From Streptomyces griseiscabiei (GTDB taxonomy: Bacteria; Actinomycetota; Actinomycetes; Streptomycetales; Streptomycetaceae): 64,000 nucleotides of DNA. The notes under the pieces were generated by a model, which saw only the letters and a program-made list of their open reading frames with translations, made no database searches and was not told the origin of the DNA. Below are positions 1-64,000 of this stretch, one piece after another. The first letter of the stretch is position 1, and every line of letters starts with the position of its first letter. The stretch is taken from NCBI RefSeq assembly GCF_020010925.1, contig NZ_JAGJBZ010000001.1:2542001-2606000 (forward strand), written 5' to 3'. The translations under genes and the position numbers were made by a program.

Positions 1-264
1 ATACCTGGGCAGGGTCAGCGCGCCCCCGCCGAGGTGCAGCACGTCGAGCGCCCGCCCCGGCTCCGCCACCGTGTCCAGCACATGACCGAGCCGTCGCGCG
101 TACTCGAACTCCAGGTGCGTCGGCTCGTCCAGGTCCACGTACGACTGCGGCGCCCCGTCCACCGTCAGCAGCCAGGCCCGCTCCCGGTCGACGTCCGGCA
201 TGAGTTTGGCGGTGCCCTGATCGATGGCACGGGAGACGGGTATGGCTTCGTTCACGGTGCCCAT
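1..264 (-). CDS. Spermidine-synthase-like protein, N-terminal part (gene runs off the left edge)
   Basis: The minus strand is open from an ATG at 264 to the window edge, giving 88 residues. They include WLLTVDGAPQSYVDLDEP, then a hydrophobic strand ending LDVLHLGGGALTLPRY. This is the usual start of spermidine-synthase-like class I methyltransferase-fold proteins: a short beta-hairpin domain, then the first nucleotide-binding glycine loop (HLGGGAL). Such proteins are common in actinomycetes, and many have no proven polyamine aminopropyltransferase activity. The gene lies just beyond the strong terminator at 296-333, so it is probably transcribed separately from the EF-Tu gene upstream. The catalytic half is outside the window, so substrate cannot be judged. 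The ribosome site is weak, and a GTG three codons downstream is an alternative start. Confidence 0.75.
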   Translation of the reverse strand, partial: MGTVNEAIPVSRAIDQGTAKLMPDVDRERAWLLTVDGAPQSYVDLDEPTHLEFEYARRLGHVLDTVAEPGRALDVLHLGGGALTLPRY

Positions 265-295
265 TCTGCTGCAGGGAGCGGTCCGGAAGGGGCGT

Positions 296-333
296 GGGGG
301 ACCGCGGGCCGGCCACGCGGCCCGCGGTCCCCC
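296..333 (-). terminator. Strong hairpin terminator after the EF-Tu gene
   Basis: A perfect 15-bp inverted repeat (arms 296-310 and 319-333, 8-nt loop) starts 16 nt past the stop of the EF-Tu gene. The arms read GGGGGACCGCGGGCC and its complement. There is no T-run, which is normal for actinomycete terminators. Confidence 0.85.
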
Positions 334-348
334 ACGTGCGCACACCCC

Positions 349-1530
349 CTACTGGACGGCCGTCACGGTCCCCGCCCCCACGGTCCGGCCGCCCTCACGG
401 ATCGCGAACCCGAGCCCGGGCTCCAACGGAACGTCCCGGCCCAGCTCCACACTCATCGTGACCCGGTCCCCCGGCCGCGCGACCCCGACCTCCCCGAGGT
501 CGACGTCGCCCACCACGTCCGCGGTACGGATGTAGAACTGCGGCCGGTACCCGGTGGCCACCGGGGTGGTACGGCCCCCCTCCCGCGCCGACAGCACATA
601 CACCTGGGCGGTGAAGTGCCGCTTGGGCACGACGCTTCCGGGCGCGGCCACGACATGACCGCGCCGGACGGAGTCCCGGGGCACCCCGCGCAGCAGCAGC
701 GCGACGTTGTCCCCGGCCTGCGCCTCCGCCATCGGCTTGCCGAAGGTCTCCAGGCCGGTGACGACGGTCTCCACCTCGGCGCCGAGCACCTCGACCCGGT
801 CGCCCACATGGACGGTGCCGCGCTCGACGGCCCCGGTCACGACGGTGCCCCGGCCGGTGATGGTCAGGACGTTCTCCACGGACAGCAGGAACGGCGCGTC
901 CAGATACCGCTCCGGCATCGGGACGTACGTGTCCACCGCGTCGAGCAGCGCGTCGATCGACGCCGTCCACCGCGGGTCCCCTTCGAGCGCCTTGAGACCG
1001 GAGACCCGTACGACGGGTACGGAGTCGCCGCCGTACCCGTGCGCGGTGAGCAGCTCGCGGACCTCCAGTTCGACGAGGTCGATCAGCACGTTGTCCTCGC
1101 CGTCCTCGACGGAGTCGGCCTTGTTCAGCGCGACGACGATGTGGTTCACCCCCACCTGGCGGGCGAGGAGCACATGCTCGGCGGTCTGCGGCATGATCCC
1201 GTCGAGCGCGGAGACGACGAGGATCGCCCCGTCGAGCTGCGCGGCCCCGGTGACCATGTTCTTCACGTAGTCGGCGTGGCCCGGCATGTCGACGTGCGCG
1301 TAGTGCCGGGTGTCGGTCTCGTACTCGACGTGCGCGATGTTGATGGTGATGCCGCGCGCCGCCTCCTCGGGGGCGCGGTCGATGCGGTCGAACGGCACGA
1401 ACGTGCCAGCCCCGCGCTCGGCGAGGACCTTGGTGATGGCGGCGGTCAGGGTCGTCTTGCCGTGGTCGACATGGCCCATCGTGCCGATGTTGAGATGCGG
1501 TTTCGTGCGGACGTAAGCAGTCTTGGACAT
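349..1530 (-). CDS. tuf3: Elongation factor Tu, divergent EF-Tu3 type
   Basis: This 393-residue translation GTPase delivers aminoacyl-tRNA to the ribosome. The G1 motif GHVDHGKT lies near residue 20, the switch I segment is [12 protein letters not shown]3 is VDMPGHADY and G4 is NKAD. Domains 2 and 3 follow in the normal order. The ATG at 1530 is chosen because [20 protein letters not shown] matches the family start and GAGG lies 8 nt upstream; the open frame beyond is extension. The sequence departs clearly from housekeeping EF-Tu, for example VSGLKAL where SALKAL is usual, and it stands alone rather than in a str operon. That fits the extra EF-Tu3 of Streptomyces, whose S. coelicolor gene is reported to respond to the stringent response. 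A second, housekeeping tuf is expected elsewhere. Confidence 0.93.
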
Positions 1531-2042
1531 GGCGGTACCTCGAAGCCTCTTCAGCGGTACTGAGTGATGGCCCCGGCGGCGCGGAACGGCGGCCGGGACG
1601 GGGACCCCGAGGTTCTGCCGACCCTCCCCCTGCGGGGTCCGCCGGAATGTCCGGGAAGGGTCAGCTTCGGGCGCCGTCTGCGGCGGCCACGACAGCGAGA
1701 AGGGCAGCCTTCGGCACATCCGCGACTGTCGCGGATGCGGCGAGAACGAAGGCGTGCCGGAACATGAGGCCGATCATCGTCGACAAGTCGGCCCGCGTCG
1801 AATGGTTTTCGGTACGCGCGGGTTCCCGGAGGGAGCGGAAGAGAGATCCTTCACAGGAGGACATGCGAGGTGAACGCGGTCCCGGCCCGCGCCGTGTTCC
1901 GGAAGGCGCAGGCAGCGCGGTGCGCGGTGCCCGCCGGGACACCGGTCGGGGTGTGCGGGACGAGCCGGATGTTCCGCTCGTTGTGACCCCCGTGAGACGT
2001 TCCGTACGGCATTCCCGTACACGGGTCGGTTACCGTCGTCGA
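1531..2042. other. Intergenic region between tuf3 and a VTT-domain gene
   Basis: This is a divergent promoter region of about 510 bp. A perfect 9-bp hairpin, CATCCGCGA-CTG-TCGCGGATG, sits at 1717-1737, in the probable leader of the EF-Tu gene. A strong Shine-Dalgarno AGGAGG at 1855-1860 precedes a tiny reading frame, listed separately. Longer open frames here are high-GC shadows without family features. Confidence 0.5.
1870..1986 (+). CDS. Possible 38-residue small protein or leader peptide
   Basis: A GTG at 1870 lies 9 nt after a perfect AGGAGG, and the frame closes with TGA at 1984-1986. The peptide begins VNAVPARAVFRKAQAARC and contains two cysteines and several arginines. It ends 56 nt before the VTT-domain gene, so it could be a leader for that gene. 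I recognise no family. The case rests on the ribosome site and position only; an overlapping ATG at 1863 is too close to the Shine-Dalgarno to be preferred. Confidence 0.3.
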   Translation: MNAVPARAVFRKAQAARCAVPAGTPVGVCGTSRMFRSL

Positions 2043-2840
2043 ATGCTCGATGCCACCACCCGCTCTGGGGGCACCGCCACGGTCCTTCCCCGGGCCGCCG
2101 CCACGGAGCTCGCCGTCGCCGTCCCGGCCGCTTCCTCCGTCCCGGCCGCTCCCGTCGTGCCGCCGGGGCGCGCCGCCCGCTGGGGCAGAGTGCTGCTCTC
2201 GCCGTGGGCGCGGTTCTCGCTGCTCGTGGCGCTGCTGCTGGGCGCGGTGTCGGCGGTCCTGCTGTTCGAGCCGCAGCGGCTGCTGGCCGACGGCTGGCCG
2301 CCCCAGCTGAGCGGTGCCGCGGCGGTGGTGATGTTCGCGGTGGCGTACGGGCTGTGCACGGTGGCGTTCGTGCCGCGGCCGATCCTCAACATCGCGGCGG
2401 GCGCCCTCTTCGGCTCCCAGCTGGGTCTGGTGTCGGCGCTCGGGGGCACCGTCCTCGGGGCCGGTATCGCCTTCGGCCTCGGCCGTATGCTCGGCCAGGA
2501 CGCCCTGCGGCCCCTGCTGCGCCACCGCTGGCTGAAGTCGGCGGACGGACAGCTCAGCCGCCACGGCTTCCGCTCGATGCTGGCGGCCCGGCTCTTCCCG
2601 GGAGTGCCGTTCTGGGCGGCCAACTACTGCGCGTCCGTCTCCCGTATGGGCTACCTCCCCTTCCTGCTCGCCACCGCCCTCGGCTCCGTCCCGAATACGG
2701 CCGCCTACGTCGTGGCCGGTGCCCGGGCCTCCTCCCCGACCTCGCCCGCCTTCCTGATCGCCATGGCCTGCATCGCGATCCCGGCCCTGATCGGCGCGGC
2801 GGTGGCCTGGCGCAAGCGCCACCACCTGCGGGCCCGCTGA
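2043..2840 (+). CDS. VTT-domain (TVP38/TMEM64, DedA-like) membrane protein
   Basis: A 265-residue integral membrane protein. After a proline/alanine-rich N-terminus, a first helix lies at about residues 55-75. The VTT core follows: FVPRPILNIAAGALFG, a glycine-rich stretch GTVLGAGIAFGLGRMLG, then the conserved helix SMLAARLFPGVPFWAANY and two C-terminal helices. The G-x-x-F-G and R-x-x-P-G-x-P signatures are those of the SNARE-associated/VTT family, whose DedA branch is linked to lipid flipping or proton-coupled transport. The ATG at 2043 is chosen because upstream sequence has no coding character. The gene converges on the thiolase gene. Function beyond the family is unknown. Confidence 0.85.
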   Translation: MLDATTRSGGTATVLPRAAATELAVAVPAASSVPAAPVVPPGRAARWGRVLLSPWARFSLLVALLLGAVSAVLLFEPQRLLADGWPPQLSGAAAVVMFAVAYGLCTVAFVPRPILNIAAGALFGSQLGLVSALGGTVLGAGIAFGLGRMLGQDALRPLLRHRWLKSADGQLSRHGFRSMLAARLFPGVPFWAANYCASVSRMGYLPFLLATALGSVPNTAAYVVAGARASSPTSPAFLIAMACIAIPALIGAAVAWRKRHHLRAR

Positions 2841-2877
2841 GACCCGGGCCCGGCCGCGCGCACCGGGGCCCGTCTCA
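2838..2877. terminator. Bidirectional terminator between convergent genes
   Basis: TGAGAC-CCGGGCCCGG pairs with CCGGGGCCCG-TCTCA with one bulge, and the arms overlap both stop codons. The two flanking genes converge here, so one hairpin probably serves both. Confidence 0.65.
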
Positions 2878-4044
2878 CACCGCCTCCACCACCATCGCGT
2901 TGGCCAGCCCGCCCGCCTCGCACATGGTCTGCAGCCCGAAGCGGGCGCCGCGCTCCCGCAGGGCGTGCACCAGCGTCGTCGTCAGCCGCGCCCCACTCGC
3001 CCCGAGGGGGTGCCCCAGGGCGATCGCGCCGCCGTGGACGTTGACCTTCCGCAGGTCCGCCCCGGTCTCCCGCTGCCAGGCGAGCACCACACTGGCGAAC
3101 GCCTCGTTGACCTCGAAGAGGTCGATGTCGTCGACGGTGAGCCCGGCGCGGCGGAGCACCTTCTCGGTGGCCGGTACGACTCCCGTGAGCATCAGCAGCG
3201 GGTCGGAGCCGGTCACGGCGAACGCGTGCAGCCGGGCCAGCGGGCGCAGCCCGAGCCTGGCCGCCGTCTCGCCGGACGTGATGAGCACGGCCGAGGCCCC
3301 GTCGTTGACCGGGCTGGCGTTCCCGGCGGTGACGTTCCACTCGATCTGCGGGAACCGCTCGCCGAACGCGGGGTCGTGGTACGCGGGCCGGAGCCCGGCG
3401 AGGATCTCGGTCGTGCTGCCGGGCCGTACGCACTCGTCGTGTGTCACCCCGTCCAGCGGGGCGACCTCGGCGTCGAAGCGGCCCGCTTCCCAGGCGGCCG
3501 CGGCCTTGCGATGGGACGACACCGCGAAGGCGTCCATCTCCTCGCGCCCGATCGACCACTTCGCGGCGATCAGTTCGGCGCTGATGCCCTGCGGTACGAG
3601 CCCCTCGGGGTAGCGCGCGGCCACACCGGGCCCGAACGGGTCCTTGCCGGGCGGCACGTTGGACCACATCGGCACCCGGCTCATCGATTCGACGCCACAG
3701 GCCACGACCATGTCGTACGCCCCGGACATCACACCCTGGGCCGCGAAGTGCACGGCCTGCTGGGAGGAACCGCACTGCCGGTCGACCGTGGTCGCGGGCA
3801 CCGCCTCCGGGAAGCCCGCCGAGAGGACGGCGTAACGGGTCGTGTTCATGGCCTGTTCGCCGACCTGGTCGACGGTGCCGCCGATGACGTCGTCGACGAG
3901 CGCCGGGTCGACGCCCGAGCGGTCGACGAGGGCGCGCAGGGTGTGGGCGAGGAGTTCGACCGGGTGGACCTGGGCGAGGGAGCCGTTCGACCTGCCCCTG
4001 CCGATCGGGGTGCGTACGGCTTCGACGACGACTGCGTCACGCAT
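2875..4044 (-). CDS. Acetyl-CoA C-acyltransferase (thiolase)
   Basis: A 389-residue, full-length thiolase catalysing CoA-dependent cleavage of 3-ketoacyl-CoA in beta-oxidation, or the reverse condensation. The acyl-accepting cysteine is Cys91 in VDRQCGSSQQAV. The family loops NEAFASV, HGGAIALGHPLGASG and the C-terminal CEAGGLAN (second catalytic cysteine) are present. A good GGAGG lies upstream of the ATG at 4044. The neighbouring HxlR regulator is transcribed divergently and probably controls it. The sequence resembles FadA-type degradative enzymes, but the acyl substrate cannot be read from it. Confidence 0.93.
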   Translation of the reverse strand: MRDAVVVEAVRTPIGRGRSNGSLAQVHPVELLAHTLRALVDRSGVDPALVDDVIGGTVDQVGEQAMNTTRYAVLSAGFPEAVPATTVDRQCGSSQQAVHFAAQGVMSGAYDMVVACGVESMSRVPMWSNVPPGKDPFGPGVAARYPEGLVPQGISAELIAAKWSIGREEMDAFAVSSHRKAAAAWEAGRFDAEVAPLDGVTHDECVRPGSTTEILAGLRPAYHDPAFGERFPQIEWNVTAGNASPVNDGASAVLITSGETAARLGLRPLARLHAFAVTGSDPLLMLTGVVPATEKVLRRAGLTVDDIDLFEVNEAFASVVLAWQRETGADLRKVNVHGGAIALGHPLGASGARLTTTLVHALRERGARFGLQTMCEAGGLANAMVVEAV

Positions 4045-4077
4045 GAGCGGGCCTCCAGGGCTGCCGGGCGGCTACCA

Positions 4078-4100
4078 GTGAGTAGGAAATCCGAACTCAC
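4078..4100. promoter_or_regulatory. Palindromic candidate operator between thiolase and HxlR genes
   Basis: GTGAGT and ACTCAC are separated by 11 nt in the 103-bp divergent promoter region. The size and spacing suit a dimeric winged-helix regulator. The HxlR protein encoded next to it is the obvious candidate binder; this is inference. Confidence 0.5.
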
Positions 4101-4147
4101 CATAGCCCGATAAGTTGGAAAAACAAACCCTCCCCTAGACTGGGCTC

Positions 4148-4618
4148 ATGCCCGCCTCCCGTGATCCGCGCCCCTGTTCCATCGCCGACGCGCTGGCGAT
4201 CGTCGGCGAGAAGTACTCCCTGCTGGTCCTGCGCGAGGTCTGCCTGGGGAACAGCCGCTTCGACCAGCTGGCGCGCAACATCGGGGCCCCGCGCGACGTG
4301 CTGGCGACCCGGCTCCGCCGCCTGGTCGACGCGGGCATCCTGGACAAGCACGCCTACAGCGAGCGCCCGCAGCGCTTCGAGTACCGGCCCACCCGGGCGG
4401 GGCTGGAGCTGGAGCCGGTCCTGATGACCCTCATGGCATGGGGCGACCGCCATCTCCGGAAAGACGACGACCGCCCCATGGTGATCGAACACATCTGCGG
4501 CAACGAACTGATCCCGACCGTCACCTGCAAGGCCTGCGGCACCGAGGTCCACCACGAGGACCTCACGGCCCACCCCCAGACCCCGGGCTGGAAGGTGACG
4601 GGCCCGACGGCCGGCTGA
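4148..4618 (+). CDS. HxlR-family winged-helix regulator
   Basis: A 156-residue regulator. The HxlR signature runs from PCSIADALAIVGEKYSLLVLRE (residues 9-30) through RFDQLARNIGAPRDVLATRL (recognition helix) to the wing YSERPQRFEYRPTRAGLEL. A C-terminal extension carries CKACGTEV plus histidines, which could bind a metal, though only one Cys-x-x-Cys pair is visible. It is divergent from the thiolase gene with a palindrome between them, consistent with local control of fatty-acid-type catabolism. The ligand is unknown. Confidence 0.88.
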   Translation: MPASRDPRPCSIADALAIVGEKYSLLVLREVCLGNSRFDQLARNIGAPRDVLATRLRRLVDAGILDKHAYSERPQRFEYRPTRAGLELEPVLMTLMAWGDRHLRKDDDRPMVIEHICGNELIPTVTCKACGTEVHHEDLTAHPQTPGWKVTGPTAG

Positions 4619-4634
4619 GCCCCGGGCTCACACG

Positions 4635-4694
4635 AGCGCCCTGAAGGGGCGCGAGGAACTGCGCGACAAGCCACCCACGACCGTCGGCCGCCCC
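4635..4694. repeat. Dispersed Streptomyces intergenic repeat, copy 1
   Basis: The segment with core AGGGGCGCGAGGAACTGCGC followed by GACAAGCCACCCACGACC is one of two related copies in this gap. The same GGGGCGCGGGGAACTGCGCGA type sequence is scattered through intergenic regions of many Streptomyces genomes. It can fold into a hairpin and here follows the HxlR gene. Confidence 0.7.
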
Positions 4695-4758
4695 ACCACA
4701 CCACACCCCGAGCCGGAAGGCGATGCCCGACGGCACCCCGGGAAACCCGCTCGCACCA

Positions 4759-4818
4759 GCCCCCTCAAAGGGCGCGGGGAACCGCGCGGCAAGCCACCCA
4801 CGACCCGCAGCCGCCCCG
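4759..4818. repeat. Dispersed Streptomyces intergenic repeat, copy 2
   Basis: This is the second copy, about 124 bp from the first, with AAGGGCGCGGGGAACCGCGC then GGCAAGCCACCCACGACC. It lies just past the end of the cupin gene, so the pair sits exactly between two convergent transcription units. Confidence 0.7.
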
Positions 4819-4854
4819 CTCCACCACGGCACCCCCACCCCGGAAGGCGCCCCT

Positions 4855-5577
4855 CTACTCCCCCTTGTAGACGTCCAACCGCCCGCACATCCCGAACTTC
4901 CCGTGCTCGACCGGCCCCTCGGCCCGCACGACGGCGTCGGCCAGATGCGACACGTCCCCCCGCTCCAGCCGCTCCAACTGCTCCCCGGTCACCGCGGCGG
5001 CGACCCGCGCACCCCGCTCCCACCGCGCCCGCCACTCCGCGAGCCGGGGCCGTACGAGCGCGGCGGCGGCCCGGTGGAACGCGGCGAGCGGCTCGGGGCC
5101 GGAGGCGTCGCGCAGGGCCCGGTAGCCCTCCAGGGCGAGGTCCCGCCGGGCGCGGGCGACCCGCTCCCGCTCCTCCTCCGGCGCGTCCACCGGGATACGG
5201 GTGGCGGCGGCGTACGTCTCCGGGTCGGTCAGATACTCCGGGGGCAGCGTGAGGACGGCGTCGCCCGCCTCCGGGAGCCCGCTGTTCTGCATGAGCACGG
5301 TGATCCGCAGCTCGTCCTCGTTGACCAGCCGGTGGATCGTGCCGGGGGTGAACCAGGCGACCGTCCCGGGCGCCAGCGGCGTCACCTCGTACCCGGACGT
5401 GGTCAGCGTCTGCACGGCCCCGCGCCCGCCGGTGACGACGTACGCCTCCGAACAGGTCAGATGCATATGGGGAGTTCCGCCGCAGACCCCGTCGGCCGCG
5501 GGCCAGTCGTACACGGACAGATGCGAGACGGCGACCCCGCCCGGCAGCCCCTCGTACCCCTCGTAGCCGTTCACCAC
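4855..5577 (-). CDS. Cupin-domain protein
   Basis: A 240-residue protein with an N-terminal cupin. GGTPHMHLTCSEAYVVTGG gives the first cupin motif (two His and Glu), and PGTVAWFTPGTIHRLVNE gives the second (His). The remainder is an arginine/glutamate-rich helical region with no recognised family. It is the last gene of the oxidoreductase/PmoA-like/cupin operon; its GTG start overlaps the PmoA stop by 7 nt, indicating translational coupling. The likely role is a sugar isomerase, epimerase or sensor acting with its neighbours. That is inferred from context only. Confidence 0.8.
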   Translation of the reverse strand: MVNGYEGYEGLPGGVAVSHLSVYDWPAADGVCGGTPHMHLTCSEAYVVTGGRGAVQTLTTSGYEVTPLAPGTVAWFTPGTIHRLVNEDELRITVLMQNSGLPEAGDAVLTLPPEYLTDPETYAAATRIPVDAPEEERERVARARRDLALEGYRALRDASGPEPLAAFHRAAAALVRPRLAEWRARWERGARVAAAVTGEQLERLERGDVSHLADAVVRAEGPVEHGKFGMCGRLDVYKGE

Positions 5578-6506
5578 GGGTGCGCCTCCAGGTACTTGGC
5601 GATCTCCTCCCGTTCCCAGGCGCCGTCGGCCACGACGACCCGGTAGCAGCGGGTGAGCGTGTCGCCGGGGGCCAGCTCCAGTTCGTCGAAGAAGGCCCAG
5701 GAGGGGGCGACGGCGGCGAAGGGCTCGTTGCGGACGAACCAGTGCGCCGGGTGGGCGCCCCCCGCTCCCGTGTGGTCGTTCTCGGGCGCGTGCACGAAGA
5801 GAAGCGTGGCGTGGCCGTCGGTGCCGTCGTGCTCACCCGAGTAGGCCAGCCAGGGCGCCTGCTCGCCCATCAGCCCGGGTCCCTCGGCGTCGGGCCCGAT
5901 GATCCGCCCGTCCCGGAAAGCGCGCGGACCGCGCCAGAACAGGCCCGTGTAGCCCGCCATCTCCCGCCCGGCGGTCGTCGGACTGCCGAACAGCAGCGGC
6001 TCGTCCCGGCGGTTGGTGATCACGCTCGTCCAGGTCAGCGCCCAGGAACCCGACGCGGTGTCGACGTCGTGGATCTCGATCCGGCGCTCCTCGTCGGCCC
6101 ACAGCTCCCCGGTGTACGGGTGCCAGGTCAGCCGCTCGGCGATCACGACCCGCTCGCCGTCCGACTCGACGACGTCGAACCCGGTGTGCGTCATCGAGCC
6201 GACCCGCTCGGGGATCGGCAGATAACCCTCGCCGTGCACATAGGAGTTGCCGCCCCACAGGTTCTGCCCCGACAGATGCGAGGCGGTCAGCTGCAGGCCC
6301 TTGTGCCAGCGGTGGTCGTTGGGCCGGAAGTCGGTGACGACGTCCCCGGCGAGCGTCCGCAGCGGATGCAGATACGGCTTGGGCGCCTCCCAGGCCGCCT
6401 CGGGCCGGTAGACGTAGCTCAACAGCTCGACGCCGGTGGTGGGTTCGGTGACCGTGATCCGGTCGCCGTGGGCGTGGACCACGCGCAGCCCGTCGTGGAA
6501 GGTCAT
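5571..6506 (-). CDS. PmoA-like family protein
   Basis: A 311-residue protein of the group annotated as PmoA-like (PF14100). The name is historical and does not imply methane oxidation. Typical segments are SYVYRPEAAWEAPKPYLHPL, TDFRPNDHRWHKGLQL, NLWGGNSYVHGEGY and the C-terminal FVRNEPFAAVAPSWAFFDE. These proteins are common beside Gfo/Idh/MocA oxidoreductases in actinobacterial sugar-catabolic operons. The ATG at 6506 overlaps the stop of the upstream oxidoreductase by 4 nt. Its biochemical function is not established. Confidence 0.85.
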   Translation of the reverse strand: MTFHDGLRVVHAHGDRITVTEPTTGVELLSYVYRPEAAWEAPKPYLHPLRTLAGDVVTDFRPNDHRWHKGLQLTASHLSGQNLWGGNSYVHGEGYLPIPERVGSMTHTGFDVVESDGERVVIAERLTWHPYTGELWADEERRIEIHDVDTASGSWALTWTSVITNRRDEPLLFGSPTTAGREMAGYTGLFWRGPRAFRDGRIIGPDAEGPGLMGEQAPWLAYSGEHDGTDGHATLLFVHAPENDHTGAGGAHPAHWFVRNEPFAAVAPSWAFFDELELAPGDTLTRCYRVVVADGAWEREEIAKYLEAHPW

Positions 6507-7741
6507 GCGGTGATCTCCTCACTCGTGCCGGTGGAGCCCGCGTCGGCGGAGCTCCTGTCGGCGGACACCTGGGCGGTTCCGGGCGCCCACCCGGGGGCGC
6601 CGCCGTGCATGGCCGTGTAGTACGGGTCCCCGGGGCCGATCTCCCCCCGCCGTACGGTCGCGTCGGTGAACGCGGACTTGTACAGCGCGGCGATCAGCTC
6701 CAGGCTCGTACGCCCGTCGGCGCCACTGCTGCGCGGGCGTTCCCCGGCGCGCATGCTCGCGACCAGTTCGCGCAGCTGGGCCAGGTGGGAGCTGGGCACG
6801 TCCTCGCCGAAGTCCCGCCAGGCGGCCGCGTCCTCCTCCGGGGTGCCGGGGGCCGGGGTGATGGCCCAGTCGGCGTTGGAGTGGCCGTACAGATGGGTCA
6901 GTTCGACGGTGGCGCGTTCGCAGTCGATACGGATGCGGCTGACCTCGTCGGGGCTGAGGACGCTGTTGACGACGGTGGCCAGCGCGCCGCTCTCGAAGCG
7001 GACGAGGGCGGTGGAGACGTCCTCCGTCTCCACGTCGTGGACCAGGCGCCCCGCCATCGCCCGGACCTCGCTCCACGGGCCGAGCAGATCGAGCAGCAGG
7101 TCCATCTGGTGGATGCCGTGGCCCATGGCGGGCCCGCCGCCCTCGGTGGCCCAGCGGCCGCGCCAGGGCACGGCGTAGTAGGCGGTGTCGCGGTACCAGG
7201 TGGTCTGGCAGTGGGCGACGAGCGGACGTCCGAGGCTCCGCTCGGCGAGCAGCCGCCCGACGTGCCGCGAGCCGGAGCCGAAGCGGTGCTGGAAGACGAT
7301 CGAGGCGTACGGTCCGCCGGTCTCCGCGCCCTCCTCCGCCTCGACCGCGTCGAAGTCGGCCAGCGTGGGCACGGGCGGCTTCTCGCACCACACCCAGGCC
7401 CCGGCCCGCAGCGCGGTGATCGTCTGGTCGCGGTGCAGGGTGGGCGGGGTGCAGATGCTGACCAGGTCGGGCCGCTGCTCCGCGAGCATGCGGTCGAGAT
7501 CTGTGTAGCCGTGCGGGATGCCGTGCTCGGCGCAGAACTTCGCCACCGCGTCGGCGTCGATGTCGACGGCGGCGACGACCTCGGTCTCGCCCTCCTCGGC
7601 GAGCCGCTCCAGCGCGGGCAGATGGGAGCCGCCGCCGATGGCGCCGATACCGATGATCGCGGCCCGGACGCGGCGGCCGGCCAGGGGGGTGGGGGGACAG
7701 TGGTCCGGCGTCGGGCTCGGGTCGTTGCTGGTTGTGGGCAT
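6503..7741 (-). CDS. Gfo/Idh/MocA-family oxidoreductase
   Basis: A 412-residue NAD(P)-dependent sugar or cyclitol dehydrogenase. The Rossmann start is RVRAAIIGIGAIGGGSHLPAL, followed by the family motif CEKPPVPTLADF, whose lysine is the usual catalytic one. The C-terminal domain has GGGPAMGHGIHQMDLLLDLLG, typical of the fold. The ATG at 7741 is chosen because the family core begins about 27 residues later; the open frame continues to 7870 but would extend through the operator at 7831. It is first in a three-gene overlapping operon with the PmoA-like and cupin genes. The sugar substrate is unknown. Confidence 0.88.
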   Translation of the reverse strand: MPTTSNDPSPTPDHCPPTPLAGRRVRAAIIGIGAIGGGSHLPALERLAEEGETEVVAAVDIDADAVAKFCAEHGIPHGYTDLDRMLAEQRPDLVSICTPPTLHRDQTITALRAGAWVWCEKPPVPTLADFDAVEAEEGAETGGPYASIVFQHRFGSGSRHVGRLLAERSLGRPLVAHCQTTWYRDTAYYAVPWRGRWATEGGGPAMGHGIHQMDLLLDLLGPWSEVRAMAGRLVHDVETEDVSTALVRFESGALATVVNSVLSPDEVSRIRIDCERATVELTHLYGHSNADWAITPAPGTPEEDAAAWRDFGEDVPSSHLAQLRELVASMRAGERPRSSGADGRTSLELIAALYKSAFTDATVRRGEIGPGDPYYTAMHGGAPGWAPGTAQVSADRSSADAGSTGTSEEITA

Positions 7742-7830
7742 GGACGTGATCAGCACTCCATCGAACGTGACATCGGACGGTGGTGGGCGCCTGGTGGCGG
7801 GGGTTCCGGCGGAACGGCGACCCTCATCAC

Positions 7831-7844
7831 GGCAAGCGCTTTCC
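7831..7844. promoter_or_regulatory. LacI-type operator upstream of the oxidoreductase operon
   Basis: GGCAAGCGCTTTCC contains the classic AAGCGCTT core recognised by many LacI/GalR-family repressors. It lies 90 bp upstream of the oxidoreductase start, within the probable promoter. No LacI gene is adjacent, so the regulator must be encoded elsewhere. Confidence 0.6.
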
Positions 7845-8088
7845 CTCGCCAGCAAAGTATGTGCGGACATAGTGACTGGTCAACACCGCGGTTCCGGCCG
7901 TTCCACGCCTTGGAACGGCCGGGCCGTCGCCTGTTCCGCGCAGCGCGGTTCCGGCCCTGCGAAACCCCTGTGGCAGCCCTGTCACCAAGGGGCGCTAGGC
8001 TGCCCCCCAGCACCTGTGATCACCCGCCCCGCGGCGCGGCACGTCTTCCGTCGGCCCTCCACGATCAGCGCTTGGACCACGTAACTTC

Positions 8089-8964
8089 ATGTCTTGGTTT
8101 GAATCCCTCATCCTCGGACTCGTCCAGGGGCTGACCGAATTCCTCCCCGTCTCCTCCAGCGCGCATCTGCGCCTGACCGCGGCCTTCTCCGGCTGGGAGG
8201 ACCCGGGCGCGGCCTTCACCGCGATCACCCAGATCGGCACCGAGGCCGCCGTGCTGATCTACTTCCGCAAGGACATCGCCAACATCATCTCGGCGTGGTC
8301 GCGCTCCCTGTTCAACAAGGAGATGCGCAGCGACCACGACGCCCAGATGGGCTGGCTCGTCATCGTCGGCTCCATCCCGATCGGTCTCCTCGGTGTGACC
8401 CTCAAGGACCAGATCGAGGGCCCCTTCCGCGATCTGCGCCTCACGGCCACCATGCTGATCGTCATGGGCATCGTCCTCGGTGTGGCGGACCGTCTCGCCG
8501 CACGCGACGAGACCGGCGGCAAGCACCGCGCCGCCAAGGAGCGCAAGAGCCTCGAACAGCTCAGCATCAAGGACGGTCTGATCTTCGGCCTCTGCCAGGC
8601 CATGGCCCTGATCCCCGGCGTCTCCCGCTCCGGCGCCACCATCAGCGGCGGCCTCCTCATGGGCTACAAGCGTGAGGCCGCGGCCCGCTACTCCTTCCTC
8701 CTCGCCATCCCGGCCGTGATCGCCTCGGGCGGGTACGAGCTGAAGGACGCGATGGAGGGCGGCCATGTCTCCTGGGGCCCGACGATCTTCGCCACCGTCA
8801 TCGCCTTCTTCGTCGGCTACGCGGTCATCGCCTGGTTCATGAAGTTCATCTCGCACAAGAGCTTCATGCCGTTCGTCTGGTACCGCATCGCCCTCGGTGT
8901 GGTGGTGATTGTGCTGGTCAGCATGGGTGTGCTGAGCCCGCACGCGGGCGAATCCGGCGGCTGA
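8089..8964 (+). CDS. uppP: Undecaprenyl-diphosphatase (bacitracin resistance protein BacA)
   Basis: A 291-residue polytopic membrane enzyme that dephosphorylates undecaprenyl diphosphate to recycle the cell-wall lipid carrier. Both signature segments are present: GLTEFLPVSSSAHL near residues 14-27 (Glu and Ser of the active site) and IPGVSRSGATISGG near 181-194 (the conserved arginine loop). The membrane helices extend to a normal C-terminus, so the gene looks intact. Codons 250-252 (Phe-Met-Lys) contain TTCATGAA, discussed as an attachment site. To the left the genes are chromosomal housekeeping or catabolic ones; to the right the sequence turns into insertion-sequence and pseudogene debris. 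Confidence 0.95.
   Translation: MSWFESLILGLVQGLTEFLPVSSSAHLRLTAAFSGWEDPGAAFTAITQIGTEAAVLIYFRKDIANIISAWSRSLFNKEMRSDHDAQMGWLVIVGSIPIGLLGVTLKDQIEGPFRDLRLTATMLIVMGIVLGVADRLAARDETGGKHRAAKERKSLEQLSIKDGLIFGLCQAMALIPGVSRSGATISGGLLMGYKREAAARYSFLLAIPAVIASGGYELKDAMEGGHVSWGPTIFATVIAFFVGYAVIAWFMKFISHKSFMPFVWYRIALGVVVIVLVSMGVLSPHAGESGG
8836..8843. other. Candidate attachment site TTCATGAA inside uppP/bacA
   Basis: The 8-bp palindrome TTCATGAA occurs once in uppP, about 120 bp before its end. Established knowledge: the S. turgidiscabies pathogenicity island PAISt integrates site-specifically at TTCATGAA near the 3' end of bacA. The same bases here, followed by mobile debris and plant-glycan genes, suggest that the region to the right is an integrated island. 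The site also encodes conserved residues, so its presence alone does not prove integration. I saw no second copy in the window. Confidence 0.6.
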
Positions 8965-9098
8965 AACCGGGCCGCACAGGTAGCGCTGTCTAGCATTTCC
9001 TAGCGCCTGATTGCAGCATCACGCCATGATCATCTCCCACTTGTCTCCCACTCGTCTCCCACCTGGGAGGCGGGACGCACGGCCAAGTAGGGGATGAC

Positions 9099-9134
9099 GC
9101 GGAAGGGCCCGCACGATGGTGCGGGCCCTTCCGC
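9099..9134. terminator. Perfect 16-bp hairpin terminator
   Basis: GCGGAAGGGCCCGCAC (9099-9114) and its complement (9119-9134) flank a GATG tetraloop. It lies between uppP and the end of the decayed minus-strand fragment and could serve either strand. Confidence 0.75.
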
Positions 9135-9173
9135 ACAGAGGGTGGAACGCGTCATCTGAGGTTCATGTCCGGC

Positions 9174-9330
9174 CTAGGCCGCGACCCTCTCCACGAGGAA
9201 ACGCAGCCGCTCGTCCACCGTGTCCCAGGCAGCACCCGGTGAGGTCGTCCAGCGCGGCGGCGGCCGTGAGGGTGAGCCGGCCGAGGCGCGCTTCCATGTC
9301 CTCCCACGTGTGCGTCACCTCGACTGCCTC
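9174..9330 (-). pseudogene. Decayed 3' end of an unidentified gene
   Basis: On the minus strand, coding-like sequence with MEARLGRLTLTAAAALDDLTG shifts frame and continues as AAWDTVDERLRFLVERVAA before TAG at 9174-9176. One frameshift near 9235 would join the two parts. The upstream part is cut off by the insertion sequence at 9366. I do not recognise the family. Confidence 0.3.
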
Positions 9331-9365
9331 ACCAGGCGGACCCGTGCCCCGTACACCGTTATGGC

Positions 9366-9394
9366 GGCTCTGTTCCGTAGTCGGTGGTGACGGT
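9366..9394 (+). repeat. Left terminal inverted repeat of the ISL3 element
   Basis: These 29 bases beginning GGCTCTGTTCCGTAGTCGG are exactly complementary to 10965-10993. Confidence 0.92.
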
Positions 9395-9419
9395 TGGTGA
9401 CGGGCGTCGTTGATGTTGT

Positions 9420-10955
9420 ATGCGAGATGTCAACTCCCTCGTGGCAACGGTGTTCTCAGGGCTCTCAGCGCTGGTCATCGAGGATGTGGCGGACGACGGC
9501 GAGATGATCCGGGTCTTGGCCCGAACCCGGGATGTTCCCTTTCCCTGCTCGATGTGCGGGGTCCCGACGGGGAAGGTGCACGGATACCACGTCCGGACCG
9601 TTGCGGATGTGCCGGTCGATGGCCGCCGGGTCGTGGTCAACGTCCGGGTACGACGTCTGGTCTGCCCGGTCCTGGGCTGTCGGCGGCAGACCTTCCGCGA
9701 GCAAGTCCCTGGGCTGATCGAGCGCCTTCAGCGCCGCACCACGCGTCTGACCAGCCAGGTCTCGGGGGTGGTCAAAGAGTTATGCGGCCGGGCGGCTGCC
9801 CGGCTCACCCGGTTACTGGCCGTGCCCGTATCGTTCGCCACCGCCCTGCGGGTGCTGCGGGCAATACCCCCGCCGACGCTGCGGATCCCGAGGGTGATCG
9901 GGGTCGATGACTTCGCCCTGCGCCGCCGGCACCGCTACGCCACGCTCATCATCGATGCCGAGACCGGGGAACGCGTCGACGTCCTGCCCGACCGGGAAGC
10001 CGCCACATTGGAGGCTTGGCTGCACGGGCAGAAAGGGATCGAAGTCGTGTGCCGGGACGGCTCGGCCACCTACGCCGAGGCGATCCGCCGGGCCTTGCCC
10101 GACGCGGTGCAGGTCAGCGACCGCTGGCATCTGTGGCGGAACCTGTGCGACAAAGTTCTGGCCGAGGTCCGCGCCCACGCCCCCTGCTGGGCCACCGTCA
10201 ACCCGCCCCGGCCCGGCGGCGTCCGCGAGCAGACCACCCGCGAGCGCTGGCATAAAGTCCACGCCCTCCTTGACTCCGGCGTGGGCCTGCTCGACTGCTC
10301 CCGCAGACTGAACCTCGCCCTGAATACCGTCAAGCGCTACGCCCGCATCCCTGAACCGCCCGCGGATCGCATCGCCCCCCGCTACCGGCCCACCCTTGTC
10401 GACCCCTACCGCGACCACCTGCGCCGACGCCGTGCCGAGGAACCCGCCGTCCCGGTCACCCATCTCCTCGAAGAGATCCGGAAGTTGGGCTATACCGGCA
10501 GTGCCAACCTGCTGGTCCGCTACCTCAATCAGGGCCGCGCTGAAGGCGACCGCCCCGTGACAACCCCCCGCCGCGTCGCCCGGCTCCTGCTCACCCACCC
10601 CGAGCACCTGTGGACCAAGGACACCGACCTGCTCGGCCTCCTCACCGCGGCGTGCCCGGAGATGACCGAACTCGCCCGACTCACCGGCGAGTTCGCCGCG
10701 TTCCTTACCCCGGCCCATGGCAACAACGACAAGCTCTCCCGGTGGATCGCGACAGTCCGCACCGCTGGCCTGCCCCACCTGCTCAGCTTCTGTAACGGCC
10801 TCGAACTCGACCGCGCCGCCGTGAACGCCGGCCTCACCCTGCCCCACCACAACGGCCGGACCGAGGGCGTCAATACCCGAACCAAGAAGATCATGCGGCA
10901 GATGCACGGCCGAGCAGGATTCGACCTCCTCCGTCACCGCATCCTCCTGCAATGA
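9420..10955 (+). CDS. tnpA: ISL3-family transposase
   Basis: A 511-residue transposase. An N-terminal zinc-finger-like region has CSMCGVPTGKVHG and later CPVLGCRRQTF. A helix-turn-helix region follows, then the DDE catalytic domain starting IGVDDFALRRRHRYATL (first Asp). The C-terminal block HNGRTEGVNTRTKKIMRQMH carries the catalytic Glu, and the ending GFDLLRHRILLQ is typical. The length is normal for ISL3 and the frame is intact. Two rare TTA leucine codons are present (codons 121 and 132), so translation should depend on the bldA tRNA. Confidence 0.93.
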   Translation: MRDVNSLVATVFSGLSALVIEDVADDGEMIRVLARTRDVPFPCSMCGVPTGKVHGYHVRTVADVPVDGRRVVVNVRVRRLVCPVLGCRRQTFREQVPGLIERLQRRTTRLTSQVSGVVKELCGRAAARLTRLLAVPVSFATALRVLRAIPPPTLRIPRVIGVDDFALRRRHRYATLIIDAETGERVDVLPDREAATLEAWLHGQKGIEVVCRDGSATYAEAIRRALPDAVQVSDRWHLWRNLCDKVLAEVRAHAPCWATVNPPRPGGVREQTTRERWHKVHALLDSGVGLLDCSRRLNLALNTVKRYARIPEPPADRIAPRYRPTLVDPYRDHLRRRRAEEPAVPVTHLLEEIRKLGYTGSANLLVRYLNQGRAEGDRPVTTPRRVARLLLTHPEHLWTKDTDLLGLLTAACPEMTELARLTGEFAAFLTPAHGNNDKLSRWIATVRTAGLPHLLSFCNGLELDRAAVNAGLTLPHHNGRTEGVNTRTKKIMRQMHGRAGFDLLRHRILLQ

Positions 10956-10964
10956 GGAGAACGC

Positions 10965-10993
10965 ACCGTCACCACCGACTACGGAACAGAGCC
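10965..10993 (-). repeat. Right terminal inverted repeat of the ISL3 element
   Basis: This 29-bp repeat is perfectly complementary to the left end and begins 10 nt after the transposase stop codon. Confidence 0.92.
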
Positions 10994-11290
10994 CGATTGC
11001 TGACACGTCCTCAGGCCGATAAACAGGGGCAGCCACGCGCCGTGGACCATTACTGGGCATTCCGGGTCAGCGGGTGCGGGCCACCAGTGGCGGTGCTGGT
11101 GGAGAAGGCGTCAACACTGAAGGGGCGGCAGCGCCAGGCCACCCAGGCTTCCGGGGCTCGTCCAGCGAGCGGTGCAGCAGGCGCCCAGCGTTGTGGACCA
11201 GGTACGCGACGACGCCAGCAGCGTCACATTGCTGTGTTCAGGGGACCGCGTCCGGCACCTGAACAGCGGTGGCGGTGAGTGCCGCCGTAG
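10994..11290. other. Unassigned debris right of the insertion sequence
   Basis: No intact gene is seen. A minus-strand stretch near 11110-11240 reads AAGVVAYLVHNAGRLLHRS and looks like a coding remnant, but I cannot assign it to a family. It lies between the insertion sequence and the truncated MaoC gene. Confidence 0.3.
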
Positions 11291-11671
11291 CGCCCGCCCC
11301 AGAATGACATCGACCGTTTCGCCGATGTCACCGGCGATCACCAGTGGATCCACCTCGACCCGAACAAGGCCGCGAAGGGCCCGTACGGAACGACGGTCGC
11401 CCACGGCTATCTGGTCCCGTCCCTCGTCCCCATGCTCCTGTCGGAAGCCGCGCGGACCGAGGGGCTGACCGCCGCCATCAACTACGGCAGCAACAAGGTC
11501 CGTTGCCCGGCCCTCACACCCGTGAACTCCCAGGTGAGGGGCATGGTGGAGCTGACGGAACTGCGGCGCGGACCGCAGGGAGCCCAGGCCGTCCTCCGCG
11601 TCACCGTCGAGCGGCGGGGCGGCGACAAGCCTGTGTGCGTCGCCGAAGTCGTTGCAGTGCTCTTCGAGTGA
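11291..11671 (+). pseudogene. MaoC-family enoyl-CoA hydratase, 5'-truncated
   Basis: The frame opens after a TAG at 11288 and reads DIDRFADVTGDHQWIHLDP, then GPYGTTVAHGYLVPSLVPML and INYGSNKVRCPALTPV, ending VCVAEVVAVLFE. These are the hot-dog core of NodN/MaoC-type (R)-hydratases. The catalytic Asp and His are visible in DVTGDHQWIHLD, and the C-terminus is complete. The N-terminal 20-30 residues and the start are missing, so the gene is probably dead. An internal ATG at 11432 would give only the last 79 residues. Confidence 0.75.
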
Positions 11672-11702
11672 ACCCACAGAGGAGAAAGCTGACATGAGAA
11701 CC

Positions 11703-11724
11703 CCTCCCTCATAGCGGAGGGAGG
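11703..11724 (+). terminator. Hairpin after the MaoC remnant
   Basis: CCTCCCTC (11703-11710) pairs with GAGGGAGG (11717-11724) across a 6-nt loop, about 30 nt after the MaoC stop. Confidence 0.55.
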
Positions 11725-12171
11725 CATCACCCCGTCGGCGACCTCCTCCCCACGGAGACCAGCCGCGGCATCTTCCCCTTCGGCGGCGTCACCACCCCAC
11801 CGTTCGACCCGGTCTGCCTCCGGCCAACCAAGGCAGCGCCCTCCTCGACAAGCGGCGGCTGGGCGAACTGGCCGTCCAGCGAGTCGGCCAACTCCCCGCA
11901 GGCGAACTGCCACCCCCTATCGTCCCGATACCAAACTTGGATGTCCGCGGCACGCCGTGACTCACCCTTTACCTCGATCCGGCAGCGAGGTTCGGGCGCT
12001 GAGCGACTCGGCGGTTCGCTCGCAATGTCCCCTGCAGTCGGGGGTGGGCCGTCGCGTGACGCTGCGGCTGCGCCGGGCTCCACGGGCCCGGGGTGGTGCG
12101 GGTCTCCCCCGTTCTGGTCTTCGTCGGGACAGGACCGACGGTCGGGTGACGGCGGGAAGTTCAGAGAGTCG
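11725..12171. other. Coding debris of uncertain origin
   Basis: The plus strand reads TSRGIFPFGGVTTPPFDP and then, after a frame change near 11820, LLDKRRLGELAVQRVGQLPA, ending GTP-stop at about 11960. This looks like the 3' end of a frameshifted gene. The family is not recognised. The remainder to 12171 shows nothing convincing. Confidence 0.3.
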
Positions 12172-12432
12172 CCGCCCGCAGGTGGTGAACGCGTTGGCCC
12201 AGGGCCAGGTGGCCTCGATGCGGAGCAGGCGGCGGGCGTGCTTCGCGATGCGGGCCCGCAGGCGGCAGAGGCGAAAGCGCCTGGTGCCGGGCTCGGCATC
12301 GACCAGATCGGCGTGGTCGCGCACCGCCAGGAGCCTCACCCAGGCGTCGCGGTCGGCGGTCAGGTTGGCGGAGAGCATCCAGCCGCAGTTCCCATCCCAG
12401 GACTCGGGTGGGAGGTCAATCAGGCCCATCAC
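12172..12432 (-). pseudogene. IS1380-family transposase, C-terminal fragment
   Basis: The minus strand reads WMLSANLTADRDAWVRLLAV, then DLVDAEPGTRRFRLCRLRARIAKHARRL and WPWANAFTTCGRRLSELPAV. This is the characteristic end of IS1380-type DDE transposases (AEP-x-x-x-R-x-R-L, HARR, TWPW). The N-terminal catalytic part is absent, and no matching inverted repeats were seen. Confidence 0.65.
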
Positions 12433-12540
12433 CTTGTTCGTGGGGCACCCGGTCCTCAGTTCGCTTCGCTGTAGTCGTCACCGCGGATGATGCCCCAAGG
12501 CAAGCCCCCACCTTGGGCCAACCGGCCCTTGGCTCGCATC

Positions 12541-12558
12541 TTACTTACCTGTAAGTTA
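12541..12558. promoter_or_regulatory. TetR-type operator upstream of the SnoaL-like/TetR operon
   Basis: ACTTAC-CT-GTAAGT is a perfect 6-bp-arm palindrome ending 8 nt before the ATG of the SnoaL-like gene. Palindromes of the form TTAC...GTAA are classic TetR-family operators. The TetR gene is second in this operon, so autorepression is likely. Confidence 0.65.
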
Positions 12559-12563
12559 GAAGC

Positions 12564-13004
12564 ATGGTTACCACCGTGGCCGAAGTGGCCGCATCAGACA
12601 TCAAGGCCCTTGAGGCGTTCTGCGATCGATGGGAGAGGGCTTGGAACGAGCACGATGGCGATGCCGCGGCGGCGTTGTGCGCCGAAGACCTGGTGTACGA
12701 CGAGCCGGCGCTCGGTGAGACGGCACACGGCCCCGACAGCCTCCGCGCCTTCGTGACGCAGATGGCACAGGCCTTTCCCGACTACTCGTTCACGCGTATG
12801 GGGTTGTACGGGGAGGTGACGCGGCGGGCCGTGCTGGTGGCGTGGCGCTTCTCGGGGACCCTCGCCGGCACGGGGCAGCGCGTGGAGTTCCACGGTGACG
12901 ACCGTCTGGAGCTGGGAGAGGACGGGCTGATCCACGCCTACCGGTGCCTGTACGACCACCGCTTCGTGCTGAGTCAGATCGGCCGCGCGAAGGCCGAGAA
13001 GTGA
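12564..13004 (+). CDS. SnoaL-like (NTF2-fold) polyketide-cyclase-type protein
   Basis: A 146-residue NTF2-fold protein: EAFCDRWERAWNEHDGDAAAALCAEDLVYDEP, then HGPDSLRAFVTQMAQAFPDYSF, GTGQRVEFHGDDRLEL and a final YDHRFVLSQIG. The fold hosts small-molecule isomerases, cyclases and binding proteins. No active site can be assigned with confidence. It overlaps the TetR start by 4 nt. The operator abuts its start codon and only AGAAG precedes the ATG, so the transcript may have a very short leader. Confidence 0.82.
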   Translation: MVTTVAEVAASDIKALEAFCDRWERAWNEHDGDAAAALCAEDLVYDEPALGETAHGPDSLRAFVTQMAQAFPDYSFTRMGLYGEVTRRAVLVAWRFSGTLAGTGQRVEFHGDDRLELGEDGLIHAYRCLYDHRFVLSQIGRAKAEK

Positions 13005-13555
13005 CCGAGCCCGGCCGCACCCGTAAGCCGGCGTCGGTGCGGCGGGCTGAGATCATGGAGGCGGCCGACGCTGAGTTCGCCCGGAAAGGACTGTCGGGGG
13101 CGGGCATCGAGGCGATCGCCGCACGGGTCGGCATCTCCCATCCCCGCATCGTGCAGATGTTCGGCTCGAAGCGTGATCTGTTCCTTCAGGTCGTACACGC
13201 GGCCTACGACGGGATCGAGGCCACCTTCGAGAGCGCCGAACCGACGCTGAGCGCGCTCGGTGACGCCTACCGGCATCTCCTGCAGAGCCGACCCACTGTC
13301 GGCCTCGTCCTGTTGCAGGCTTATGCCGCGTCAGGCGACGCGGTGGTCCAGGAGTCGGTACGGCGGCGCCAGCTCGACCTCCAGCAGACCATCACCCGTC
13401 TGACGGGCGCCGACCCGATGCAGGTGCGCTCCTTCTTGGCCACCGGTCTCGTCCTGACGGTCTCCACCGTGCTGGACCTGCCTGAACGGCGCACCGACAC
13501 GGAGTGGGGCGCCTGGATCATCGGCCGCACGGACCCACCCACCGACGAGCCATGA
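13001..13555 (+). CDS. TetR-family transcriptional regulator
   Basis: A 184-residue repressor starting at GTG 13001, overlapping the previous stop (GTGA). The DNA-binding domain is RRAEIMEAADAEFARKGLSG, then GIEAIAARVGISHPRIVQMFGSKRDLFLQVV. The ligand domain ends TDTEWGAWIIGR. It probably binds the ACTTAC-GTAAGT palindrome at 12541-12558 and controls this cluster. The ligand is unknown; the epoxide-hydrolase-like neighbour suggests a xenobiotic or lipid-derived compound. Confidence 0.88.
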   Translation: MTEPGRTRKPASVRRAEIMEAADAEFARKGLSGAGIEAIAARVGISHPRIVQMFGSKRDLFLQVVHAAYDGIEATFESAEPTLSALGDAYRHLLQSRPTVGLVLLQAYAASGDAVVQESVRRRQLDLQQTITRLTGADPMQVRSFLATGLVLTVSTVLDLPERRTDTEWGAWIIGRTDPPTDEP

Positions 13556-13620
13556 GGCGCAAGCGGCGACAGAACTGATGCGCCCTGAGGGGCACCCGCA
13601 GCGCCGCGACACCGCGCGAT

Positions 13621-13776
13621 CGACGAGCCGTCACCCTAGGTCGCCGCAGCTGTCGCCGCATCTCCACCCGCCGGCTCGTCCTGGCGGTGGCTCTTTCGGC
13701 GCTGCTCGGCAGCGGAGCGTTCGTGGGCACGATGCCCCGACGGGGCGCCCACCTTCCCGAAAAGGATGCACCATGA
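13621..13776 (+). pseudogene. Orphan signal-peptide-like fragment
   Basis: One frame reads RRISTRRLVLAVALSALLGS then GAFVGTMPRRGAHLPEKDAP and stops at TGA 13774-13776, overlapping the next ATG. It has a positive N-region and hydrophobic core like a signal peptide. However, there is no ATG or GTG start, and nothing follows. It is probably the relic of a secreted protein; coincidence is possible. Confidence 0.25.
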
Positions 13777-14615
13777 CAGAACACCTTGAAATCCCATCGG
13801 CTTCAGGCACCTTCGACGCGATCGCAGCAGGACCCGCCGACGGGCGCCCCGTCCTGCTCCTGCACGGCTTTCCCCGGACCGCCGTCCTCTGGGAAGAACA
13901 AGTGGCCGCGCTGGGTGACCAGGGCTTCCGCGCGGTCGCGCCCGACACCCGCGGCTATTCGCCAGGTGTGCGCCCGATGCGTGCCGACGCGTACGGGGTG
14001 AGCGAACTGGTCGGGGACGTTCTGGCGGTGGCCGACGCACTCGCCTGGAACCGCTTCGACCTCGTCGGACACGACTGGGGCGGCGCCATCGCCTGGTGGA
14101 CCGCGGCCCGGCACGCCGAGCGACTGCGCACGCTCACCACCGTGTCGACGCCGCATCCCAACGCGCTGGGCGAGGCACATCGCACCGACGACGACCAACG
14201 CCGTCGCTCCCAGTACCAGCAGGACTGGCGCAGCCCCGACACAGAGGCCCGCTTCCTCGCGGACGACGCCGCGCTCCTGCGTTCCCTCTACCAGGGCAAG
14301 GTTGCCGACCATCACGTCGACTCATACGTACAGCGTCTGTCCGAACCCGGTGCGCTGAGCGCGGCCCTCAACTACTACCGCGCCGACCGGCCTGACGCCG
14401 CGGTCGGGAAGATCCAGGTACCCACGCTCTACGTCTGGGGCACCGAGGACGTCGCGCTCGGGTCCACCGCAGCTCATGCCACAGAAAAATGGGTGAGCGG
14501 CCCCTACTCGTTCCACGCACTGCAAGGCATCAGTCACTGGGTCCCCGATGAGGCTCCCGAGGTCCTCACCAGCCTGATCATCGACCACCTGAACGAGCAT
14601 GCACCGGCGCTCTGA
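13773..14615 (+). CDS. Alpha/beta hydrolase, epoxide-hydrolase-like
   Basis: A 280-residue hydrolase. The oxyanion-hole motif is LLHGFPRTAVLWE. The nucleophile elbow GHDWGGAIAW carries Asp101, as in epoxide hydrolases and haloalkane dehalogenases. Further on come VWGTEDVALG (acid) and QGISHWVPDEAPE (catalytic His). PDTRGYSPG is typical of the soluble epoxide hydrolase branch. The ATG at 13773 follows AAAGGA. It probably belongs to the TetR-controlled cluster. The substrate is unknown. Confidence 0.88.
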   Translation: MTEHLEIPSASGTFDAIAAGPADGRPVLLLHGFPRTAVLWEEQVAALGDQGFRAVAPDTRGYSPGVRPMRADAYGVSELVGDVLAVADALAWNRFDLVGHDWGGAIAWWTAARHAERLRTLTTVSTPHPNALGEAHRTDDDQRRRSQYQQDWRSPDTEARFLADDAALLRSLYQGKVADHHVDSYVQRLSEPGALSAALNYYRADRPDAAVGKIQVPTLYVWGTEDVALGSTAAHATEKWVSGPYSFHALQGISHWVPDEAPEVLTSLIIDHLNEHAPAL

Positions 14616-14738
14616 CGCAGTAGTCAGTACCAGTGCTTGCCCAGCGAGCGGGGAGTGCCCGGCATGGGCCTGCCGCCAGGGGCGGGACCGACGTCGGGGC
14701 CCTGGCCGTCGAGCATGCAGGAAACGGAATCTTGCGAT

Positions 14739-15191
14739 ATGACCTCACTCACCCTCGTCCAGCTCACTGAACGGCTCCGCAAGGACCTCGGTCGCCCCGA
14801 GCGTGACCTGCTGGCGCCGGGCAGCGCCTGGAACCTGTCCCAGACACTGCAGCACTGTGCCCAGACCGTCCGCTACTCCGTCTCCGGTTATCCCAAGCTC
14901 AAGCCCGCCCTGTTCCGGGCGACGGCAGGCGCTCTGGCCAAGTGGGTCTTCCTGCGCCGCGGAGCGATGAAGCACCCGCTCGGCGCGGAGATCGACGGAG
15001 CGCCGCCGCTGGACCCGGGCCTGCCGGTGAGCGAGGCCGCGGCCGGCTTCACGGACGCGGTGGCCCTGTTCACCGGCCACACCGGAGAACACGCCCCCCA
15101 CCCCGCCTACGGACGCTGCACACACGACGAGTTCGCGCGGCTGCATACCATGCACCTCGCCGAACACCTCCCGGGACTGGCCCATGCCTGA
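14739..15191 (+). CDS. DinB-like (DUF1569) protein
   Basis: A 150-residue four-helix-bundle protein: MTSLTLVQLTERLRKDLGRP, WNLSQTLQHCAQTVRYSVSGYP (first His), and C-terminal DEFARLHTMHLAEHLPGL (two more His). The three histidines suit the DinB/YfiT metal site. DUF1569 members are widespread and poorly characterised. A start at 14715 would add eight residues; the 14739 start matches the family length. It is the last gene of the small cluster, and an inverted repeat lies some 210 bp further on. Confidence 0.75.
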   Translation: MTSLTLVQLTERLRKDLGRPERDLLAPGSAWNLSQTLQHCAQTVRYSVSGYPKLKPALFRATAGALAKWVFLRRGAMKHPLGAEIDGAPPLDPGLPVSEAAAGFTDAVALFTGHTGEHAPHPAYGRCTHDEFARLHTMHLAEHLPGLAHA

Positions 15192-15624
15192 CACTGCTCC
15201 CGCCGGTGCTCGTTCATCGTGACGCAGGACGTGCGCGACGCCGTTCTGCGGCCGGGCGAATTCACCCTCCGCACGAAGCTGACAGTTCCCATCGAACGGG
15301 CCATGGCTCGCCCTGCCGTGATCATGGCCCCGACGGCAGTCGCACGAAGCTGACGCCGTGGGCGACTCGGCGTGACACGCGGCGGCGGACTGAACGGCAC
15401 ATCGAAGCTCCGGTCGGGCAGAACGACCTGACAGGTCACTCTGCCCACCGGAGCTTCGTCGCGTACGTCGTGTGCCACCTGGCATCGTCACGCCGCCGAG
15501 ACCCGCCCACCTACGGGATCGTGGCGGTGGTCATACGGCCACCCGAGAACTGTGGCATCGCCCGCCCTACCCCTGTAGCGCCTGTGCCGCGTGCGGACCG
15601 GGCGGCTGTCGAGGGGCGGGGTTC
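15192..15624. other. Gap between convergent genes
   Basis: No recognised gene. A direct repeat GCACGAAGCTGAC occurs at about 15273 and 15342, and a large hairpin lies at 15403-15458. A 48-codon frame starting GTG near 15220 has no family features. Confidence 0.4.
15403..15458. terminator. Long inverted repeat between convergent genes
   Basis: CGAAGCTCCGGTCGGGCAG (15403-15421) pairs with CTGCCCACCGGAGCTTCG (15441-15458) with a single bulge. The position suits a bidirectional terminator, or a relic transposon end. Confidence 0.55.
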
Positions 15625-17751
15625 TCAGCCGAGTGTCCAGTTGACGCTGTCGGTATAGGTGGAGCCGTTGATGGTCGCGGTGACCGTCACGGTGTTCTGG
15701 CCGGGCCTCAAGGTGATGCTGGGCCATCTGAAGATGTGGTCGCTGCTGCTCCGGGTTCCCAGGGAGGTGCCGTTGAGGGTGGCGGTGACCTGGCCCGCGT
15801 TGGAGTAGACCTTGAGTTCGGTGGTGGGCTCGGTGCGCTGGGTCCACCGACGGCTGGTGATGTAGAGGGTGGGAGTGGTAGCCCAGTTGGACTTGTACCA
15901 ATAGAAGGCGTCCTTGCGGATCTGCCGGTCGCGGGTGACCAGGCCCTTGTCGTTGATGCCGGGCTGGCCCCCCTCGCTGCGGCCGTCGGAGGGGAAGTCG
16001 AACATGGCCCAGACGAACGTGCCCCAGATGAAGGGACGGGCGGCGAGCTGCTTCCAGGCCGCTTCGTGGAACAGCGACTGGTACTCCTCGGGGTGCCAGG
16101 ATCCGCCCGGAGCCGGCTTGGGCGGGTTGAGGGCGTGCTGGGTGGTGCTGGCGCCGACGCCGTACTCCGACATGGCGATCCTGCGGGACGGGGAGGTGGC
16201 GTGCAGGTTGTCGGCCCACGCGCCGAGGTCGCCGTCCTTGGAGCCGTAGTACCAGCCGTAGTACTTGTTGAAGCCCGTGGTCTGGGTGTGCAGTCCCGCC
16301 TGCGCGTTGTCGGGGTCCTCGCCGCGGACCGCGTAGGTGGAGAGCCTGTCCGGGTCCTCGGCCTCGACGATGTCGGCCAGTGACGCGAGCAGCGTGTTCG
16401 TGGCGGTGCCGTTGTAGTCGATCTGCTCGTTGCCGATGCCCCAGAAGGCGATCGAGGGGTGGTTGTAGTTCTGCCGGATCAGTTCCCGCAGCTGGTTCTG
16501 GGTGCTGGTGGTGAAGGCGGCCGAGTCGGTGACGAGGTCGACCAGGGGAATCTCCGCCCACACGATCATTCCGCGTTCGTCAGCGAGGTTGTAGTCCTTC
16601 TGGTCGTGCTGGTAGTGCGCCATCCGGACGGCGTTGGCGCCGATCTCGCTGATGAGGTCGAAGTCCTGGGTGTGATCGGCGTCGGATATCGCCCAGCCCT
16701 GGCCGGCCCGGTCCTGGTGCAGGTTGACGCCATGCAGGTGGAGGTGGCTGCCGTTGAGGCGGAACCCGGTGTTGGCGTCGACGGCGATGGAGCGAAGACC
16801 CAGGCGTTCGGTCACCACATCCGTGATCTGGTCCCCGCCCCCGGTGACGTCATGGATCTCGACGCCGGCGTTGTGGAGGTAGGGATCCGCCAGGCCGTTC
16901 CACAGGTGCGGGCTGCTGATGTGGAGAGTCTGCTGGACCTCCGTGCCGGTGGCCGCGAGGACGGTCTGCGCGGTGCTGCTCGTCTCCGCGACGACGGTCC
17001 CGCTCTTGTCCGCGATGACGCTGCGCACGACCACCGATCTGGTGGTGGTGCTGTCGTTCCACAGCTTCGTCGTGACGGTCACCGTGGCCGAGGCCGCGCT
17101 CACGTTGGTCTGCCGGAGGTAGACGCCGGGGCCCGCGTAGTCCGTCATCCGGACGTGGAGGTCGTCGACGGCCCACAGGCTCACGTTGCGGTAGATGCCG
17201 CCCTGGAAGGTGTAGTCCGCGCTCAACGGGGCGATGCCGGTGTCGCGGGCGTTGGTCACCTTCACCGCGATGACGTTGTCCCCGCCCGGGACGAGCGCGG
17301 CCGTGGCGTCGAAACGGAAGCGGGAGTACCCGCCCTTGTGCTGCCCGAGGTACGTGCCGTTGACCCAGACGTCGGCGATCTGGTTGACCCCGGCGAACTG
17401 CAGGTACAGCCTCTTTCCGGCGAGTTCGGCCGGCACGGTGTAGCGGCGGCGGTACCAGCCCACTCCGCGGTAGTAGTCGTTGCCGCCGTCGGCACCGCCG
17501 ACGGCGTTCCACGTGTGGGGGGTGACGACGGACGTCCATCCGGAGTCGTCGAAACCGGGCGCTTGCGCACCAGTGGCGTCCGCTCTGATGAATCGCCACC
17601 CGTTGTTGAGGTGGATCCACACCCGCGGATCCGGCGCCGTGTACGTCACAGCGGCGGACGCGGCACCGGCATGCGGGATCCCGGCCAGCGTGGCCAGTAC
17701 TCCCGCTGCCGTCCCGCCGAGTACCTGTCGGCGACTGGGCAAACCTGTCAT
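15625..17751 (-). CDS. Secreted glycoside hydrolase family 2 enzyme (beta-galactosidase-like)
   Basis: About 708 residues, probably exported by Tat: SRRQVLGGTAAGVLATLAG is followed by an alanine-rich cleavage region. The GH2 order is sugar-binding jelly roll (ending QFAGVNQIADVWVNGTYLGQ), Ig-like domain, then TIM barrel. The acid/base Glu is in AFWGIGNEQ (about residue 440) and the nucleophile Glu in RIAMSEYG (about 528). A short C-terminal domain like those in exported GH2 enzymes ends NWTLG. GH2 includes beta-galactosidases, glucuronidases and others; galactosidase is likeliest given the galactoside locus nearby. A GTG at 17763 in frame is an alternative start. Confidence 0.88.
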   Translation of the reverse strand: MTGLPSRRQVLGGTAAGVLATLAGIPHAGAASAAVTYTAPDPRVWIHLNNGWRFIRADATGAQAPGFDDSGWTSVVTPHTWNAVGGADGGNDYYRGVGWYRRRYTVPAELAGKRLYLQFAGVNQIADVWVNGTYLGQHKGGYSRFRFDATAALVPGGDNVIAVKVTNARDTGIAPLSADYTFQGGIYRNVSLWAVDDLHVRMTDYAGPGVYLRQTNVSAASATVTVTTKLWNDSTTTRSVVVRSVIADKSGTVVAETSSTAQTVLAATGTEVQQTLHISSPHLWNGLADPYLHNAGVEIHDVTGGGDQITDVVTERLGLRSIAVDANTGFRLNGSHLHLHGVNLHQDRAGQGWAISDADHTQDFDLISEIGANAVRMAHYQHDQKDYNLADERGMIVWAEIPLVDLVTDSAAFTTSTQNQLRELIRQNYNHPSIAFWGIGNEQIDYNGTATNTLLASLADIVEAEDPDRLSTYAVRGEDPDNAQAGLHTQTTGFNKYYGWYYGSKDGDLGAWADNLHATSPSRRIAMSEYGVGASTTQHALNPPKPAPGGSWHPEEYQSLFHEAAWKQLAARPFIWGTFVWAMFDFPSDGRSEGGQPGINDKGLVTRDRQIRKDAFYWYKSNWATTPTLYITSRRWTQRTEPTTELKVYSNAGQVTATLNGTSLGTRSSSDHIFRWPSITLRPGQNTVTVTATINGSTYTDSVNWTLG

Positions 17752-18777
17752 GTCAGAACTCACTTTCCGTGGAGTCGAGAAGGAAATCGACCTGGCGCGG
17801 CATTACGCCGACGACCGTGGCGGGCCGGGCAGCACCCGGATCGGGCTGACGGCCTGCTTCAGACAACCGGGAGGAGTGCCCCGGCCCGCCTCGCGTCCAG
17901 TCGGCGCTTCTCCCGGGCAGCGGCGCCGTAGTGGCACGAGGTGTGATTCTCGGAGATGCGGGGCCGCGCCGGCCGGCGCGGCCGTTGGTCATGTGGAAGC
18001 CGGGCGAGGTCGCACCTGGAGAGAGGGCCCCGGCACGTCGGCACAGTCGAGCGGAATGCCTCCCGATGACCCCATGGCCGAACCTCGCCAAGCCCGAGGA
18101 AGGACCGACACACGGAGCAACCCCCTATACCTGGGCTCACCACTCGGCTTCCGCCATCGGCTCTCGGACGACTGCGACGCGCTCATGGAGTCGGGAACCC
18201 GGTAGAGACAACGCTCGTGGCCGACCCTGCGCGCAGGGCACAGCCCGCAAGGCTGGGTGGGGTTGATCACGACCAGGCCACCGGGCTTGAGGCCGGCGAC
18301 GGCCGGGCCGACCTCGGTGACCGTGCCCACGCCCTCGCGGCCGAGGATCAGGCCCTTCTGTCCGATGGCGTACTTGCCCTTCCGTTTGGTCATCAGACGG
18401 TGTGCGAACCCATGGATGCATCCTTGAAGACCGCACCGCTGTTTCGGCCCGTCGCTGACGAAGTGTGTGCCGGGAAACGGTCCTGACGAGGGCGGTGGGC
18501 TTCGCCGGGTCGCCTGGCCGGCCGCCATCGCCCCTCGACAGCGGCCCGGGGCTCGCCGAGCTCGGCACAGGCTCGCGCGTAGGCCTCGGCCCGGCCGATC
18601 TCGGAGAGGGGGATGCGGCAGGCGCCCGGCTCGAGCGGCATGCTCTCGTCGAGGGCAGTCCGCGGTCCGGGACCATCGTTCGGGGAACCGCCAGCCACCC
18701 CCGCCGCCGGGCCGTGCAGCGCCCGGTCGGCCCGCCGGCCCACGGTGGGCAGCAGCGTCGCCGACGGGCTCTGTTGC
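17752..18777. other. One-kilobase decayed region between two GH2 genes
   Basis: Apart from the alcohol-dehydrogenase remnant at 18200-18393 I find no convincing gene. A GTCGA...TCGAC inverted repeat lies at about 17773-17790, upstream of the secreted GH2. A minus-strand fragment near 18540-18650 reads ACRIPLSEIGRAEAYARA and may be another relic. Confidence 0.4.
18200..18393 (-). pseudogene. Zinc-dependent alcohol dehydrogenase fragment
   Basis: The minus strand reads LILGREGVGTVTEVGPAVAG then LKPGGLVVINPTQPCGLCPA and HERCL. This is the GroES-like N-terminal domain of medium-chain dehydrogenases. GHE is altered to GRE, which would remove a zinc ligand. Neither the start region nor the Rossmann domain is present. 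Confidence 0.6.
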
Positions 18778-22776
<3,999 letters not shown>

Positions 22777-22780
<4 letters not shown>

Positions 22781-23799
22781 GCGCGCCGCTCCTTCCGGAA
22801 GGTCGCGATCAGATACGGGATGATCACGGCAAGCGAGATCACCAGCAGGACCACGGCGATCGCGGAGCCGTATCCGATGCGGCTGGACTCACCGATGATG
22901 TTGTTGGTGACCAGGATCGACAGCAACTCGGTGCCCTCGGCGCCCTTGTTGAAGACGAAGACGAGGTCGAAGGCGCGCAGCGCCTCGATGATCGTCACGA
23001 CCAGGACGACGGTGTTGGTGGGGCGCAGGGTGGGGAAGATGACGTTCTTGAACGTCTGCCACTCGTTGGCGCCGTCCAGCGAGGACGCCTCCCGAAGCGC
23101 CGGGTCGACACCCTTCAGGCCGGCCAGGTAGAGAATCATCATGTAGCCGGTGTGGCGCCAGGAGGCGGCGATGAGGACGGACCACAGGTTGAGGTCCGGG
23201 TCGCCGATCCAGTCGATGTAGTGGCCGGGCTCGTTGGCGCCGATGATGCTGTTGATCAGGCCGGTGTCGGGGTTGTAGACGAGCTGCCATACGAACCCGA
23301 TGACCGCCATCGACAGCACGACGGGCAGGAAGAACGCGGTCTGGTACACCTTGCTGAACCGGATCTTCTTGTCGAGCTGCACGGCCAGGAACAGGCCGAG
23401 CGGCGTCGGGATCAGGATGAGCACGACGAACCAGACGATGTTGTGCTCGACGGCGGGCCAGAACTGCGGGTTGCTGGTGAACAGCTCACGGAAGTTGTCC
23501 AGGCCGACCCATGTGATGGAGTCGAAGCCGATGCCGTCCCAGGTGGTGAAGGCCAGCGCGATCGAGGCGAGAGCTGTGAGCCAGACGAGCATGACGTGCA
23601 GGATCGTCGGCACCCCGGCCATCAGGCCGAGGGTGAGGCGGTCCCGTCGGGTGAGCAGCCGTCGGTGGCCCAAGGGGGCGCGCAGCCGCTTGGTCTGATT
23701 CTTGGTCACATTCTTCGGGTTGCCCGGGGGCGGCACTGCGGCCGCCCCCGAGGTGCTGGTGGTTCCGGTCCCGGTACCGGTGTTCGTGGTGGCGGTCAT
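22777..23799 (-). CDS. Carbohydrate ABC transporter permease (MalF-type)
   Basis: A 340-residue permease. A threonine- and proline-rich cytoplasmic N-terminus precedes six helices. The EAA loop is REASSLDGANEWQTFKNVIFPTLRPTN without gaps. It overlaps the solute-binding protein stop and the MalG start by 4 nt each, so the three transporter genes are translationally coupled. It forms the channel with the downstream MalG-type protein. Confidence 0.92.
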
Positions 23800-25118
23800 G
23801 CGGACGCGAAGATCGTCTTCTTCTGGCGCTCGATCGACGCCAGCAGGCTGTCGACGCCCTTGGGGTCGCGGACGAACTTCTGCAGGGCGGGCTGCATCAC
23901 CGTGGAGGTGAAGTCCGGGCGGCTGTCGCGGTCCATGAACTGGGTGAGGTGCTTGGCGCCGGCGATCGTCTCGTACGCCTTCTTCTGGAGCGGGGTGTAC
24001 GAGGAGGTGTCGGCCTTGTTGGAAGCCGCGACCAGGCTCGGGTCGGACTTCAGGTAGATCTGCTCTGCCTCCGGGGTGCCCAGGAACTCCAGGAGCTTCA
24101 GCGCGCCGTCCTTGTTCTTCGGAGCCTTGGAGAGCATGAAGCCGTCGGTGGGCGCCTCGACGGTGTCCTGTCCGTGCGCGGAGTCGATCTCCGGGAAGGG
24201 GAAGAAGTCAAGGTCGTCCAGGTCGGCCTTGTTCGTGAACTGCTGCGCCACGAAGCTGCCGAACAGGTACATGCCCGCCTTCTTCGAGATCAGCGTCTGG
24301 GCCGCGTCCTGCCAGGTGCGGCCGACCGCGCCCTCCTGGTGGTAGGGGAGGATCTCGGCCCAGTGGTCGAAGGCGGTGCGGACCTTGGCATCCGTCCAGG
24401 ACGCCTTGCCGGCCATCAGCTCGACGTGGAAGTCGTAGCCGTTGGTACGGAAGTTGATCTGGTCGAAGGTGCCGAGCGCGGGCCAGGCGTCCTTGTCGCC
24501 GAAGGCGAACGGAACCAGGCCGTCCTTCTTCATCTGCTTGCACAGGGCGACGAGCTGGTCCCAGGTGGTGGGGACCTCGTAGCCGTACTTCTCGAAGACG
24601 CTCTTGCGGTAGAAGACGCCCCAGAGGGACGTGGAGATGGGCACGAAGTAGTACTTGCCGTCCGCGCCCTTGCTGAGCGCCTTCATCGCCTCGGGGAAGT
24701 TTCCGCCGATCTTCTGCCACACGTCGTCGATCGGGGAGGCGAGGCCCTTGGCGGCGAAGAACTGCATGCGGTAGCCGGCGAACCAGTTGAACACGTCGTC
24801 CGGGGTGCCCTGGAGGTAGGTGTTGATCTGCTCCTGGAACGTGTTGTGGTCCTTGGTGTTCACGTCGACCGTGATCCCGGACTGCTTCGTGAACGCCGCG
24901 TAGATCTCGGCGAACGCCTTCTTCGGCACCGCGTCCGACGCGTTCGACCCGAGGCTGACGGTCTTGGGGTCGGATGCCGTGCCGCTGCCGCTGCCGCTGC
25001 CGCCGCAGGCGCTGAGCAGCGGTATGCCGGCGCCGAGGACGGCTGCGCCACCGATACCGCGCAGGACGGTGCGTCGGCTGGCAGAAGGCATGGGCCGACC
25101 GAGGGAGGAAGAGTGCAT
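23796..25118 (-). CDS. Extracellular sugar-binding lipoprotein
   Basis: A 440-residue solute-binding protein. The N-terminus SRRTVLRGIGGAAVLG has a twin-arginine motif, followed by the lipobox LLSACGG, so it should be Tat-exported and lipid-anchored. A Gly/Ser linker leads to the binding domain, including STSLWGVFYRKSVFEKYGYE and PTDGFMLSKAPKNKDGA, which fit carbohydrate-binding proteins. The ATG at 25118 has AGGAG 6 nt upstream; the open frame beyond is not coding. It is first in the operon with the two permeases and lacZ, so a galactoside ligand is inferred. Confidence 0.92.
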   Translation of the reverse strand: MHSSSLGRPMPSASRRTVLRGIGGAAVLGAGIPLLSACGGSGSGSGTASDPKTVSLGSNASDAVPKKAFAEIYAAFTKQSGITVDVNTKDHNTFQEQINTYLQGTPDDVFNWFAGYRMQFFAAKGLASPIDDVWQKIGGNFPEAMKALSKGADGKYYFVPISTSLWGVFYRKSVFEKYGYEVPTTWDQLVALCKQMKKDGLVPFAFGDKDAWPALGTFDQINFRTNGYDFHVELMAGKASWTDAKVRTAFDHWAEILPYHQEGAVGRTWQDAAQTLISKKAGMYLFGSFVAQQFTNKADLDDLDFFPFPEIDSAHGQDTVEAPTDGFMLSKAPKNKDGALKLLEFLGTPEAEQIYLKSDPSLVAASNKADTSSYTPLQKKAYETIAGAKHLTQFMDRDSRPDFTSTVMQPALQKFVRDPKGVDSLLASIERQKKTIFASA

Positions 25119-25214
25119 TTCGGCTCCTGACAGGGCGGCCGTGCTCAGGCGGCACGTCGGCCCGCGGGGTGTGACGGGGAAGCGGTCGTCTACGCGACCA
25201 AGACTCAACACGAT

Positions 25215-25228
25215 CGAACAAATTCGAC
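25215..25228. promoter_or_regulatory. Small palindrome upstream of the galactoside operon
   Basis: TCGAA-CAAA-TTCGA lies about 97 bp upstream of the solute-binding protein start in an AT-richer patch. It is a candidate half of the control region for the divergent LacI regulator. Confidence 0.35.
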
Positions 25229-25537
25229 CGGCGGTTGGGAGGAAGAGTGAACGCTCCGAGGAGTCGCTGTCAAGCCCCTTCGACCTGACCTCAGAGCTGA
25301 CCGTACCTGTCGGCAGGACGGCCGGCCTACCGCCGGAGGGGAGCGACACCCCCGTTCCGCGAGCCGGCGCGAGAGCCAACTTGTATCCCTTGACCAGCAG
25401 ATATGTCCACCACGGGGGCTCTCCGCACGGCGACTGCGACTCCCTTCGCCGACCGGCCGCCCTCCGACGAACCCGCATCCGCCCCTCGGAATCGATACCG
25501 CCGGAACCCTTGACGTACCGCTGTCGGCTACGTAGAC

Positions 25538-25566
25538 ATGACCACGCGGTCAGACCGCGTGGTCAT
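25538..25566. promoter_or_regulatory. Perfect 12-bp-arm palindrome upstream of the LacI gene
   Basis: ATGACCACGCGG (25538-25549) and its exact complement (25555-25566) flank 5 nt, 47 bp before the LacI start. It could be an operator for autoregulation or a leader hairpin. Confidence 0.6.
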
Positions 25567-25612
25567 ACAGTTGACCGCCTTCGATGCAGACGTACGGCCG
25601 TCGGGAGACTTC

Positions 25613-26677
25613 ATGGCAGCAGTGGTGGGACGGAGCGAGGGCTCCGCTGTGCCGCGCAGCGCGGACGTGGCCCGCCTGGCCGGGGTGTCACGCAAGACGG
25701 TGTCCCGGGTCCTCAACAACGAGCCGTACGTCTCCGAGGACGCCCGCACCAAGGTCCTCGCGGCCGCCGAGGAACTCGGCTACCGGCTGAACCAGGCGGC
25801 CAGGACACTGGTCTCCGGGCGTACCGGCTCCATCGGTGTGGTCGCCCTGGGCACCGCCGGCTACGGGACCGCTTCACTGCTCGTGCACATCGAGCGGGCC
25901 GTGCGCGACGCGGGCTACGCGCTCCGCGTGGTCAACACGCCCGACGGCGACCCGACGGGCATCGCGGGTGCCGTGGCGTCGCTGCTCGAACAAGGGGTGG
26001 ACGGCGTCATCGTCTCCGAACCCATCGTGGAAGGAGACATCAGCGTCCGCGTCGGCGTCCCCGTCCTCTTCCTGGGAGCACCGCCCGCCTTCACCGCCAC
26101 CCGCACCGTGACCATGGGTGTGGGCGCACAGGAACTGGCGCGGGCGGCCACCGAGCATCTGCTGGACCTGGGACACACGACCGTTCATCATCTCGCCGGT
26201 CCGCGGCGCTGGTACGCCACCAAGGACCGCATCGAAGGATGGCGTGCGGCGCTCGCGGCACGGGGCGCGCACGAGCCGCCACTGCTCAACGGTGACTGGT
26301 CGGCTGCCTCCGGCCATGCCGTGGGCCGGGCGCTGGCGTCGGACAGGTCCGTGACCGCTGTCTTCGCGGCGGGCGACGAGATGGCCATCGGGCTCATCCA
26401 CGCCCTGCGGGAAGCCGGGCGCCGCGTACCCGAGGACATCAGCGTCGTCGGCTTCGACGGCAACCCGGTCTTCGCCTACGTCTCTCCTCCCCTGACCACC
26501 GTGCGCCAGCCCTTCGAGGCCGCGGCCAGAGAGGGCATCCGCCTTCTCGTGCACGCGATCGAGAAGCCCGACACCGACCTGCCGCAGGCGAGCGACCCAC
26601 CGGTCGAACTCGTCGTCCGCGGCTCGACCGCGCCTCCGCCGTCGCACCCCGACAAGACGGACCGGCCCACCACCTGA
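25613..26677 (+). CDS. LacI-family repressor of the galactoside locus
   Basis: A 354-residue regulator. The helix-turn-helix is SADVARLAGVSRKTVSRVLN near residues 16-35, with the hinge helix NQAARTLVSGRTGSIGVV and a periplasmic-binding-like effector domain. ISVVGFDGNPVFAYVSPPLT is the usual LacI C-terminal signature. The ATG at 25613 follows GGGAG; an earlier ATG at 25538 would place the palindrome inside the gene. It is divergent from the transporter/lacZ operon, so it probably represses that operon until a galactoside is sensed. Confidence 0.9.
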   Translation: MAAVVGRSEGSAVPRSADVARLAGVSRKTVSRVLNNEPYVSEDARTKVLAAAEELGYRLNQAARTLVSGRTGSIGVVALGTAGYGTASLLVHIERAVRDAGYALRVVNTPDGDPTGIAGAVASLLEQGVDGVIVSEPIVEGDISVRVGVPVLFLGAPPAFTATRTVTMGVGAQELARAATEHLLDLGHTTVHHLAGPRRWYATKDRIEGWRAALAARGAHEPPLLNGDWSAASGHAVGRALASDRSVTAVFAAGDEMAIGLIHALREAGRRVPEDISVVGFDGNPVFAYVSPPLTTVRQPFEAAAREGIRLLVHAIEKPDTDLPQASDPPVELVVRGSTAPPPSHPDKTDRPTT

Positions 26678-26901
26678 GAGCACCCCGGCTTCGGAGAACA
26701 CACCGCGCCCCGGGCACAGCTCCGCCACTCGCACCAGCCGTCTCACTCGCGAGGCGGATCGGTCCGACTCCTATGCCGCACGACACCGCGGTTCCTCGTA
26801 CGCGGTGGACGTGCACTCCGGGCTCGCCGCTTCCCACCCGGTTTCGTCCCGGGCGGCACGCACCGGACCCTCCTGTCCCTCCCCTGCCCTGAGAGCCGCA
26901 C

Positions 26902-28959
26902 ATGTCCCCTGCACTGTTGAGCGCCAGACCCGGCGCCGCTCAGCATTCCCGCCCCACCACCCTGCTGTTGCTCATCCTGGCGCTGATCGTCGCCGCGGCG
27001 ACGATTGTGCTGCCTGCCTCGGGGCGGGCTCAGGCCCTCTCCCGTCCCTCGCAGACCATGTACACCCCGCCCGCGGGTGCGCCCTCGCCCGGTTCGCTGT
27101 ACCCGCGGGTGCTGCGTCTGCAGCACAACGGATCGGCCAACGGCACCCTGCTCGCCACGTTCGAGCAGTACACCAACGGTACGCCCGTCTTCCCGATCTA
27201 CCGCTCCACCGACAACGGCGACTCCTGGAGCAAGCTCTCCGACGTAGCCGACACCGAGAACGGCTGGGGCATGCGCTGGCAGCCCGAGCTCTTCGAACTG
27301 CCCACGGCCATAGGCGACTTCCCGGCCGGGACCATCCTGGCCGCAGGTGACTCGGTGCCCTCCGACCGGTCGGCCACCAAGATCGACATGTACGCCAGCA
27401 CCGACCGCGGTCAGACCTGGGACTTCGTCAGCAACATCGCCACAGGCGGCTCGGCGTTCGACACGAACGGCCAGACTCCCGTGTGGGAGCCGTTCTTCCT
27501 CGTCTCCGACGGCAAGCTGATCGTCTACTACTCCGACCAGCGCGACCCCGACCACGGCCAGAAGATCGTCCACCAGGTCTCCACCGACGTCCGCAACTGG
27601 GGCCCCGTCGTCGACGACGTGGCAATGCCCACCGCCGGCGACCGGCCGGGCATGCCCACCGTCGCGAAGCTGCCGAACGGCAAGTACGTCATGTCTTACG
27701 AGTACGGCGGCGCTCCCGAGGGCAACTTCTCCGTCTACTACAAGATCTCCTCCGACCCGGAGGCGTTCGGCTCGGTCACCGGCATCCCGCTGCGGACGAC
27801 GGGCGGCGTGGTGCCGCAGAGCGCTCCCTACATGACCTGGCTGCCCACCGGCGGCCCCAACGGCACACTCGTCGTCAGCGCCAACAGCGCCGAGGACCTG
27901 TTCATCAACACGCAGAACGGCGCCGCGAACACCTGGACGCGCATCAGCGCCAATGTGATCGGCGGCTACAGCCGCGGCATGACGGCCCTCGCCGACGGGC
28001 ACAGCCTGCTGATCCTCAGCGCCGGACGGGGAGGCAGCGGCCTCTCCAACCCGGTCACCTACAGCACGATCGACCTGGGCGGCGGCGTCTCCGACGGTGC
28101 CACCTACACCATGACCAACGCGAACAGCGCCCTGAACCTCACGATCGTCGGCGGCTCCACCACCAACGGCACCACCGCCACCCAGCAGAACCCCACCACC
28201 TCCACCAACCAGCAGTGGCGCTTCGAGCAGCAGTCCTCGGGCTACTTCAAGATCTTCAACGTCGCCAGTGGCAAGGTCCTCGGCGTCCAGAGCCAGTCCA
28301 CCGCCAACGGCGCCACAGTCCTGCAGTGGGATGACAACGGCACGCCCGACCACGAATGGGCCATCGCGCCCCACCCGGCCGGCGGGTACAGCATCACCAA
28401 CCGCAGCAGTGGCAAGCTCCTCGAAATACCCAGCGCCTCCACCACCGTCGGCACCGCCGCCGTCCAGTGGAGCGGCACCAGCTGCGGCTGCCAGCGCTGG
28501 AACCTCACCCAGACCGCCCTGCCGCCCCTGGGCACCGGCCAGTACGTCCTGGTGAACAAGAACAGCGGCAAGTACCTCGACATCCCGAACGGCTCCACCA
28601 CCGCCGGCACCGCCGCCAACCAGTGGCAGAACACGAACTGCACCTGCCAGCTCTTCACCTTCCAGTCCGCCGGCAGCGGCGCCTGGAACATCAAGAACAC
28701 CAAGAGCAACCTCAACCTCGACATCCAAGGCTCCTCCAGCGCCGCGGGCGCTGCCATCGTCCAGAACACCGCCTCCAGCGCCGACTCCCAGAAGTGGACC
28801 CTCACCGACGGGGGCGGCGGCTACTACAAACTCCGGAACGTGAACAGCACCCTCGTCGCCGGCGTCACCCAGTCCTCCACCGCCGACGGGGCAGCCGTCA
28901 TCCAGTGGGGCAGCGCCAGCCTCGACGACCAGCTCTGGAAGATCGTCCGGATCAACTGA
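26902..28959 (+). CDS. Secreted beta-propeller glycosidase (sialidase/GH93-like) with ricin-type lectin repeats
   Basis: A 685-residue exported protein. A long hydrophobic signal (TTLLLLILALIVAAATIVL) ends near SGRAQA. Residues about 55-400 form a BNR-type propeller with YRSTDNGDSWSKL and YASTDRGQTWDFVS (Asp boxes), plus LRLQHNGSANGTLLATF. This domain resembles exo-alpha-1,5-arabinanases (GH93) and sialidases. Residues about 405-685 contain two ricin-B/CBM13-type modules with repeated SGKYLDIPNGST-like and QQWRF/QKWTL motifs. With GH43 and GH127 genes nearby, arabinan is a plausible substrate. That is inference; the catalytic residues were not assigned. Confidence 0.82.
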   Translation: MSPALLSARPGAAQHSRPTTLLLLILALIVAAATIVLPASGRAQALSRPSQTMYTPPAGAPSPGSLYPRVLRLQHNGSANGTLLATFEQYTNGTPVFPIYRSTDNGDSWSKLSDVADTENGWGMRWQPELFELPTAIGDFPAGTILAAGDSVPSDRSATKIDMYASTDRGQTWDFVSNIATGGSAFDTNGQTPVWEPFFLVSDGKLIVYYSDQRDPDHGQKIVHQVSTDVRNWGPVVDDVAMPTAGDRPGMPTVAKLPNGKYVMSYEYGGAPEGNFSVYYKISSDPEAFGSVTGIPLRTTGGVVPQSAPYMTWLPTGGPNGTLVVSANSAEDLFINTQNGAANTWTRISANVIGGYSRGMTALADGHSLLILSAGRGGSGLSNPVTYSTIDLGGGVSDGATYTMTNANSALNLTIVGGSTTNGTTATQQNPTTSTNQQWRFEQQSSGYFKIFNVASGKVLGVQSQSTANGATVLQWDDNGTPDHEWAIAPHPAGGYSITNRSSGKLLEIPSASTTVGTAAVQWSGTSCGCQRWNLTQTALPPLGTGQYVLVNKNSGKYLDIPNGSTTAGTAANQWQNTNCTCQLFTFQSAGSGAWNIKNTKSNLNLDIQGSSSAAGAAIVQNTASSADSQKWTLTDGGGGYYKLRNVNSTLVAGVTQSSTADGAAVIQWGSASLDDQLWKIVRIN

Positions 28960-28979
28960 CCGTCCCACCGTGCCATGAC

Positions 28980-29018
28980 CAGGCGCGGGGACCGCCGGCG
29001 AAGCGGTTCCCGCGCCTG
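28980..29018 (+). terminator. Hairpin terminator after the propeller glycosidase
   Basis: A 16-bp stem with one G-T pair: CAGGCGCGGGGACCGC (28980-28995) with GCGGTTCCCGCGCCTG (29003-29018) and a 7-nt loop, 20 nt after the stop. Confidence 0.75.
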
Positions 29019-29069
29019 ACGTCCGCCTCGGCCGACCAGCCGAGGCGCAGCCGACCGCTCCTCTCTACA

Positions 29070-30326
29070 GTGACCGATGTGAACCTCCTGCCTGCGACGG
29101 ACGACCCGACCACGACGCGGACCCGCCGACAGGGCTGCCTGCGTGCGACGGGCGTCATCACACTGGTCCTGCTGGCCGCCGCGGACGTGCTCATCGCCGT
29201 CACCAACGGCAAGACCCTCTGGCCTGTGCTCCTGCTGCTGTCGCTCGGCCTCGCGGCCGTCCTGTGGCCCTCCGCCCGGCAACCCGCGTGGCTCACTCCC
29301 CAACTGCGGGCCGCCCTACCAGCAGGCGCTTCCCTGGCCTTGACCGCCGTGGCCACGACGACCGAGCGAATTCGTATGTTCGGCCCTGGGGAAGTGGCGG
29401 TCCTGCTCTGCCTGCTGCTGCTCGCCGTCCGTACCTGCCCACCACGATGGGCAGGCCCCTGTGCCCTGCTCGTCGGCGGGGCGGCCATCGCTGCACCGCT
29501 GCGCTTCTACGCAACCGGCACCCAGGACGACGCCCTGATCCTGGGGCTCACACTGGTAGTAGCGCTGATGACCGGCATCACCATCGGCCTCGGCGGCTAC
29601 CTGCGCTCCCTGGACCACAGGCGCGGCGTCGCGGTCGCCGAGACCCGTCGCTCCGAACGCCTCGCCATGGCAGCCGACCTGCACGACTTCGTCGCCCACC
29701 ACGTCACCGGCATCCTCATCCAGACACAGATGGCCCGCATGATGGTCAGCAGCGAACCAGATCGCCTGGACCCGGTCCTGGCGGGAATCGAGCACGCCGC
29801 GACCGAGGCGCTCGACTCCATGCGGTTGACCGTCGGAATCCTGCGCGAAGGCCCGGAGCAAACGGCCCGGCTGGAGCCGGGCGAGAACCACCTGGTGGGC
29901 GACCTGGCAGCCCTCACGGAACTCGTCGACCGATTCGGCGGCCCGACCGGCCCGAAGGCCGAACTGCACCGCTCCGCCTCCATGCCCCCGAATCTGCCCC
30001 ACGAGGTACAGGCCGCCGCCTACCGCGTCGTCCAGGAAGCCCTCACGAACGTACGGCGCCACGCCGCCGACGCCACCGAAGTCACCGTCGCCCTCGCTCA
30101 CGCCGACGACACCCTGCACGTGACGGTGCGCGACAACGGCCGCGCAGGCGCCCCGCTGCCCTACGCCGCCCGCGGCGGAGGCTTCGGCATCGTCGGCCTC
30201 ACCGAACGCGTCACCGCACTCGGCGGCACACTGCACACCGGCCCACGCGAGGACCACGGCTGGGAGGTCATAGCACTCCTCCCCACCATGCGACGAGCGG
30301 GCCCTGGCAGGGCCGGGCATCGCTAA
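29070..30326 (+). CDS. Sensor histidine kinase (NarL-type partner class)
   Basis: A 418-residue membrane kinase. About four hydrophobic helices fill residues 25-180. Then come the HisKA_3 dimerisation box MAADLHDFVAHHVTG with phospho-acceptor His205, and the ATPase domain: YRVVQEALTNVRRHA (N-box), VRDNGRAG (G1) and GGFGIVGLTERV (G2). The GTG at 29070 has no Shine-Dalgarno, so the message may be leaderless. Such kinases are nearly always followed by a LuxR-type response regulator gene, but here the next gene is on the other strand. It is therefore an orphan, or its partner has been lost. Confidence 0.88.
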   Translation: MTDVNLLPATDDPTTTRTRRQGCLRATGVITLVLLAAADVLIAVTNGKTLWPVLLLLSLGLAAVLWPSARQPAWLTPQLRAALPAGASLALTAVATTTERIRMFGPGEVAVLLCLLLLAVRTCPPRWAGPCALLVGGAAIAAPLRFYATGTQDDALILGLTLVVALMTGITIGLGGYLRSLDHRRGVAVAETRRSERLAMAADLHDFVAHHVTGILIQTQMARMMVSSEPDRLDPVLAGIEHAATEALDSMRLTVGILREGPEQTARLEPGENHLVGDLAALTELVDRFGGPTGPKAELHRSASMPPNLPHEVQAAAYRVVQEALTNVRRHAADATEVTVALAHADDTLHVTVRDNGRAGAPLPYAARGGGFGIVGLTERVTALGGTLHTGPREDHGWEVIALLPTMRRAGPGRAGHR

Positions 30327-30443
30327 GGGCGCCGCCAACTCCCGCAGTCCACCCGCCCCCCGGCACCGGACTGAGGTCTGCCCGCCGGGGCGAGCAGGTG
30401 CTGCGTCCAGTTGCTGGAGCCGGTGAACGGGCGCAGGCACTTC

Positions 30444-31247
30444 CTACCGGGTCCCTTGTCCAGCCGTCGCCCAGTCCTCCAACAGGCGCACTGTGCGTCC
30501 GACATGTTCCTCGTGCAGGTAGTGCCCGGTGTCAGGCCAGTGTTCGACGCGGGAGCCGGGGACATGCAGGGTGCCGCGTTCCCAGGTGGCCGCTTGCGCC
30601 GAGGTCCATACGGTGAGCGCGGGCTGGCTGCGCCGGCGCAGATACGCCTCGCTGTGCGGGCGGACGCCGACCGCGCCGGAGTCGGTGTACATGCCCGCGT
30701 ACGCCTGGGCGATGACGTGATCCGGGGTGCCGAGCATGGTGCGGACATGTGCCGTACGCAGTCCGGCCGGAGCGCCTGCCGGGAAGGCGCCGGCGATGAA
30801 CTCGGCCGCGGCACGCGCCCCGCGTTCCCGGTACTCCGCGAGCCGGGCGGGAATCCCCTCCACTTCCGCCCCGTGCGCGCCGTGAGCCGGATCAAGGGCG
30901 ATGACCGAGCGGACGAGCTCCTGATGCCGGACCGCGAGCAGGTTGACGACCTGGCCGCCCATGGAGTGGCCCACGGCGATCGCCGGCCCGGTGCCAAGGT
31001 GCCGGAGCAGCGCGGCGAGGTCGTCGGCCATCTCCGTCGGCGTGTTGCCCTCGTCGGGGACGTCCGACCGGCCGTGCCCGCGCAGGTCGGGGACGATCAC
31101 GCGGAACCGGTCGGCCAGCGCCTCGGCGTGCGCGGACCACTCCCGGCCGTCCCCGCCCCAGCCGTGCACCAGAAGCAGCGGCACCGCCTCGTCGGACCCG
31201 AGATCGGTGCGGAAGAGGTGGACGCGTCTCAGGTCGTCGATCGTCAT
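30444..31247 (-). CDS. Alpha/beta hydrolase
   Basis: A 267-residue hydrolase. Motifs are LLLVHGWGGDGREWS (oxyanion hole), VPDLRGHGRSD, GHSMGGQVVN (nucleophile Ser) and DTGHYLHEEH (catalytic His). Cytoplasmic, with no signal peptide. The ATG at 31247 overlaps the GH43 stop by 4 nt, making it the last gene of the long operon led by the importer at 40705. It may deacylate imported glycan pieces such as acetylated or feruloylated sugars; that is inferred from position only. Confidence 0.85.
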   Translation of the reverse strand: MTIDDLRRVHLFRTDLGSDEAVPLLLVHGWGGDGREWSAHAEALADRFRVIVPDLRGHGRSDVPDEGNTPTEMADDLAALLRHLGTGPAIAVGHSMGGQVVNLLAVRHQELVRSVIALDPAHGAHGAEVEGIPARLAEYRERGARAAAEFIAGAFPAGAPAGLRTAHVRTMLGTPDHVIAQAYAGMYTDSGAVGVRPHSEAYLRRRSQPALTVWTSAQAATWERGTLHVPGSRVEHWPDTGHYLHEEHVGRTVRLLEDWATAGQGTR

Positions 31248-32842
31248 GCGGGGCCGTCCGGAAAGGTCCGGTACGTGGCGTGGGCGAAGTCCGCGTGGAC
31301 ACCGGCGCCGTCGAGGTCCTGCACCCACAGGCCCCACATGGCGCCGGTGAAGCCGAGAACGCGCAACTGGCCGTCGTGGAACTCGTCGGCGTGCTCGTCG
31401 GACAGGACGGTGGCGTCGAGCTCGATCGGCAGCGTCTGGACTCCCCCGCCGGTGTCGTACGAGAAGCGCAGGGCCGGAACGTCGAGTTCCGCGTGCAGGA
31501 CGACCGGGCGTCCGGGCTTCAGCGGTACGGTCGGCTCATGTGCGACGAGACGGCCGGCTTCGCAGCTCAGTGCCCGCAGGACCGGGGAGCCGTCGTCCTC
31601 GGCGGTGACGTACAGGTAGTGCCAGTTGCGGGTGTTGTAGTAGGCCGTCAGACCGGCCAGATGGTCGGGGGTGCGGGGCGAGAAGGTCAGGCTGGTCTCG
31701 AAGGAGCAGCGCGGGGCGGTCACCCGCCGGGCCACCAGACTGGGCGTGCGGCGGCCCACCGGCGACTGACCGCCCCGGATGCGCAGCCGCCCCGGTGCCG
31801 GCTCGATCCAGTCGTCGCCGGCCGGGCGGCGCAGGGTGGACCAGTCGGGGCCGAGAACCGGAGCGTCGAAGCAGTCGTGCGCCGGTGGTTCGGCGACGGG
31901 CGCCGGTGGCAGCGCGGGTGCCGGCACCGCTACGGCGGGTACGGCGCCGGGGATGCGGGGCCAGCCGTCGTCGGTCCAGGTCACCGGTTGCAATGCGGTC
32001 TCCCGGCCGAGCACGCACCGGCCCCGCTCCGTGTGAGGGCGGGCGGCGATGTGAGCGGCGTACCACTGGCCCGTCGCCGTCTCGACGAGGGAGCAGTGCC
32101 CGGCCTTCTGCAACTCCAGGGACGGGTCGTGCCGGGACGTGAGCAGGGGGCCGGCCGGATCGGCCTCGTACGGGCCGAGCAGGTCGCGGGAGCGGGCCAC
32201 GGCCGCGCCGTGTTCGTATCCGGTGCCGCCCTCCGCGTGCACCAGGTAGTACCAGCCGTCGCGCCGGTAGAGATGCGGGCCCTCGGCGACACCGACGGAG
32301 GTTCCGGTGGTGAGGGTGCGGGGTTCGCCGAGCAGGGCCCGGGTCTTGCGGTCGTACTCCTGGATCTCGATCCCGGCGAATCCCTCGCGGTCCGGACGCC
32401 AGTCGAACCGCATGTTCAGCAGCCAGCTGCGGCCGTCACCGTCCTCGTCATGGAACAAGGAGACGTCGAAGCCGCGGCCGTGCAGCGGAACCGGGTCGGA
32501 CCACGGTCCTTCGATCGAGGGGGCCGTGGTGACGTAGTTGGGAAGGTCCTTCCATCCCTCGGCGTAGGTGTCGACGACGGTGAAGACGAGGTGGAACAGG
32601 CCGTCCGCGTACGACAGTCCGGGCGCCCAGATGCCGCCGGAGTCGGGGACGCCGGTGAGGTCGAGCAGGCGCGTGCTGTCCAGAACCCCGCCCAGGGACC
32701 GCCAGTCGACCAGGTCCCTGGAGTGGTGGATCCGGACGCCCGGGTACCACTCGAAGGTGGAGGTGGCGATGTAGAAGTCGTCGCCGACGCGGAGGATCAC
32801 GGGGTCGGGTTCGAAGCCGCGCAGGACGGGGTTGTGGATCAC
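31244..32842 (-). CDS. Glycoside hydrolase family 43 beta-xylosidase/alpha-arabinofuranosidase
   Basis: A 532-residue, two-domain enzyme. An N-terminal five-bladed propeller starts NPVLRGFEPDPVILRVGDDFY (catalytic base Asp). FDVSLFHDEDGDGRSWLLNM supplies the pKa-modulating Asp, and TSVGVAEGPHLYRRDGWYYL the acid Glu. From about residue 325 a concanavalin-like beta-sandwich follows (SFETSLTFSPRTPDHLAGL, HYLYVTAEDDG), as in XynB-type GH43 beta-xylosidases. There is no signal, so it acts on imported oligosaccharides. The GTG start follows GGAG and lies 11 nt from the upstream gene's stop. Confidence 0.92.
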   Translation of the reverse strand: MIHNPVLRGFEPDPVILRVGDDFYIATSTFEWYPGVRIHHSRDLVDWRSLGGVLDSTRLLDLTGVPDSGGIWAPGLSYADGLFHLVFTVVDTYAEGWKDLPNYVTTAPSIEGPWSDPVPLHGRGFDVSLFHDEDGDGRSWLLNMRFDWRPDREGFAGIEIQEYDRKTRALLGEPRTLTTGTSVGVAEGPHLYRRDGWYYLVHAEGGTGYEHGAAVARSRDLLGPYEADPAGPLLTSRHDPSLELQKAGHCSLVETATGQWYAAHIAARPHTERGRCVLGRETALQPVTWTDDGWPRIPGAVPAVAVPAPALPPAPVAEPPAHDCFDAPVLGPDWSTLRRPAGDDWIEPAPGRLRIRGGQSPVGRRTPSLVARRVTAPRCSFETSLTFSPRTPDHLAGLTAYYNTRNWHYLYVTAEDDGSPVLRALSCEAGRLVAHEPTVPLKPGRPVVLHAELDVPALRFSYDTGGGVQTLPIELDATVLSDEHADEFHDGQLRVLGFTGAMWGLWVQDLDGAGVHADFAHATYRTFPDGPA

Positions 32843-32853
32843 GAAAGCTCCGC

Positions 32854-34002
32854 TCAGAGGGTGAACAGCAGGGTGCCGAAGCCCACGTGGTCACATTGGA
32901 ACGCCGCGCCCTCCGGGCTGATGTTCCCGATGGCCGCGTACGTCCAGGGGGCGGGCAGGCTGCGGCGTTTGACGTAGTGGTTGAAGGCCATCTCGTAGAT
33001 CGGGCGCAGATTCCCGCGCTCGACGGTGGAGATGGAGTTGAACGTGAGCCGGCAGGAGCCCCAGACGGTGTACGGCACGTCGTTGCCGGTGTTGTACTTC
33101 GCCGTGTACTCGAAGCCGGCCAGCAGCCGGTTGGCGGAGGCGGAGTACAGGTCCTGGCCCTGGACCCAGGCGATCTCGCAGGCCTCGGCCATGCTGCCCA
33201 GGATGAGCTGGGTGTGGGCCTGGTCGCGTCCGCTGTCCACGCACTGGCCGGAGTCCCTGATCACCCGGCTGATCTTGCAGCAGTCGTGCAGGTGGAAGGC
33301 GTCGACGGCGGCGTTGTAGAGGGAGGTGTCGTTGCAGAACACCCCGAACGCCATCATCGCCTTGATGCAGTTGGTGCCCCAGCCCGCGTCGCCGAACGTC
33401 CTCACCAGGGGCACGAAGACGTTCCTGAAGAGGTTCTCGGTCTGGGTGATCTCGGCCGCGGACCAGCTGCCCGAGGGGGCGGTGTACCGCATCAGCTCGG
33501 CTGCCGCCGCGAGTTTGAAGCCGTAGATGGAGGCCGCGAGCTGGGCGTCCTTGCCGGTGATCGAGGTGAGGGTGGAGGACCATGCCTTGATGATCTGCAG
33601 TGCCTTGGTGGCGTGGGCGGTGGTGCCCGTCAGGTTCCACATCAGGGCGTTCTGGTAGGCCGCGTTGCAGTCGTTCCAGAACTCCCAGTTGCCGATCTCG
33701 GTGGTGCCCCGGTCGATGGTCGTGCGCGGGCCCAGCATGGCGTAGGTCGACTGCGAGTACGCGTTCGCCCTGAACACGTTCCAGCCGCTGAGCCAGGGCT
33801 CGGTGGCGGCCGCGATCCGCGTCTTCATCCGCTGGATGTCGGAGAGTTTGTGCAGCACCCCGGGGTGGATGAAGGAGGTCAGGGCGTCCGCGGTCGGGGC
33901 CGCGGCGATCCCGGTGGCGGCCGCCGTGGTGCCGACGGCGGTGATCTGCAGGAAACGGCGGCGGCTCGGGGACGCGGGCGTGGCGGGCTGTGACTCGGAC
34001 AT
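32854..34002 (-). CDS. Exported alginate-lyase-family protein
   Basis: A 382-residue protein with a clear Tat signal (SRRRFLQITAVGTTAAAT). The mature part is an all-alpha domain of the alginate_lyase family (PF05426): WNVFRANAYSQSTYAML, NDCNAAYQNALMWNLTGTTAHA, then SGQCVDSGRDQAHTQLILG (conserved His and Arg) and NVP-like ending VPYTVWGSCRLTFN. Actinomycete members need not act on alginate; with GH43 and GH127 in the same locus, a plant uronic-acid-containing glycan is likelier. RBS AGAGGA lies upstream of the ATG at 34002. Confidence 0.8.
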   Translation of the reverse strand: MSESQPATPASPSRRRFLQITAVGTTAAATGIAAAPTADALTSFIHPGVLHKLSDIQRMKTRIAAATEPWLSGWNVFRANAYSQSTYAMLGPRTTIDRGTTEIGNWEFWNDCNAAYQNALMWNLTGTTAHATKALQIIKAWSSTLTSITGKDAQLAASIYGFKLAAAAELMRYTAPSGSWSAAEITQTENLFRNVFVPLVRTFGDAGWGTNCIKAMMAFGVFCNDTSLYNAAVDAFHLHDCCKISRVIRDSGQCVDSGRDQAHTQLILGSMAEACEIAWVQGQDLYSASANRLLAGFEYTAKYNTGNDVPYTVWGSCRLTFNSISTVERGNLRPIYEMAFNHYVKRRSLPAPWTYAAIGNISPEGAAFQCDHVGFGTLLFTL

Positions 34003-34016
34003 GCGTCTTCCTCTTT

Positions 34017-34032
34017 CACTCGACGTTGAGTG
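34017..34032. promoter_or_regulatory. Imperfect palindrome upstream of the alginate-lyase-like gene
   Basis: CACTCGACGTTGAGTG is a 16-bp palindrome with one mismatched pair, next to the ribosome site of the 34002 gene and just after a terminator. It could mark an internal promoter. Confidence 0.35.
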
Positions 34033-34050
34033 TCAGGGGGTGGCAGATGA

Positions 34051-34080
34051 GGGGGAACCGGGCGTCGGCCCGGCTCCCCC
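34051..34080 (-). terminator. Hairpin inside the long operon
   Basis: GGGGGAACCGGGC (34051-34063) pairs with GCCCGGCTCCCCC (34068-34080), with one mismatch and a 4-nt loop, 7 nt after the stop of the large protein. It would reduce read-through into the enzyme genes. Confidence 0.7.
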
Positions 34081-34087
34081 GGTGCGG

Positions 34088-36025
34088 TCAGCCGGCCGCG
34101 CGCCGGCCCCGGTACAGCACGAGCGTGCTGCGCGGGCCGACCTTGGGACGCTGTCCGGCGCCGATGACGCGGCCGGTGGCAAGGTCGCGGGCCGGACCGA
34201 AGTCCTGACGGGCGGGCAGGGTGTACGTCCGTTCGGTGCTGGTGTTCATGGCGATCAGGTAGTCGCCGTACTCGCACAGATAGAACGGGGCGCGTCCGAC
34301 GAGCATGGTCTCCACGCCCTCGAAGTCGACGCCCATGGCCGGGTCCGGGACGTCGGCCGGGACCGGAGCGAGCGGGTACACGTCACCCTTGAGTGCCTGG
34401 TGGAGGGTGTCGCCGGGGGGCGGGAAGCCGCCGGGCGGGATGTGTCCGGCCCCGGGATCGTTGATCGCGTAGTCCCACAGGATCCAGTCGTGGACCGTGT
34501 ACGTGTCGTCGGTGGCGCCCGCCGAACGCTGGCGGATCGTCGCGGAGCGCTGGTCGGTGGGTGTGAGGTGGTGGATGCGGGCGTAGTCGTTGACGCCCTG
34601 CCGGGCGCGCCAGTACAGGGAGGCGAAGAGGAGTTCCTCGCCGTTCTTCACGGCCAGGACGCCGTTCTCCTCGTCGGTGAAGACGAAGTCGGGCCGGTCC
34701 CAGGCGGTGGGGATGCGCCCCGGGCGGGCCGGGAGGGCCTGGAAGGCGTCCCAGTCGCGGGAGACCAGGCGCAGCGCGGCGAGGCCGACGCGGGTCCAGG
34801 TGTGGTGGACGAGCAGATCGAGCTGCCGGTAGAACTGCCCGTCGTCGACCATCTCCTGGGTCCAGCCGACGATGTCCGGGTCCTTGAACACCACCGCCGA
34901 CATCAGCGGGTGCGAGTCCCAGGCCGTGCGGGAGGCGTAGGCGACCTCACCGGGGTAGACCTCGTTGCGCCAGCCGACGACGGTCTCGATGCGGGAGACG
35001 CGGGCGCCCGTCTCGTCGACGTCGACCACCCGGAACCGCCCCCGGGCCTTGATGATCTTCACCATCTGCTCGCGCAGCTCCGGCGCCTCCTGGGCCCGGT
35101 ATCCGCGCGTGACCGACTCGTACATCATGACCAGCCAGTCGTGGACCTCGCCGTAGCTGCCCACGTACCCCAGTTCGCGGGTCAGGCCGGCCCGGCTGAC
35201 CTGGTGGTAGCTCTCACCCAGCGGCTTGGTGGGGTTGCCGTCCTTGTCCTCCTTGCCGAGGTAGGGCTTCATGCCGAGCGACTGGTACAGGTAGTCGCGG
35301 GCCTTGTCCTCCGGCAGTGCGAGGTCAGGGGCGAGCAGGCCGAGGCCGCGGTTGGCCTGGTAGAGGCCGATGGCGCAGATCTGCGACTGGTTGGTGTAGT
35401 GCGGGAAGTGCTGACGCCAGTAGTCCCGGCTCGACTTCAGCATGTCGGTGTAGGCGGCGCGCCGCACCGGCTGCTCGTGGGTTCCGGTGGCCTCGGGCGC
35501 GACAACGGCCAGGTCGTCGAACCAGGCGGTGCCCGGTCCGCTCAGCCGCAGATGGAACTCCACCTGGGTGGCGCCGGAAGGGGTTTCCAGGTCTATGGAG
35601 ACCTGCTCCCACCCATGGGTTCCGGTGGCGGCGTACTGCCGGTGGTCGCCGCCGACGAGTTTGCCGCTCGCGTCGAAGAACAGCGGGTCGATGTGGGCGC
35701 CCGTGCCGGTGACGCCGTCGGTCCTGACCCAGGCGCCGTAGGTGTACTTCCCCTTGCCGACCTGGAGCTTCGCCGTGTTGTACGCCGTGACGAAGCCGTT
35801 CGCCGCGGTGGCGGCCAGCCTCAGCGACGCGGAACCGGACCGGTTGACGGACGCGTCCCGAGCCCAGGAGGCGTCGGCGGTCTTCCCCCAGCCCGGCACC
35901 TCCCAGCCCGACGGGGTGCCGGTGCCCTGCTCGAAGCCGGGGTTGCGCAGCTCGGTGGGCCCCACCATGTCCACGGAGTCGAACCAGGCCGTGCCGGGGC
36001 CGGACAGTCGCAGGTGCATCTCCAC
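34088..36025 (-). CDS. C-terminal part of a large exported carbohydrate-active protein split by an amber codon
   Basis: This 645-residue segment continues in the same frame as the 36026-37501 gene after a TAG at 36026-36028. A GTG immediately after the TAG could allow re-initiation. It starts with the end of a first carbohydrate-binding-like module (LRLSGPGTAWFDSVD). It then holds a complete second copy (NPGFEQGTGTPSGWEVPGWG to LRLSGPGTAWFDDL) and about 450 residues of an unassigned helical domain with YPHYTNQ-like SALPHYTNQSQICAIGLYQ-type sequence and LVMMYESVTRGYRAQ. The ending MNTSTERTYTLPA resembles the beta-domain of polysaccharide lyases. I do not recognise a named family; a glycan lyase or hydrolase is plausible. 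Confidence 0.7.
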   Translation of the reverse strand: MEMHLRLSGPGTAWFDSVDMVGPTELRNPGFEQGTGTPSGWEVPGWGKTADASWARDASVNRSGSASLRLAATAANGFVTAYNTAKLQVGKGKYTYGAWVRTDGVTGTGAHIDPLFFDASGKLVGGDHRQYAATGTHGWEQVSIDLETPSGATQVEFHLRLSGPGTAWFDDLAVVAPEATGTHEQPVRRAAYTDMLKSSRDYWRQHFPHYTNQSQICAIGLYQANRGLGLLAPDLALPEDKARDYLYQSLGMKPYLGKEDKDGNPTKPLGESYHQVSRAGLTRELGYVGSYGEVHDWLVMMYESVTRGYRAQEAPELREQMVKIIKARGRFRVVDVDETGARVSRIETVVGWRNEVYPGEVAYASRTAWDSHPLMSAVVFKDPDIVGWTQEMVDDGQFYRQLDLLVHHTWTRVGLAALRLVSRDWDAFQALPARPGRIPTAWDRPDFVFTDEENGVLAVKNGEELLFASLYWRARQGVNDYARIHHLTPTDQRSATIRQRSAGATDDTYTVHDWILWDYAINDPGAGHIPPGGFPPPGDTLHQALKGDVYPLAPVPADVPDPAMGVDFEGVETMLVGRAPFYLCEYGDYLIAMNTSTERTYTLPARQDFGPARDLATGRVIGAGQRPKVGPRSTLVLYRGRRAAG

Positions 36026-36412
36026 CTAGGTGGCGCCGTCGGGTGTGTCCAGGTCTATGGAGACGTATTCCCAGCCATGGGTGCCGGTGGTGGCGAACTG
36101 GCGGTGGTCGCTGCCGACCAGCTTGCCGCCCGCGTCGAAGAACAGCGGGTCGATGTGGGCGCCCGTGCCCGTGACGCCGTCGGTCCTGATCCAGGCGCCG
36201 TAGGTGTACTTCCCCTTGCCCACGCGGGTCTTGGGCGAGTTGTACACGGTGATGAATCCGTTCGCCGCGCTCGCCGTCACCTTGAGCGAGGCGGAGCCCG
36301 ACCGGTTGACGGTGGTGTCCCGGGACCAGGAGGCGTCGGCGGTCTTCCCCCAGCCAGGTACCTCCCATCCCATGGGAGTGTCGCCGCCCTCTTCGAAACC
36401 GGGGTTGGAGAT
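35490..36412 (-). repeat. Tandem duplicated carbohydrate-binding-like module
   Basis: Two near-identical modules of about 154 codons lie head to tail, starting NPGFEEGGDTPMGWEVPGW (about 36410) and NPGFEQGTGTPSGWEVPGW (about 35948). Both share GWGKTADASW, VGKGKYTYGAW, TDGVTGTGAHIDPLFFDA and TGTHGWE. Many codons are identical, indicating a recent duplication. The only stop codon falls in the first copy. Confidence 0.85.
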
Positions 36413-37501
36413 CTCGTACGGCGAACCGGTCACCTTCTCGTCCAGGCGGTCGCCCAGGTGCTCCCAGAGCAGCGCCAGCACCAGCCCGACCCGGCCGAAG
36501 CCCTGCCACTGCTGGTCGGAGCCGGTCATCACGGTCGCGTCGTTCTTCCACGCCATGTACCGGCCGTCGAGCGCGCGCAGGACGCGGTCCAGCGCCGCCG
36601 GGTCGTGGTACGCGGGGCTGCCGGACCAGAGGTAGCCCTCGGCGAGCGACTGGAAGGCGAAGGCGTCCATGCCGGCGGGGTTGGCCCCGGTCAGGTAGTG
36701 CTTCTGGTCCTTGGCGACCCGTTGACGCACCGCCTCCAGGATCTCGGGGCCCTCGACGGTACGAGCCTTCGGCAGCGGCGCGGGGCCCTGCACCTCACCC
36801 TTGGGCGGGACGAAGTACGGCTCGGTGTGGGTGTAGAGGCGGTAGATGCCCCGCGACGGCGTGGTCATCTTGTAGTACAGCTGGTCGACGTTCTGGCCGT
36901 AGGACCAGATGCGGCCCATCGAGCGGATCTCCAGCTTCACCTTCTTCCTGCCCCGGGTGAGCCGCTCCGGAAGCGGCAGGGTGTGGAAGAAGAACCGGCC
37001 CGGGGTGCGCGGCGCGGTGTCCAGGATGTCGAGGCTGTCGACGGCTCCCTCGTCCTGGTAGCCGACCTGCTTGCCGTCGCAGAACAGCTGCAGCCGCCAC
37101 ATGTTCGTGCCGGAGCCCGCCTGCTGCGAGGTGGTGTCGTAGTCGTCGCCCCACAGGCGAACGGTGACGTAGGTGGTGTCGGTCGGGCTGACGACTACGT
37201 CGAACTCGAGCGTGCCGCCCCAGTACGTGGCCGGCTCGGTGGGGTTGAGGACACGGGCCTTCTGGCCGAGGCCTCCGGTGACCGTGTCGGAGAGCGTGGC
37301 AGTGAGACCGTGCGCCGACTCGGAGCTCCCGTTGCCGAAGACGACGATGTCCAGGGGCTTGCAGACGGCCGGCTCGAAGGCGGCGTCCGCGGCCGGGGCC
37401 GCGGCGGCGGACGGGGAGTTCAGCAGGCCGAGGCCGGCCGCGGCGACGCCGGTGGTGCCGGCGTACTTGAGGACATCACGTCTTCTGGGTGCGTTGGGCA
37501 C
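36026..37501 (-). CDS. N-terminal part of a large Tat-exported carbohydrate-active protein, ending at an in-frame TAG
   Basis: 491 residues from a GTG at 37501 (AAAGGA upstream, 10 nt after the permease stop). The signal APRRRDVLKYAGTTGVAAAG is twin-arginine. A beta-sandwich with ATYWGGTLEFDVVVSP and YVTVRLWGDDYD follows, then a helical segment with FAFQSLAEGYLWSGSPAYHD, then the first carbohydrate-binding-like module. It stops at TAG after DLDTPDGAT. In the second module the same position reads SGATQVEFHLRL, so the stop replaces a CAG glutamine codon by one base change. The intact protein would be about 1,137 residues. Either the gene is a fresh nonsense pseudogene, or the base is an assembly error. 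Confidence 0.75.
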   Translation of the reverse strand: MPNAPRRRDVLKYAGTTGVAAAGLGLLNSPSAAAAPAADAAFEPAVCKPLDIVVFGNGSSESAHGLTATLSDTVTGGLGQKARVLNPTEPATYWGGTLEFDVVVSPTDTTYVTVRLWGDDYDTTSQQAGSGTNMWRLQLFCDGKQVGYQDEGAVDSLDILDTAPRTPGRFFFHTLPLPERLTRGRKKVKLEIRSMGRIWSYGQNVDQLYYKMTTPSRGIYRLYTHTEPYFVPPKGEVQGPAPLPKARTVEGPEILEAVRQRVAKDQKHYLTGANPAGMDAFAFQSLAEGYLWSGSPAYHDPAALDRVLRALDGRYMAWKNDATVMTGSDQQWQGFGRVGLVLALLWEHLGDRLDEKVTGSPYEISNPGFEEGGDTPMGWEVPGWGKTADASWSRDTTVNRSGSASLKVTASAANGFITVYNSPKTRVGKGKYTYGAWIRTDGVTGTGAHIDPLFFDAGGKLVGSDHRQFATTGTHGWEYVSIDLDTPDGAT

Positions 37502-37511
37502 GGCTGATCCT

Positions 37512-38378
37512 TTACTTGAGGCTGCCCATGAGGATTCCGCTGCGCCAGTACTTCTGGAGCGCGAACATGAAGACCGCGAGCGGAACGATGGACAACAGGG
37601 ACCCGGTGAGGACGAGGGTGTTCATGTCGCGGGCGGTCTGCGCCTGCTGGAGCCAGGAGTACAGCCCGAGGCTCACAGGGAACGTGCGCTCACCGGTGAG
37701 CATGAACAGGGGCAGGAAGAAGTTGTTCCAGATGTTGATGAATTCGAGCATGAAGATGGTGATGCCGCCGGTCCGCATCAGCCGCAGCGCGACCGACCAG
37801 AAGATCCGCAGCTCCCCGGCGCCGTCGAGACGGGCCGCTTCCATCAGTTCGGTGGGGACGGAGCTGTCCGCGTACACCTTGCCCAGGTAGACCCCGAACG
37901 GATTGATGAAGTACGGGATGAGTACCGACCAGATGGTGTTGGTCAGGCCGATCTGGGCGAAGACGAGGTACAGCGGGAAGGCCAGCAGGGTGCTCGGCAG
38001 CAGCGAGGCACCGACGATGACCGCGAAGAACGCGCCCCGGCCCCGGAAGTCGAACTTCGACAGCCCGTACCCGGCGGCGAGCGAGACCAGGGTGGAACCG
38101 GCCGCGCCGAGTGTGGAGTAGAGGATCGAGTTGCCGATCCAGCGGTTGAACACCCCGTCGTGGTAGGTCCAGATCTCCTGGACGTTGTCCGCCAGGTGGT
38201 TGGAGGAGAACCACAGTCCGAAGGTGGAGTACAGGTCCGTCTGGTTCTTGGTCGCGGAGACGATCAGGAACCACGTCGGGGCGAGTGAGTAGATCAGGAA
38301 GAGGACCAGCAGGCCGGTGGTGAGCGCCACCGCGCGGCGGGTGGGGCGCACGCCGCCCCCGGATACGGCAGCGCTCAT
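37512..38378 (-). CDS. Carbohydrate ABC transporter permease (MalG-type)
   Basis: A 288-residue permease with six helices and the EAA loop MEAARLDGAGELRIFWSVAL. The ending QKYWRSGILMGSLK is typical of MalG proteins. Its ATG overlaps the stop of the MalF-type gene by 4 nt. It forms the importer of the polysaccharide locus with the 38375 and 39377 genes. No ATPase gene is present. Confidence 0.92.
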   Translation of the reverse strand: MSAAVSGGGVRPTRRAVALTTGLLVLFLIYSLAPTWFLIVSATKNQTDLYSTFGLWFSSNHLADNVQEIWTYHDGVFNRWIGNSILYSTLGAAGSTLVSLAAGYGLSKFDFRGRGAFFAVIVGASLLPSTLLAFPLYLVFAQIGLTNTIWSVLIPYFINPFGVYLGKVYADSSVPTELMEAARLDGAGELRIFWSVALRLMRTGGITIFMLEFINIWNNFFLPLFMLTGERTFPVSLGLYSWLQQAQTARDMNTLVLTGSLLSIVPLAVFMFALQKYWRSGILMGSLK

Positions 38379-39328
38379 GACATCTTCCTGTTCGTGGCCC
38401 GGTAGAAGACGAAGGCGAGGATGCCGGTGACCACGGCCAGGACCAGCGACTCGGCGGCGGCGTACTGGTAGTCACCGGTCTTGAACGCCTTGTCGTAGAT
38501 CTCCATCATCGGAGTGAAGTCGGTGTTGATCGACTCCGGCGCGATCTGCCGCAGCAGCAGTGGTTCGGCGAACAGCTGCAGCCTCCCGATGAGGGAGAAC
38601 ATGCCGGTCAGCACCAGGATGCCGGTGATGTTGGGAATCTTGACCGACCAGGCGATCCGCCACTCCCTGGCCCCGTCCAGTCGGGCCGCCTCGTACAGCT
38701 CGCGGGGCAGCGCCTGTAGCGAGGCGGAGATCAGGATCATGTTGAAGCCGATCCCCTGCCAGGTCAGCAGATTGCCCAGGGAGAGGTAGGTGTTGAGGCC
38801 GCCGAAGAAGGTGATGTCCGTGCCGGCGCCGTGCGCGAGGTCGAGCAGCGGAGAGCCCGTCGGGCTGTAGAGGAACAGCCAGATCACGGTGGACACCACG
38901 GCGGGCACCACGTACGGGATGAGCAGCGCCGCGCGGAAGAACCGCACCGCACGGGCGGCCACCCCGTCCAGGAGCAGGGCGAGCAGCAGCGACAGGCCCA
39001 GCATCACCGTGATCTGAGCCGCTCCGAACAGCAGCGTGCGCAGCATGCTCGACCAGAAGGCGCCGTCGCCGAGGATGGAGGCGAAGTTGGAGAAGCCGGT
39101 GAAGACGACCCGGGTCGGGCCGAAGCCCAGCCCGCTGCTCTTCTTCTCCCTCAGGCTCTGGCTGAAGGCATAGCCGATCGGCACGACGTACGTGGCCAGG
39201 AAGCCGAGCAGGAAGGGCAGTGCGAACAGCAGTCCCTTGTGGGCTCCCCGGCTCCCGGCCCGGCGGGGGGAGGGCCGCCGGGCCGGGGAGTCGGTGGCGA
39301 CCTTGGGGGGTCGCGTCAGGGTGGACAC
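38375..39328 (-). CDS. Carbohydrate ABC transporter permease (MalF-type)
   Basis: A 317-residue permease: an arginine-rich N-terminus, then six helices. The EAA loop is YEAARLDGAREWRIAWSVKIPNITG. GTG start with GGAG upstream, 48 nt after the solute-binding protein gene. Confidence 0.92.
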   Translation of the reverse strand: MSTLTRPPKVATDSPARRPSPRRAGSRGAHKGLLFALPFLLGFLATYVVPIGYAFSQSLREKKSSGLGFGPTRVVFTGFSNFASILGDGAFWSSMLRTLLFGAAQITVMLGLSLLLALLLDGVAARAVRFFRAALLIPYVVPAVVSTVIWLFLYSPTGSPLLDLAHGAGTDITFFGGLNTYLSLGNLLTWQGIGFNMILISASLQALPRELYEAARLDGAREWRIAWSVKIPNITGILVLTGMFSLIGRLQLFAEPLLLRQIAPESINTDFTPMMEIYDKAFKTGDYQYAAAESLVLAVVTGILAFVFYRATNRKMS

Positions 39329-39376
39329 GGGTGTCTCCAGAGGTGGGTCCTACAGAGGCGGGGCCTACAGGGGAGG

Positions 39377-40705
39377 TCAGCTGCCGGCGACGGCCTTGAT
39401 GCCCTTGCGGTTGAGGTCGTCCACGGTCCACTTCTGCAGCGAGGTCAGCATGTCCTTGACCGTCAGCTGCTTCTTCATGACCTTGCCCCACTGCTTCTGC
39501 ATCTCGGAGTACATCGCCGCGTAGTTCGGCCCGTACTGCCACTGCTCGCCGACCCGCGAGGCCGCCGTGGTAATCACCTGCGCGCTGTCCGACTTCCCGT
39601 TGAACATCCCGGTCGGGATGATCTTGTCGACGTACGGCGAGACGTCCTTGACGGCGGGGAACAGGCCCGACTTGGAGTCCGGGTCGGTGAGCGCCGTCAG
39701 TGACTCCTTGCTGCTGCTCAGCCAGGCGGCGAACTCGGCGGCGCGGTCGGGGTACCTACAGCCCTTGAGGACGCCGGTGGTGTCGAAGTTACTGGAGGTC
39801 TGCGGCTTGGCGGTGTCGAAGGCCGGCGAGTCGGCGAGCTGCCACTTGCCCTTGGACTTGGGGAAGTTCGTGTCGTAGATCGGCAGCTGCCAGGTCGAGC
39901 TGGTCATCGCGATGGTCTTGCCGAGGTCCCAGGTCTTGAAGACACCCGGGTCGGCGTACGACGCGTTGGAGGCGAGGTCGTTGTCGACGAGCTGCTGGAC
40001 GATGTCACCGGCCTTGAGCGCCTCGGGAGAGGCGAAGTCGATGACCCAGTGGTCGCCGTCCACCTTGTACCACTGCGCGCCGGCCTCCCAGGACAGGTCG
40101 ACGAGCGAGCTCGGGTCCTCGCCCGCCATGTTGTAGATCTTGACGTCCTTGTCCTTCTCCTGGACCTTCTTGCCCGCGGCGATCAGGTCGTCCCAGGTCT
40201 TCGGGGCCTCGATCCCGTACTTCTGGAACAGGTCCGCGCGGTAGGCGGTGAACAGCGGCGCCGACCCCATCGGAATGCCGAAGGTGGTGCCTCCGGGGCT
40301 GACCGCGTTCCACGCGGCGACCGTGTACGCGTCCTTGTGCTTGGCCGCGACCTCGCTGATGTCGGTCAGCAGTCCGTCGGCGGCGAAGCTCGCCAGGTTC
40401 ATCCCGTCCATCTTGGACAGACAGGGCGCGGTGCCCGCGTTCACCGCGGCCCGCAGCTTCTGGTAAGCGGTGTCACCCGCAGCGTTGACGAACTTGATCT
40501 GCGTCTCGGGGTGCTTCTTGTTCCACACCTCGGCCTGCGCCTCGATGCCGTCCGTCCAGCTCCAGAACTCCAGCGTGACGTTGCCCTTCGTGGCCGCCGA
40601 GGCGTCGGTGCCGGAGTCGTCAGAGCAGGCGGTCAGCAGCAGCGAGAGAGAAGCGGCGGCGGCCACCGAGACAAGGACCCTGGGGCGCATACCGGACTTG
40701 GACAT
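39377..40705 (-). CDS. Extracellular sugar-binding lipoprotein of the polysaccharide locus
   Basis: A 442-residue solute-binding protein. The Sec signal SVAAAASLSLLLTACSDD has a lipobox (LTAC). The binding domain opens VTLEFWSWTDGIEAQAEVW; GTTFGIPMGSAPLFTAYRADLFQKYG is the usual ligand-cleft region. The ATG at 40705 follows GGAGG. A GTAATCGTTTGT operator lies 100 bp upstream and is shared in type with two others in this locus, implying LacI control. The ligand is probably an oligosaccharide released by the exported lyase-like proteins. Confidence 0.92.
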   Translation of the reverse strand: MSKSGMRPRVLVSVAAAASLSLLLTACSDDSGTDASAATKGNVTLEFWSWTDGIEAQAEVWNKKHPETQIKFVNAAGDTAYQKLRAAVNAGTAPCLSKMDGMNLASFAADGLLTDISEVAAKHKDAYTVAAWNAVSPGGTTFGIPMGSAPLFTAYRADLFQKYGIEAPKTWDDLIAAGKKVQEKDKDVKIYNMAGEDPSSLVDLSWEAGAQWYKVDGDHWVIDFASPEALKAGDIVQQLVDNDLASNASYADPGVFKTWDLGKTIAMTSSTWQLPIYDTNFPKSKGKWQLADSPAFDTAKPQTSSNFDTTGVLKGCRYPDRAAEFAAWLSSSKESLTALTDPDSKSGLFPAVKDVSPYVDKIIPTGMFNGKSDSAQVITTAASRVGEQWQYGPNYAAMYSEMQKQWGKVMKKQLTVKDMLTSLQKWTVDDLNRKGIKAVAGS

Positions 40706-40804
40706 CGGTCCTCCACGAAAGGAATGGGACGGCGCCTGCACGTGGGGGAACGGCGCGGTCAGGGCGACGCGAGGGGAGAGAAACGGGTACTGCGCGGCGA
40801 GGCA

Positions 40805-40816
40805 GTAATCGTTTGT
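40805..40816. promoter_or_regulatory. LacI-type operator, importer side
   Basis: GTAATCGTTTGT matches the palindrome at 44205 in 11 of 12 positions. It sits 100 bp upstream of the solute-binding protein start. Confidence 0.65.
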
Positions 40817-41016
40817 TGTCGTGGACGGTACGACCGAGGGAGCCAGATCCACAAGAGGTGGCGCCGGATTGTTTCGCTCGACTTTCCAGAACGTTACCTG
40901 TCGATGCGCCTGACCATGGACGTTCGCGCCATCGCGGGGCAGGTGGGTGGACTCTCTGTGACGTACCTGTGTCGCAGAGCTGGTCATTGACCGGGTTCTC
41001 TGGGGCTTCTAGCGTG

Positions 41017-41028
41017 GAATACGTTTAC
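41017..41028. promoter_or_regulatory. LacI-type operator, dehydrogenase side
   Basis: GAATACGTTTAC reads GTAAACGTATTC on the other strand, fitting the GTAAWCGWTTAC pattern except near one end. It lies 55 bp upstream of the dehydrogenase ATG. Confidence 0.65.
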
Positions 41029-41082
41029 TGTGACGCTCAGGCTTGTCGCCGGCCGATCCCGGCGCCCCTCCCCAGGAGCAGC

Positions 41083-42096
41083 ATGCATACGTCAGTGCCG
41101 CCGTTCGCCCTCTTCGCCATGAATCCGGTACATCTGCCCGAACTCTTCCCGCCTCCGCTGCTGACCCGCCTCCAGCAACTGGCGCGGGTCGACCTCACGC
41201 TCGTCGCCCAGGACTTCTCCGATCCCGCCGTGGCCGAGGCCCTGGGCCGCGCCGAGGTACTGGTCACCGGCTGGGGCTGCCCGCACCTCGGCGCGGAGGT
41301 ACTGGCGGCGGCGCCGCGACTGCGCGCCGTCATGCACGCCGGCGGCAGCGTCCGCCACCTCGTGGGTGAGCCGTTCTGGGAGCGCGGTCTCACCCTCTCC
41401 AGCGCGGTGCGGGCCAACGCCCTGCCCGTGGCCGAGTACACGCTCGCCGCGATCCTGCTGGCCGGCAAGGACGCCTTCGGGCTGCGCGAACGCTTCCGGG
41501 CCGAGCACGTCTACCCCGCTGCGACGGAGTACGTGACGGTCGGCAACCTCGGCCGCCGGGTCGGTCTGATCGGCGCCTCCCGGGTGGGCCGCCGGGTCCT
41601 GGAACTGCTGCGGCCCTTCGAGCTGTCGGTGAGCCTCCACGACCCCTACGTCGACGCCGCCCAGGCCGCGGAACTGGGCGCGGTCCCGCTGGGCCTCGAC
41701 GAGTTGCTGCGCACCAGTGACATCGTCAGCGTGCACGCCCCCGACACCCCGCAGACCCATCACATGCTCAACCGCGAGCGGCTGGCGCTCATCCCCGACG
41801 GCGGCGTCCTCATCAACACCTCACGGGGCGCCCTCGTCGACCACACCGCGCTCACCGAGGAACTGGTGAACGGCCGGCTCAGCGCGATCCTGGACGTCAC
41901 CGACCCCGAGCCGCTGCCCGCGGACTCCCCGCTCTACCGCCTTCCGAACGTGTTCCTCACGCCGCACATCGCCGGCTCCCTCGGCAACGAACTGGCCCGC
42001 CTCGGCGGCACGGTGGTGACGGAACTGGAACGCCTGACGACGGGGCTGCCGCCTGCCCACCCGGTCCACCGGGCCGAACTGGCGATCAGCGCCTGA
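41083..42096 (+). CDS. D-isomer-specific 2-hydroxyacid dehydrogenase
   Basis: A 337-residue NAD-dependent dehydrogenase. The nucleotide-binding loop is VGLIGASRVGRRVLELL. The substrate/catalytic residues are Arg in LINTSRGALVDH, Glu in DVTDPEPLPADSPL and His in VFLTPHIAGS. The ATG at 41083 has AGGAG upstream. It heads the divergent arm of the polysaccharide locus behind a LacI-type operator. Such enzymes can reduce or oxidise 2-keto acids formed from uronic acids or aldonates; the true substrate is unknown. Confidence 0.9.
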   Translation: MHTSVPPFALFAMNPVHLPELFPPPLLTRLQQLARVDLTLVAQDFSDPAVAEALGRAEVLVTGWGCPHLGAEVLAAAPRLRAVMHAGGSVRHLVGEPFWERGLTLSSAVRANALPVAEYTLAAILLAGKDAFGLRERFRAEHVYPAATEYVTVGNLGRRVGLIGASRVGRRVLELLRPFELSVSLHDPYVDAAQAAELGAVPLGLDELLRTSDIVSVHAPDTPQTHHMLNRERLALIPDGGVLINTSRGALVDHTALTEELVNGRLSAILDVTDPEPLPADSPLYRLPNVFLTPHIAGSLGNELARLGGTVVTELERLTTGLPPAHPVHRAELAISA

Positions 42097-42213
42097 GGAC
42101 TTCGACGCCCACCCGCCGGCCGAGGACGCCGCCCGCCCGCCCGGGCTCCCGCAACGCCGATCCCGTCGCACCCCACCCCACCCCAGCCCGTCCCTCTTCC
42201 CTCGGAGACACCC

Positions 42214-44178
42214 TTGAACACCATTCAGGCCGGACCGGTCCACCCCTCCCCACGTGCCGTCTCACCCCTGCGTCCCGCCTCCGCGGCCCGCATCGAGGGC
42301 GGCTTCTGGGCCGAACGTCGCCGGGTCAACGCCCGGATCTCCCTCGCCGAGGGCCCGGGGCGGCTGGAGCAGGCCGGCAACCTGGCCAACTTCCGTGCCG
42401 CCGCGGCCCCGCGCACCGACGGCGCGGACACCCCGTCCGGCACCGGCTTCTCCGGCGACTTCCAGTTCCAGGACTCCGACGTCTACAAGTGGCTGGAAGC
42501 CGCCTGCTGGCAGCTCGCGGACACTCCCGACGAGACACTCGCCACCGAGGTCGAAGCCATCGTCGAGCTGATCGCCGCCGCCCAGCGCGAGGACGGCTAC
42601 CTCCAGACGTACTACCAGCTCGGCGGCGGCATTCCCTGGACCGAGCCGGGCTGGGGACACGAGCTGTACTGCGCGGGACATCTGATCCAGGCCGCCGTGG
42701 CGCACCACCGGGCCACCGGTTCCGACCGGCTGCTCGCCGTGGCCCGCCGGCTCGCGGACCACATCGACTCCGTCTTCGGCCCTGGCAAGCAGGTGGACAC
42801 CGTCTGTGGCCATCCCGAGGTGGAGACCGCCCTCGTCGAACTCCACCGGACGACCGACGAGAAGCGGTACCTGGACCTCGCCCGCTACTTCCTGGAACGC
42901 CGCGGTCACGGCACCCTCTCCTCCGGCGCCGACCGGGGCCACGACCGCGACCCGGGGCCCGAGTACTGGCAGGACCACACGCCGGTCCGCGCGGCGGACG
43001 AGGTCACCGGCCACGCCGTACGCCAGCTCTACCTCCTCGCCGGAGCCGCCGACCTGGCCGCGGAGACCGGCGACACGGAACTCCGCACGGCGCTGGAGCG
43101 GCTGTGGCGGGACATGGTCACGACCAAGACCTACCTCACCGGCGCCGTCGGCTCCCGGCACGACTGGGAGGCCTTCGGCGACGCCCACGAACTGCCGGCC
43201 GACCGCGCCTACGCCGAGACCTGCGCCGCCATCGCCTCCGTCCACTTCTCCTGGCGCATGGCCCTGCTCACCGGCGAGGCCCGCTACTCCGACCTCGTCG
43301 AGCGCACCCTGTTCAACGGCTTCCTGGCCGGCGCCGGTCTCGACGGCCGCACCTGGCTGTACGTCAACCCGCTTCATCGGCGGGCCCGTTCACACGAACG
43401 CCCCGGCGACCAGACCGCCCACCGCACCCCCTGGTTCCGCTGCGCGTGCTGCCCGCCCAACGTCATGCGCCTGCTCGCCGGGCTCCCGCACTACCTGGCC
43501 ACAGCCGACGACAGCGGTCTGCAACTGCACCAGTACGCCACGGGCGTCTACGGCGGCGACGGCCTCACCGTACGGGTGACGACGGAGTATCCGTGGGAGG
43601 GCACGGTGACCGTCACCGTGGACGAGGCTCCCACCGCCCTGCCGCGCACGCTCTCCCTACGCCTGCCGGCGTGGTGCGCCGACCACACCCTGACCGTGAA
43701 CGGCACCACCGTCGAAGACGGGGCCGACTCCGGCTGGCTGCGCATCACCCGCGCGTTCACCCCCGGCGACACCGTCCGCCTCGACCTCGCGATGCCGGCC
43801 CGGCTCACCGTCCCTTCCTCACGCGTCGACGCCGTCCGGGGCTGCGCCGCCGTCGAACGCGGTCCGCTGGTCTACTGCCTGGAGCAGACCGACCAACCGG
43901 GGCGCCTGGACCCGGACACGATCGCTGTGCCGCCGGACACGCCACTGACCGTGCGCAGCCGCCCCGAACTGCTCGGCGGGGTGCGAACGGTGAGCGTCGC
44001 GGGGAACCGGCTCCGCGCCGACGATACGTCCGGCGACTGGCCCTACCTGCCGTACACGTCGGCGACTTCCGGCGAACCCCACGAGAGCGTCGAGCTGACG
44101 GCGGTGCCGTACTACGCCTGGGCCAACCGCGAGCCGGGCGCCATGCGGGTCTGGCTGCCGCTGGCCGCCCGCGGGTAG
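42214..44178 (+). CDS. GH127 beta-L-arabinofuranosidase-like enzyme (DUF1680 group)
   Basis: A 654-residue (alpha/alpha)6-barrel enzyme. The GH127 metal site is visible: Glu335 and Cys337 in RAYAETCAAIAS, with Cys412 and Cys413 in RCACCPPNVMRL. By analogy with Bifidobacterium HypBA1, Cys412 would be the nucleophile, and Glu335, Cys337 and Cys413 zinc ligands. GFWAERRRVN, FQDSDVYKWLEAACW and SGDFQFQD are also family hallmarks. No signal peptide, so it acts on imported sugars. The start is TTG with CGGAG upstream. It pairs with the GH43 gene across the divergent promoter, pointing to arabinose-decorated glycans. Confidence 0.92.
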   Translation: MNTIQAGPVHPSPRAVSPLRPASAARIEGGFWAERRRVNARISLAEGPGRLEQAGNLANFRAAAAPRTDGADTPSGTGFSGDFQFQDSDVYKWLEAACWQLADTPDETLATEVEAIVELIAAAQREDGYLQTYYQLGGGIPWTEPGWGHELYCAGHLIQAAVAHHRATGSDRLLAVARRLADHIDSVFGPGKQVDTVCGHPEVETALVELHRTTDEKRYLDLARYFLERRGHGTLSSGADRGHDRDPGPEYWQDHTPVRAADEVTGHAVRQLYLLAGAADLAAETGDTELRTALERLWRDMVTTKTYLTGAVGSRHDWEAFGDAHELPADRAYAETCAAIASVHFSWRMALLTGEARYSDLVERTLFNGFLAGAGLDGRTWLYVNPLHRRARSHERPGDQTAHRTPWFRCACCPPNVMRLLAGLPHYLATADDSGLQLHQYATGVYGGDGLTVRVTTEYPWEGTVTVTVDEAPTALPRTLSLRLPAWCADHTLTVNGTTVEDGADSGWLRITRAFTPGDTVRLDLAMPARLTVPSSRVDAVRGCAAVERGPLVYCLEQTDQPGRLDPDTIAVPPDTPLTVRSRPELLGGVRTVSVAGNRLRADDTSGDWPYLPYTSATSGEPHESVELTAVPYYAWANREPGAMRVWLPLAARG

Positions 44179-44204
44179 ACGTCGGCGCGGTCAACATGCC
44201 CGCA

Positions 44205-44216
44205 GTAATCGTTTAC
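44205..44216. promoter_or_regulatory. LacI-type operator upstream of the LacI gene
   Basis: GTAATCGTTTAC is a palindrome of the LacI class, 67 bp before the regulator's GTG start, suggesting autoregulation and the consensus GTAAWCGWTTAC. Confidence 0.7.
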
Positions 44217-44282
44217 CAAGATTCGGGAACCGGTCGCACCCTTCTGTGTCCGCGAGGATGCTCAGTGCAGTAACGTCAAGGT

Positions 44283-45401
44283 GTGACAGCGAACGGAAAC
44301 GGTTCTCCCCCAACGCCCGCCTCCCAGGCTTCTAGGCGTCGGCGCAAGAACCAGGCAGGTGAAGAGCGCCCCAGCACGATTCGCGATGTCGCCGAACGGG
44401 CGGGGGTGTCGGTAGCAACCGTTTCCAGGGCCCTGGCCGGCAACTATCCCGTGTCGGCCGCCACCCGGGAGCGCATCATGGCTGCCGTGGAGTCGCTGCA
44501 CTACGTGGTGAACGTCCACGCCAAAGCCCTCTCCGGTCGGGTGGCCGGTCCCGTCGCACTGGTCCTGCGGGACATCACCGGGCCGTCGCTGGCCCATGTC
44601 GCCGCCGGGGTCGAGCAGGAGGCGGCCCTGCGGGGCCGGCTGAGCCTGGTCTGCGCCACTCACGGAGACACTGCCCGCGAGGACGACCTGGTGCAGTTGA
44701 TGCGCGAGCAGCACGCGGCCGCGGTGGTCCTCGTCGGCGGGGCAGTGCAGGACGAGGTCTACTTCCAGCGCATGACCGAGTACGCGCGCGCCCTGGACGC
44801 CGCCGGGTCACGTCTGGTCCTGGTCGGCCGCCCGCCCCTGCCCGGGCATCACCCAGTCACCGTCGTGGACTACGACAACCGCGGAGGCGCCTTCCAGGCC
44901 GCAGACCATCTGTTCGTCCAAGGCCACCGGCGCGTCCTCTTCCTGGGCGGCGACCCACAACTCAGTACGGGGGCGCAACGGAGGGAGGGCTACCTCCACG
45001 CCCTGCGCGCGCACGGCGTGGAGTACGCGGAAGAACTGGACGTCCCCGGTCCGTACACCCGCGTCTCCGGCTACCAGCGCACGAGGGACGCGCTGAAGGC
45101 GGGGGTCGATTTCACGGGCGTCCTCGCGGGGACGGACATGGTGGCCCTCGGTGCGTTGGCCGCGCTCCGCGACGCCGGCCTGAACGTCCCCCGGGACATC
45201 TCCCTGGTGGGCTTCGACGACGTCCCCTTCGCCTCGGACCTGACCCCGTCGCTCACGTCGGTCCGGGTGCCGTACGAGGATCTCGGCAGAACAGCGGTCC
45301 GGCTCGCCCTGGAGCACAGCGAACGCATCAGCGGCGACGACCATGTCGTCCTCAGTACGCAACTGGTGATCCGTCAGTCCGTACGCCGCCCCCGTCCGTA
45401 A
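44283..45401 (+). CDS. LacI-family repressor of the polysaccharide locus
   Basis: A 372-residue regulator. After a lysine/arginine-rich tail, the helix-turn-helix is TIRDVAERAGVSVATVSRAL (about residues 37-56), with the hinge VVNVHAKALSGRVAGPVALV and an effector domain ending ISLVGFDDVPFASDLTPSLT. GTG start. Three like operators in the locus, one before this gene, make it the likely controller of both arms. The effector is unknown. Confidence 0.92.
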   Translation: MTANGNGSPPTPASQASRRRRKNQAGEERPSTIRDVAERAGVSVATVSRALAGNYPVSAATRERIMAAVESLHYVVNVHAKALSGRVAGPVALVLRDITGPSLAHVAAGVEQEAALRGRLSLVCATHGDTAREDDLVQLMREQHAAAVVLVGGAVQDEVYFQRMTEYARALDAAGSRLVLVGRPPLPGHHPVTVVDYDNRGGAFQAADHLFVQGHRRVLFLGGDPQLSTGAQRREGYLHALRAHGVEYAEELDVPGPYTRVSGYQRTRDALKAGVDFTGVLAGTDMVALGALAALRDAGLNVPRDISLVGFDDVPFASDLTPSLTSVRVPYEDLGRTAVRLALEHSERISGDDHVVLSTQLVIRQSVRRPRP

Positions 45402-45845
45402 GGCCGTTGAGACTCCTCGTCCGTTCGGTCGGGAACCCTGGACGGCGGGAACAACTCCGCAGATCCCGCCCTGGGTCACTCCGCCCCCGCCAGGGCAATA
45501 TCACCCAGTCCCGCAGTCCTCTTGGCAACCTCCCACTTCGTTCATACCGACTTCCACTCCAGAAAGAGGCCCGCAGCGGTGTACTCCCGCAGCCCGGACC
45601 ACCACCCATCCACAATAGCGAGGGCAACGACCAACGCAGCACTTCGTGCGCAAGTCGCAGCCGGGGCGAGTGCAAACCCTCCGTCAACGCATTGGGTGCC
45701 CGTGTCTCCAGCCTGCCGGTGGCCCTTCGTCCTCTCACCCGGCGGAGGAGTTGGACAGCACGCGACGCAGACGCCCGGCGCACCCTGTCGTGAGCGCGCC
45801 GGGCGTCTATCCCCCGTTTGACCGTAGACGAGAAACTACTTGACG
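45402..45845. other. Gap between the polysaccharide locus and the GH10 gene
   Basis: 444 bp between convergent genes. Besides the terminator at 45769-45808 I see no gene or motif. Confidence 0.5.
45769..45808. terminator. 13-bp perfect hairpin terminator after GH10
   Basis: AGACGCCCGGCGC (45769-45781) and its complement (45796-45808), 14-nt loop, about 40 nt beyond the GH10 stop. Confidence 0.8.
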
Positions 45846-47453
45846 TCAGGCGACCGTCACGTCCACGGGATCCGATTCGGTCGATCCCCTCGCGTTGGTA
45901 AGGACGACCTTCAGGCTGTGCTTGCCCTTCGGAACCCCGGACAGAGCTACCTGAGGCGACTGTGCGTTCGGCGAATCGGCGGCCAGCTGGCCCTCACCGA
46001 CGACTGCCCCGTCGAGGTAGAAGGTGTACGAGGTGGCGTTGGTGCCCCACCACAGGTTCGCGGTGGCGGTGAAGGTGCCGTCCTTGTCCCAGTTGTCGTG
46101 GCTGACCACGGGCTTGCCCGGGGCGGCATCCGTGACCGTGACAGTCGTGGTGTTCGTGGACGTGGTGCCCTTCGAGTTGATCAGTTCGGCCCGGTACGCG
46201 TAGGTGCCGTTGGGCCTGTCCTTGAATTCGGTCACGACTGACTGCGAGGTGCCGCTGACTGTCGTGGGCACCCGCGCGGCGACGAGCTTGTCGTTCTCGT
46301 AAAGACGGAAGAAGCTGCCTGGCGTGCCGTGCCAAAGGTTCATCTTCACGCTGTAGTTGCCGTCATGGAGGCCGTGGGTCCACCCGCTGGTGTTCGACAG
46401 GGTGCCGGCGCCAGCAGCCGAGGAAGCGGAGACGAAGTTCCGCAGAGCGTCGCGCGTGGCGTAGTACGCGGGCTTGGGGTTGTACTCCTCGTCGAACATG
46501 AGGGGCTTCGCGCCCGGCAGCCACGTGTAGGCGTGCTTGTCGGTGAAGCCCCAGAAGCTGATGTCCCGGATTCCGGCCGCCAGCGCCTCGGCCATGACGT
46601 CCCCGTAGATCTGCGTCTGCTGATCCACGTCGTAGGTGTGCACGTCGAGTTCGGTGATCGCGACTTCGAGTCCGAGCTTCTGGTAGGACTTCGTCATCTC
46701 TGTGATGACTCCGGGCTCGGGACCCGCCTGTGTCTCGTGCATCTCGAAGCCCACCCCGTCGATGGGCACACCGTCGGCGACCATGCCGGCCACTAGGTCG
46801 TAGAGCTCCTGGCGCTTCGCCGGGTAGAACTCCACCAACGCCTCGTTGATGAACAGCTTCGCCTCGGGGTCAGCGGCGTGCGCGATCCGGAACGCTTCCG
46901 CGATGTAGTCCTCGCCGAGCACCTCGTAGAAGTGGTTCGGCGCGAGGCCGGTGCCGCCGAAGGTGGAGAACGGCTCGGTCATCACGTCCCACCGGTCCAT
47001 CTTTCCGGCGTAGCGGTCCATGATCGTGTTGAAGTGAGTCTTCATGACCGCGCGCAACTCGTCCGGGTCGGTGACGTCGGTCACGTATTCCGGGTTGCAG
47101 CACTGGGAGATGAGCCCGTGTCCCTTGACTACCATGTCGTTGTCTTCAACGAAGTCGACGAGCCGGTCGAGGCCCCCGAACTCGAAGTCGCCCTCCGTGG
47201 GCTGGACGAATTTCCACTTCAGCTCGTTCTCGGGAGACAAGCTGTTGAACTGTTCCGCCAGCACCTCGCCGAACTTCGGTTCGTCGAGATAGGTGGGGTT
47301 GGTCGCCCCCGAGCCGATGAGGATTCCCTCCTTCGCTGCCAGTTCGCGGAGGGTCGCGTCTGAATCAGCTGAGGCGCCGGTGGTGGGGAGGGCCACGGTC
47401 AAGAGCCCTATGGTGACAGTTGCGAGCGCCGCGCCGATGCGGTGCATTCTCAT
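45846..47453 (-). CDS. Secreted GH10 protein, divergent; candidate tomatinase (saponin glycosidase)
   Basis: A 535-residue protein. A Sec signal (IGAALATVTIGLLTVALP) is cleaved near ASA. The GH10 barrel shows LSPENELKWKFVQPTEG, acid/base Glu160 in WDVMTEPFS and nucleophile Glu268 in VAITELDVHTYD. Several xylanase signatures are altered: the usual VNEA around the acid/base is MTEP, and the RGHTLVWHSQ loop is KGHGLISQCC. Residues about 365-535 hold two immunoglobulin-like modules with DGNYSVKMNLWHGT and DGTFTATANLWWGT. Established: tomatinases of Clavibacter michiganensis and S. scabiei are GH10 enzymes. The changed subsites and glycosidase neighbours make this a good TomA candidate. The alternative is a xylanase with unusual specificity. 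Confidence 0.85.
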   Translation of the reverse strand: MRMHRIGAALATVTIGLLTVALPTTGASADSDATLRELAAKEGILIGSGATNPTYLDEPKFGEVLAEQFNSLSPENELKWKFVQPTEGDFEFGGLDRLVDFVEDNDMVVKGHGLISQCCNPEYVTDVTDPDELRAVMKTHFNTIMDRYAGKMDRWDVMTEPFSTFGGTGLAPNHFYEVLGEDYIAEAFRIAHAADPEAKLFINEALVEFYPAKRQELYDLVAGMVADGVPIDGVGFEMHETQAGPEPGVITEMTKSYQKLGLEVAITELDVHTYDVDQQTQIYGDVMAEALAAGIRDISFWGFTDKHAYTWLPGAKPLMFDEEYNPKPAYYATRDALRNFVSASSAAGAGTLSNTSGWTHGLHDGNYSVKMNLWHGTPGSFFRLYENDKLVAARVPTTVSGTSQSVVTEFKDRPNGTYAYRAELINSKGTTSTNTTTVTVTDAAPGKPVVSHDNWDKDGTFTATANLWWGTNATSYTFYLDGAVVGEGQLAADSPNAQSPQVALSGVPKGKHSLKVVLTNARGSTESDPVDVTVA

Positions 47454-47611
47454 TGAATGGTGTCTCGCTTTCCTGTTGAAGGATGGTCCGAGGGCACGCT
47501 GCGGTATCCGGACGACGTGGACCGTACGCTGTCTCCCGGCGGCCCACGAACGCGGCTCGGCCCGAGACCGCCTCTGCGGGTGTGCAGAATGCGGAAATTG
47601 AGGGTGGTCGC

Positions 47612-49045
47612 TCAGCGGCCGGCGAGGGCCGGGACGACCTTCGTGGCACACAATTCCGCGAACCAGTGCGCGCTCAGTTTCGGAATGCGCTCGTGGGTGT
47701 CGTAGTCGACCCGGATGATGCCGAACCGCGGGCCGTATCCCATGACCCATTCGAAGTTGTCGAGCAGCGACCACACGAGGTACCCGACAACGCGGGCGCC
47801 CCTCTCGCGAGCACGATGAGCCGCCGTGACGTGATCGATGAGGAACTGTGTTCGGTCGCGGTCGACGACCACGCGCCGGCCACCCGAGTCGTCGACCACG
47901 TCCTCGAAGGCCGCGCCGTTCTCCATCACCATGATCGGCAGTTCGGGGAACTCCTTGGAAAGGGCGACCAGATGATCCTCGAGGCCTCGTGGTTCGATCC
48001 CCCAGTCCATCACCGTTCGCGCCAGCTCGTCGCGGCGGACGAACTCGATGCGCTCCGAGCCCGGGAAGGGCGTGCCGCCGGAGCTTTCGGCGCTGGGGTC
48101 GAAGTCCTGATTCAGACGTACGTGCATGACCTCGTAGTAGTTGACGCCGAGCAGGTCGATGGGCTGGTGGCAGATCTCCAAGTCGCCCGGCAGAACGAAG
48201 CTCCAGTCGGTGAAAGCCCGGGTGTCTTGCAGCAGATCGGCCGGATAGTTCCCGCGGAGCATGGGCCCTGTGAACACGCGGTTGGCCACAGCGTCGAACC
48301 GACGCGCGGCTTCGGCGTCCTCGGGGGTCTCGGCTTCGATGCGGAAGATGTTGAGCACCACGGAAATCTGTGCTTCGGCATTGGTCACGGTGCGCCGCAG
48401 TGCTGCCACCGCGAGTCCGTGGGAAAGGTTGAGGTGGTGCGCAGCCTTGAGCGCATCTGCATGGCTCTTACCGCCAGGCGCGAACACGCCATTGCCGTAC
48501 CCGGCGAAGGAGTTGTTCCACGGCTCGTTGTGGGTTGACCAGACGGCGACCCGGTCCCCGAGGGCCGCCCCCACGATCTCCGCGTACTTCTCGAAGGCGA
48601 ATGCGGTTTCCCGCCCTCGCCAGCCGCCGTAGCGATCCTCCAATGCCTGCGGGAGGTCCCAGTGGTTGAGCGTCACGATCGGCTTGATGCCGCGTGCGAG
48701 CAGTCCGTCGACGAGGCGCGAGTAGAACTCCAGACCCTCCGGATTCGCTTCGCCCTCGCCCGTGGGCATCACGCGCGGCCAGGAGATGGAGAACCGGTAG
48801 GCGTCGAGGTGGAGCGAGGCCATCAGGTCGAGATCGACCTCGACGCGGTGATAGTGGTCCGCGGCGACGTCCCCGGTCGCCCCCTCAGCAGTCTTCCCCG
48901 GGGCGTGGCTGAACGTGTCCCAGATGGACGAGCCTCGACCGCCCTCCCTCGCGCCACCCTCGATCTGGTACGCGGCGGTCGCGGCGCCGAGGATGAAGTC
49001 GGGCGGGAACGCCAAGTGCCCGCGGTCGATGGAGTCGCGATACAT
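47612..49045 (-). CDS. GH1 beta-glucosidase
   Basis: A 477-residue, full-length cytoplasmic GH1 enzyme. FPPDFILGAATAAYQIEGG is the N-terminal signature. The acid/base Glu is in VWSTHNEPWNN and the nucleophile Glu in IMVMENGAAF. YLVWSLLDNFEWVMGYGPRFG is the aglycone-side signature. GAGAGG precedes the ATG. It is transcribed in the same direction as the GH10 gene 158 nt downstream and could share a promoter. It would remove terminal beta-glucose, or galactose, from imported oligosaccharides. Confidence 0.94.
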   Translation of the reverse strand: MYRDSIDRGHLAFPPDFILGAATAAYQIEGGAREGGRGSSIWDTFSHAPGKTAEGATGDVAADHYHRVEVDLDLMASLHLDAYRFSISWPRVMPTGEGEANPEGLEFYSRLVDGLLARGIKPIVTLNHWDLPQALEDRYGGWRGRETAFAFEKYAEIVGAALGDRVAVWSTHNEPWNNSFAGYGNGVFAPGGKSHADALKAAHHLNLSHGLAVAALRRTVTNAEAQISVVLNIFRIEAETPEDAEAARRFDAVANRVFTGPMLRGNYPADLLQDTRAFTDWSFVLPGDLEICHQPIDLLGVNYYEVMHVRLNQDFDPSAESSGGTPFPGSERIEFVRRDELARTVMDWGIEPRGLEDHLVALSKEFPELPIMVMENGAAFEDVVDDSGGRRVVVDRDRTQFLIDHVTAAHRARERGARVVGYLVWSLLDNFEWVMGYGPRFGIIRVDYDTHERIPKLSAHWFAELCATKVVPALAGR

Positions 49046-49363
49046 GGATCAGCCTCTCTGGTGACGTGGCGCCAAAACCTATCACCTGAACTGTTATCGG
49101 CACAGGGTTGCGTCAAGGCGAACTGCGACTTCACATTCGCGATGACTTCCGCTGCCGAACATCCACGTTGACCTGAGGGGAAGACGGCGATCGACTCACG
49201 ATGGGCGTGCTTCTGCAGGGATCGACCAATCGGCGCACTTCGGACCAAGCCGTTTCGCCGTCACGGCAGTTGCGGGTGCGTACGGCAACGACGGCAGCCG
49301 ACGAGGCGCTTGCCAACGCTGACCAGCGCAGGGCTGCCTGAACGCCACAGGTCCTGACCGACC
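49046..49363. other. Divergent control region of GH1 and a LacI gene
   Basis: Contains TGAACTGTTA at 49087-49096 just upstream of GH1; TGAACTGT recurs at 51620. A minus-strand stretch with AALRWSALASASSAAVVAVR near 49245-49345 looks weakly coding but is unassigned. Confidence 0.4.
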
Positions 49364-50458
49364 ATGGCCGGTGTCGGTGCGGTCCCTGGGCTGGTGCCGT
49401 CAGGCAGAGCGCCCCAGGTCGGGCGTAAGGTGGCCGTCGGGTTGCGGCTGGACGGCTCCGGCAGCCGGCGCTTGGAGGGTCTCGGTGGTGCGTCGCGGGT
49501 GACGAGCGCGGATGTCGCGCGGGAGTCAGGCGTGTCGCGGTCAACGGTGAGCTTCGTACTCAACTACGTGCCGAAACAGACCATCCCGGAAGCGACGCGA
49601 CAGAAGGTTCTGGCGGCTGCCGAGCGGTTGGGTTACACCCCGAACGGGCCCACGCAGGCACTGTCGCGAGGACGCGGCAGCACTGTGCTGCTGCGCCTGC
49701 CGGACTTTCCGCCCAGCTCGATCGTCGCCGAGCTCGATCGGGGATTGGCCTCGCAAGGATTGATGCTGGTGACCCATACGGCCAGCCCGGGCCGCCAGCC
49801 GGCTCTATCGCTGGCCGCCCCGGTCGCGGTACCGGGACTGACCCCCTTCGACGCAAGGCAAGTCGTCGCATTTCAGGCACGCGGCGCCCGGGTGGTACTG
49901 CCAGGACCCGACGACCCGCCGCCTCCCCGTGACGACGCGGGCCGCGTCGTCGGCGCGGCCCAGGCGACCCACTTGGCCTGGCGCGGCACCGTCCGCATCG
50001 GCTACGTCCACCCCGCCGATCCCCGGCTCGGACCGATGTCCGACCGGCGCCACGCGGGCGCCGACGAAACAGCGCGCCGGCTCGGCCTGCCTATGGTGCC
50101 CTCGCGTCGCATGCCCGACGACGGGGACTTCACGCCGATACTGCGCAGTTGGCCGGCACAAGCGCCCGTCACCGCGATCGCCGCGTTCAACGACGACGTC
50201 GCCCTGGCGATCTTGAACGCCGCGTGGGTTCTGGGCGTGGAAGTTCCCTCCGAGCCGGCCGTGATCGGCGCGGACGACATCGCGGCCGCCCGGTACGCCT
50301 GCCCACCGCTGACTACGATCCGCGGCTCCAACAAGCCCTTTGGGGCCATGCTGGCCGGGTGGGTTCTGCAGCGGCTCGACGCCGGCGGAGTCGCGCCCCC
50401 CAGCTCGGACGAACCTCCGGTGTGGACACCGGACATCGTGGCCCGAGCGTCCGCCTGA
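49364..50458 (+). CDS. LacI-family regulator
   Basis: A regulator of up to 364 residues. The helix-turn-helix VTSADVARESGVSRSTVSFV begins only at about residue 46, so the real start is probably later, for example GTG 49499. The hinge is NGPTQALSRGRGSTVLL, and the effector domain ends EPAVIGADDIAAARYACPPLT. It is divergent from GH1/GH10 and upstream of a cutinase relic, so control of the glycosidase island is likely. Confidence 0.85.
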   Translation: MAGVGAVPGLVPSGRAPQVGRKVAVGLRLDGSGSRRLEGLGGASRVTSADVARESGVSRSTVSFVLNYVPKQTIPEATRQKVLAAAERLGYTPNGPTQALSRGRGSTVLLRLPDFPPSSIVAELDRGLASQGLMLVTHTASPGRQPALSLAAPVAVPGLTPFDARQVVAFQARGARVVLPGPDDPPPPRDDAGRVVGAAQATHLAWRGTVRIGYVHPADPRLGPMSDRRHAGADETARRLGLPMVPSRRMPDDGDFTPILRSWPAQAPVTAIAAFNDDVALAILNAAWVLGVEVPSEPAVIGADDIAAARYACPPLTTIRGSNKPFGAMLAGWVLQRLDAGGVAPPSSDEPPVWTPDIVARASA

Positions 50459-50462
50459 CCGG

Positions 50463-50753
50463 TTCTCCAATGTCGGAGTCTGCAGCCAAGGAGCCCTCAC
50501 GGGTGCGGCCACCGTGGCCGTCATACCCGGCGCCACAGAGCCGAAGGTCAAGGCAGTTGTGCTCTTCGGCAACCCCATCCGCGGGTTCCCGACCTACCGT
50601 CAGGTGACCGGCACCTACCAGGCACGCACGCTCGACGACTGCGCGACCGGCGACCCGATCTGTGGCGGCGGGACGGACTCCGCCGCCCACGGCGCCTACT
50701 CCCAACCGCAACACAACGACTCCGCCGCGGAGTTCATTGCGGCACGCATGTGA
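50463..50753 (+). pseudogene. Cutinase, C-terminal half only
   Basis: The frame reads VGVCSQGALTGAATVAVIPG, VKAVVLFGNPIRGFPTY, TLDDCATGDPICGGG, AHGAYS and DSAAEFIAARM. These are the end of a cutinase: the SQGA nucleophile elbow, the DPIC loop with Asp between its cysteines, and the catalytic His in AHGAYS. The signal peptide and the first third are missing. GYSQGA is changed to VCSQGA. The fragment abuts the LacI stop, so it was probably truncated by rearrangement. Confidence 0.8.
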
Positions 50754-50826
50754 CGCAACGTCCACAGTCCGACAACGGATGCGAGTCATGAGCACCGCTG
50801 AGACCGCCGCCTGACGGCCGCTTGCG

Positions 50827-50858
50827 CCTCCGGCTTCGCGCGCGAGCGGAGCCGGAGG
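50827..50858. terminator. Hairpin between the cutinase relic and TetR
   Basis: CCTCCGGCT (50827-50835) pairs with AGCCGGAGG (50850-50858) across 14 nt, between convergent genes. Confidence 0.6.
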
Positions 50859-50890
50859 TCTTCATCAACCCGGCGGACCGTGAACGACGC

Positions 50891-51538
50891 TCAGTCGGAG
50901 TCGTCGTCGCGGCGGTTGGAGTCGTCCGAAGCCGCCTGCTGCACCCAGTGCGCCCGAGCAGCAGCCACGAGCCGCCAGAAGGCGTCGATGGCCTCGACGA
51001 CATCCAGGTCGTCCCGGTATCGCCGCTGGATCTGGAGCCCGTCCTGCAGGGCGGTCCCCAGCGTGGCGATCATCTCCGGGCTGATCCCCATCGGGGCACC
51101 TTCGGGCGCCTCAGGGCCGGGGTCGAGCGTGAGTGTCTGGGCTGCCTGGTAGTGCTCGACGAAGTACGGGTGCGCCGGATGATCGCGATCAATCGCCTCG
51201 GCCGAGAGGATGATGTACAGGGACGTCAGTCCCTCGTGCTCCGCGGAGTGACGCGCGACCTCGCGGGACCGCGTAGCGACATCGGTGGCGTGCTGCTCCG
51301 ACAGGTAGTCGGCAACGGACGTATCGCGCAAGTTGAGCACTTCGACCAGGAGTTCTTCCTTGTCGGCGAAGTGGTGGAGAAGCCCTGTCTGTGTCAGGCG
51401 CATCCGCCTGGCGAGCTCACGCATCGACGAGTGTGCGTATCCGGATTCAGCAAAGAGCTCGGCTGCAGCGGCGACGATCTCCCGGCGGCGCTGGAGCCCC
51501 TTGCGATAGGGCCCCCGAGGCCCGGTGCTTTCCGCCAT
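50891..51538 (-). CDS. TetR-family transcriptional regulator
   Basis: A 215-residue regulator. The DNA-binding domain is RREIVAAAAELFAESGYAHS, then RELARRMRLTQTGLLHHFADKEELLVEVL. The C-terminal half is a helical ligand domain with LGTALQDGLQIQRRYRDDLD, resembling TetR_C proteins. It is divergent from the importer operon starting at 51807 and a plausible second regulator of the island. The ligand is unknown; a steroid-like aglycone would suit a TetR protein, but that is speculation. Confidence 0.88.
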   Translation of the reverse strand: MAESTGPRGPYRKGLQRRREIVAAAAELFAESGYAHSSMRELARRMRLTQTGLLHHFADKEELLVEVLNLRDTSVADYLSEQHATDVATRSREVARHSAEHEGLTSLYIILSAEAIDRDHPAHPYFVEHYQAAQTLTLDPGPEAPEGAPMGISPEMIATLGTALQDGLQIQRRYRDDLDVVEAIDAFWRLVAAARAHWVQQAASDDSNRRDDDSD

Positions 51539-51806
51539 GCCTTCAACATACAGCGACGCGGCGGCCCGTTTGACCTGGGTGTGGGCGTGACGATGAAAAC
51601 TCCACGAAAACTTGTCAGGTGAACTGTGTTACGTGATACTGACGGCCACCGCCACTCCGAGACGACATCTCAGCCGGGGACGCAGCGGCATACACGACGT
51701 TCGGGTGACGGGGTTCGCGCACGTCTCAGGAGCGTGGTGCGGCCGGGGGGGGCGGCTCCTTGCCGCCGCAACATCGCGGCACACCGCCTGGAAATAAGGA
51801 GTACAG
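51539..51806. promoter_or_regulatory. Divergent promoter region of TetR and the importer operon
   Basis: 268 bp with an AT-richer patch near 51595-51640 containing TCAGGTGAACTGTGTTACG. The TGAACTGT part is shared with the GH1 upstream region. The importer's own ribosome site is AAGGAG at about 51796. Confidence 0.4.
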
Positions 51807-53081
51807 ATGCGATCCATTCGAAGGTCCCTCGCTGTGCTTGCAGCGGTCGCATTGACCGCCGTCACCGCCGGGTGCGGATCCAGCGACGAGGGCGATGCCG
51901 GCGGCAAGATCACCCTCAACGTCTCGACGTTCAGCGAGTGGGGTTACAGCGGCCTGCTGAAGGAGTACCAGAAGCTCCACCCCGACATCACGATCAAGCA
52001 CAACCGCTTCGCCACGAGTGATGAGGCCAAGGAGCAGTTCCAGACCGCGCTCGGCGCGGGCTCGGGTCTCGCCGATGTCATCGGTGTCGACAACAGCTGG
52101 ATGCCGCAGATCCTCAAGTACCCGGACAACTTCGTGGATCTCTCCTCACCGAAGGTCGAGGGCCGCTGGCTGGACTGGACAACGAAGATCGCCACCACGG
52201 ACGACGGCAAGCTGCTCGGATACGCGACGGACCTGGGACCGCAGACGATCGCCTACCGCGCCGACCTGTTCAAGGAGGCCGGTCTGCCGAACGACCGCGA
52301 GGAGGTCGCCAAGCTCTTCGGTGGCGACAACGCGACATGGGACGACTTCTTCGCCGTCGGCGAGAAGTTCAAGGCCGCCAAGACAGGTCCGGCGTTCTAC
52401 GATGCGTCGGCCTCGGTGGCGACCGGCTGGACCGACCAGTACGAGGTGCTCTGGGAGGACCCCAAGAACGGCGAGATCATCGCCGGCGAGAACAAGGACC
52501 TCCGGAACATCTACGACACCGTGATGTCGCATGAGGGCCTGTCCGCAGACCTCGCGCGGTTCAGTGAGGACTGGGTCAGCGCATTCCAGAAGGACAAGTT
52601 CGCGGTGATGCTCGCGCCTTCGTGGATGCTCGGCGTCATCAAGGGCAATTCGGCCGGGGTCAAGGGCTGGGATATCGCCGACGTCTTCCCCAACGGCGGT
52701 GTCAACAGCGGCGGTTCGTACCTCAGCGTGCCGAAGCAGTCCAAGCACCCCGAGGAGGCGCAGGCGCTGGCGGAGTGGCTCACCGCCCCGGAGCAGCAGA
52801 TGAAGGCGTTCAAGGCGTCGGGCAACTTCCCCAGCCAGGTCGAGGCCCAGAAGAGCCCTGAGATGCAGAAGGTGACCGAACCCTTCTTCAACGATGCGCC
52901 CGTAGGAAAGGTCCTCGCCGAGCGCGCGTCGAACATCAGCGTGGTCCCGTACAAGGGTGACAACTACTTCGCGATCACAGCGGCATTCAACGACGCGGTC
53001 AACCGTGTCTCGGTCGACAAGACCCACTCCGCCAAGGAGTCATGGGACATGTTCGTCGAGGGACTGGACTCGCTGAAGTGA
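51807..53081 (+). CDS. Extracellular oligosaccharide-binding lipoprotein (CebE-like)
   Basis: A 424-residue solute-binding protein with a Sec signal and lipobox (LTAVTAGCGSS). The mature domain opens KITLNVSTFSEWGYSGLLKEY, with DVIGVDNSWMPQIL and GYATDLGPQTIAYRADLFKE in the ligand cleft. This resembles the cellobiose/oligosaccharide class. Good AAGGAG upstream of the ATG. It heads an importer operon that continues into two GH3 genes, so the ligand is probably the oligosaccharide those enzymes cleave. Confidence 0.92.
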   Translation: MRSIRRSLAVLAAVALTAVTAGCGSSDEGDAGGKITLNVSTFSEWGYSGLLKEYQKLHPDITIKHNRFATSDEAKEQFQTALGAGSGLADVIGVDNSWMPQILKYPDNFVDLSSPKVEGRWLDWTTKIATTDDGKLLGYATDLGPQTIAYRADLFKEAGLPNDREEVAKLFGGDNATWDDFFAVGEKFKAAKTGPAFYDASASVATGWTDQYEVLWEDPKNGEIIAGENKDLRNIYDTVMSHEGLSADLARFSEDWVSAFQKDKFAVMLAPSWMLGVIKGNSAGVKGWDIADVFPNGGVNSGGSYLSVPKQSKHPEEAQALAEWLTAPEQQMKAFKASGNFPSQVEAQKSPEMQKVTEPFFNDAPVGKVLAERASNISVVPYKGDNYFAITAAFNDAVNRVSVDKTHSAKESWDMFVEGLDSLK

Positions 53082-53098
53082 TCGGTTCGTCCGCGCGC

Positions 53099-53130
53099 TC
53101 GGGGGCGCCCTCCGCGGACGGCGCCCCCGA
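53099..53130 (+). terminator. Attenuating hairpin between binding protein and permeases
   Basis: TCGGGGGCGCC (53099-53109) and its complement (53120-53130), 10-nt loop. It lies between the first and second genes of one operon, where partial termination or mRNA stabilisation makes more binding protein than permease. Confidence 0.75.
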
Positions 53131-53152
53131 TTCACCATCGGAGGAAGAGCGC

Positions 53153-54232
53153 ATGGTCCGTCCGGCAGGGAGCGCGTCACCCCGTGGTGATGCCTCACCT
53201 CCACACACGCCCTCGCCCTGGCATCAGCGTCTGGGCCGCTGGGACATGAAGGCGTCGCCGTACGCCTATATCTCCCCGTTCTTCATCCTGTTCGGGATCG
53301 TCGGCCTGTTCCCGCTGCTGTACACCGCCTACGTCTCGCTGCACGACTGGGACCTCATCGGTGGGCAGAGCGAATTCGTCGGGCTCGACAACTTCACCTT
53401 TATCCTCGACCAGCCGGTCTTCTGGGATGCGATGGGCAACACCGTCAGCATCTTCCTGCTCTCGACGGTCCCCCAGATTCTGATCGCCCTCGTACTTGCC
53501 AGCCTCCTGCACGCGAACATTCGTGCGCGCACCTTCTGGCGGATGGGGGTACTGCTGCCGTACGTGATCGCTCCGGTCGCCGTGACGCTGATCTTCTCGC
53601 GCATGTTCGCGGACCAGTCCGGTCTGGTGAACGCGCTTCTCGAGCAGCTGGGCATGGATCCGATCGGATGGCACCGGGACAGCCTTCCGGCGCACATCGT
53701 CATCGCAAACATGGTCAACTTCCGGTGGACCGGCTTCAACACCCTCGTGCTGCTTGCGGCGATGCAGGCGATCTCCCGTGACCTGTACGAGGCGGCGATC
53801 CTCGACGGCGCGGGGCGGATTCGACAGTTCTTCTCCGTCACGGTGCCGTCCGTGCGTCCGACGCTCATCTTCGTCGTGATCACGTCCACGATCGGCGGGC
53901 TGCAGATCTTTGACGAGCCGCGTCTGTACGACACGCAAGGGCTCGGCGGCAGTTCAGGGCAGTGGAAGACGATCACTCTGTACCTGTACGAACTCGGCTG
54001 GAACCAGCAGCGACTGGGCCGTGCAGCGGCCGTCGCGTGGCTGCTCTTCCTGCTGATCATCGCATTCGCTCTGGTCAGCAACTGGCTGTCGCGCCGCATC
54101 GCTTCCGGAGACGACGCCACGGCCGGCTCCCGGCAGACGCGCCGTGCCGCCCGACGCAGCGCACCGAGCGCAGCAGCTCGTACGCCCGACTCCTCCGCAC
54201 CGTCCGGTGCCACGCCCGGGAGCAGCACGTGA
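53153..54232 (+). CDS. Carbohydrate ABC transporter permease (CebF-like)
   Basis: A 359-residue permease. The start is ATG 53153 with GGAGGAAG upstream. Helices begin YISPFFILFGIVGLFPLLY, and the EAA loop is YEAAILDGAGRIRQFFSVTVP. A long Ser/Ala/Arg-rich tail follows the last helix. It overlaps the next permease by 4 nt. Confidence 0.92.
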   Translation: MVRPAGSASPRGDASPPHTPSPWHQRLGRWDMKASPYAYISPFFILFGIVGLFPLLYTAYVSLHDWDLIGGQSEFVGLDNFTFILDQPVFWDAMGNTVSIFLLSTVPQILIALVLASLLHANIRARTFWRMGVLLPYVIAPVAVTLIFSRMFADQSGLVNALLEQLGMDPIGWHRDSLPAHIVIANMVNFRWTGFNTLVLLAAMQAISRDLYEAAILDGAGRIRQFFSVTVPSVRPTLIFVVITSTIGGLQIFDEPRLYDTQGLGGSSGQWKTITLYLYELGWNQQRLGRAAAVAWLLFLLIIAFALVSNWLSRRIASGDDATAGSRQTRRAARRSAPSAAARTPDSSAPSGATPGSST

Positions 54233-55143
54233 CCCCTCCTTCCATCCCATACATCGAGCAGACGTCCGGTCGTGGAGCCGCCCGTGCGGCGCGCCGTCGG
54301 CGTGGACGGAACGACGGCGCTGTGCGCCGACCGGGAAAGACGACCTACGTCATCCTCACTCTGGTCGCGCTCATTTCGATCTTCCCGCTCTACTACGCGC
54401 TCCTGCTCGCGTCCTCGACGTCGGCAGAGGTCGCGCAGAACCCGATCCCCTCGCCGATCCCGGGCGGGCAGCTGGCCGACAATCTCACGCGGGTCTTCGA
54501 GTCGGACATCGACCTGCCGCGCGCGGTCTGGAACTCGGTCTTCGTCTCGGTGACAACGGCCCTCGCCGTCGTGTTGGTGTCCACGTTGGCCGGCTTCGCC
54601 TTCTCGAAGCTCCGGTTCAAGGGACGTGCCGGCCTCCTCACATTCGTGGTGGGCACCATGGCGGTACCCACTCAGCTCGGGGTCGTGCCGTTGTTCATCG
54701 TCATGCGCGAGATGGGCCTGACGGGAAGCCTCTGGGCGGTCATCATCCCCGGTATCGCCTCCGCCTTCGGCGTGTTCTGGATGACGCAGTACCTCCAGTC
54801 GGCGCTGCCCTATGAGCTCATCGAGGCAGCCCGCATCGACGGGGCATCAACGTTCCGGATCTTCCGCTCCATCGTGCTGCCGGCCGCCAGGCCCGCGGCC
54901 GCCATGCTGGGCCTGTTCACCTTCATCGGGGCGTGGACCCAGTACTTCTGGCCGTCGATCGTGCTCGGCACGACCAATCCGACACTCCCCGTCGCGCTGC
55001 AACTGCTGCAGGCCGGGTTCTTCAAGGACATCCCCCTCATCATGACCGGCGTTCTCGTGTCCGTGGTGCCGCTTCTCGTGCTGTTCGCCGTACTCGGCAG
55101 GCAGTTGGTCGCAGGCGTCATGCAGGGAGCCGTCAAGGGGTGA
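54229..55143 (+). CDS. Carbohydrate ABC transporter permease (CebG-like)
   Basis: A 304-residue permease starting at GTG 54229 inside the preceding stop (GTGA). An arginine-rich cytoplasmic tail precedes six helices. The EAA loop is IEAARIDGASTFRIFRSIVLP and the end is LVAGVMQGAVKG. It completes the importer; the ATPase is presumably a shared MsiK. Confidence 0.92.
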   Translation: MTPPSIPYIEQTSGRGAARAARRRRGRNDGAVRRPGKTTYVILTLVALISIFPLYYALLLASSTSAEVAQNPIPSPIPGGQLADNLTRVFESDIDLPRAVWNSVFVSVTTALAVVLVSTLAGFAFSKLRFKGRAGLLTFVVGTMAVPTQLGVVPLFIVMREMGLTGSLWAVIIPGIASAFGVFWMTQYLQSALPYELIEAARIDGASTFRIFRSIVLPAARPAAAMLGLFTFIGAWTQYFWPSIVLGTTNPTLPVALQLLQAGFFKDIPLIMTGVLVSVVPLLVLFAVLGRQLVAGVMQGAVKG

Positions 55144-55270
55144 CCCGCCCGCACCGCACTGCCGGACCGGGACATGTGCCGGTGCACTGACACGGTGCAC
55201 GGCCCCGACCGCCCCGAGGGGGCCTGCACCCAGGCCCCGGGAACGAAATCGAGAGGAACTCCCACCACTC

Positions 55271-57106
55271 ATGCCTGCGACGACTGCATCGGGCAGTACC
55301 ACCTTCCGCGATCTCAACGGCAACGGGCGCATGGAGCCCTACGAGAACCCGCGGCTCAGCGCCGAGGAACGCACGGAAGATCTGTTGACCCGGCTCTCGC
55401 TCGAAGAGAAAGTCGGTCTGCTCTTCCACACAGTCATCGAGATGGGCCCGGGAGGCACCGTCCTCGAAGAGCCCGGTGCGATCAGCAAGTCACCCACCAG
55501 CGAGGTGATCCTGGGCAGGGGGATCAGCCACTTCAACACGCACCGAATCGAAGACCCTCGGGCAGCCGCACGGTGGCACAACGCGATCCAGCGGCTCGCA
55601 GAGAAGACCCCGCACGGCATCCCGGTCACGATTTCCAGCGACCCTCGACACGGATTCCTGGAGAACATCGGGGCTTCCTTCACTGCAGGTCCGTTCTCGC
55701 AGTGGCCCGACGCCCTCGGCCTTGCGGCACTGCGCGACCCGGACACCGTGCGCGAGTTCGCGCGCCGGGTGCGCGAGGAGTACCGCGCCGTCGGCATCCG
55801 CATGGCACTGCATCCTCAGGTCGACCTCGCCAGCGAACCCCGCTGGGCACGCCAACTCCAGACGTTCGGCGCCGACACCGATCTCGTGGTCGCCTACACG
55901 CGCGCGTACCTCGAAGGTTTCCAGGGCGCGGCGCTCGACTCAACGAGCATCGCCTGCGTCACCAAGCACTTCCCCGGCGGCGGCGCGCAGCTGGACGGCG
56001 AGGATGCGCACTTCCCGTACGGTCGCGAGCAGGTCTACCCGGGTGGTGCGTTCGAGGAGCACCTCCGTCCGTTCGTCACCGCCGTCGAGCACGGCACCGC
56101 CGCGGTCATGCCCTACTACGGCATGCCGGTCGGTCTTGAGATCGACGGCGAACCGATCGAGGAGGTCGGGTTCGGGTACAACAAGCAGATCCTCACCGGG
56201 CTGCTGCGCGAGCGGCTGGGCTTCGACGGGCTGATCGTCACGGACTGGGAGCTGGTGAACGACAACCACGTCGGGGACCAGGTCCTGCCCGCACGCGCGT
56301 GGGGGGTTGAAGAGCTCGACGCCCGCGAGCGCATGGTCAAGATCCTCAATGCCGGCGCGGACCAGTTCGGCGGTGAACAGTGCACGGATCTCCTGCTTGA
56401 GCTCGTACGGGATGGCGTCGTCCCGGAGAGCAGGATCGACGAGTCGGCGCGCCGCGTCCTGCTGATCAAGTTCCGGCTCGGTCTGTTCGACAACCCTTTC
56501 ATCGACGAAGATGCCGCCGTGGCCGTTGTGGGCAACGCCGAGACCCGGCGGGTCGCCCTGGAGACACAGTCCCGTTCCGTCACCGTCCTGAAGAACTCCG
56601 TGGTCGAAGGAAGGCCAGTGCTTCCGCTCGCCGTGGGCGCGCGCTTGTACGCGGAGGGGATCGATCCGGAGGTCCTCGGCCGGGAGTTCACCCCCGTGAC
56701 GACGCCGCAGGAGGCAGAACTGGCCATCGTGCGCATCGACGCACCGTTCGAGCCGCGGGACGACCTGTTCCTGGAGTCGTATTTCCACCAGGGGTCTCTT
56801 GACCTGCCCCCCGGCCTCGTACACCGACTGCGTAGGATCGCCCACTACGCCCCGCTGATCGTGGATGTCGCCTTGGACCGCCCGGCCATCCTCACGCCGC
56901 TCGTCGACGCGCTCGCCGGACTGACCGTCACCTTCGGTGTCTCGGATGACGCTCTGCTCACCGCCCTCACCGGCCGCATCGCTCCGGAGGGCAAACTTCC
57001 CGTCGAGCTTCCGCGGTCGATGCAGGCCGTACGAGAGTCCGCGCCGGACGCGCTGGCGGACACCGCCGACCCGCTGTTCCCCCTGGGATCGGGGCTGGAG
57101 ATCTGA
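55271..57106 (+). CDS. GH3 glycosidase (beta-glucosidase/xylosidase-like)
   Basis: A 611-residue cytoplasmic enzyme. The start MPATTASGSTTFRDLNGNGR, then AEERTEDLLTRLSLEEKVGL, is typical of one GH3 branch. The nucleophile Asp is in GFDGLIVTDWELVND. CVTKHFPGGGAQLDGEDAHF is the conserved Lys-His barrel motif. The C-terminal alpha/beta domain is shorter than usual and no fibronectin-like domain follows. It follows the importer by 127 nt. Specificity within GH3 cannot be read by eye. Confidence 0.9.
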   Translation: MPATTASGSTTFRDLNGNGRMEPYENPRLSAEERTEDLLTRLSLEEKVGLLFHTVIEMGPGGTVLEEPGAISKSPTSEVILGRGISHFNTHRIEDPRAAARWHNAIQRLAEKTPHGIPVTISSDPRHGFLENIGASFTAGPFSQWPDALGLAALRDPDTVREFARRVREEYRAVGIRMALHPQVDLASEPRWARQLQTFGADTDLVVAYTRAYLEGFQGAALDSTSIACVTKHFPGGGAQLDGEDAHFPYGREQVYPGGAFEEHLRPFVTAVEHGTAAVMPYYGMPVGLEIDGEPIEEVGFGYNKQILTGLLRERLGFDGLIVTDWELVNDNHVGDQVLPARAWGVEELDARERMVKILNAGADQFGGEQCTDLLLELVRDGVVPESRIDESARRVLLIKFRLGLFDNPFIDEDAAVAVVGNAETRRVALETQSRSVTVLKNSVVEGRPVLPLAVGARLYAEGIDPEVLGREFTPVTTPQEAELAIVRIDAPFEPRDDLFLESYFHQGSLDLPPGLVHRLRRIAHYAPLIVDVALDRPAILTPLVDALAGLTVTFGVSDDALLTALTGRIAPEGKLPVELPRSMQAVRESAPDALADTADPLFPLGSGLEI

Positions 57107-57149
57107 TGTCCCGTTCGTGGAACCCGCACTCGCACAGAAGGATCACGTC

Positions 57150-59567
57150 ATGACCGACGCACGTTCCCGCGCCATCGAGTTGCTCGGTCGCATGACCCTG
57201 CACGAAAAGGTCGCGCAGCTGACGTCGCTGATCCCGACAATGCTCTTCGACGCCAAAGGCATCCGCCCGGACGTCGCCGCGGCCAAGCTGGCGAATGGCA
57301 TCGGCTACATCGAACCGCACATGGGGGGCTTTCCGGCGAACGCGGCCGAACTCGCCCGGCTCAACAACGCGGTACAGCGCCACCTGGTCGAGAACACCCG
57401 CCTGGGCATTCCCGCGATCATGCACATCGAGGCGCTGAACGGTGTGAACGCCCCCACCTTCACATCCTTCCCCACCGCGATCGCCCTCGCGGCCACCTGG
57501 GACACCACCGGGGTGGGCGAGATGGCCGCACTGACCCGTCGGCAGATGCGATCCGTGGGCCTGCACCACGCCCTGTCGCCGCTGCTCGACATCGCCCGCG
57601 ACGCGCGATGGGGCCGAGTTCACGAGACGTACGGCGAGGATCCATACCTGGTCAGCGCGCTGGGAGTGTCCTTCGTACGCAATCTTCAAGGCGAGTCGCT
57701 GCTGGACGGGGTCATCGCCACCGGCAAGCACTTCCTCGGCTACGCAATGAGTGAGGCCGGTCTCAACATGGCGACCGTGCCGATGGGAGCGCGCGAGCTG
57801 CGGGAGGTGTACGCGCGCCCCTTCGCCGCCGCCATCCAGCTCGCGGGACTGGGCTCGATCATGAACTCGCTCGCCGACTGGGACGGAGTGCCCGCTGCCG
57901 CCGACCCTCGGGTGTTCCGCAAGATGTTGCGCGACCAACTCGGGTTCAACGGCACCGTCGTGTCGGACTGGCTGTCGATCGAGAACCTCGTGACCCATCA
58001 TCGCGCCGCGCGCGATGCACGCGAAGCGGGCGTGCTCGGCATGCGGGCCGGCATCGACGTGGAAATGCCCGAGCCGTTCGGCTACGGCGACAACCTCGTC
58101 GAGGCCGTCCGCGACGGCGAGATTCCCGAAACGACCGTCGACGAGTCGGTCCTCCGCGTACTGACGCACAAGTTCCAACTGGGCCTGTTCGAGAACCCCT
58201 ACGTGGAAACCGACCCGGTGGAGATCATGTCCGTGGCGCAGGAGGGCCGCGACCTCTCCCTGCGTCTTGCGCGCGAGTCCGTCACGCTCCTCAAGAACGA
58301 CGACGGGGTGCTCCCACTCAGCGGCGCCCCGCGCATCGCGGTCGTCGGACCTCATGCCGAGGCTGTGGGCACGGCCTTCGCCCCGTACACCTTCCCCTCC
58401 TTCATCGAGCTGACCCGAGCACTGCTGAACGGCAAGACGAGTTCCATGGTCGGTGTCGAAAACCTCGACTCCTTCGGCCCCGACGACGCCTACGTGCACG
58501 AGGAGATCGGCGACCTGCTCGCCATGAGCGAGGACGAGTTCGCGAGGTCGCGCTACGAAGCGGTCTCCCTGGCGGACGCCCTCCAAGCCGCGCTACCCGA
58601 CTCCGAAATCCTCGTCGCAACTGGATGCGGAGTCACCGACGGGGCCGAGGGGATCGGCGCGGCAGTCGACGTCGCGCGTGATGCGGATGTCGTGGTCCTG
58701 GCACTGGGCGGCGTGGCGCGATGGTTCTTCGGTGAACGGACGGAGGGTGAGGGTGCGGACACCGCCGATGTGACGCTGCCGGATGTACAGCGTCGGCTCG
58801 TGCACGAGATCGCCGCGCTCGGCAAGACGACCGTCGGCGTGATCTTCTCGGGCCGCCCTCTCGCCCTTGGTGACGTCGAGCCCGAGCTCGACGCCATCCT
58901 GCTCGGGTACTACGGCTCGCAGTTCGGCACACCTGCCGTCGCGGAGATCCTCAGCGGCACGGCCGAGCCGCAGGGCCGCCTGCCGTACACGATCCCCCGC
59001 TCCAGCGGTCAGGTCCCCCTCCATGCGGGCCAGCGGTTCGGCAGCGGATACCGCCGTCGGGAAGGCGATCCGCACGGCGGATACGTGGACGAGTCCGCGG
59101 CACCGCTCTACCCGTTCGGGCACGGCCTGACGTATACCGAATTCGTCTACTCCGACCTCCAGCTGAGCAGCACGTCGATCGCACCCGACCGCACCGTCGA
59201 GGTCACCGCGACCGTCACGAACACGGGCGACCGCCCAGGCGTAGAACTCATGCAGCTCTACGTCGAGGACGATGCGCCCGGCGTGTCGAGGCCGGCGCTC
59301 CAGCTCGCGGGGTTCCATCGCCTCGAACTGCAGCCAGGGGATCAGGCGACGGTGAGATTCGCTCTGGAACTCCCGCTGCTGGCCTACCTGTCCCTGGACG
59401 ACAGATGGGTCGTGGATCCGGGCCCGATGTGGATCTCGGTCGGCTCGTCGTCGAGTGACCTTCGCCTGCGCGGTCGCCTGGACGTCGTCGGTGACACCGT
59501 GGACGTCACGCGACGGAGGGTGTACCTGACCCACTCTGCACGGACCGCTCCTACGACGGGAACGTGA
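57150..59567 (+). CDS. GH3 beta-glycosidase with fibronectin-like C-terminal domain
   Basis: An 805-residue cytoplasmic enzyme. The ATG at 57150 has AGAAGGA upstream, 44 nt after the previous GH3 stop. Domain order is TIM barrel (nucleophile Asp in NGTVVSDWLSIENLV; Lys-His in IATGKHFLGYA), alpha/beta sandwich (ESVTLLKNDDGVLPL, GRLPYTIPRS), then a fibronectin type III-like domain (VTNTGDRPGVELMQLYV). GH3 enzymes of this architecture include beta-glucosidases and beta-xylosidases. Two different GH3 enzymes in one operon suggest removal of two different sugars. Confidence 0.92.
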   Translation: MTDARSRAIELLGRMTLHEKVAQLTSLIPTMLFDAKGIRPDVAAAKLANGIGYIEPHMGGFPANAAELARLNNAVQRHLVENTRLGIPAIMHIEALNGVNAPTFTSFPTAIALAATWDTTGVGEMAALTRRQMRSVGLHHALSPLLDIARDARWGRVHETYGEDPYLVSALGVSFVRNLQGESLLDGVIATGKHFLGYAMSEAGLNMATVPMGARELREVYARPFAAAIQLAGLGSIMNSLADWDGVPAAADPRVFRKMLRDQLGFNGTVVSDWLSIENLVTHHRAARDAREAGVLGMRAGIDVEMPEPFGYGDNLVEAVRDGEIPETTVDESVLRVLTHKFQLGLFENPYVETDPVEIMSVAQEGRDLSLRLARESVTLLKNDDGVLPLSGAPRIAVVGPHAEAVGTAFAPYTFPSFIELTRALLNGKTSSMVGVENLDSFGPDDAYVHEEIGDLLAMSEDEFARSRYEAVSLADALQAALPDSEILVATGCGVTDGAEGIGAAVDVARDADVVVLALGGVARWFFGERTEGEGADTADVTLPDVQRRLVHEIAALGKTTVGVIFSGRPLALGDVEPELDAILLGYYGSQFGTPAVAEILSGTAEPQGRLPYTIPRSSGQVPLHAGQRFGSGYRRREGDPHGGYVDESAAPLYPFGHGLTYTEFVYSDLQLSSTSIAPDRTVEVTATVTNTGDRPGVELMQLYVEDDAPGVSRPALQLAGFHRLELQPGDQATVRFALELPLLAYLSLDDRWVVDPGPMWISVGSSSSDLRLRGRLDVVGDTVDVTRRRVYLTHSARTAPTTGT

Positions 59568-59593
59568 CACGCGAGACCGCCGCCCCGCCAGCA

Positions 59594-59631
59594 GCCCGTG
59601 GGGAGCGGACCTGACACCGCTCCCCACGGGC
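59594..59631 (+). terminator. 15-bp perfect hairpin after the GH3 pair
   Basis: GCCCGTGGGGAGCGG (59594-59608) and its complement (59617-59631), 8-nt loop, 26 nt after the stop. It ends the importer/GH3 operon; the next gene may have its own promoter. Confidence 0.85.
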
Positions 59632-59767
59632 CTTCGCCTGGCCAACTATCCGGCATCGCGCCGCACCCCTGGGACGGCGATGGCTGAGAGCGCCGGCAGC
59701 GACCTGGCGCCGTCCGCCGCCCTCGCCCGAAGACACCGCTCAACCGGAAGACATCGATGGGAGCCCC

Positions 59768-61381
59768 TTGCAACACCACGGCATAGACCAGGCCACGGGC
59801 CAGCTGATCGTCGGCGGTACGCCGTACCTGATCCGCGGCATCGAGGTCCACAACTCCACCTCGTCCCACGCCGACTACCTGGAACCCGTGTGGAAGCGGT
59901 GTGCGGACGCAGCGGTCAACACCGTTCTTGCACCGGTCAGTTGGGAGCTTGTGGAACCGACGGAGGGAGAGTTCGACTTTCACTTGGTCGACGCCATGCT
60001 CTCCGGTGCGCGCGACCACGAGCTCAAGCTGGTGCTTCTCTGGTTCGGCAGCTGGAAGAACGCTTCGTCGAGCTACGTGCCGGCCTGGGTCAAGCTCGAT
60101 CCGGTCCGTTTTCCGCTGCAGGTCGACGAGGCCGGCGATCCGCTGGACAACCTCAGCCCGTTCTCCACGAACAACCGCGACGCCGACGCGGCCGCTTTCG
60201 CGGCCTTCATGGAGCACCTCGCACGCGTCGACGGCCGCGAGAAGACCGTGATCATGGTGCAGGTCGAGAACGAGGTCGGGCTGCTCGGGGCACCGCGCTC
60301 CTACGGAGCGGACGCGGCAGCCGCATGGGCGGCTCCCGTTCCGGCAGCCCTTGCGGAAGCACTGCGCAACGGAGCCTCCCCGTACGTCCAGGCCCCGGAC
60401 GAGCCGTCCACCCCGACGTGGGACCTCCTGACGGGCGACTCCGACCGGAAGGCCGAGTTGTTCATGGCCTGGCACTACGCCTGCTACATCGAGCACGTCG
60501 CCGCCGCAGGCCTGGCCCGCTACGACATCCCGCTGTTCGCCAACGCCTGGCTGGACTCGAGCGTGCCGAACGGATCGGAGTCCGCGAACATCGCCGTCGC
60601 CGGCGGCAGCGCGCCGGGGGTGTTCCCCAGTGGGGGGCCACTACCGCATGTCAGCGCTGCCTGGAAGCTGGCCGCTCCCTCGCTCGCGTTCCTCGCCCCA
60701 GACGTGTACTTCGGCGACTTCGACATCCCGTTCAAGCGCTACGCGGACACGAACACCACCTTGTTCGTGCCCGAGATGCGCGCCGACTGCCACGGGGTCT
60801 CGCACAGCTTCCTCGCCATCGGACAGTACGGTGCCATCGGGGTCTCGCCGTTCGGCTTCGACTCCCTCGACGATGACCGCACGGTGGAGCTGCGCCGTAT
60901 CTATGCGCAGCTCGCGGCGCTGGAGAACGACATCCTTGCCGCACAGCCGCGAGGGCGCGTGCGCGGCTTCCGGGTCCCGGCCTCCAAGGAGGAGACGTTC
61001 GCCCTCGGCAAGTACGAGTTCGTGATCAGGGCCTATCCGGAACACGGCAACGGCGAGCGGTTCGGCTATGGGCTCCTGCTGCAGTTCGACGACGACGTGT
61101 TCATCGCCGTCGGCGACAACTTCACGGTCTGCCCGCGCTCGCCGGACGGCCGGCCGGTGGCCATCTTGCAGGCGGACGAACTCGTGGCAGGCACGGGCCG
61201 GCTCCGTCCGCGAAGGCGCCTCAATGGTGACGAGACGTTGTCCGGCACCGGCATCAGGATCGCGGAGCACCCGGCCCCGATGCACGGTTTCATGGCGACC
61301 AGCGGGATCCCGTCAGGGGTGGTGAGGTTCTCGCTGTACTTCCCCGGGGCGCCGAGGGGCACCGCCGCCCCGGACTACTGA
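59768..61381 (+). CDS. GH35-like beta-galactosidase with DUF5597-type C-terminus
   Basis: A 537-residue cytoplasmic TIM-barrel enzyme. VHNSTSSHADYLEPVWKR and TVLAPVSWELVEPTEGEFDF are the usual barrel start. The acid/base Glu is in IMVQVENEVGLLG and the nucleophile Glu in TLFVPEMRAD. The C-terminal third, ending HGFMATSGIPSGVVRFSLYF, fits DUF5597. TTG start with GGGAG 5 nt upstream. Beta-galactosidase is the main activity of such proteins. It overlaps the convergent SDR gene by 7 nt. Confidence 0.88.
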   Translation: MQHHGIDQATGQLIVGGTPYLIRGIEVHNSTSSHADYLEPVWKRCADAAVNTVLAPVSWELVEPTEGEFDFHLVDAMLSGARDHELKLVLLWFGSWKNASSSYVPAWVKLDPVRFPLQVDEAGDPLDNLSPFSTNNRDADAAAFAAFMEHLARVDGREKTVIMVQVENEVGLLGAPRSYGADAAAAWAAPVPAALAEALRNGASPYVQAPDEPSTPTWDLLTGDSDRKAELFMAWHYACYIEHVAAAGLARYDIPLFANAWLDSSVPNGSESANIAVAGGSAPGVFPSGGPLPHVSAAWKLAAPSLAFLAPDVYFGDFDIPFKRYADTNTTLFVPEMRADCHGVSHSFLAIGQYGAIGVSPFGFDSLDDDRTVELRRIYAQLAALENDILAAQPRGRVRGFRVPASKEETFALGKYEFVIRAYPEHGNGERFGYGLLLQFDDDVFIAVGDNFTVCPRSPDGRPVAILQADELVAGTGRLRPRRRLNGDETLSGTGIRIAEHPAPMHGFMATSGIPSGVVRFSLYFPGAPRGTAAPDY

Positions 61382-62145
61382 TGGGTGCCGCCGTCAATAC
61401 GGATCTCCGTGCCGGAGATGAAGGCGCCGTCGTCGGAGATGAGCGTGGCCACGACTGCTGCCACCACCTCCGGCGACCCGTAGCGCTCCCGGACTGCGGG
61501 AGTGAGCTTCGCGAAGAGGCTCCAGTCGGTGTCCTCCGGCACCAGTGACGCGAAGTTCTCGGTCATGGCGCTGACGATGCCGCCAGGGCAGATGTTTACC
61601 GCGCGCAAGCCCTGCTTGGCGTACTCCTGGGCGATGCTGTGCGTGAAGGACAGGATCCCGCCCTTGCTGGCGGAGTACGCGGCCAGGAACGGATGGGCGA
61701 ACTGGGCTGACGTGGAGCTGAAGTTGACCACGACGCCGTTACCCGTCTCCAGCAGCGCGGGCAACGCGGCCCGGGTGACCAGGAACGTGCCCGTGAGGTT
61801 CACGGCAAGGACGCGGTTCCACAGCTCGAGCGAGCACTGGTGTGTATGCGCTCCGCGCAGCATGCCGGCGATGTTCACGAGCGCGTCGAGCCCGCCGAGG
61901 GTGGCAATCGTTTCACCCACGACGTCGACGACCGCGTCCGCGTCCGCCACGTCCAGCGCCGCGGTGACGAGCCGCTCGCCGGTGCCGGCCTTCGCGGCCA
62001 GGCCGGCGGTCCCGCTGAGCCCCTCTTCCTCGATGTCCGTCGCGACGACCGCCGCTCCTTCCTCGAGCAGCCTCAACGTCGTCGAGCGTCCGATGCCCGA
62101 AGCGGCTCCGGTGACGAACACGCGTCTGCTGCTGAGTCGTTCCAT
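61375..62145 (-). CDS. Short-chain dehydrogenase/reductase
   Basis: A 256-residue classical SDR. The cofactor motif is VFVTGAASGIGRSTT (T-G-x3-G-x-G). VNIAGML is the NAG-like motif. The catalytic Ser is in NFSSTSAQF, and Tyr/Lys are in AAYSASKGGIL. The end FISGTEIRIDGGTHQ is standard. D-I in VVATDIEEEG after strand 2 favours NAD. It sits in the glycosidase island, so it could act on a sugar or on a steroid aglycone hydroxyl. Both are inference. Confidence 0.92.
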   Translation of the reverse strand: MERLSSRRVFVTGAASGIGRSTTLRLLEEGAAVVATDIEEEGLSGTAGLAAKAGTGERLVTAALDVADADAVVDVVGETIATLGGLDALVNIAGMLRGAHTHQCSLELWNRVLAVNLTGTFLVTRAALPALLETGNGVVVNFSSTSAQFAHPFLAAYSASKGGILSFTHSIAQEYAKQGLRAVNICPGGIVSAMTENFASLVPEDTDWSLFAKLTPAVRERYGSPEVVAAVVATLISDDGAFISGTEIRIDGGTHQ

Positions 62146-62200
62146 GAGGTTCCTCCAGGTCTCGACGGTGCGCTTGCCCTGGCCGCGAATCGCCGCCCGC

Positions 62201-64000
62201 TCATTCCGGGATCGGTACCTGGCGGTACGGCGCGATACGGACCGGCCCCATGAGGCCGTATTGCTGCCGGGGCTTCTCGGCCTGACCCGGGAAGCCTTCC
62301 GTGACCCGAAGGCGATTGCGCAGCGGTGTCGCCACCCGGACCGTGATGCTGTTGTCTCCTTGCTTCACGTAGCCACTGAGATCGATCCGCCGGCCGACCT
62401 GGTCGGACGGTGGCAGCGTCGTGCCGTTGACCGTCACCTCGAAGGTGTCGGTGACCTGTCCGAGGTCGAGGTAGGCCCCGTCCAACCGCACGAGCCGTAC
62501 CGTGGTGCGATAGGTGCCGACCCCGGAGACGTCCTCAAGGCCGGGGATGGCGGACCAGGGTGCAAGGCGGTTCAGGTGATGCTCGTGCTCGCTGACTTCG
62601 AGCTTGCCGTCCGGGCCTCGGTGCCAGTCCTCGACGGAGAGCTCCCACACGTTCAGCTCCTGGGCTGCCCCGGTGGGAGGAACGGTCACCCTCCGTTCGG
62701 AGCCGTCGTCAAGCTTCACGGTGTACGAACCAGCCGTTGAGCCCCGCAGGAGCAGACCGCCACCGGGCGCCGTCACGACCTCTCCGCCCGTGGTGGCGAC
62801 CACATGACGGGCACTGCCCGGTACGAGAACGATGATGGTGGATTCGCCGGGTGCGAGCCGCACCGGGACTGTGATCCGCCCGCGTTCTGTTCGGTACTGG
62901 GCGACTGAGGTGACCGTGCCCGTCCAGGCATCCAGTTCGTAGGGGGTGCCTCGGCCCTCCAGGGCGACCTCCTCGGACACGGCTCTTTCCGAGGAGTTGT
63001 GCAGGTGATACAGCGCGCCTCGCGACAGTGTGCGACGCAGGGCGAGCACGGCGGGAGCGACGCGCGTGTCCGCTGCGGGACGGATGCCGAGCACCTCGAA
63101 GACGGCGGGCAACCCGCTCGGTTCGGCGACGTGGCGTACCGAGGCCTGCTTGAGCAACAGGTCCATCAACTCGGCCAGTGCCGCATCCTGCTGTGCCGCC
63201 CGGTGGGCGCCAGGCGTGCGGGTCGGCGGCGCACCGACGATCACTACGGGCAGGCCGCTGCGGGCGTGCGACAGCAGCAGTCGGGCGGTGGCTATGGGCA
63301 ACGTGGGCTGGCGGTCGAGGATCAGCGCACGATAGGCGGGTCCTTCCGGGGCAAGGCGCCGGTCACGTACGCGGGTTCCGTCGAGTTGTGCCGGGCCGGC
63401 GAAGTCGTAAGTGAAGCCGTCCAGCCCGGCCGGGATGCGCATGCCGGTCCCGTAGGCGTGGCGGTAGACGACCAAGTCCACCGAAGGCCTGCCCTGGCGC
63501 AGGGCGAACTGCGTGCGCGCAGTCCAGTCGACGATCTTGCCGGTGTCGTTCCACGTGGGCTGGCGCGGCCCCCATGCCTCGGAGAAACCGTTGCCGCCCT
63601 GGAGGGTGAACGGTGAGAAGCCGGGCCAGGTGGTTCCCAGGCCCGCCTCGGTGGCGAAGCCGTGATAGACGACCTGGTTGACACCGTGGGCGAAGGCGGC
63701 GTTGAAGTGCTTGAGCATCTGCGGCCAGGTCTGCGCGTACGCCTCGCCGTAGATCGCGCAGCCTTCGAGCGAGAAGACGCGCTGCCCGGACAGGTGCACC
63801 GCACCGGACGAGAGCCATCGGTATGGCTCGTCGGTGTAGTCGGGCGCCGCGCCGAGCGACTCGGTCTCGTTGATGTCGAGGGCCGCGCCGATCGTGGGAA
63901 CGTCGGTGGTGGTGCCGTAGGGCTGGGCCCGCAGTCTCAGGCCCATGGCGTGCGCCCAGGACTTCAGTGGCTCGACGTGCTCACTGATGTACAGGTCCGT
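62201..64000 (-). CDS. GH106-like alpha-L-rhamnosidase, C-terminal 600 residues (runs off the right edge)
   Basis: The frame is open across the right edge; only the last 600 residues are seen. NETESLGAAPDYTDEPYRWL, FSLEGCAIYGEAYAQTWPQM, HGVNQVVYHGFATEAGLGTT and WNDTGKIVDWTARTQFALRQ fit the large GH106/glycosyl-hydrolase group of alpha-L-rhamnosidases. A C-terminal beta-sandwich has WELSVEDWHRGPDGKLEVSE and YRTTVRLVRLDGAYLDLGQV. The start and any signal lie outside the window. GH106 also includes rhamnogalacturonan-active enzymes, so the substrate is open. Confidence 0.8.
   Translation of the reverse strand, partial: TDLYISEHVEPLKSWAHAMGLRLRAQPYGTTTDVPTIGAALDINETESLGAAPDYTDEPYRWLSSGAVHLSGQRVFSLEGCAIYGEAYAQTWPQMLKHFNAAFAHGVNQVVYHGFATEAGLGTTWPGFSPFTLQGGNGFSEAWGPRQPTWNDTGKIVDWTARTQFALRQGRPSVDLVVYRHAYGTGMRIPAGLDGFTYDFAGPAQLDGTRVRDRRLAPEGPAYRALILDRQPTLPIATARLLLSHARSGLPVVIVGAPPTRTPGAHRAAQQDAALAELMDLLLKQASVRHVAEPSGLPAVFEVLGIRPAADTRVAPAVLALRRTLSRGALYHLHNSSERAVSEEVALEGRGTPYELDAWTGTVTSVAQYRTERGRITVPVRLAPGESTIIVLVPGSARHVVATTGGEVVTAPGGGLLLRGSTAGSYTVKLDDGSERRVTVPPTGAAQELNVWELSVEDWHRGPDGKLEVSEHEHHLNRLAPWSAIPGLEDVSGVGTYRTTVRLVRLDGAYLDLGQVTDTFEVTVNGTTLPPSDQVGRRIDLSGYVKQGDNSITVRVATPLRNRLRVTEGFPGQAEKPRQQYGLMGPVRIAPYRQVPIPE

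What the first reader, a model, noticed from the sequence alone, without database searches (positions are those of the whole stretch)
45846..64000. Candidate steroidal-glycoalkaloid (saponin) deglycosylation and uptake island
Seen in one stretch: secreted GH10, GH1, CebEFG-like importer, two distinct GH3 enzymes, GH35-like beta-galactosidase, SDR and GH106-like rhamnosidase, with LacI and TetR regulators. Known: tomatinases of Clavibacter and S. scabiei are GH10. Tomatine carries galactose, two glucoses and xylose; solanine and chaconine carry rhamnose with galactose or glucose. Inference: GH10 releases the sugar chain outside the cell, the importer takes it in, and the GH set dismantles it.
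Basis: partly seen in the sequence, partly recalled or inferred. Interest (0 to 1): 0.85.

Follow-up and report, generated by a model that had tools for sequence, protein, structure and literature searches.

The report
Known tomatinase region of scab Streptomyces
This is the already described tomatinase gene of potato-scab bacteria, sitting among sugar-cutting and sugar-importing genes on a mobile DNA island; those neighbours probably use up the sugar chain that tomatinase cuts off a plant defence chemical, which remains to be tested.

Summary
The gene list is real and the central guess is right, but it is known. The GH10 (45846-47453, -) is the tomatinase TomA of scab Streptomyces: published tomA PCR primers match it exactly, and the protein is 100% identical in S. 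scabiei 87.22 and three other scab species, 99.6% in S. acidiscabies. A functional tomatinase was reported for S. scabies 87-22 (Seipke and Loria 2008; title and citing passages seen). The region lies in a 105-kb insertion in bacA, nearly base-for-base the S. scabiei copy: the published colonization region. Added here: TetR, GH1, the importer and both GH3 genes stay with TomA in two diverged Streptomyces copies; a GH1 at 74-79% stays with it in three of five... other genera loci are detailed below. LacI, GH35 and GH106 were not found in G110, so the rhamnose (solanine/chaconine) part is unsupported. Extracellular cleavage, import and intracellular dismantling is the best reading; only the TomA step has published experimental support.

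The parts
8089..8964 (+). bacA (uppP), integration target of the island
   Evidence: Pfam BacA 293.4 bits
8836..8843 (.). attL palindrome TTCATGAA; left end of the 105-kb island, which runs on past the window to about 114072
   Evidence: last mismatch to S. scabiei at 8832, then identical; variant att site at 114065 and partial bacA 3' copy at 114068-114177
45846..47453 (-). tomA, secreted GH10 tomatinase
   Evidence: published tomA primers at 46099-46117 and 46493-46511; 100% to S. scabiei 87.22; Pfam GH10
47612..49045 (-). GH1 beta-glucosidase-type enzyme, no export signal seen
   Evidence: TIGR03356 527.2 bits, cut-off 478.5; 74-89% identical copy in 6 of 8 other TomA-like loci
49364..50458 (+). 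LacI-family regulator, not part of the conserved core
   Evidence: Pfam; no match at 1e-10 in G110 or the second Car8 copy
50891..51538 (-). TetR-family regulator
   Evidence: Pfam; 85-88% in the two diverged Streptomyces copies, a 32-39% TetR in 5 more of 8 loci
51610..51650 (.). conserved stretch between tetR and the binding-protein gene, weak candidate operator
   Evidence: kept in three copies; shared 8-mer with the GH1 upstream stretch, but that 8-mer also occurs at three other places
51807..53081 (+). lipoprotein sugar-binding protein of the importer
   Evidence: Pfam SBP_bac_8; lipobox; PDB hits
53150..54232 (+). importer permease 1
   Evidence: BPD_transp_1
54229..55143 (+). importer permease 2
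   Evidence: BPD_transp_1; frame checked
55271..57106 (+). GH3 enzyme, nearest solved chain named beta-glucosidase
   Evidence: Pfam; 9ul7 898 bits
57150..59567 (+). GH3 enzyme with Fn3-like domain, nearest solved chains named beta-xylosidase
   Evidence: Pfam; 7zb3 584 bits over nearly full length; NCBIfam xylosidase/arabinosidase 605.9 bits, under its cut-off of 1050
59768..61381 (+). GH35 beta-galactosidase-type enzyme
   Evidence: NCBIfam GH35; 8z47 268.8 bits
61375..62145 (-). SDR oxidoreductase, substrate unknown
   Evidence: Pfam; 66% copy beside the Planobispora TomA-like gene
62201..64000 (-). GH106-like enzyme (gene continues to 65098), twin-arginine-type N-terminus
   Evidence: Pfam 127 bits

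Best explanation
The stretch is the tomA section of the scab-Streptomyces colonization region (CR), a 105-kb mobile island integrated in bacA. Shown or published: TomA is the tomatinase gene of these species, and the island is nearly identical to that of S. scabiei. Inferred: TomA, secreted, cuts the sugar chain off alpha-tomatine or a related saponin outside the cell (activity published; product lycotetraose recalled); the TetR senses the glycoalkaloid or a product and releases the divergent operons; the binding protein and two permeases, with an ATPase encoded elsewhere, import the oligosaccharide; and cytoplasmic GH3 (xylosidase-like), GH3 and GH1 (glucosidase-like) and GH35 (galactosidase-like) enzymes break it into xylose, glucose and galactose. 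LacI, SDR and GH106 look like additions outside the core; GH35 is needed by the scheme but is also outside the core.
For: Primer match; 100% identity to S. scabiei TomA; island ends and near-identity, as described in passages of PMC4057263, PMC8369830 and PMC10711302. GH10 apart from 30 other Streptomyces GH10s, 100/100, with W to S (10 of 10) and N to T/S (10 of 10) at positions invariant in the 30. Core genes kept at 81-90% and in the same order in G110 and the second Car8 copy. Export signals on TomA and the binding protein, none seen on GH1, both GH3s or GH35 (simple features). Nearest solved chains match the sugars Gal-Glc-Glc-Xyl of lycotetraose (passage of PMC10522338).
Against: No substrate is shown for any neighbour gene. 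GH35, the only galactosidase-type enzyme here, was not found in G110. Outside Streptomyces the permeases are only 27-32% alike and the binding protein has no match at 1e-6, so the import step is not conserved by descent. TetR matches at 32-39% could be chance neighbours; no control was run. Relatives also occur in soil genera not known here as plant pathogens, so tomatine may not be the original substrate. Passages in PMC10711302 say that presence of tomA does not predict pathogenicity.
Confidence: 0.6

Rival explanations
1. A general hemicellulose-utilisation cluster: GH10 as a xylanase, with GH3, GH1, GH35 and GH106 taking apart xylan and pectin side chains.
For: The solved chains closest to the GH10 by sequence are xylanases (196.4 bits at best; 142 matches, best 60 shown). 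The island carries other polysaccharide genes (GH43, GH2, GH127).
Against: Published primers identify the gene as tomA; it lies apart from 30 other Streptomyces GH10s and lacks residues invariant in them.
Confidence: 0.08
2. TomA is only a detoxifying shield; the neighbouring sugar genes are unrelated passengers of the island that serve other plant sugars.
For: The island holds several further importers and GH genes, and no experiment links the neighbours to tomatine in the papers found (open-licence library only).
Against: GH1, TetR, importer and both GH3s stay with TomA in two diverged Streptomyces copies, and a 74-77% GH1 in four non-Streptomyces loci.
Confidence: 0.25
3. The section also handles the potato glycoalkaloids solanine and chaconine, with GH106 removing rhamnose outside the cell.
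For: GH106 has a twin-arginine-type N-terminus; these species cause potato scab (papers).
Against: GH106 was not found in G110; it scores only 127 bits to the family and 80.2 bits to the best solved chain; published solanine/chaconine clusters use GH2, GH3 and GH78 (passage of PMC10653915).
Confidence: 0.12

Closest known systems
tomA of Streptomyces scabiei 87-22 within the colonization region (CR.A; the 105-kb module of PAISt)
   Same: TomA identical; island identical from 8836 to 114079 but for one mismatch and one 1.3-kb insertion; same site in bacA
   Different: Only the insertion at 72578-73900 and one base; host flanks are other DNA of about 83-94% identity
TomA of Clavibacter michiganensis (CMM_0090, chp/tomA region)
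   Same: Also a tomatinase on an island (passages of PMC4059874 and PMC7692107); GH10 membership is recalled
   Different: Sequence and gene order were not reached here, so no comparison was made
Sphingobium RC1 tomatine catabolism (SpGH3-4, SpGH39-1, SpGH3-1/-3)
   Same: Removes the sugars of alpha-tomatine with a set of GHs including GH3 (passages of PMC10653915)
   Different: Stepwise removal by GH3 and GH39 and further breakdown of the steroid; no GH10 step in the passages seen
Arthrobacter S41 / Glutamicibacter solanine-chaconine cluster (GH2, GH3, GH78)
   Same: Glycoalkaloid deglycosylation by clustered GHs in actinobacteria (passage of PMC10653915)
   Different: Other GH families; its rhamnosidase is GH78, here the candidate is GH106

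Membership tests
TomA tomatinase (scab Streptomyces) | Sequence identity to the S. scabiei 87-22 gene and match of published tomA primers | tested here: met
   100% over 535 aa; both primers match exactly inside the gene
TomA tomatinase (scab Streptomyces) | GH10 domain with export signal and both catalytic glutamates | tested here: met
   Pfam GH10; signal-like N-terminus; glutamates kept (motif rows)
TomA tomatinase (scab Streptomyces) | Activity on alpha-tomatine | not testable with these tools
   Published for S. scabies 87-22 (title and citing passages seen; paper not held)
Colonization region CR.A | About 105 kb in the 3' end of bacA between att palindromes | tested here: met
Colonization region CR.A | Carries nec1 | not tested
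   I did not look for nec1
GH10 xylanases | Groups with other GH10s of the genus and keeps their invariant active-site W and N | tested here: not met
   the 30 comparison GH10s are not themselves enzymatically characterised, and the tree program warned that long branches meet
Solanine/chaconine cluster (GH2, GH3, GH78) | GH78 rhamnosidase beside GH2 and GH3 | tested here: not met
   no GH78 among the 44 ORFs scanned with Pfam; GH2 genes lie 28-30 kb or more away (15625-21792); the rest of the island was not scanned

The most novel reading that the evidence does not exclude
TomA-like GH10s with the W-to-S and N-to-T/S active site form a distinct saponin-cleaving branch of GH10, usually encoded with a highly conserved GH1 and a TetR, plus an importer and GH3s, in actinobacteria well beyond the scab pathogens (Microbacterium, Terrabacter, Planobispora, Actinomadura). 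It would be a transferable system for feeding on saponin sugar chains, not only a detoxification factor.
Probability: 0.4. Interest if true: 0.45.

Novelty: already known. Interest (0 to 1): 0.25.

Why it matters
It shows that the window comes from a Streptomyces carrying the potato-scab colonization region, nearly identical between species and so recently moved. The open question it sharpens is whether tomatinase is only a shield or the first step of using the released sugar chain; the core genes found here are the ones to delete for that test.

Tried and rejected
Xylan-utilisation reading: disfavoured by primers, tree and active site. LacI or CebR control: the adjacent LacI is absent from both diverged copies and no CebR-type box was found. 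Rhamnose route as part of the core: not supported. First GH10 alignment: the 11 of 27 search loci that matched on the - strand appear to have been read on the wrong strand (visibly so for L010); its column count was discarded and redone, which takes the strand from tblastn. Permease 2 was translated in the wrong frame (5 internal stops); redone, ignore the earlier rows. The GH106 translation printed was out of frame too; searches use the right one. No structure was predicted. Rows left out of the tree: the five near-identical scab copies (L036-L039, L041), L060 (same figures as the Planobispora gene) and the 109-aa partial L005.

Full report
What is there. Small corrections: the GH10 starts at 47453, not 47774; the second permease is 54229-55143; the GH106 gene runs to 65098, outside the window. 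Just left lie a GH127 gene and a second LacI.

What it is. The GH10 is tomA. PCR primers published for tomA in scab Streptomyces (PMC4057263, passages) match the window exactly at 46099-46117 (+) and 46493-46511 (-), inside the GH10 frame. A scan of named genomes with two peptide patterns gave 11 loci: S. scabiei 87.22, S. stelliscabiei, S. europaeiscabiei, S. acidiscabies and S. turgidiscabies Car8 at 100% (rounded), a second Car8 copy at 85%, and Microbacterium (2), Planobispora, Actinomadura and Terrabacter at 61-66%; the finer comparison gives 99.6% for S. acidiscabies and 100% for the other four. Of 392 Streptomyces genomes, 263 match at 1e-40, but only 3 (own, G296, G110) at 81% or more; the next is 44%. 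G296 has the contig length of S. scabiei 87.22. At stricter cut-offs, 2 of 394 genomes of the class match at 1e-110, own included, and 2 of 398 of the family of G763 at 1e-100, G763 included.

The island. Against S. scabiei 87.22, the flank left of 8832 is 82-97% identical in 500-base bins where it aligns. Then comes TTCATGAA at 8836-8843 inside the 3' end of bacA. From there to 114079 there is one mismatch (36028) and one 1.3-kb insertion (72578-73900). At 114065 lies a variant att site with a partial copy of the bacA 3' end, after which the aligned pieces are 83-89% identical. [quoted passage not shown] passages seen). I did not look for nec1.

In a tree of 40 GH10 domains, the window protein and nine relatives lie on one side of a 100/100 branch; the other 30 are the closest other Streptomyces GH10 loci (27) and three from this genome. 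The program warned that long branches meet, the root is at the midpoint, and none of the 30 is an enzymatically characterised xylanase, so this separates TomA from its genus-mates rather than from proven xylanases. Identity to the 30 is 33-43%, to the nine 57-87%. Positions invariant in the 30 are changed in the ten: W to S at 116 (10 of 10), N to T (9) or S (1) at 159 just before the acid/base glutamate, D to E at 204 (10 of 10), Y to A/S/N at 205 (10 of 10). Both glutamates are kept in the ten (motif rows). That this W and N shape the -1 subsite of xylanases is recalled. The Actinomadura row has a stop inside the compared stretch. The closest solved chains are xylanases, as expected for the family.

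Which neighbours belong. Eight other TomA-like loci were compared. G110 and the second Car8 copy keep GH10, GH1, TetR, binding protein, both permeases and both GH3s in the same order at 81-90%. Both lack the LacI at 1e-10. G110 also shows no GH35 or GH106 and only a distant SDR (30%, about 40 kb away), with 9.7 kb read beyond its GH3; the Car8 locus ends inside the second GH3 and says nothing there. GH1 at 74-89% is in 6 of 8 loci (weaker matches in Planobispora and Actinomadura); a TetR in 7 of 8 (not Actinomadura, whose locus is short), but at 32-39% outside Streptomyces, which could be chance; the 55271 GH3 at 64-67% in M. oxydans and G1095. Permeases outside Streptomyces are 27-32% alike, absent in Actinomadura, and the binding protein has no match at 1e-6, so a different importer fills that place. 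GH35 relatives (39-43%) lie 3-20 kb from both Microbacterium genes, and a 66% SDR lies about 4 kb from the Planobispora gene.

How it probably works. Simple sequence features suggest export of TomA, a lipobox on the binding protein and a twin-arginine-type start on GH106; GH1, both GH3s and GH35 show none (the same pattern search also flagged SDR and GH127, so it is weak). The 57150 GH3 is closest to solved beta-xylosidases, the 55271 GH3 and GH1 to chains named beta-glucosidase, GH35 to beta-galactosidases. Lycotetraose is Gal-Glc-Glc-Xyl (passage of PMC10522338). Cleavage outside, import and breakdown inside fits, but only the first step has published support. No ATPase was seen among the ORFs scanned here; use of a shared ATPase by such importers is recalled.

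Limits. The key paper (Seipke and Loria 2008) is not held; I saw its title and how others cite it. Clavibacter was not reached. The protein database was off. Ten literature searches, listings plus passages of the papers opened, showed no test of the neighbour genes, in open-licence papers only.

Verdict. Real, well explained, already known. The conserved core and the active-site signature are modest additions.

Noticed in passing
66784-67917 in window numbering (own contig beyond the window; L073:4784-5899, -): A broken gene resembling 3-ketosteroid-delta-1-dehydrogenase (profile pieces 23-191, 402-496 and 483-545 only), beside IclR, MarR and crotonase-like genes; identical in S. scabiei. It may be a remnant of steroid (aglycone) breakdown; an intact relative lies elsewhere in the genome.
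   Followed up: partly
72578-73900 in window numbering (beyond the window): The only sizeable difference from the S. scabiei island is a 1.3-kb insertion holding an integrase-core transposase gene.
   Followed up: partly
15625-40987: The island carries further sugar genes: two GH2, GH43, an alginate-lyase-like protein, two more three-gene importers and a LacI; not analysed further.
   Followed up: no
L040:10001-11611: S. turgidiscabies Car8 carries a second, diverged tomA module (85% TomA) on another contig.
   Followed up: partly
L008:1501-2853: The TomA copy of G110 ends early at a TGA, about 90 residues short of the window protein.
   Followed up: no
L068/L069 (G764): 17459-19069 and 21268-22224 of the joined stretch: Microbacterium sp. 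EYE_78 has two TomA-like GH10 genes about 2 kb apart (63% and 55%).
   Followed up: no
26902-28959: A 685-aa protein with ricin-type beta-trefoil lectin repeats and weak Asp-box matches, likely a sugar-binding hydrolase.
   Followed up: no
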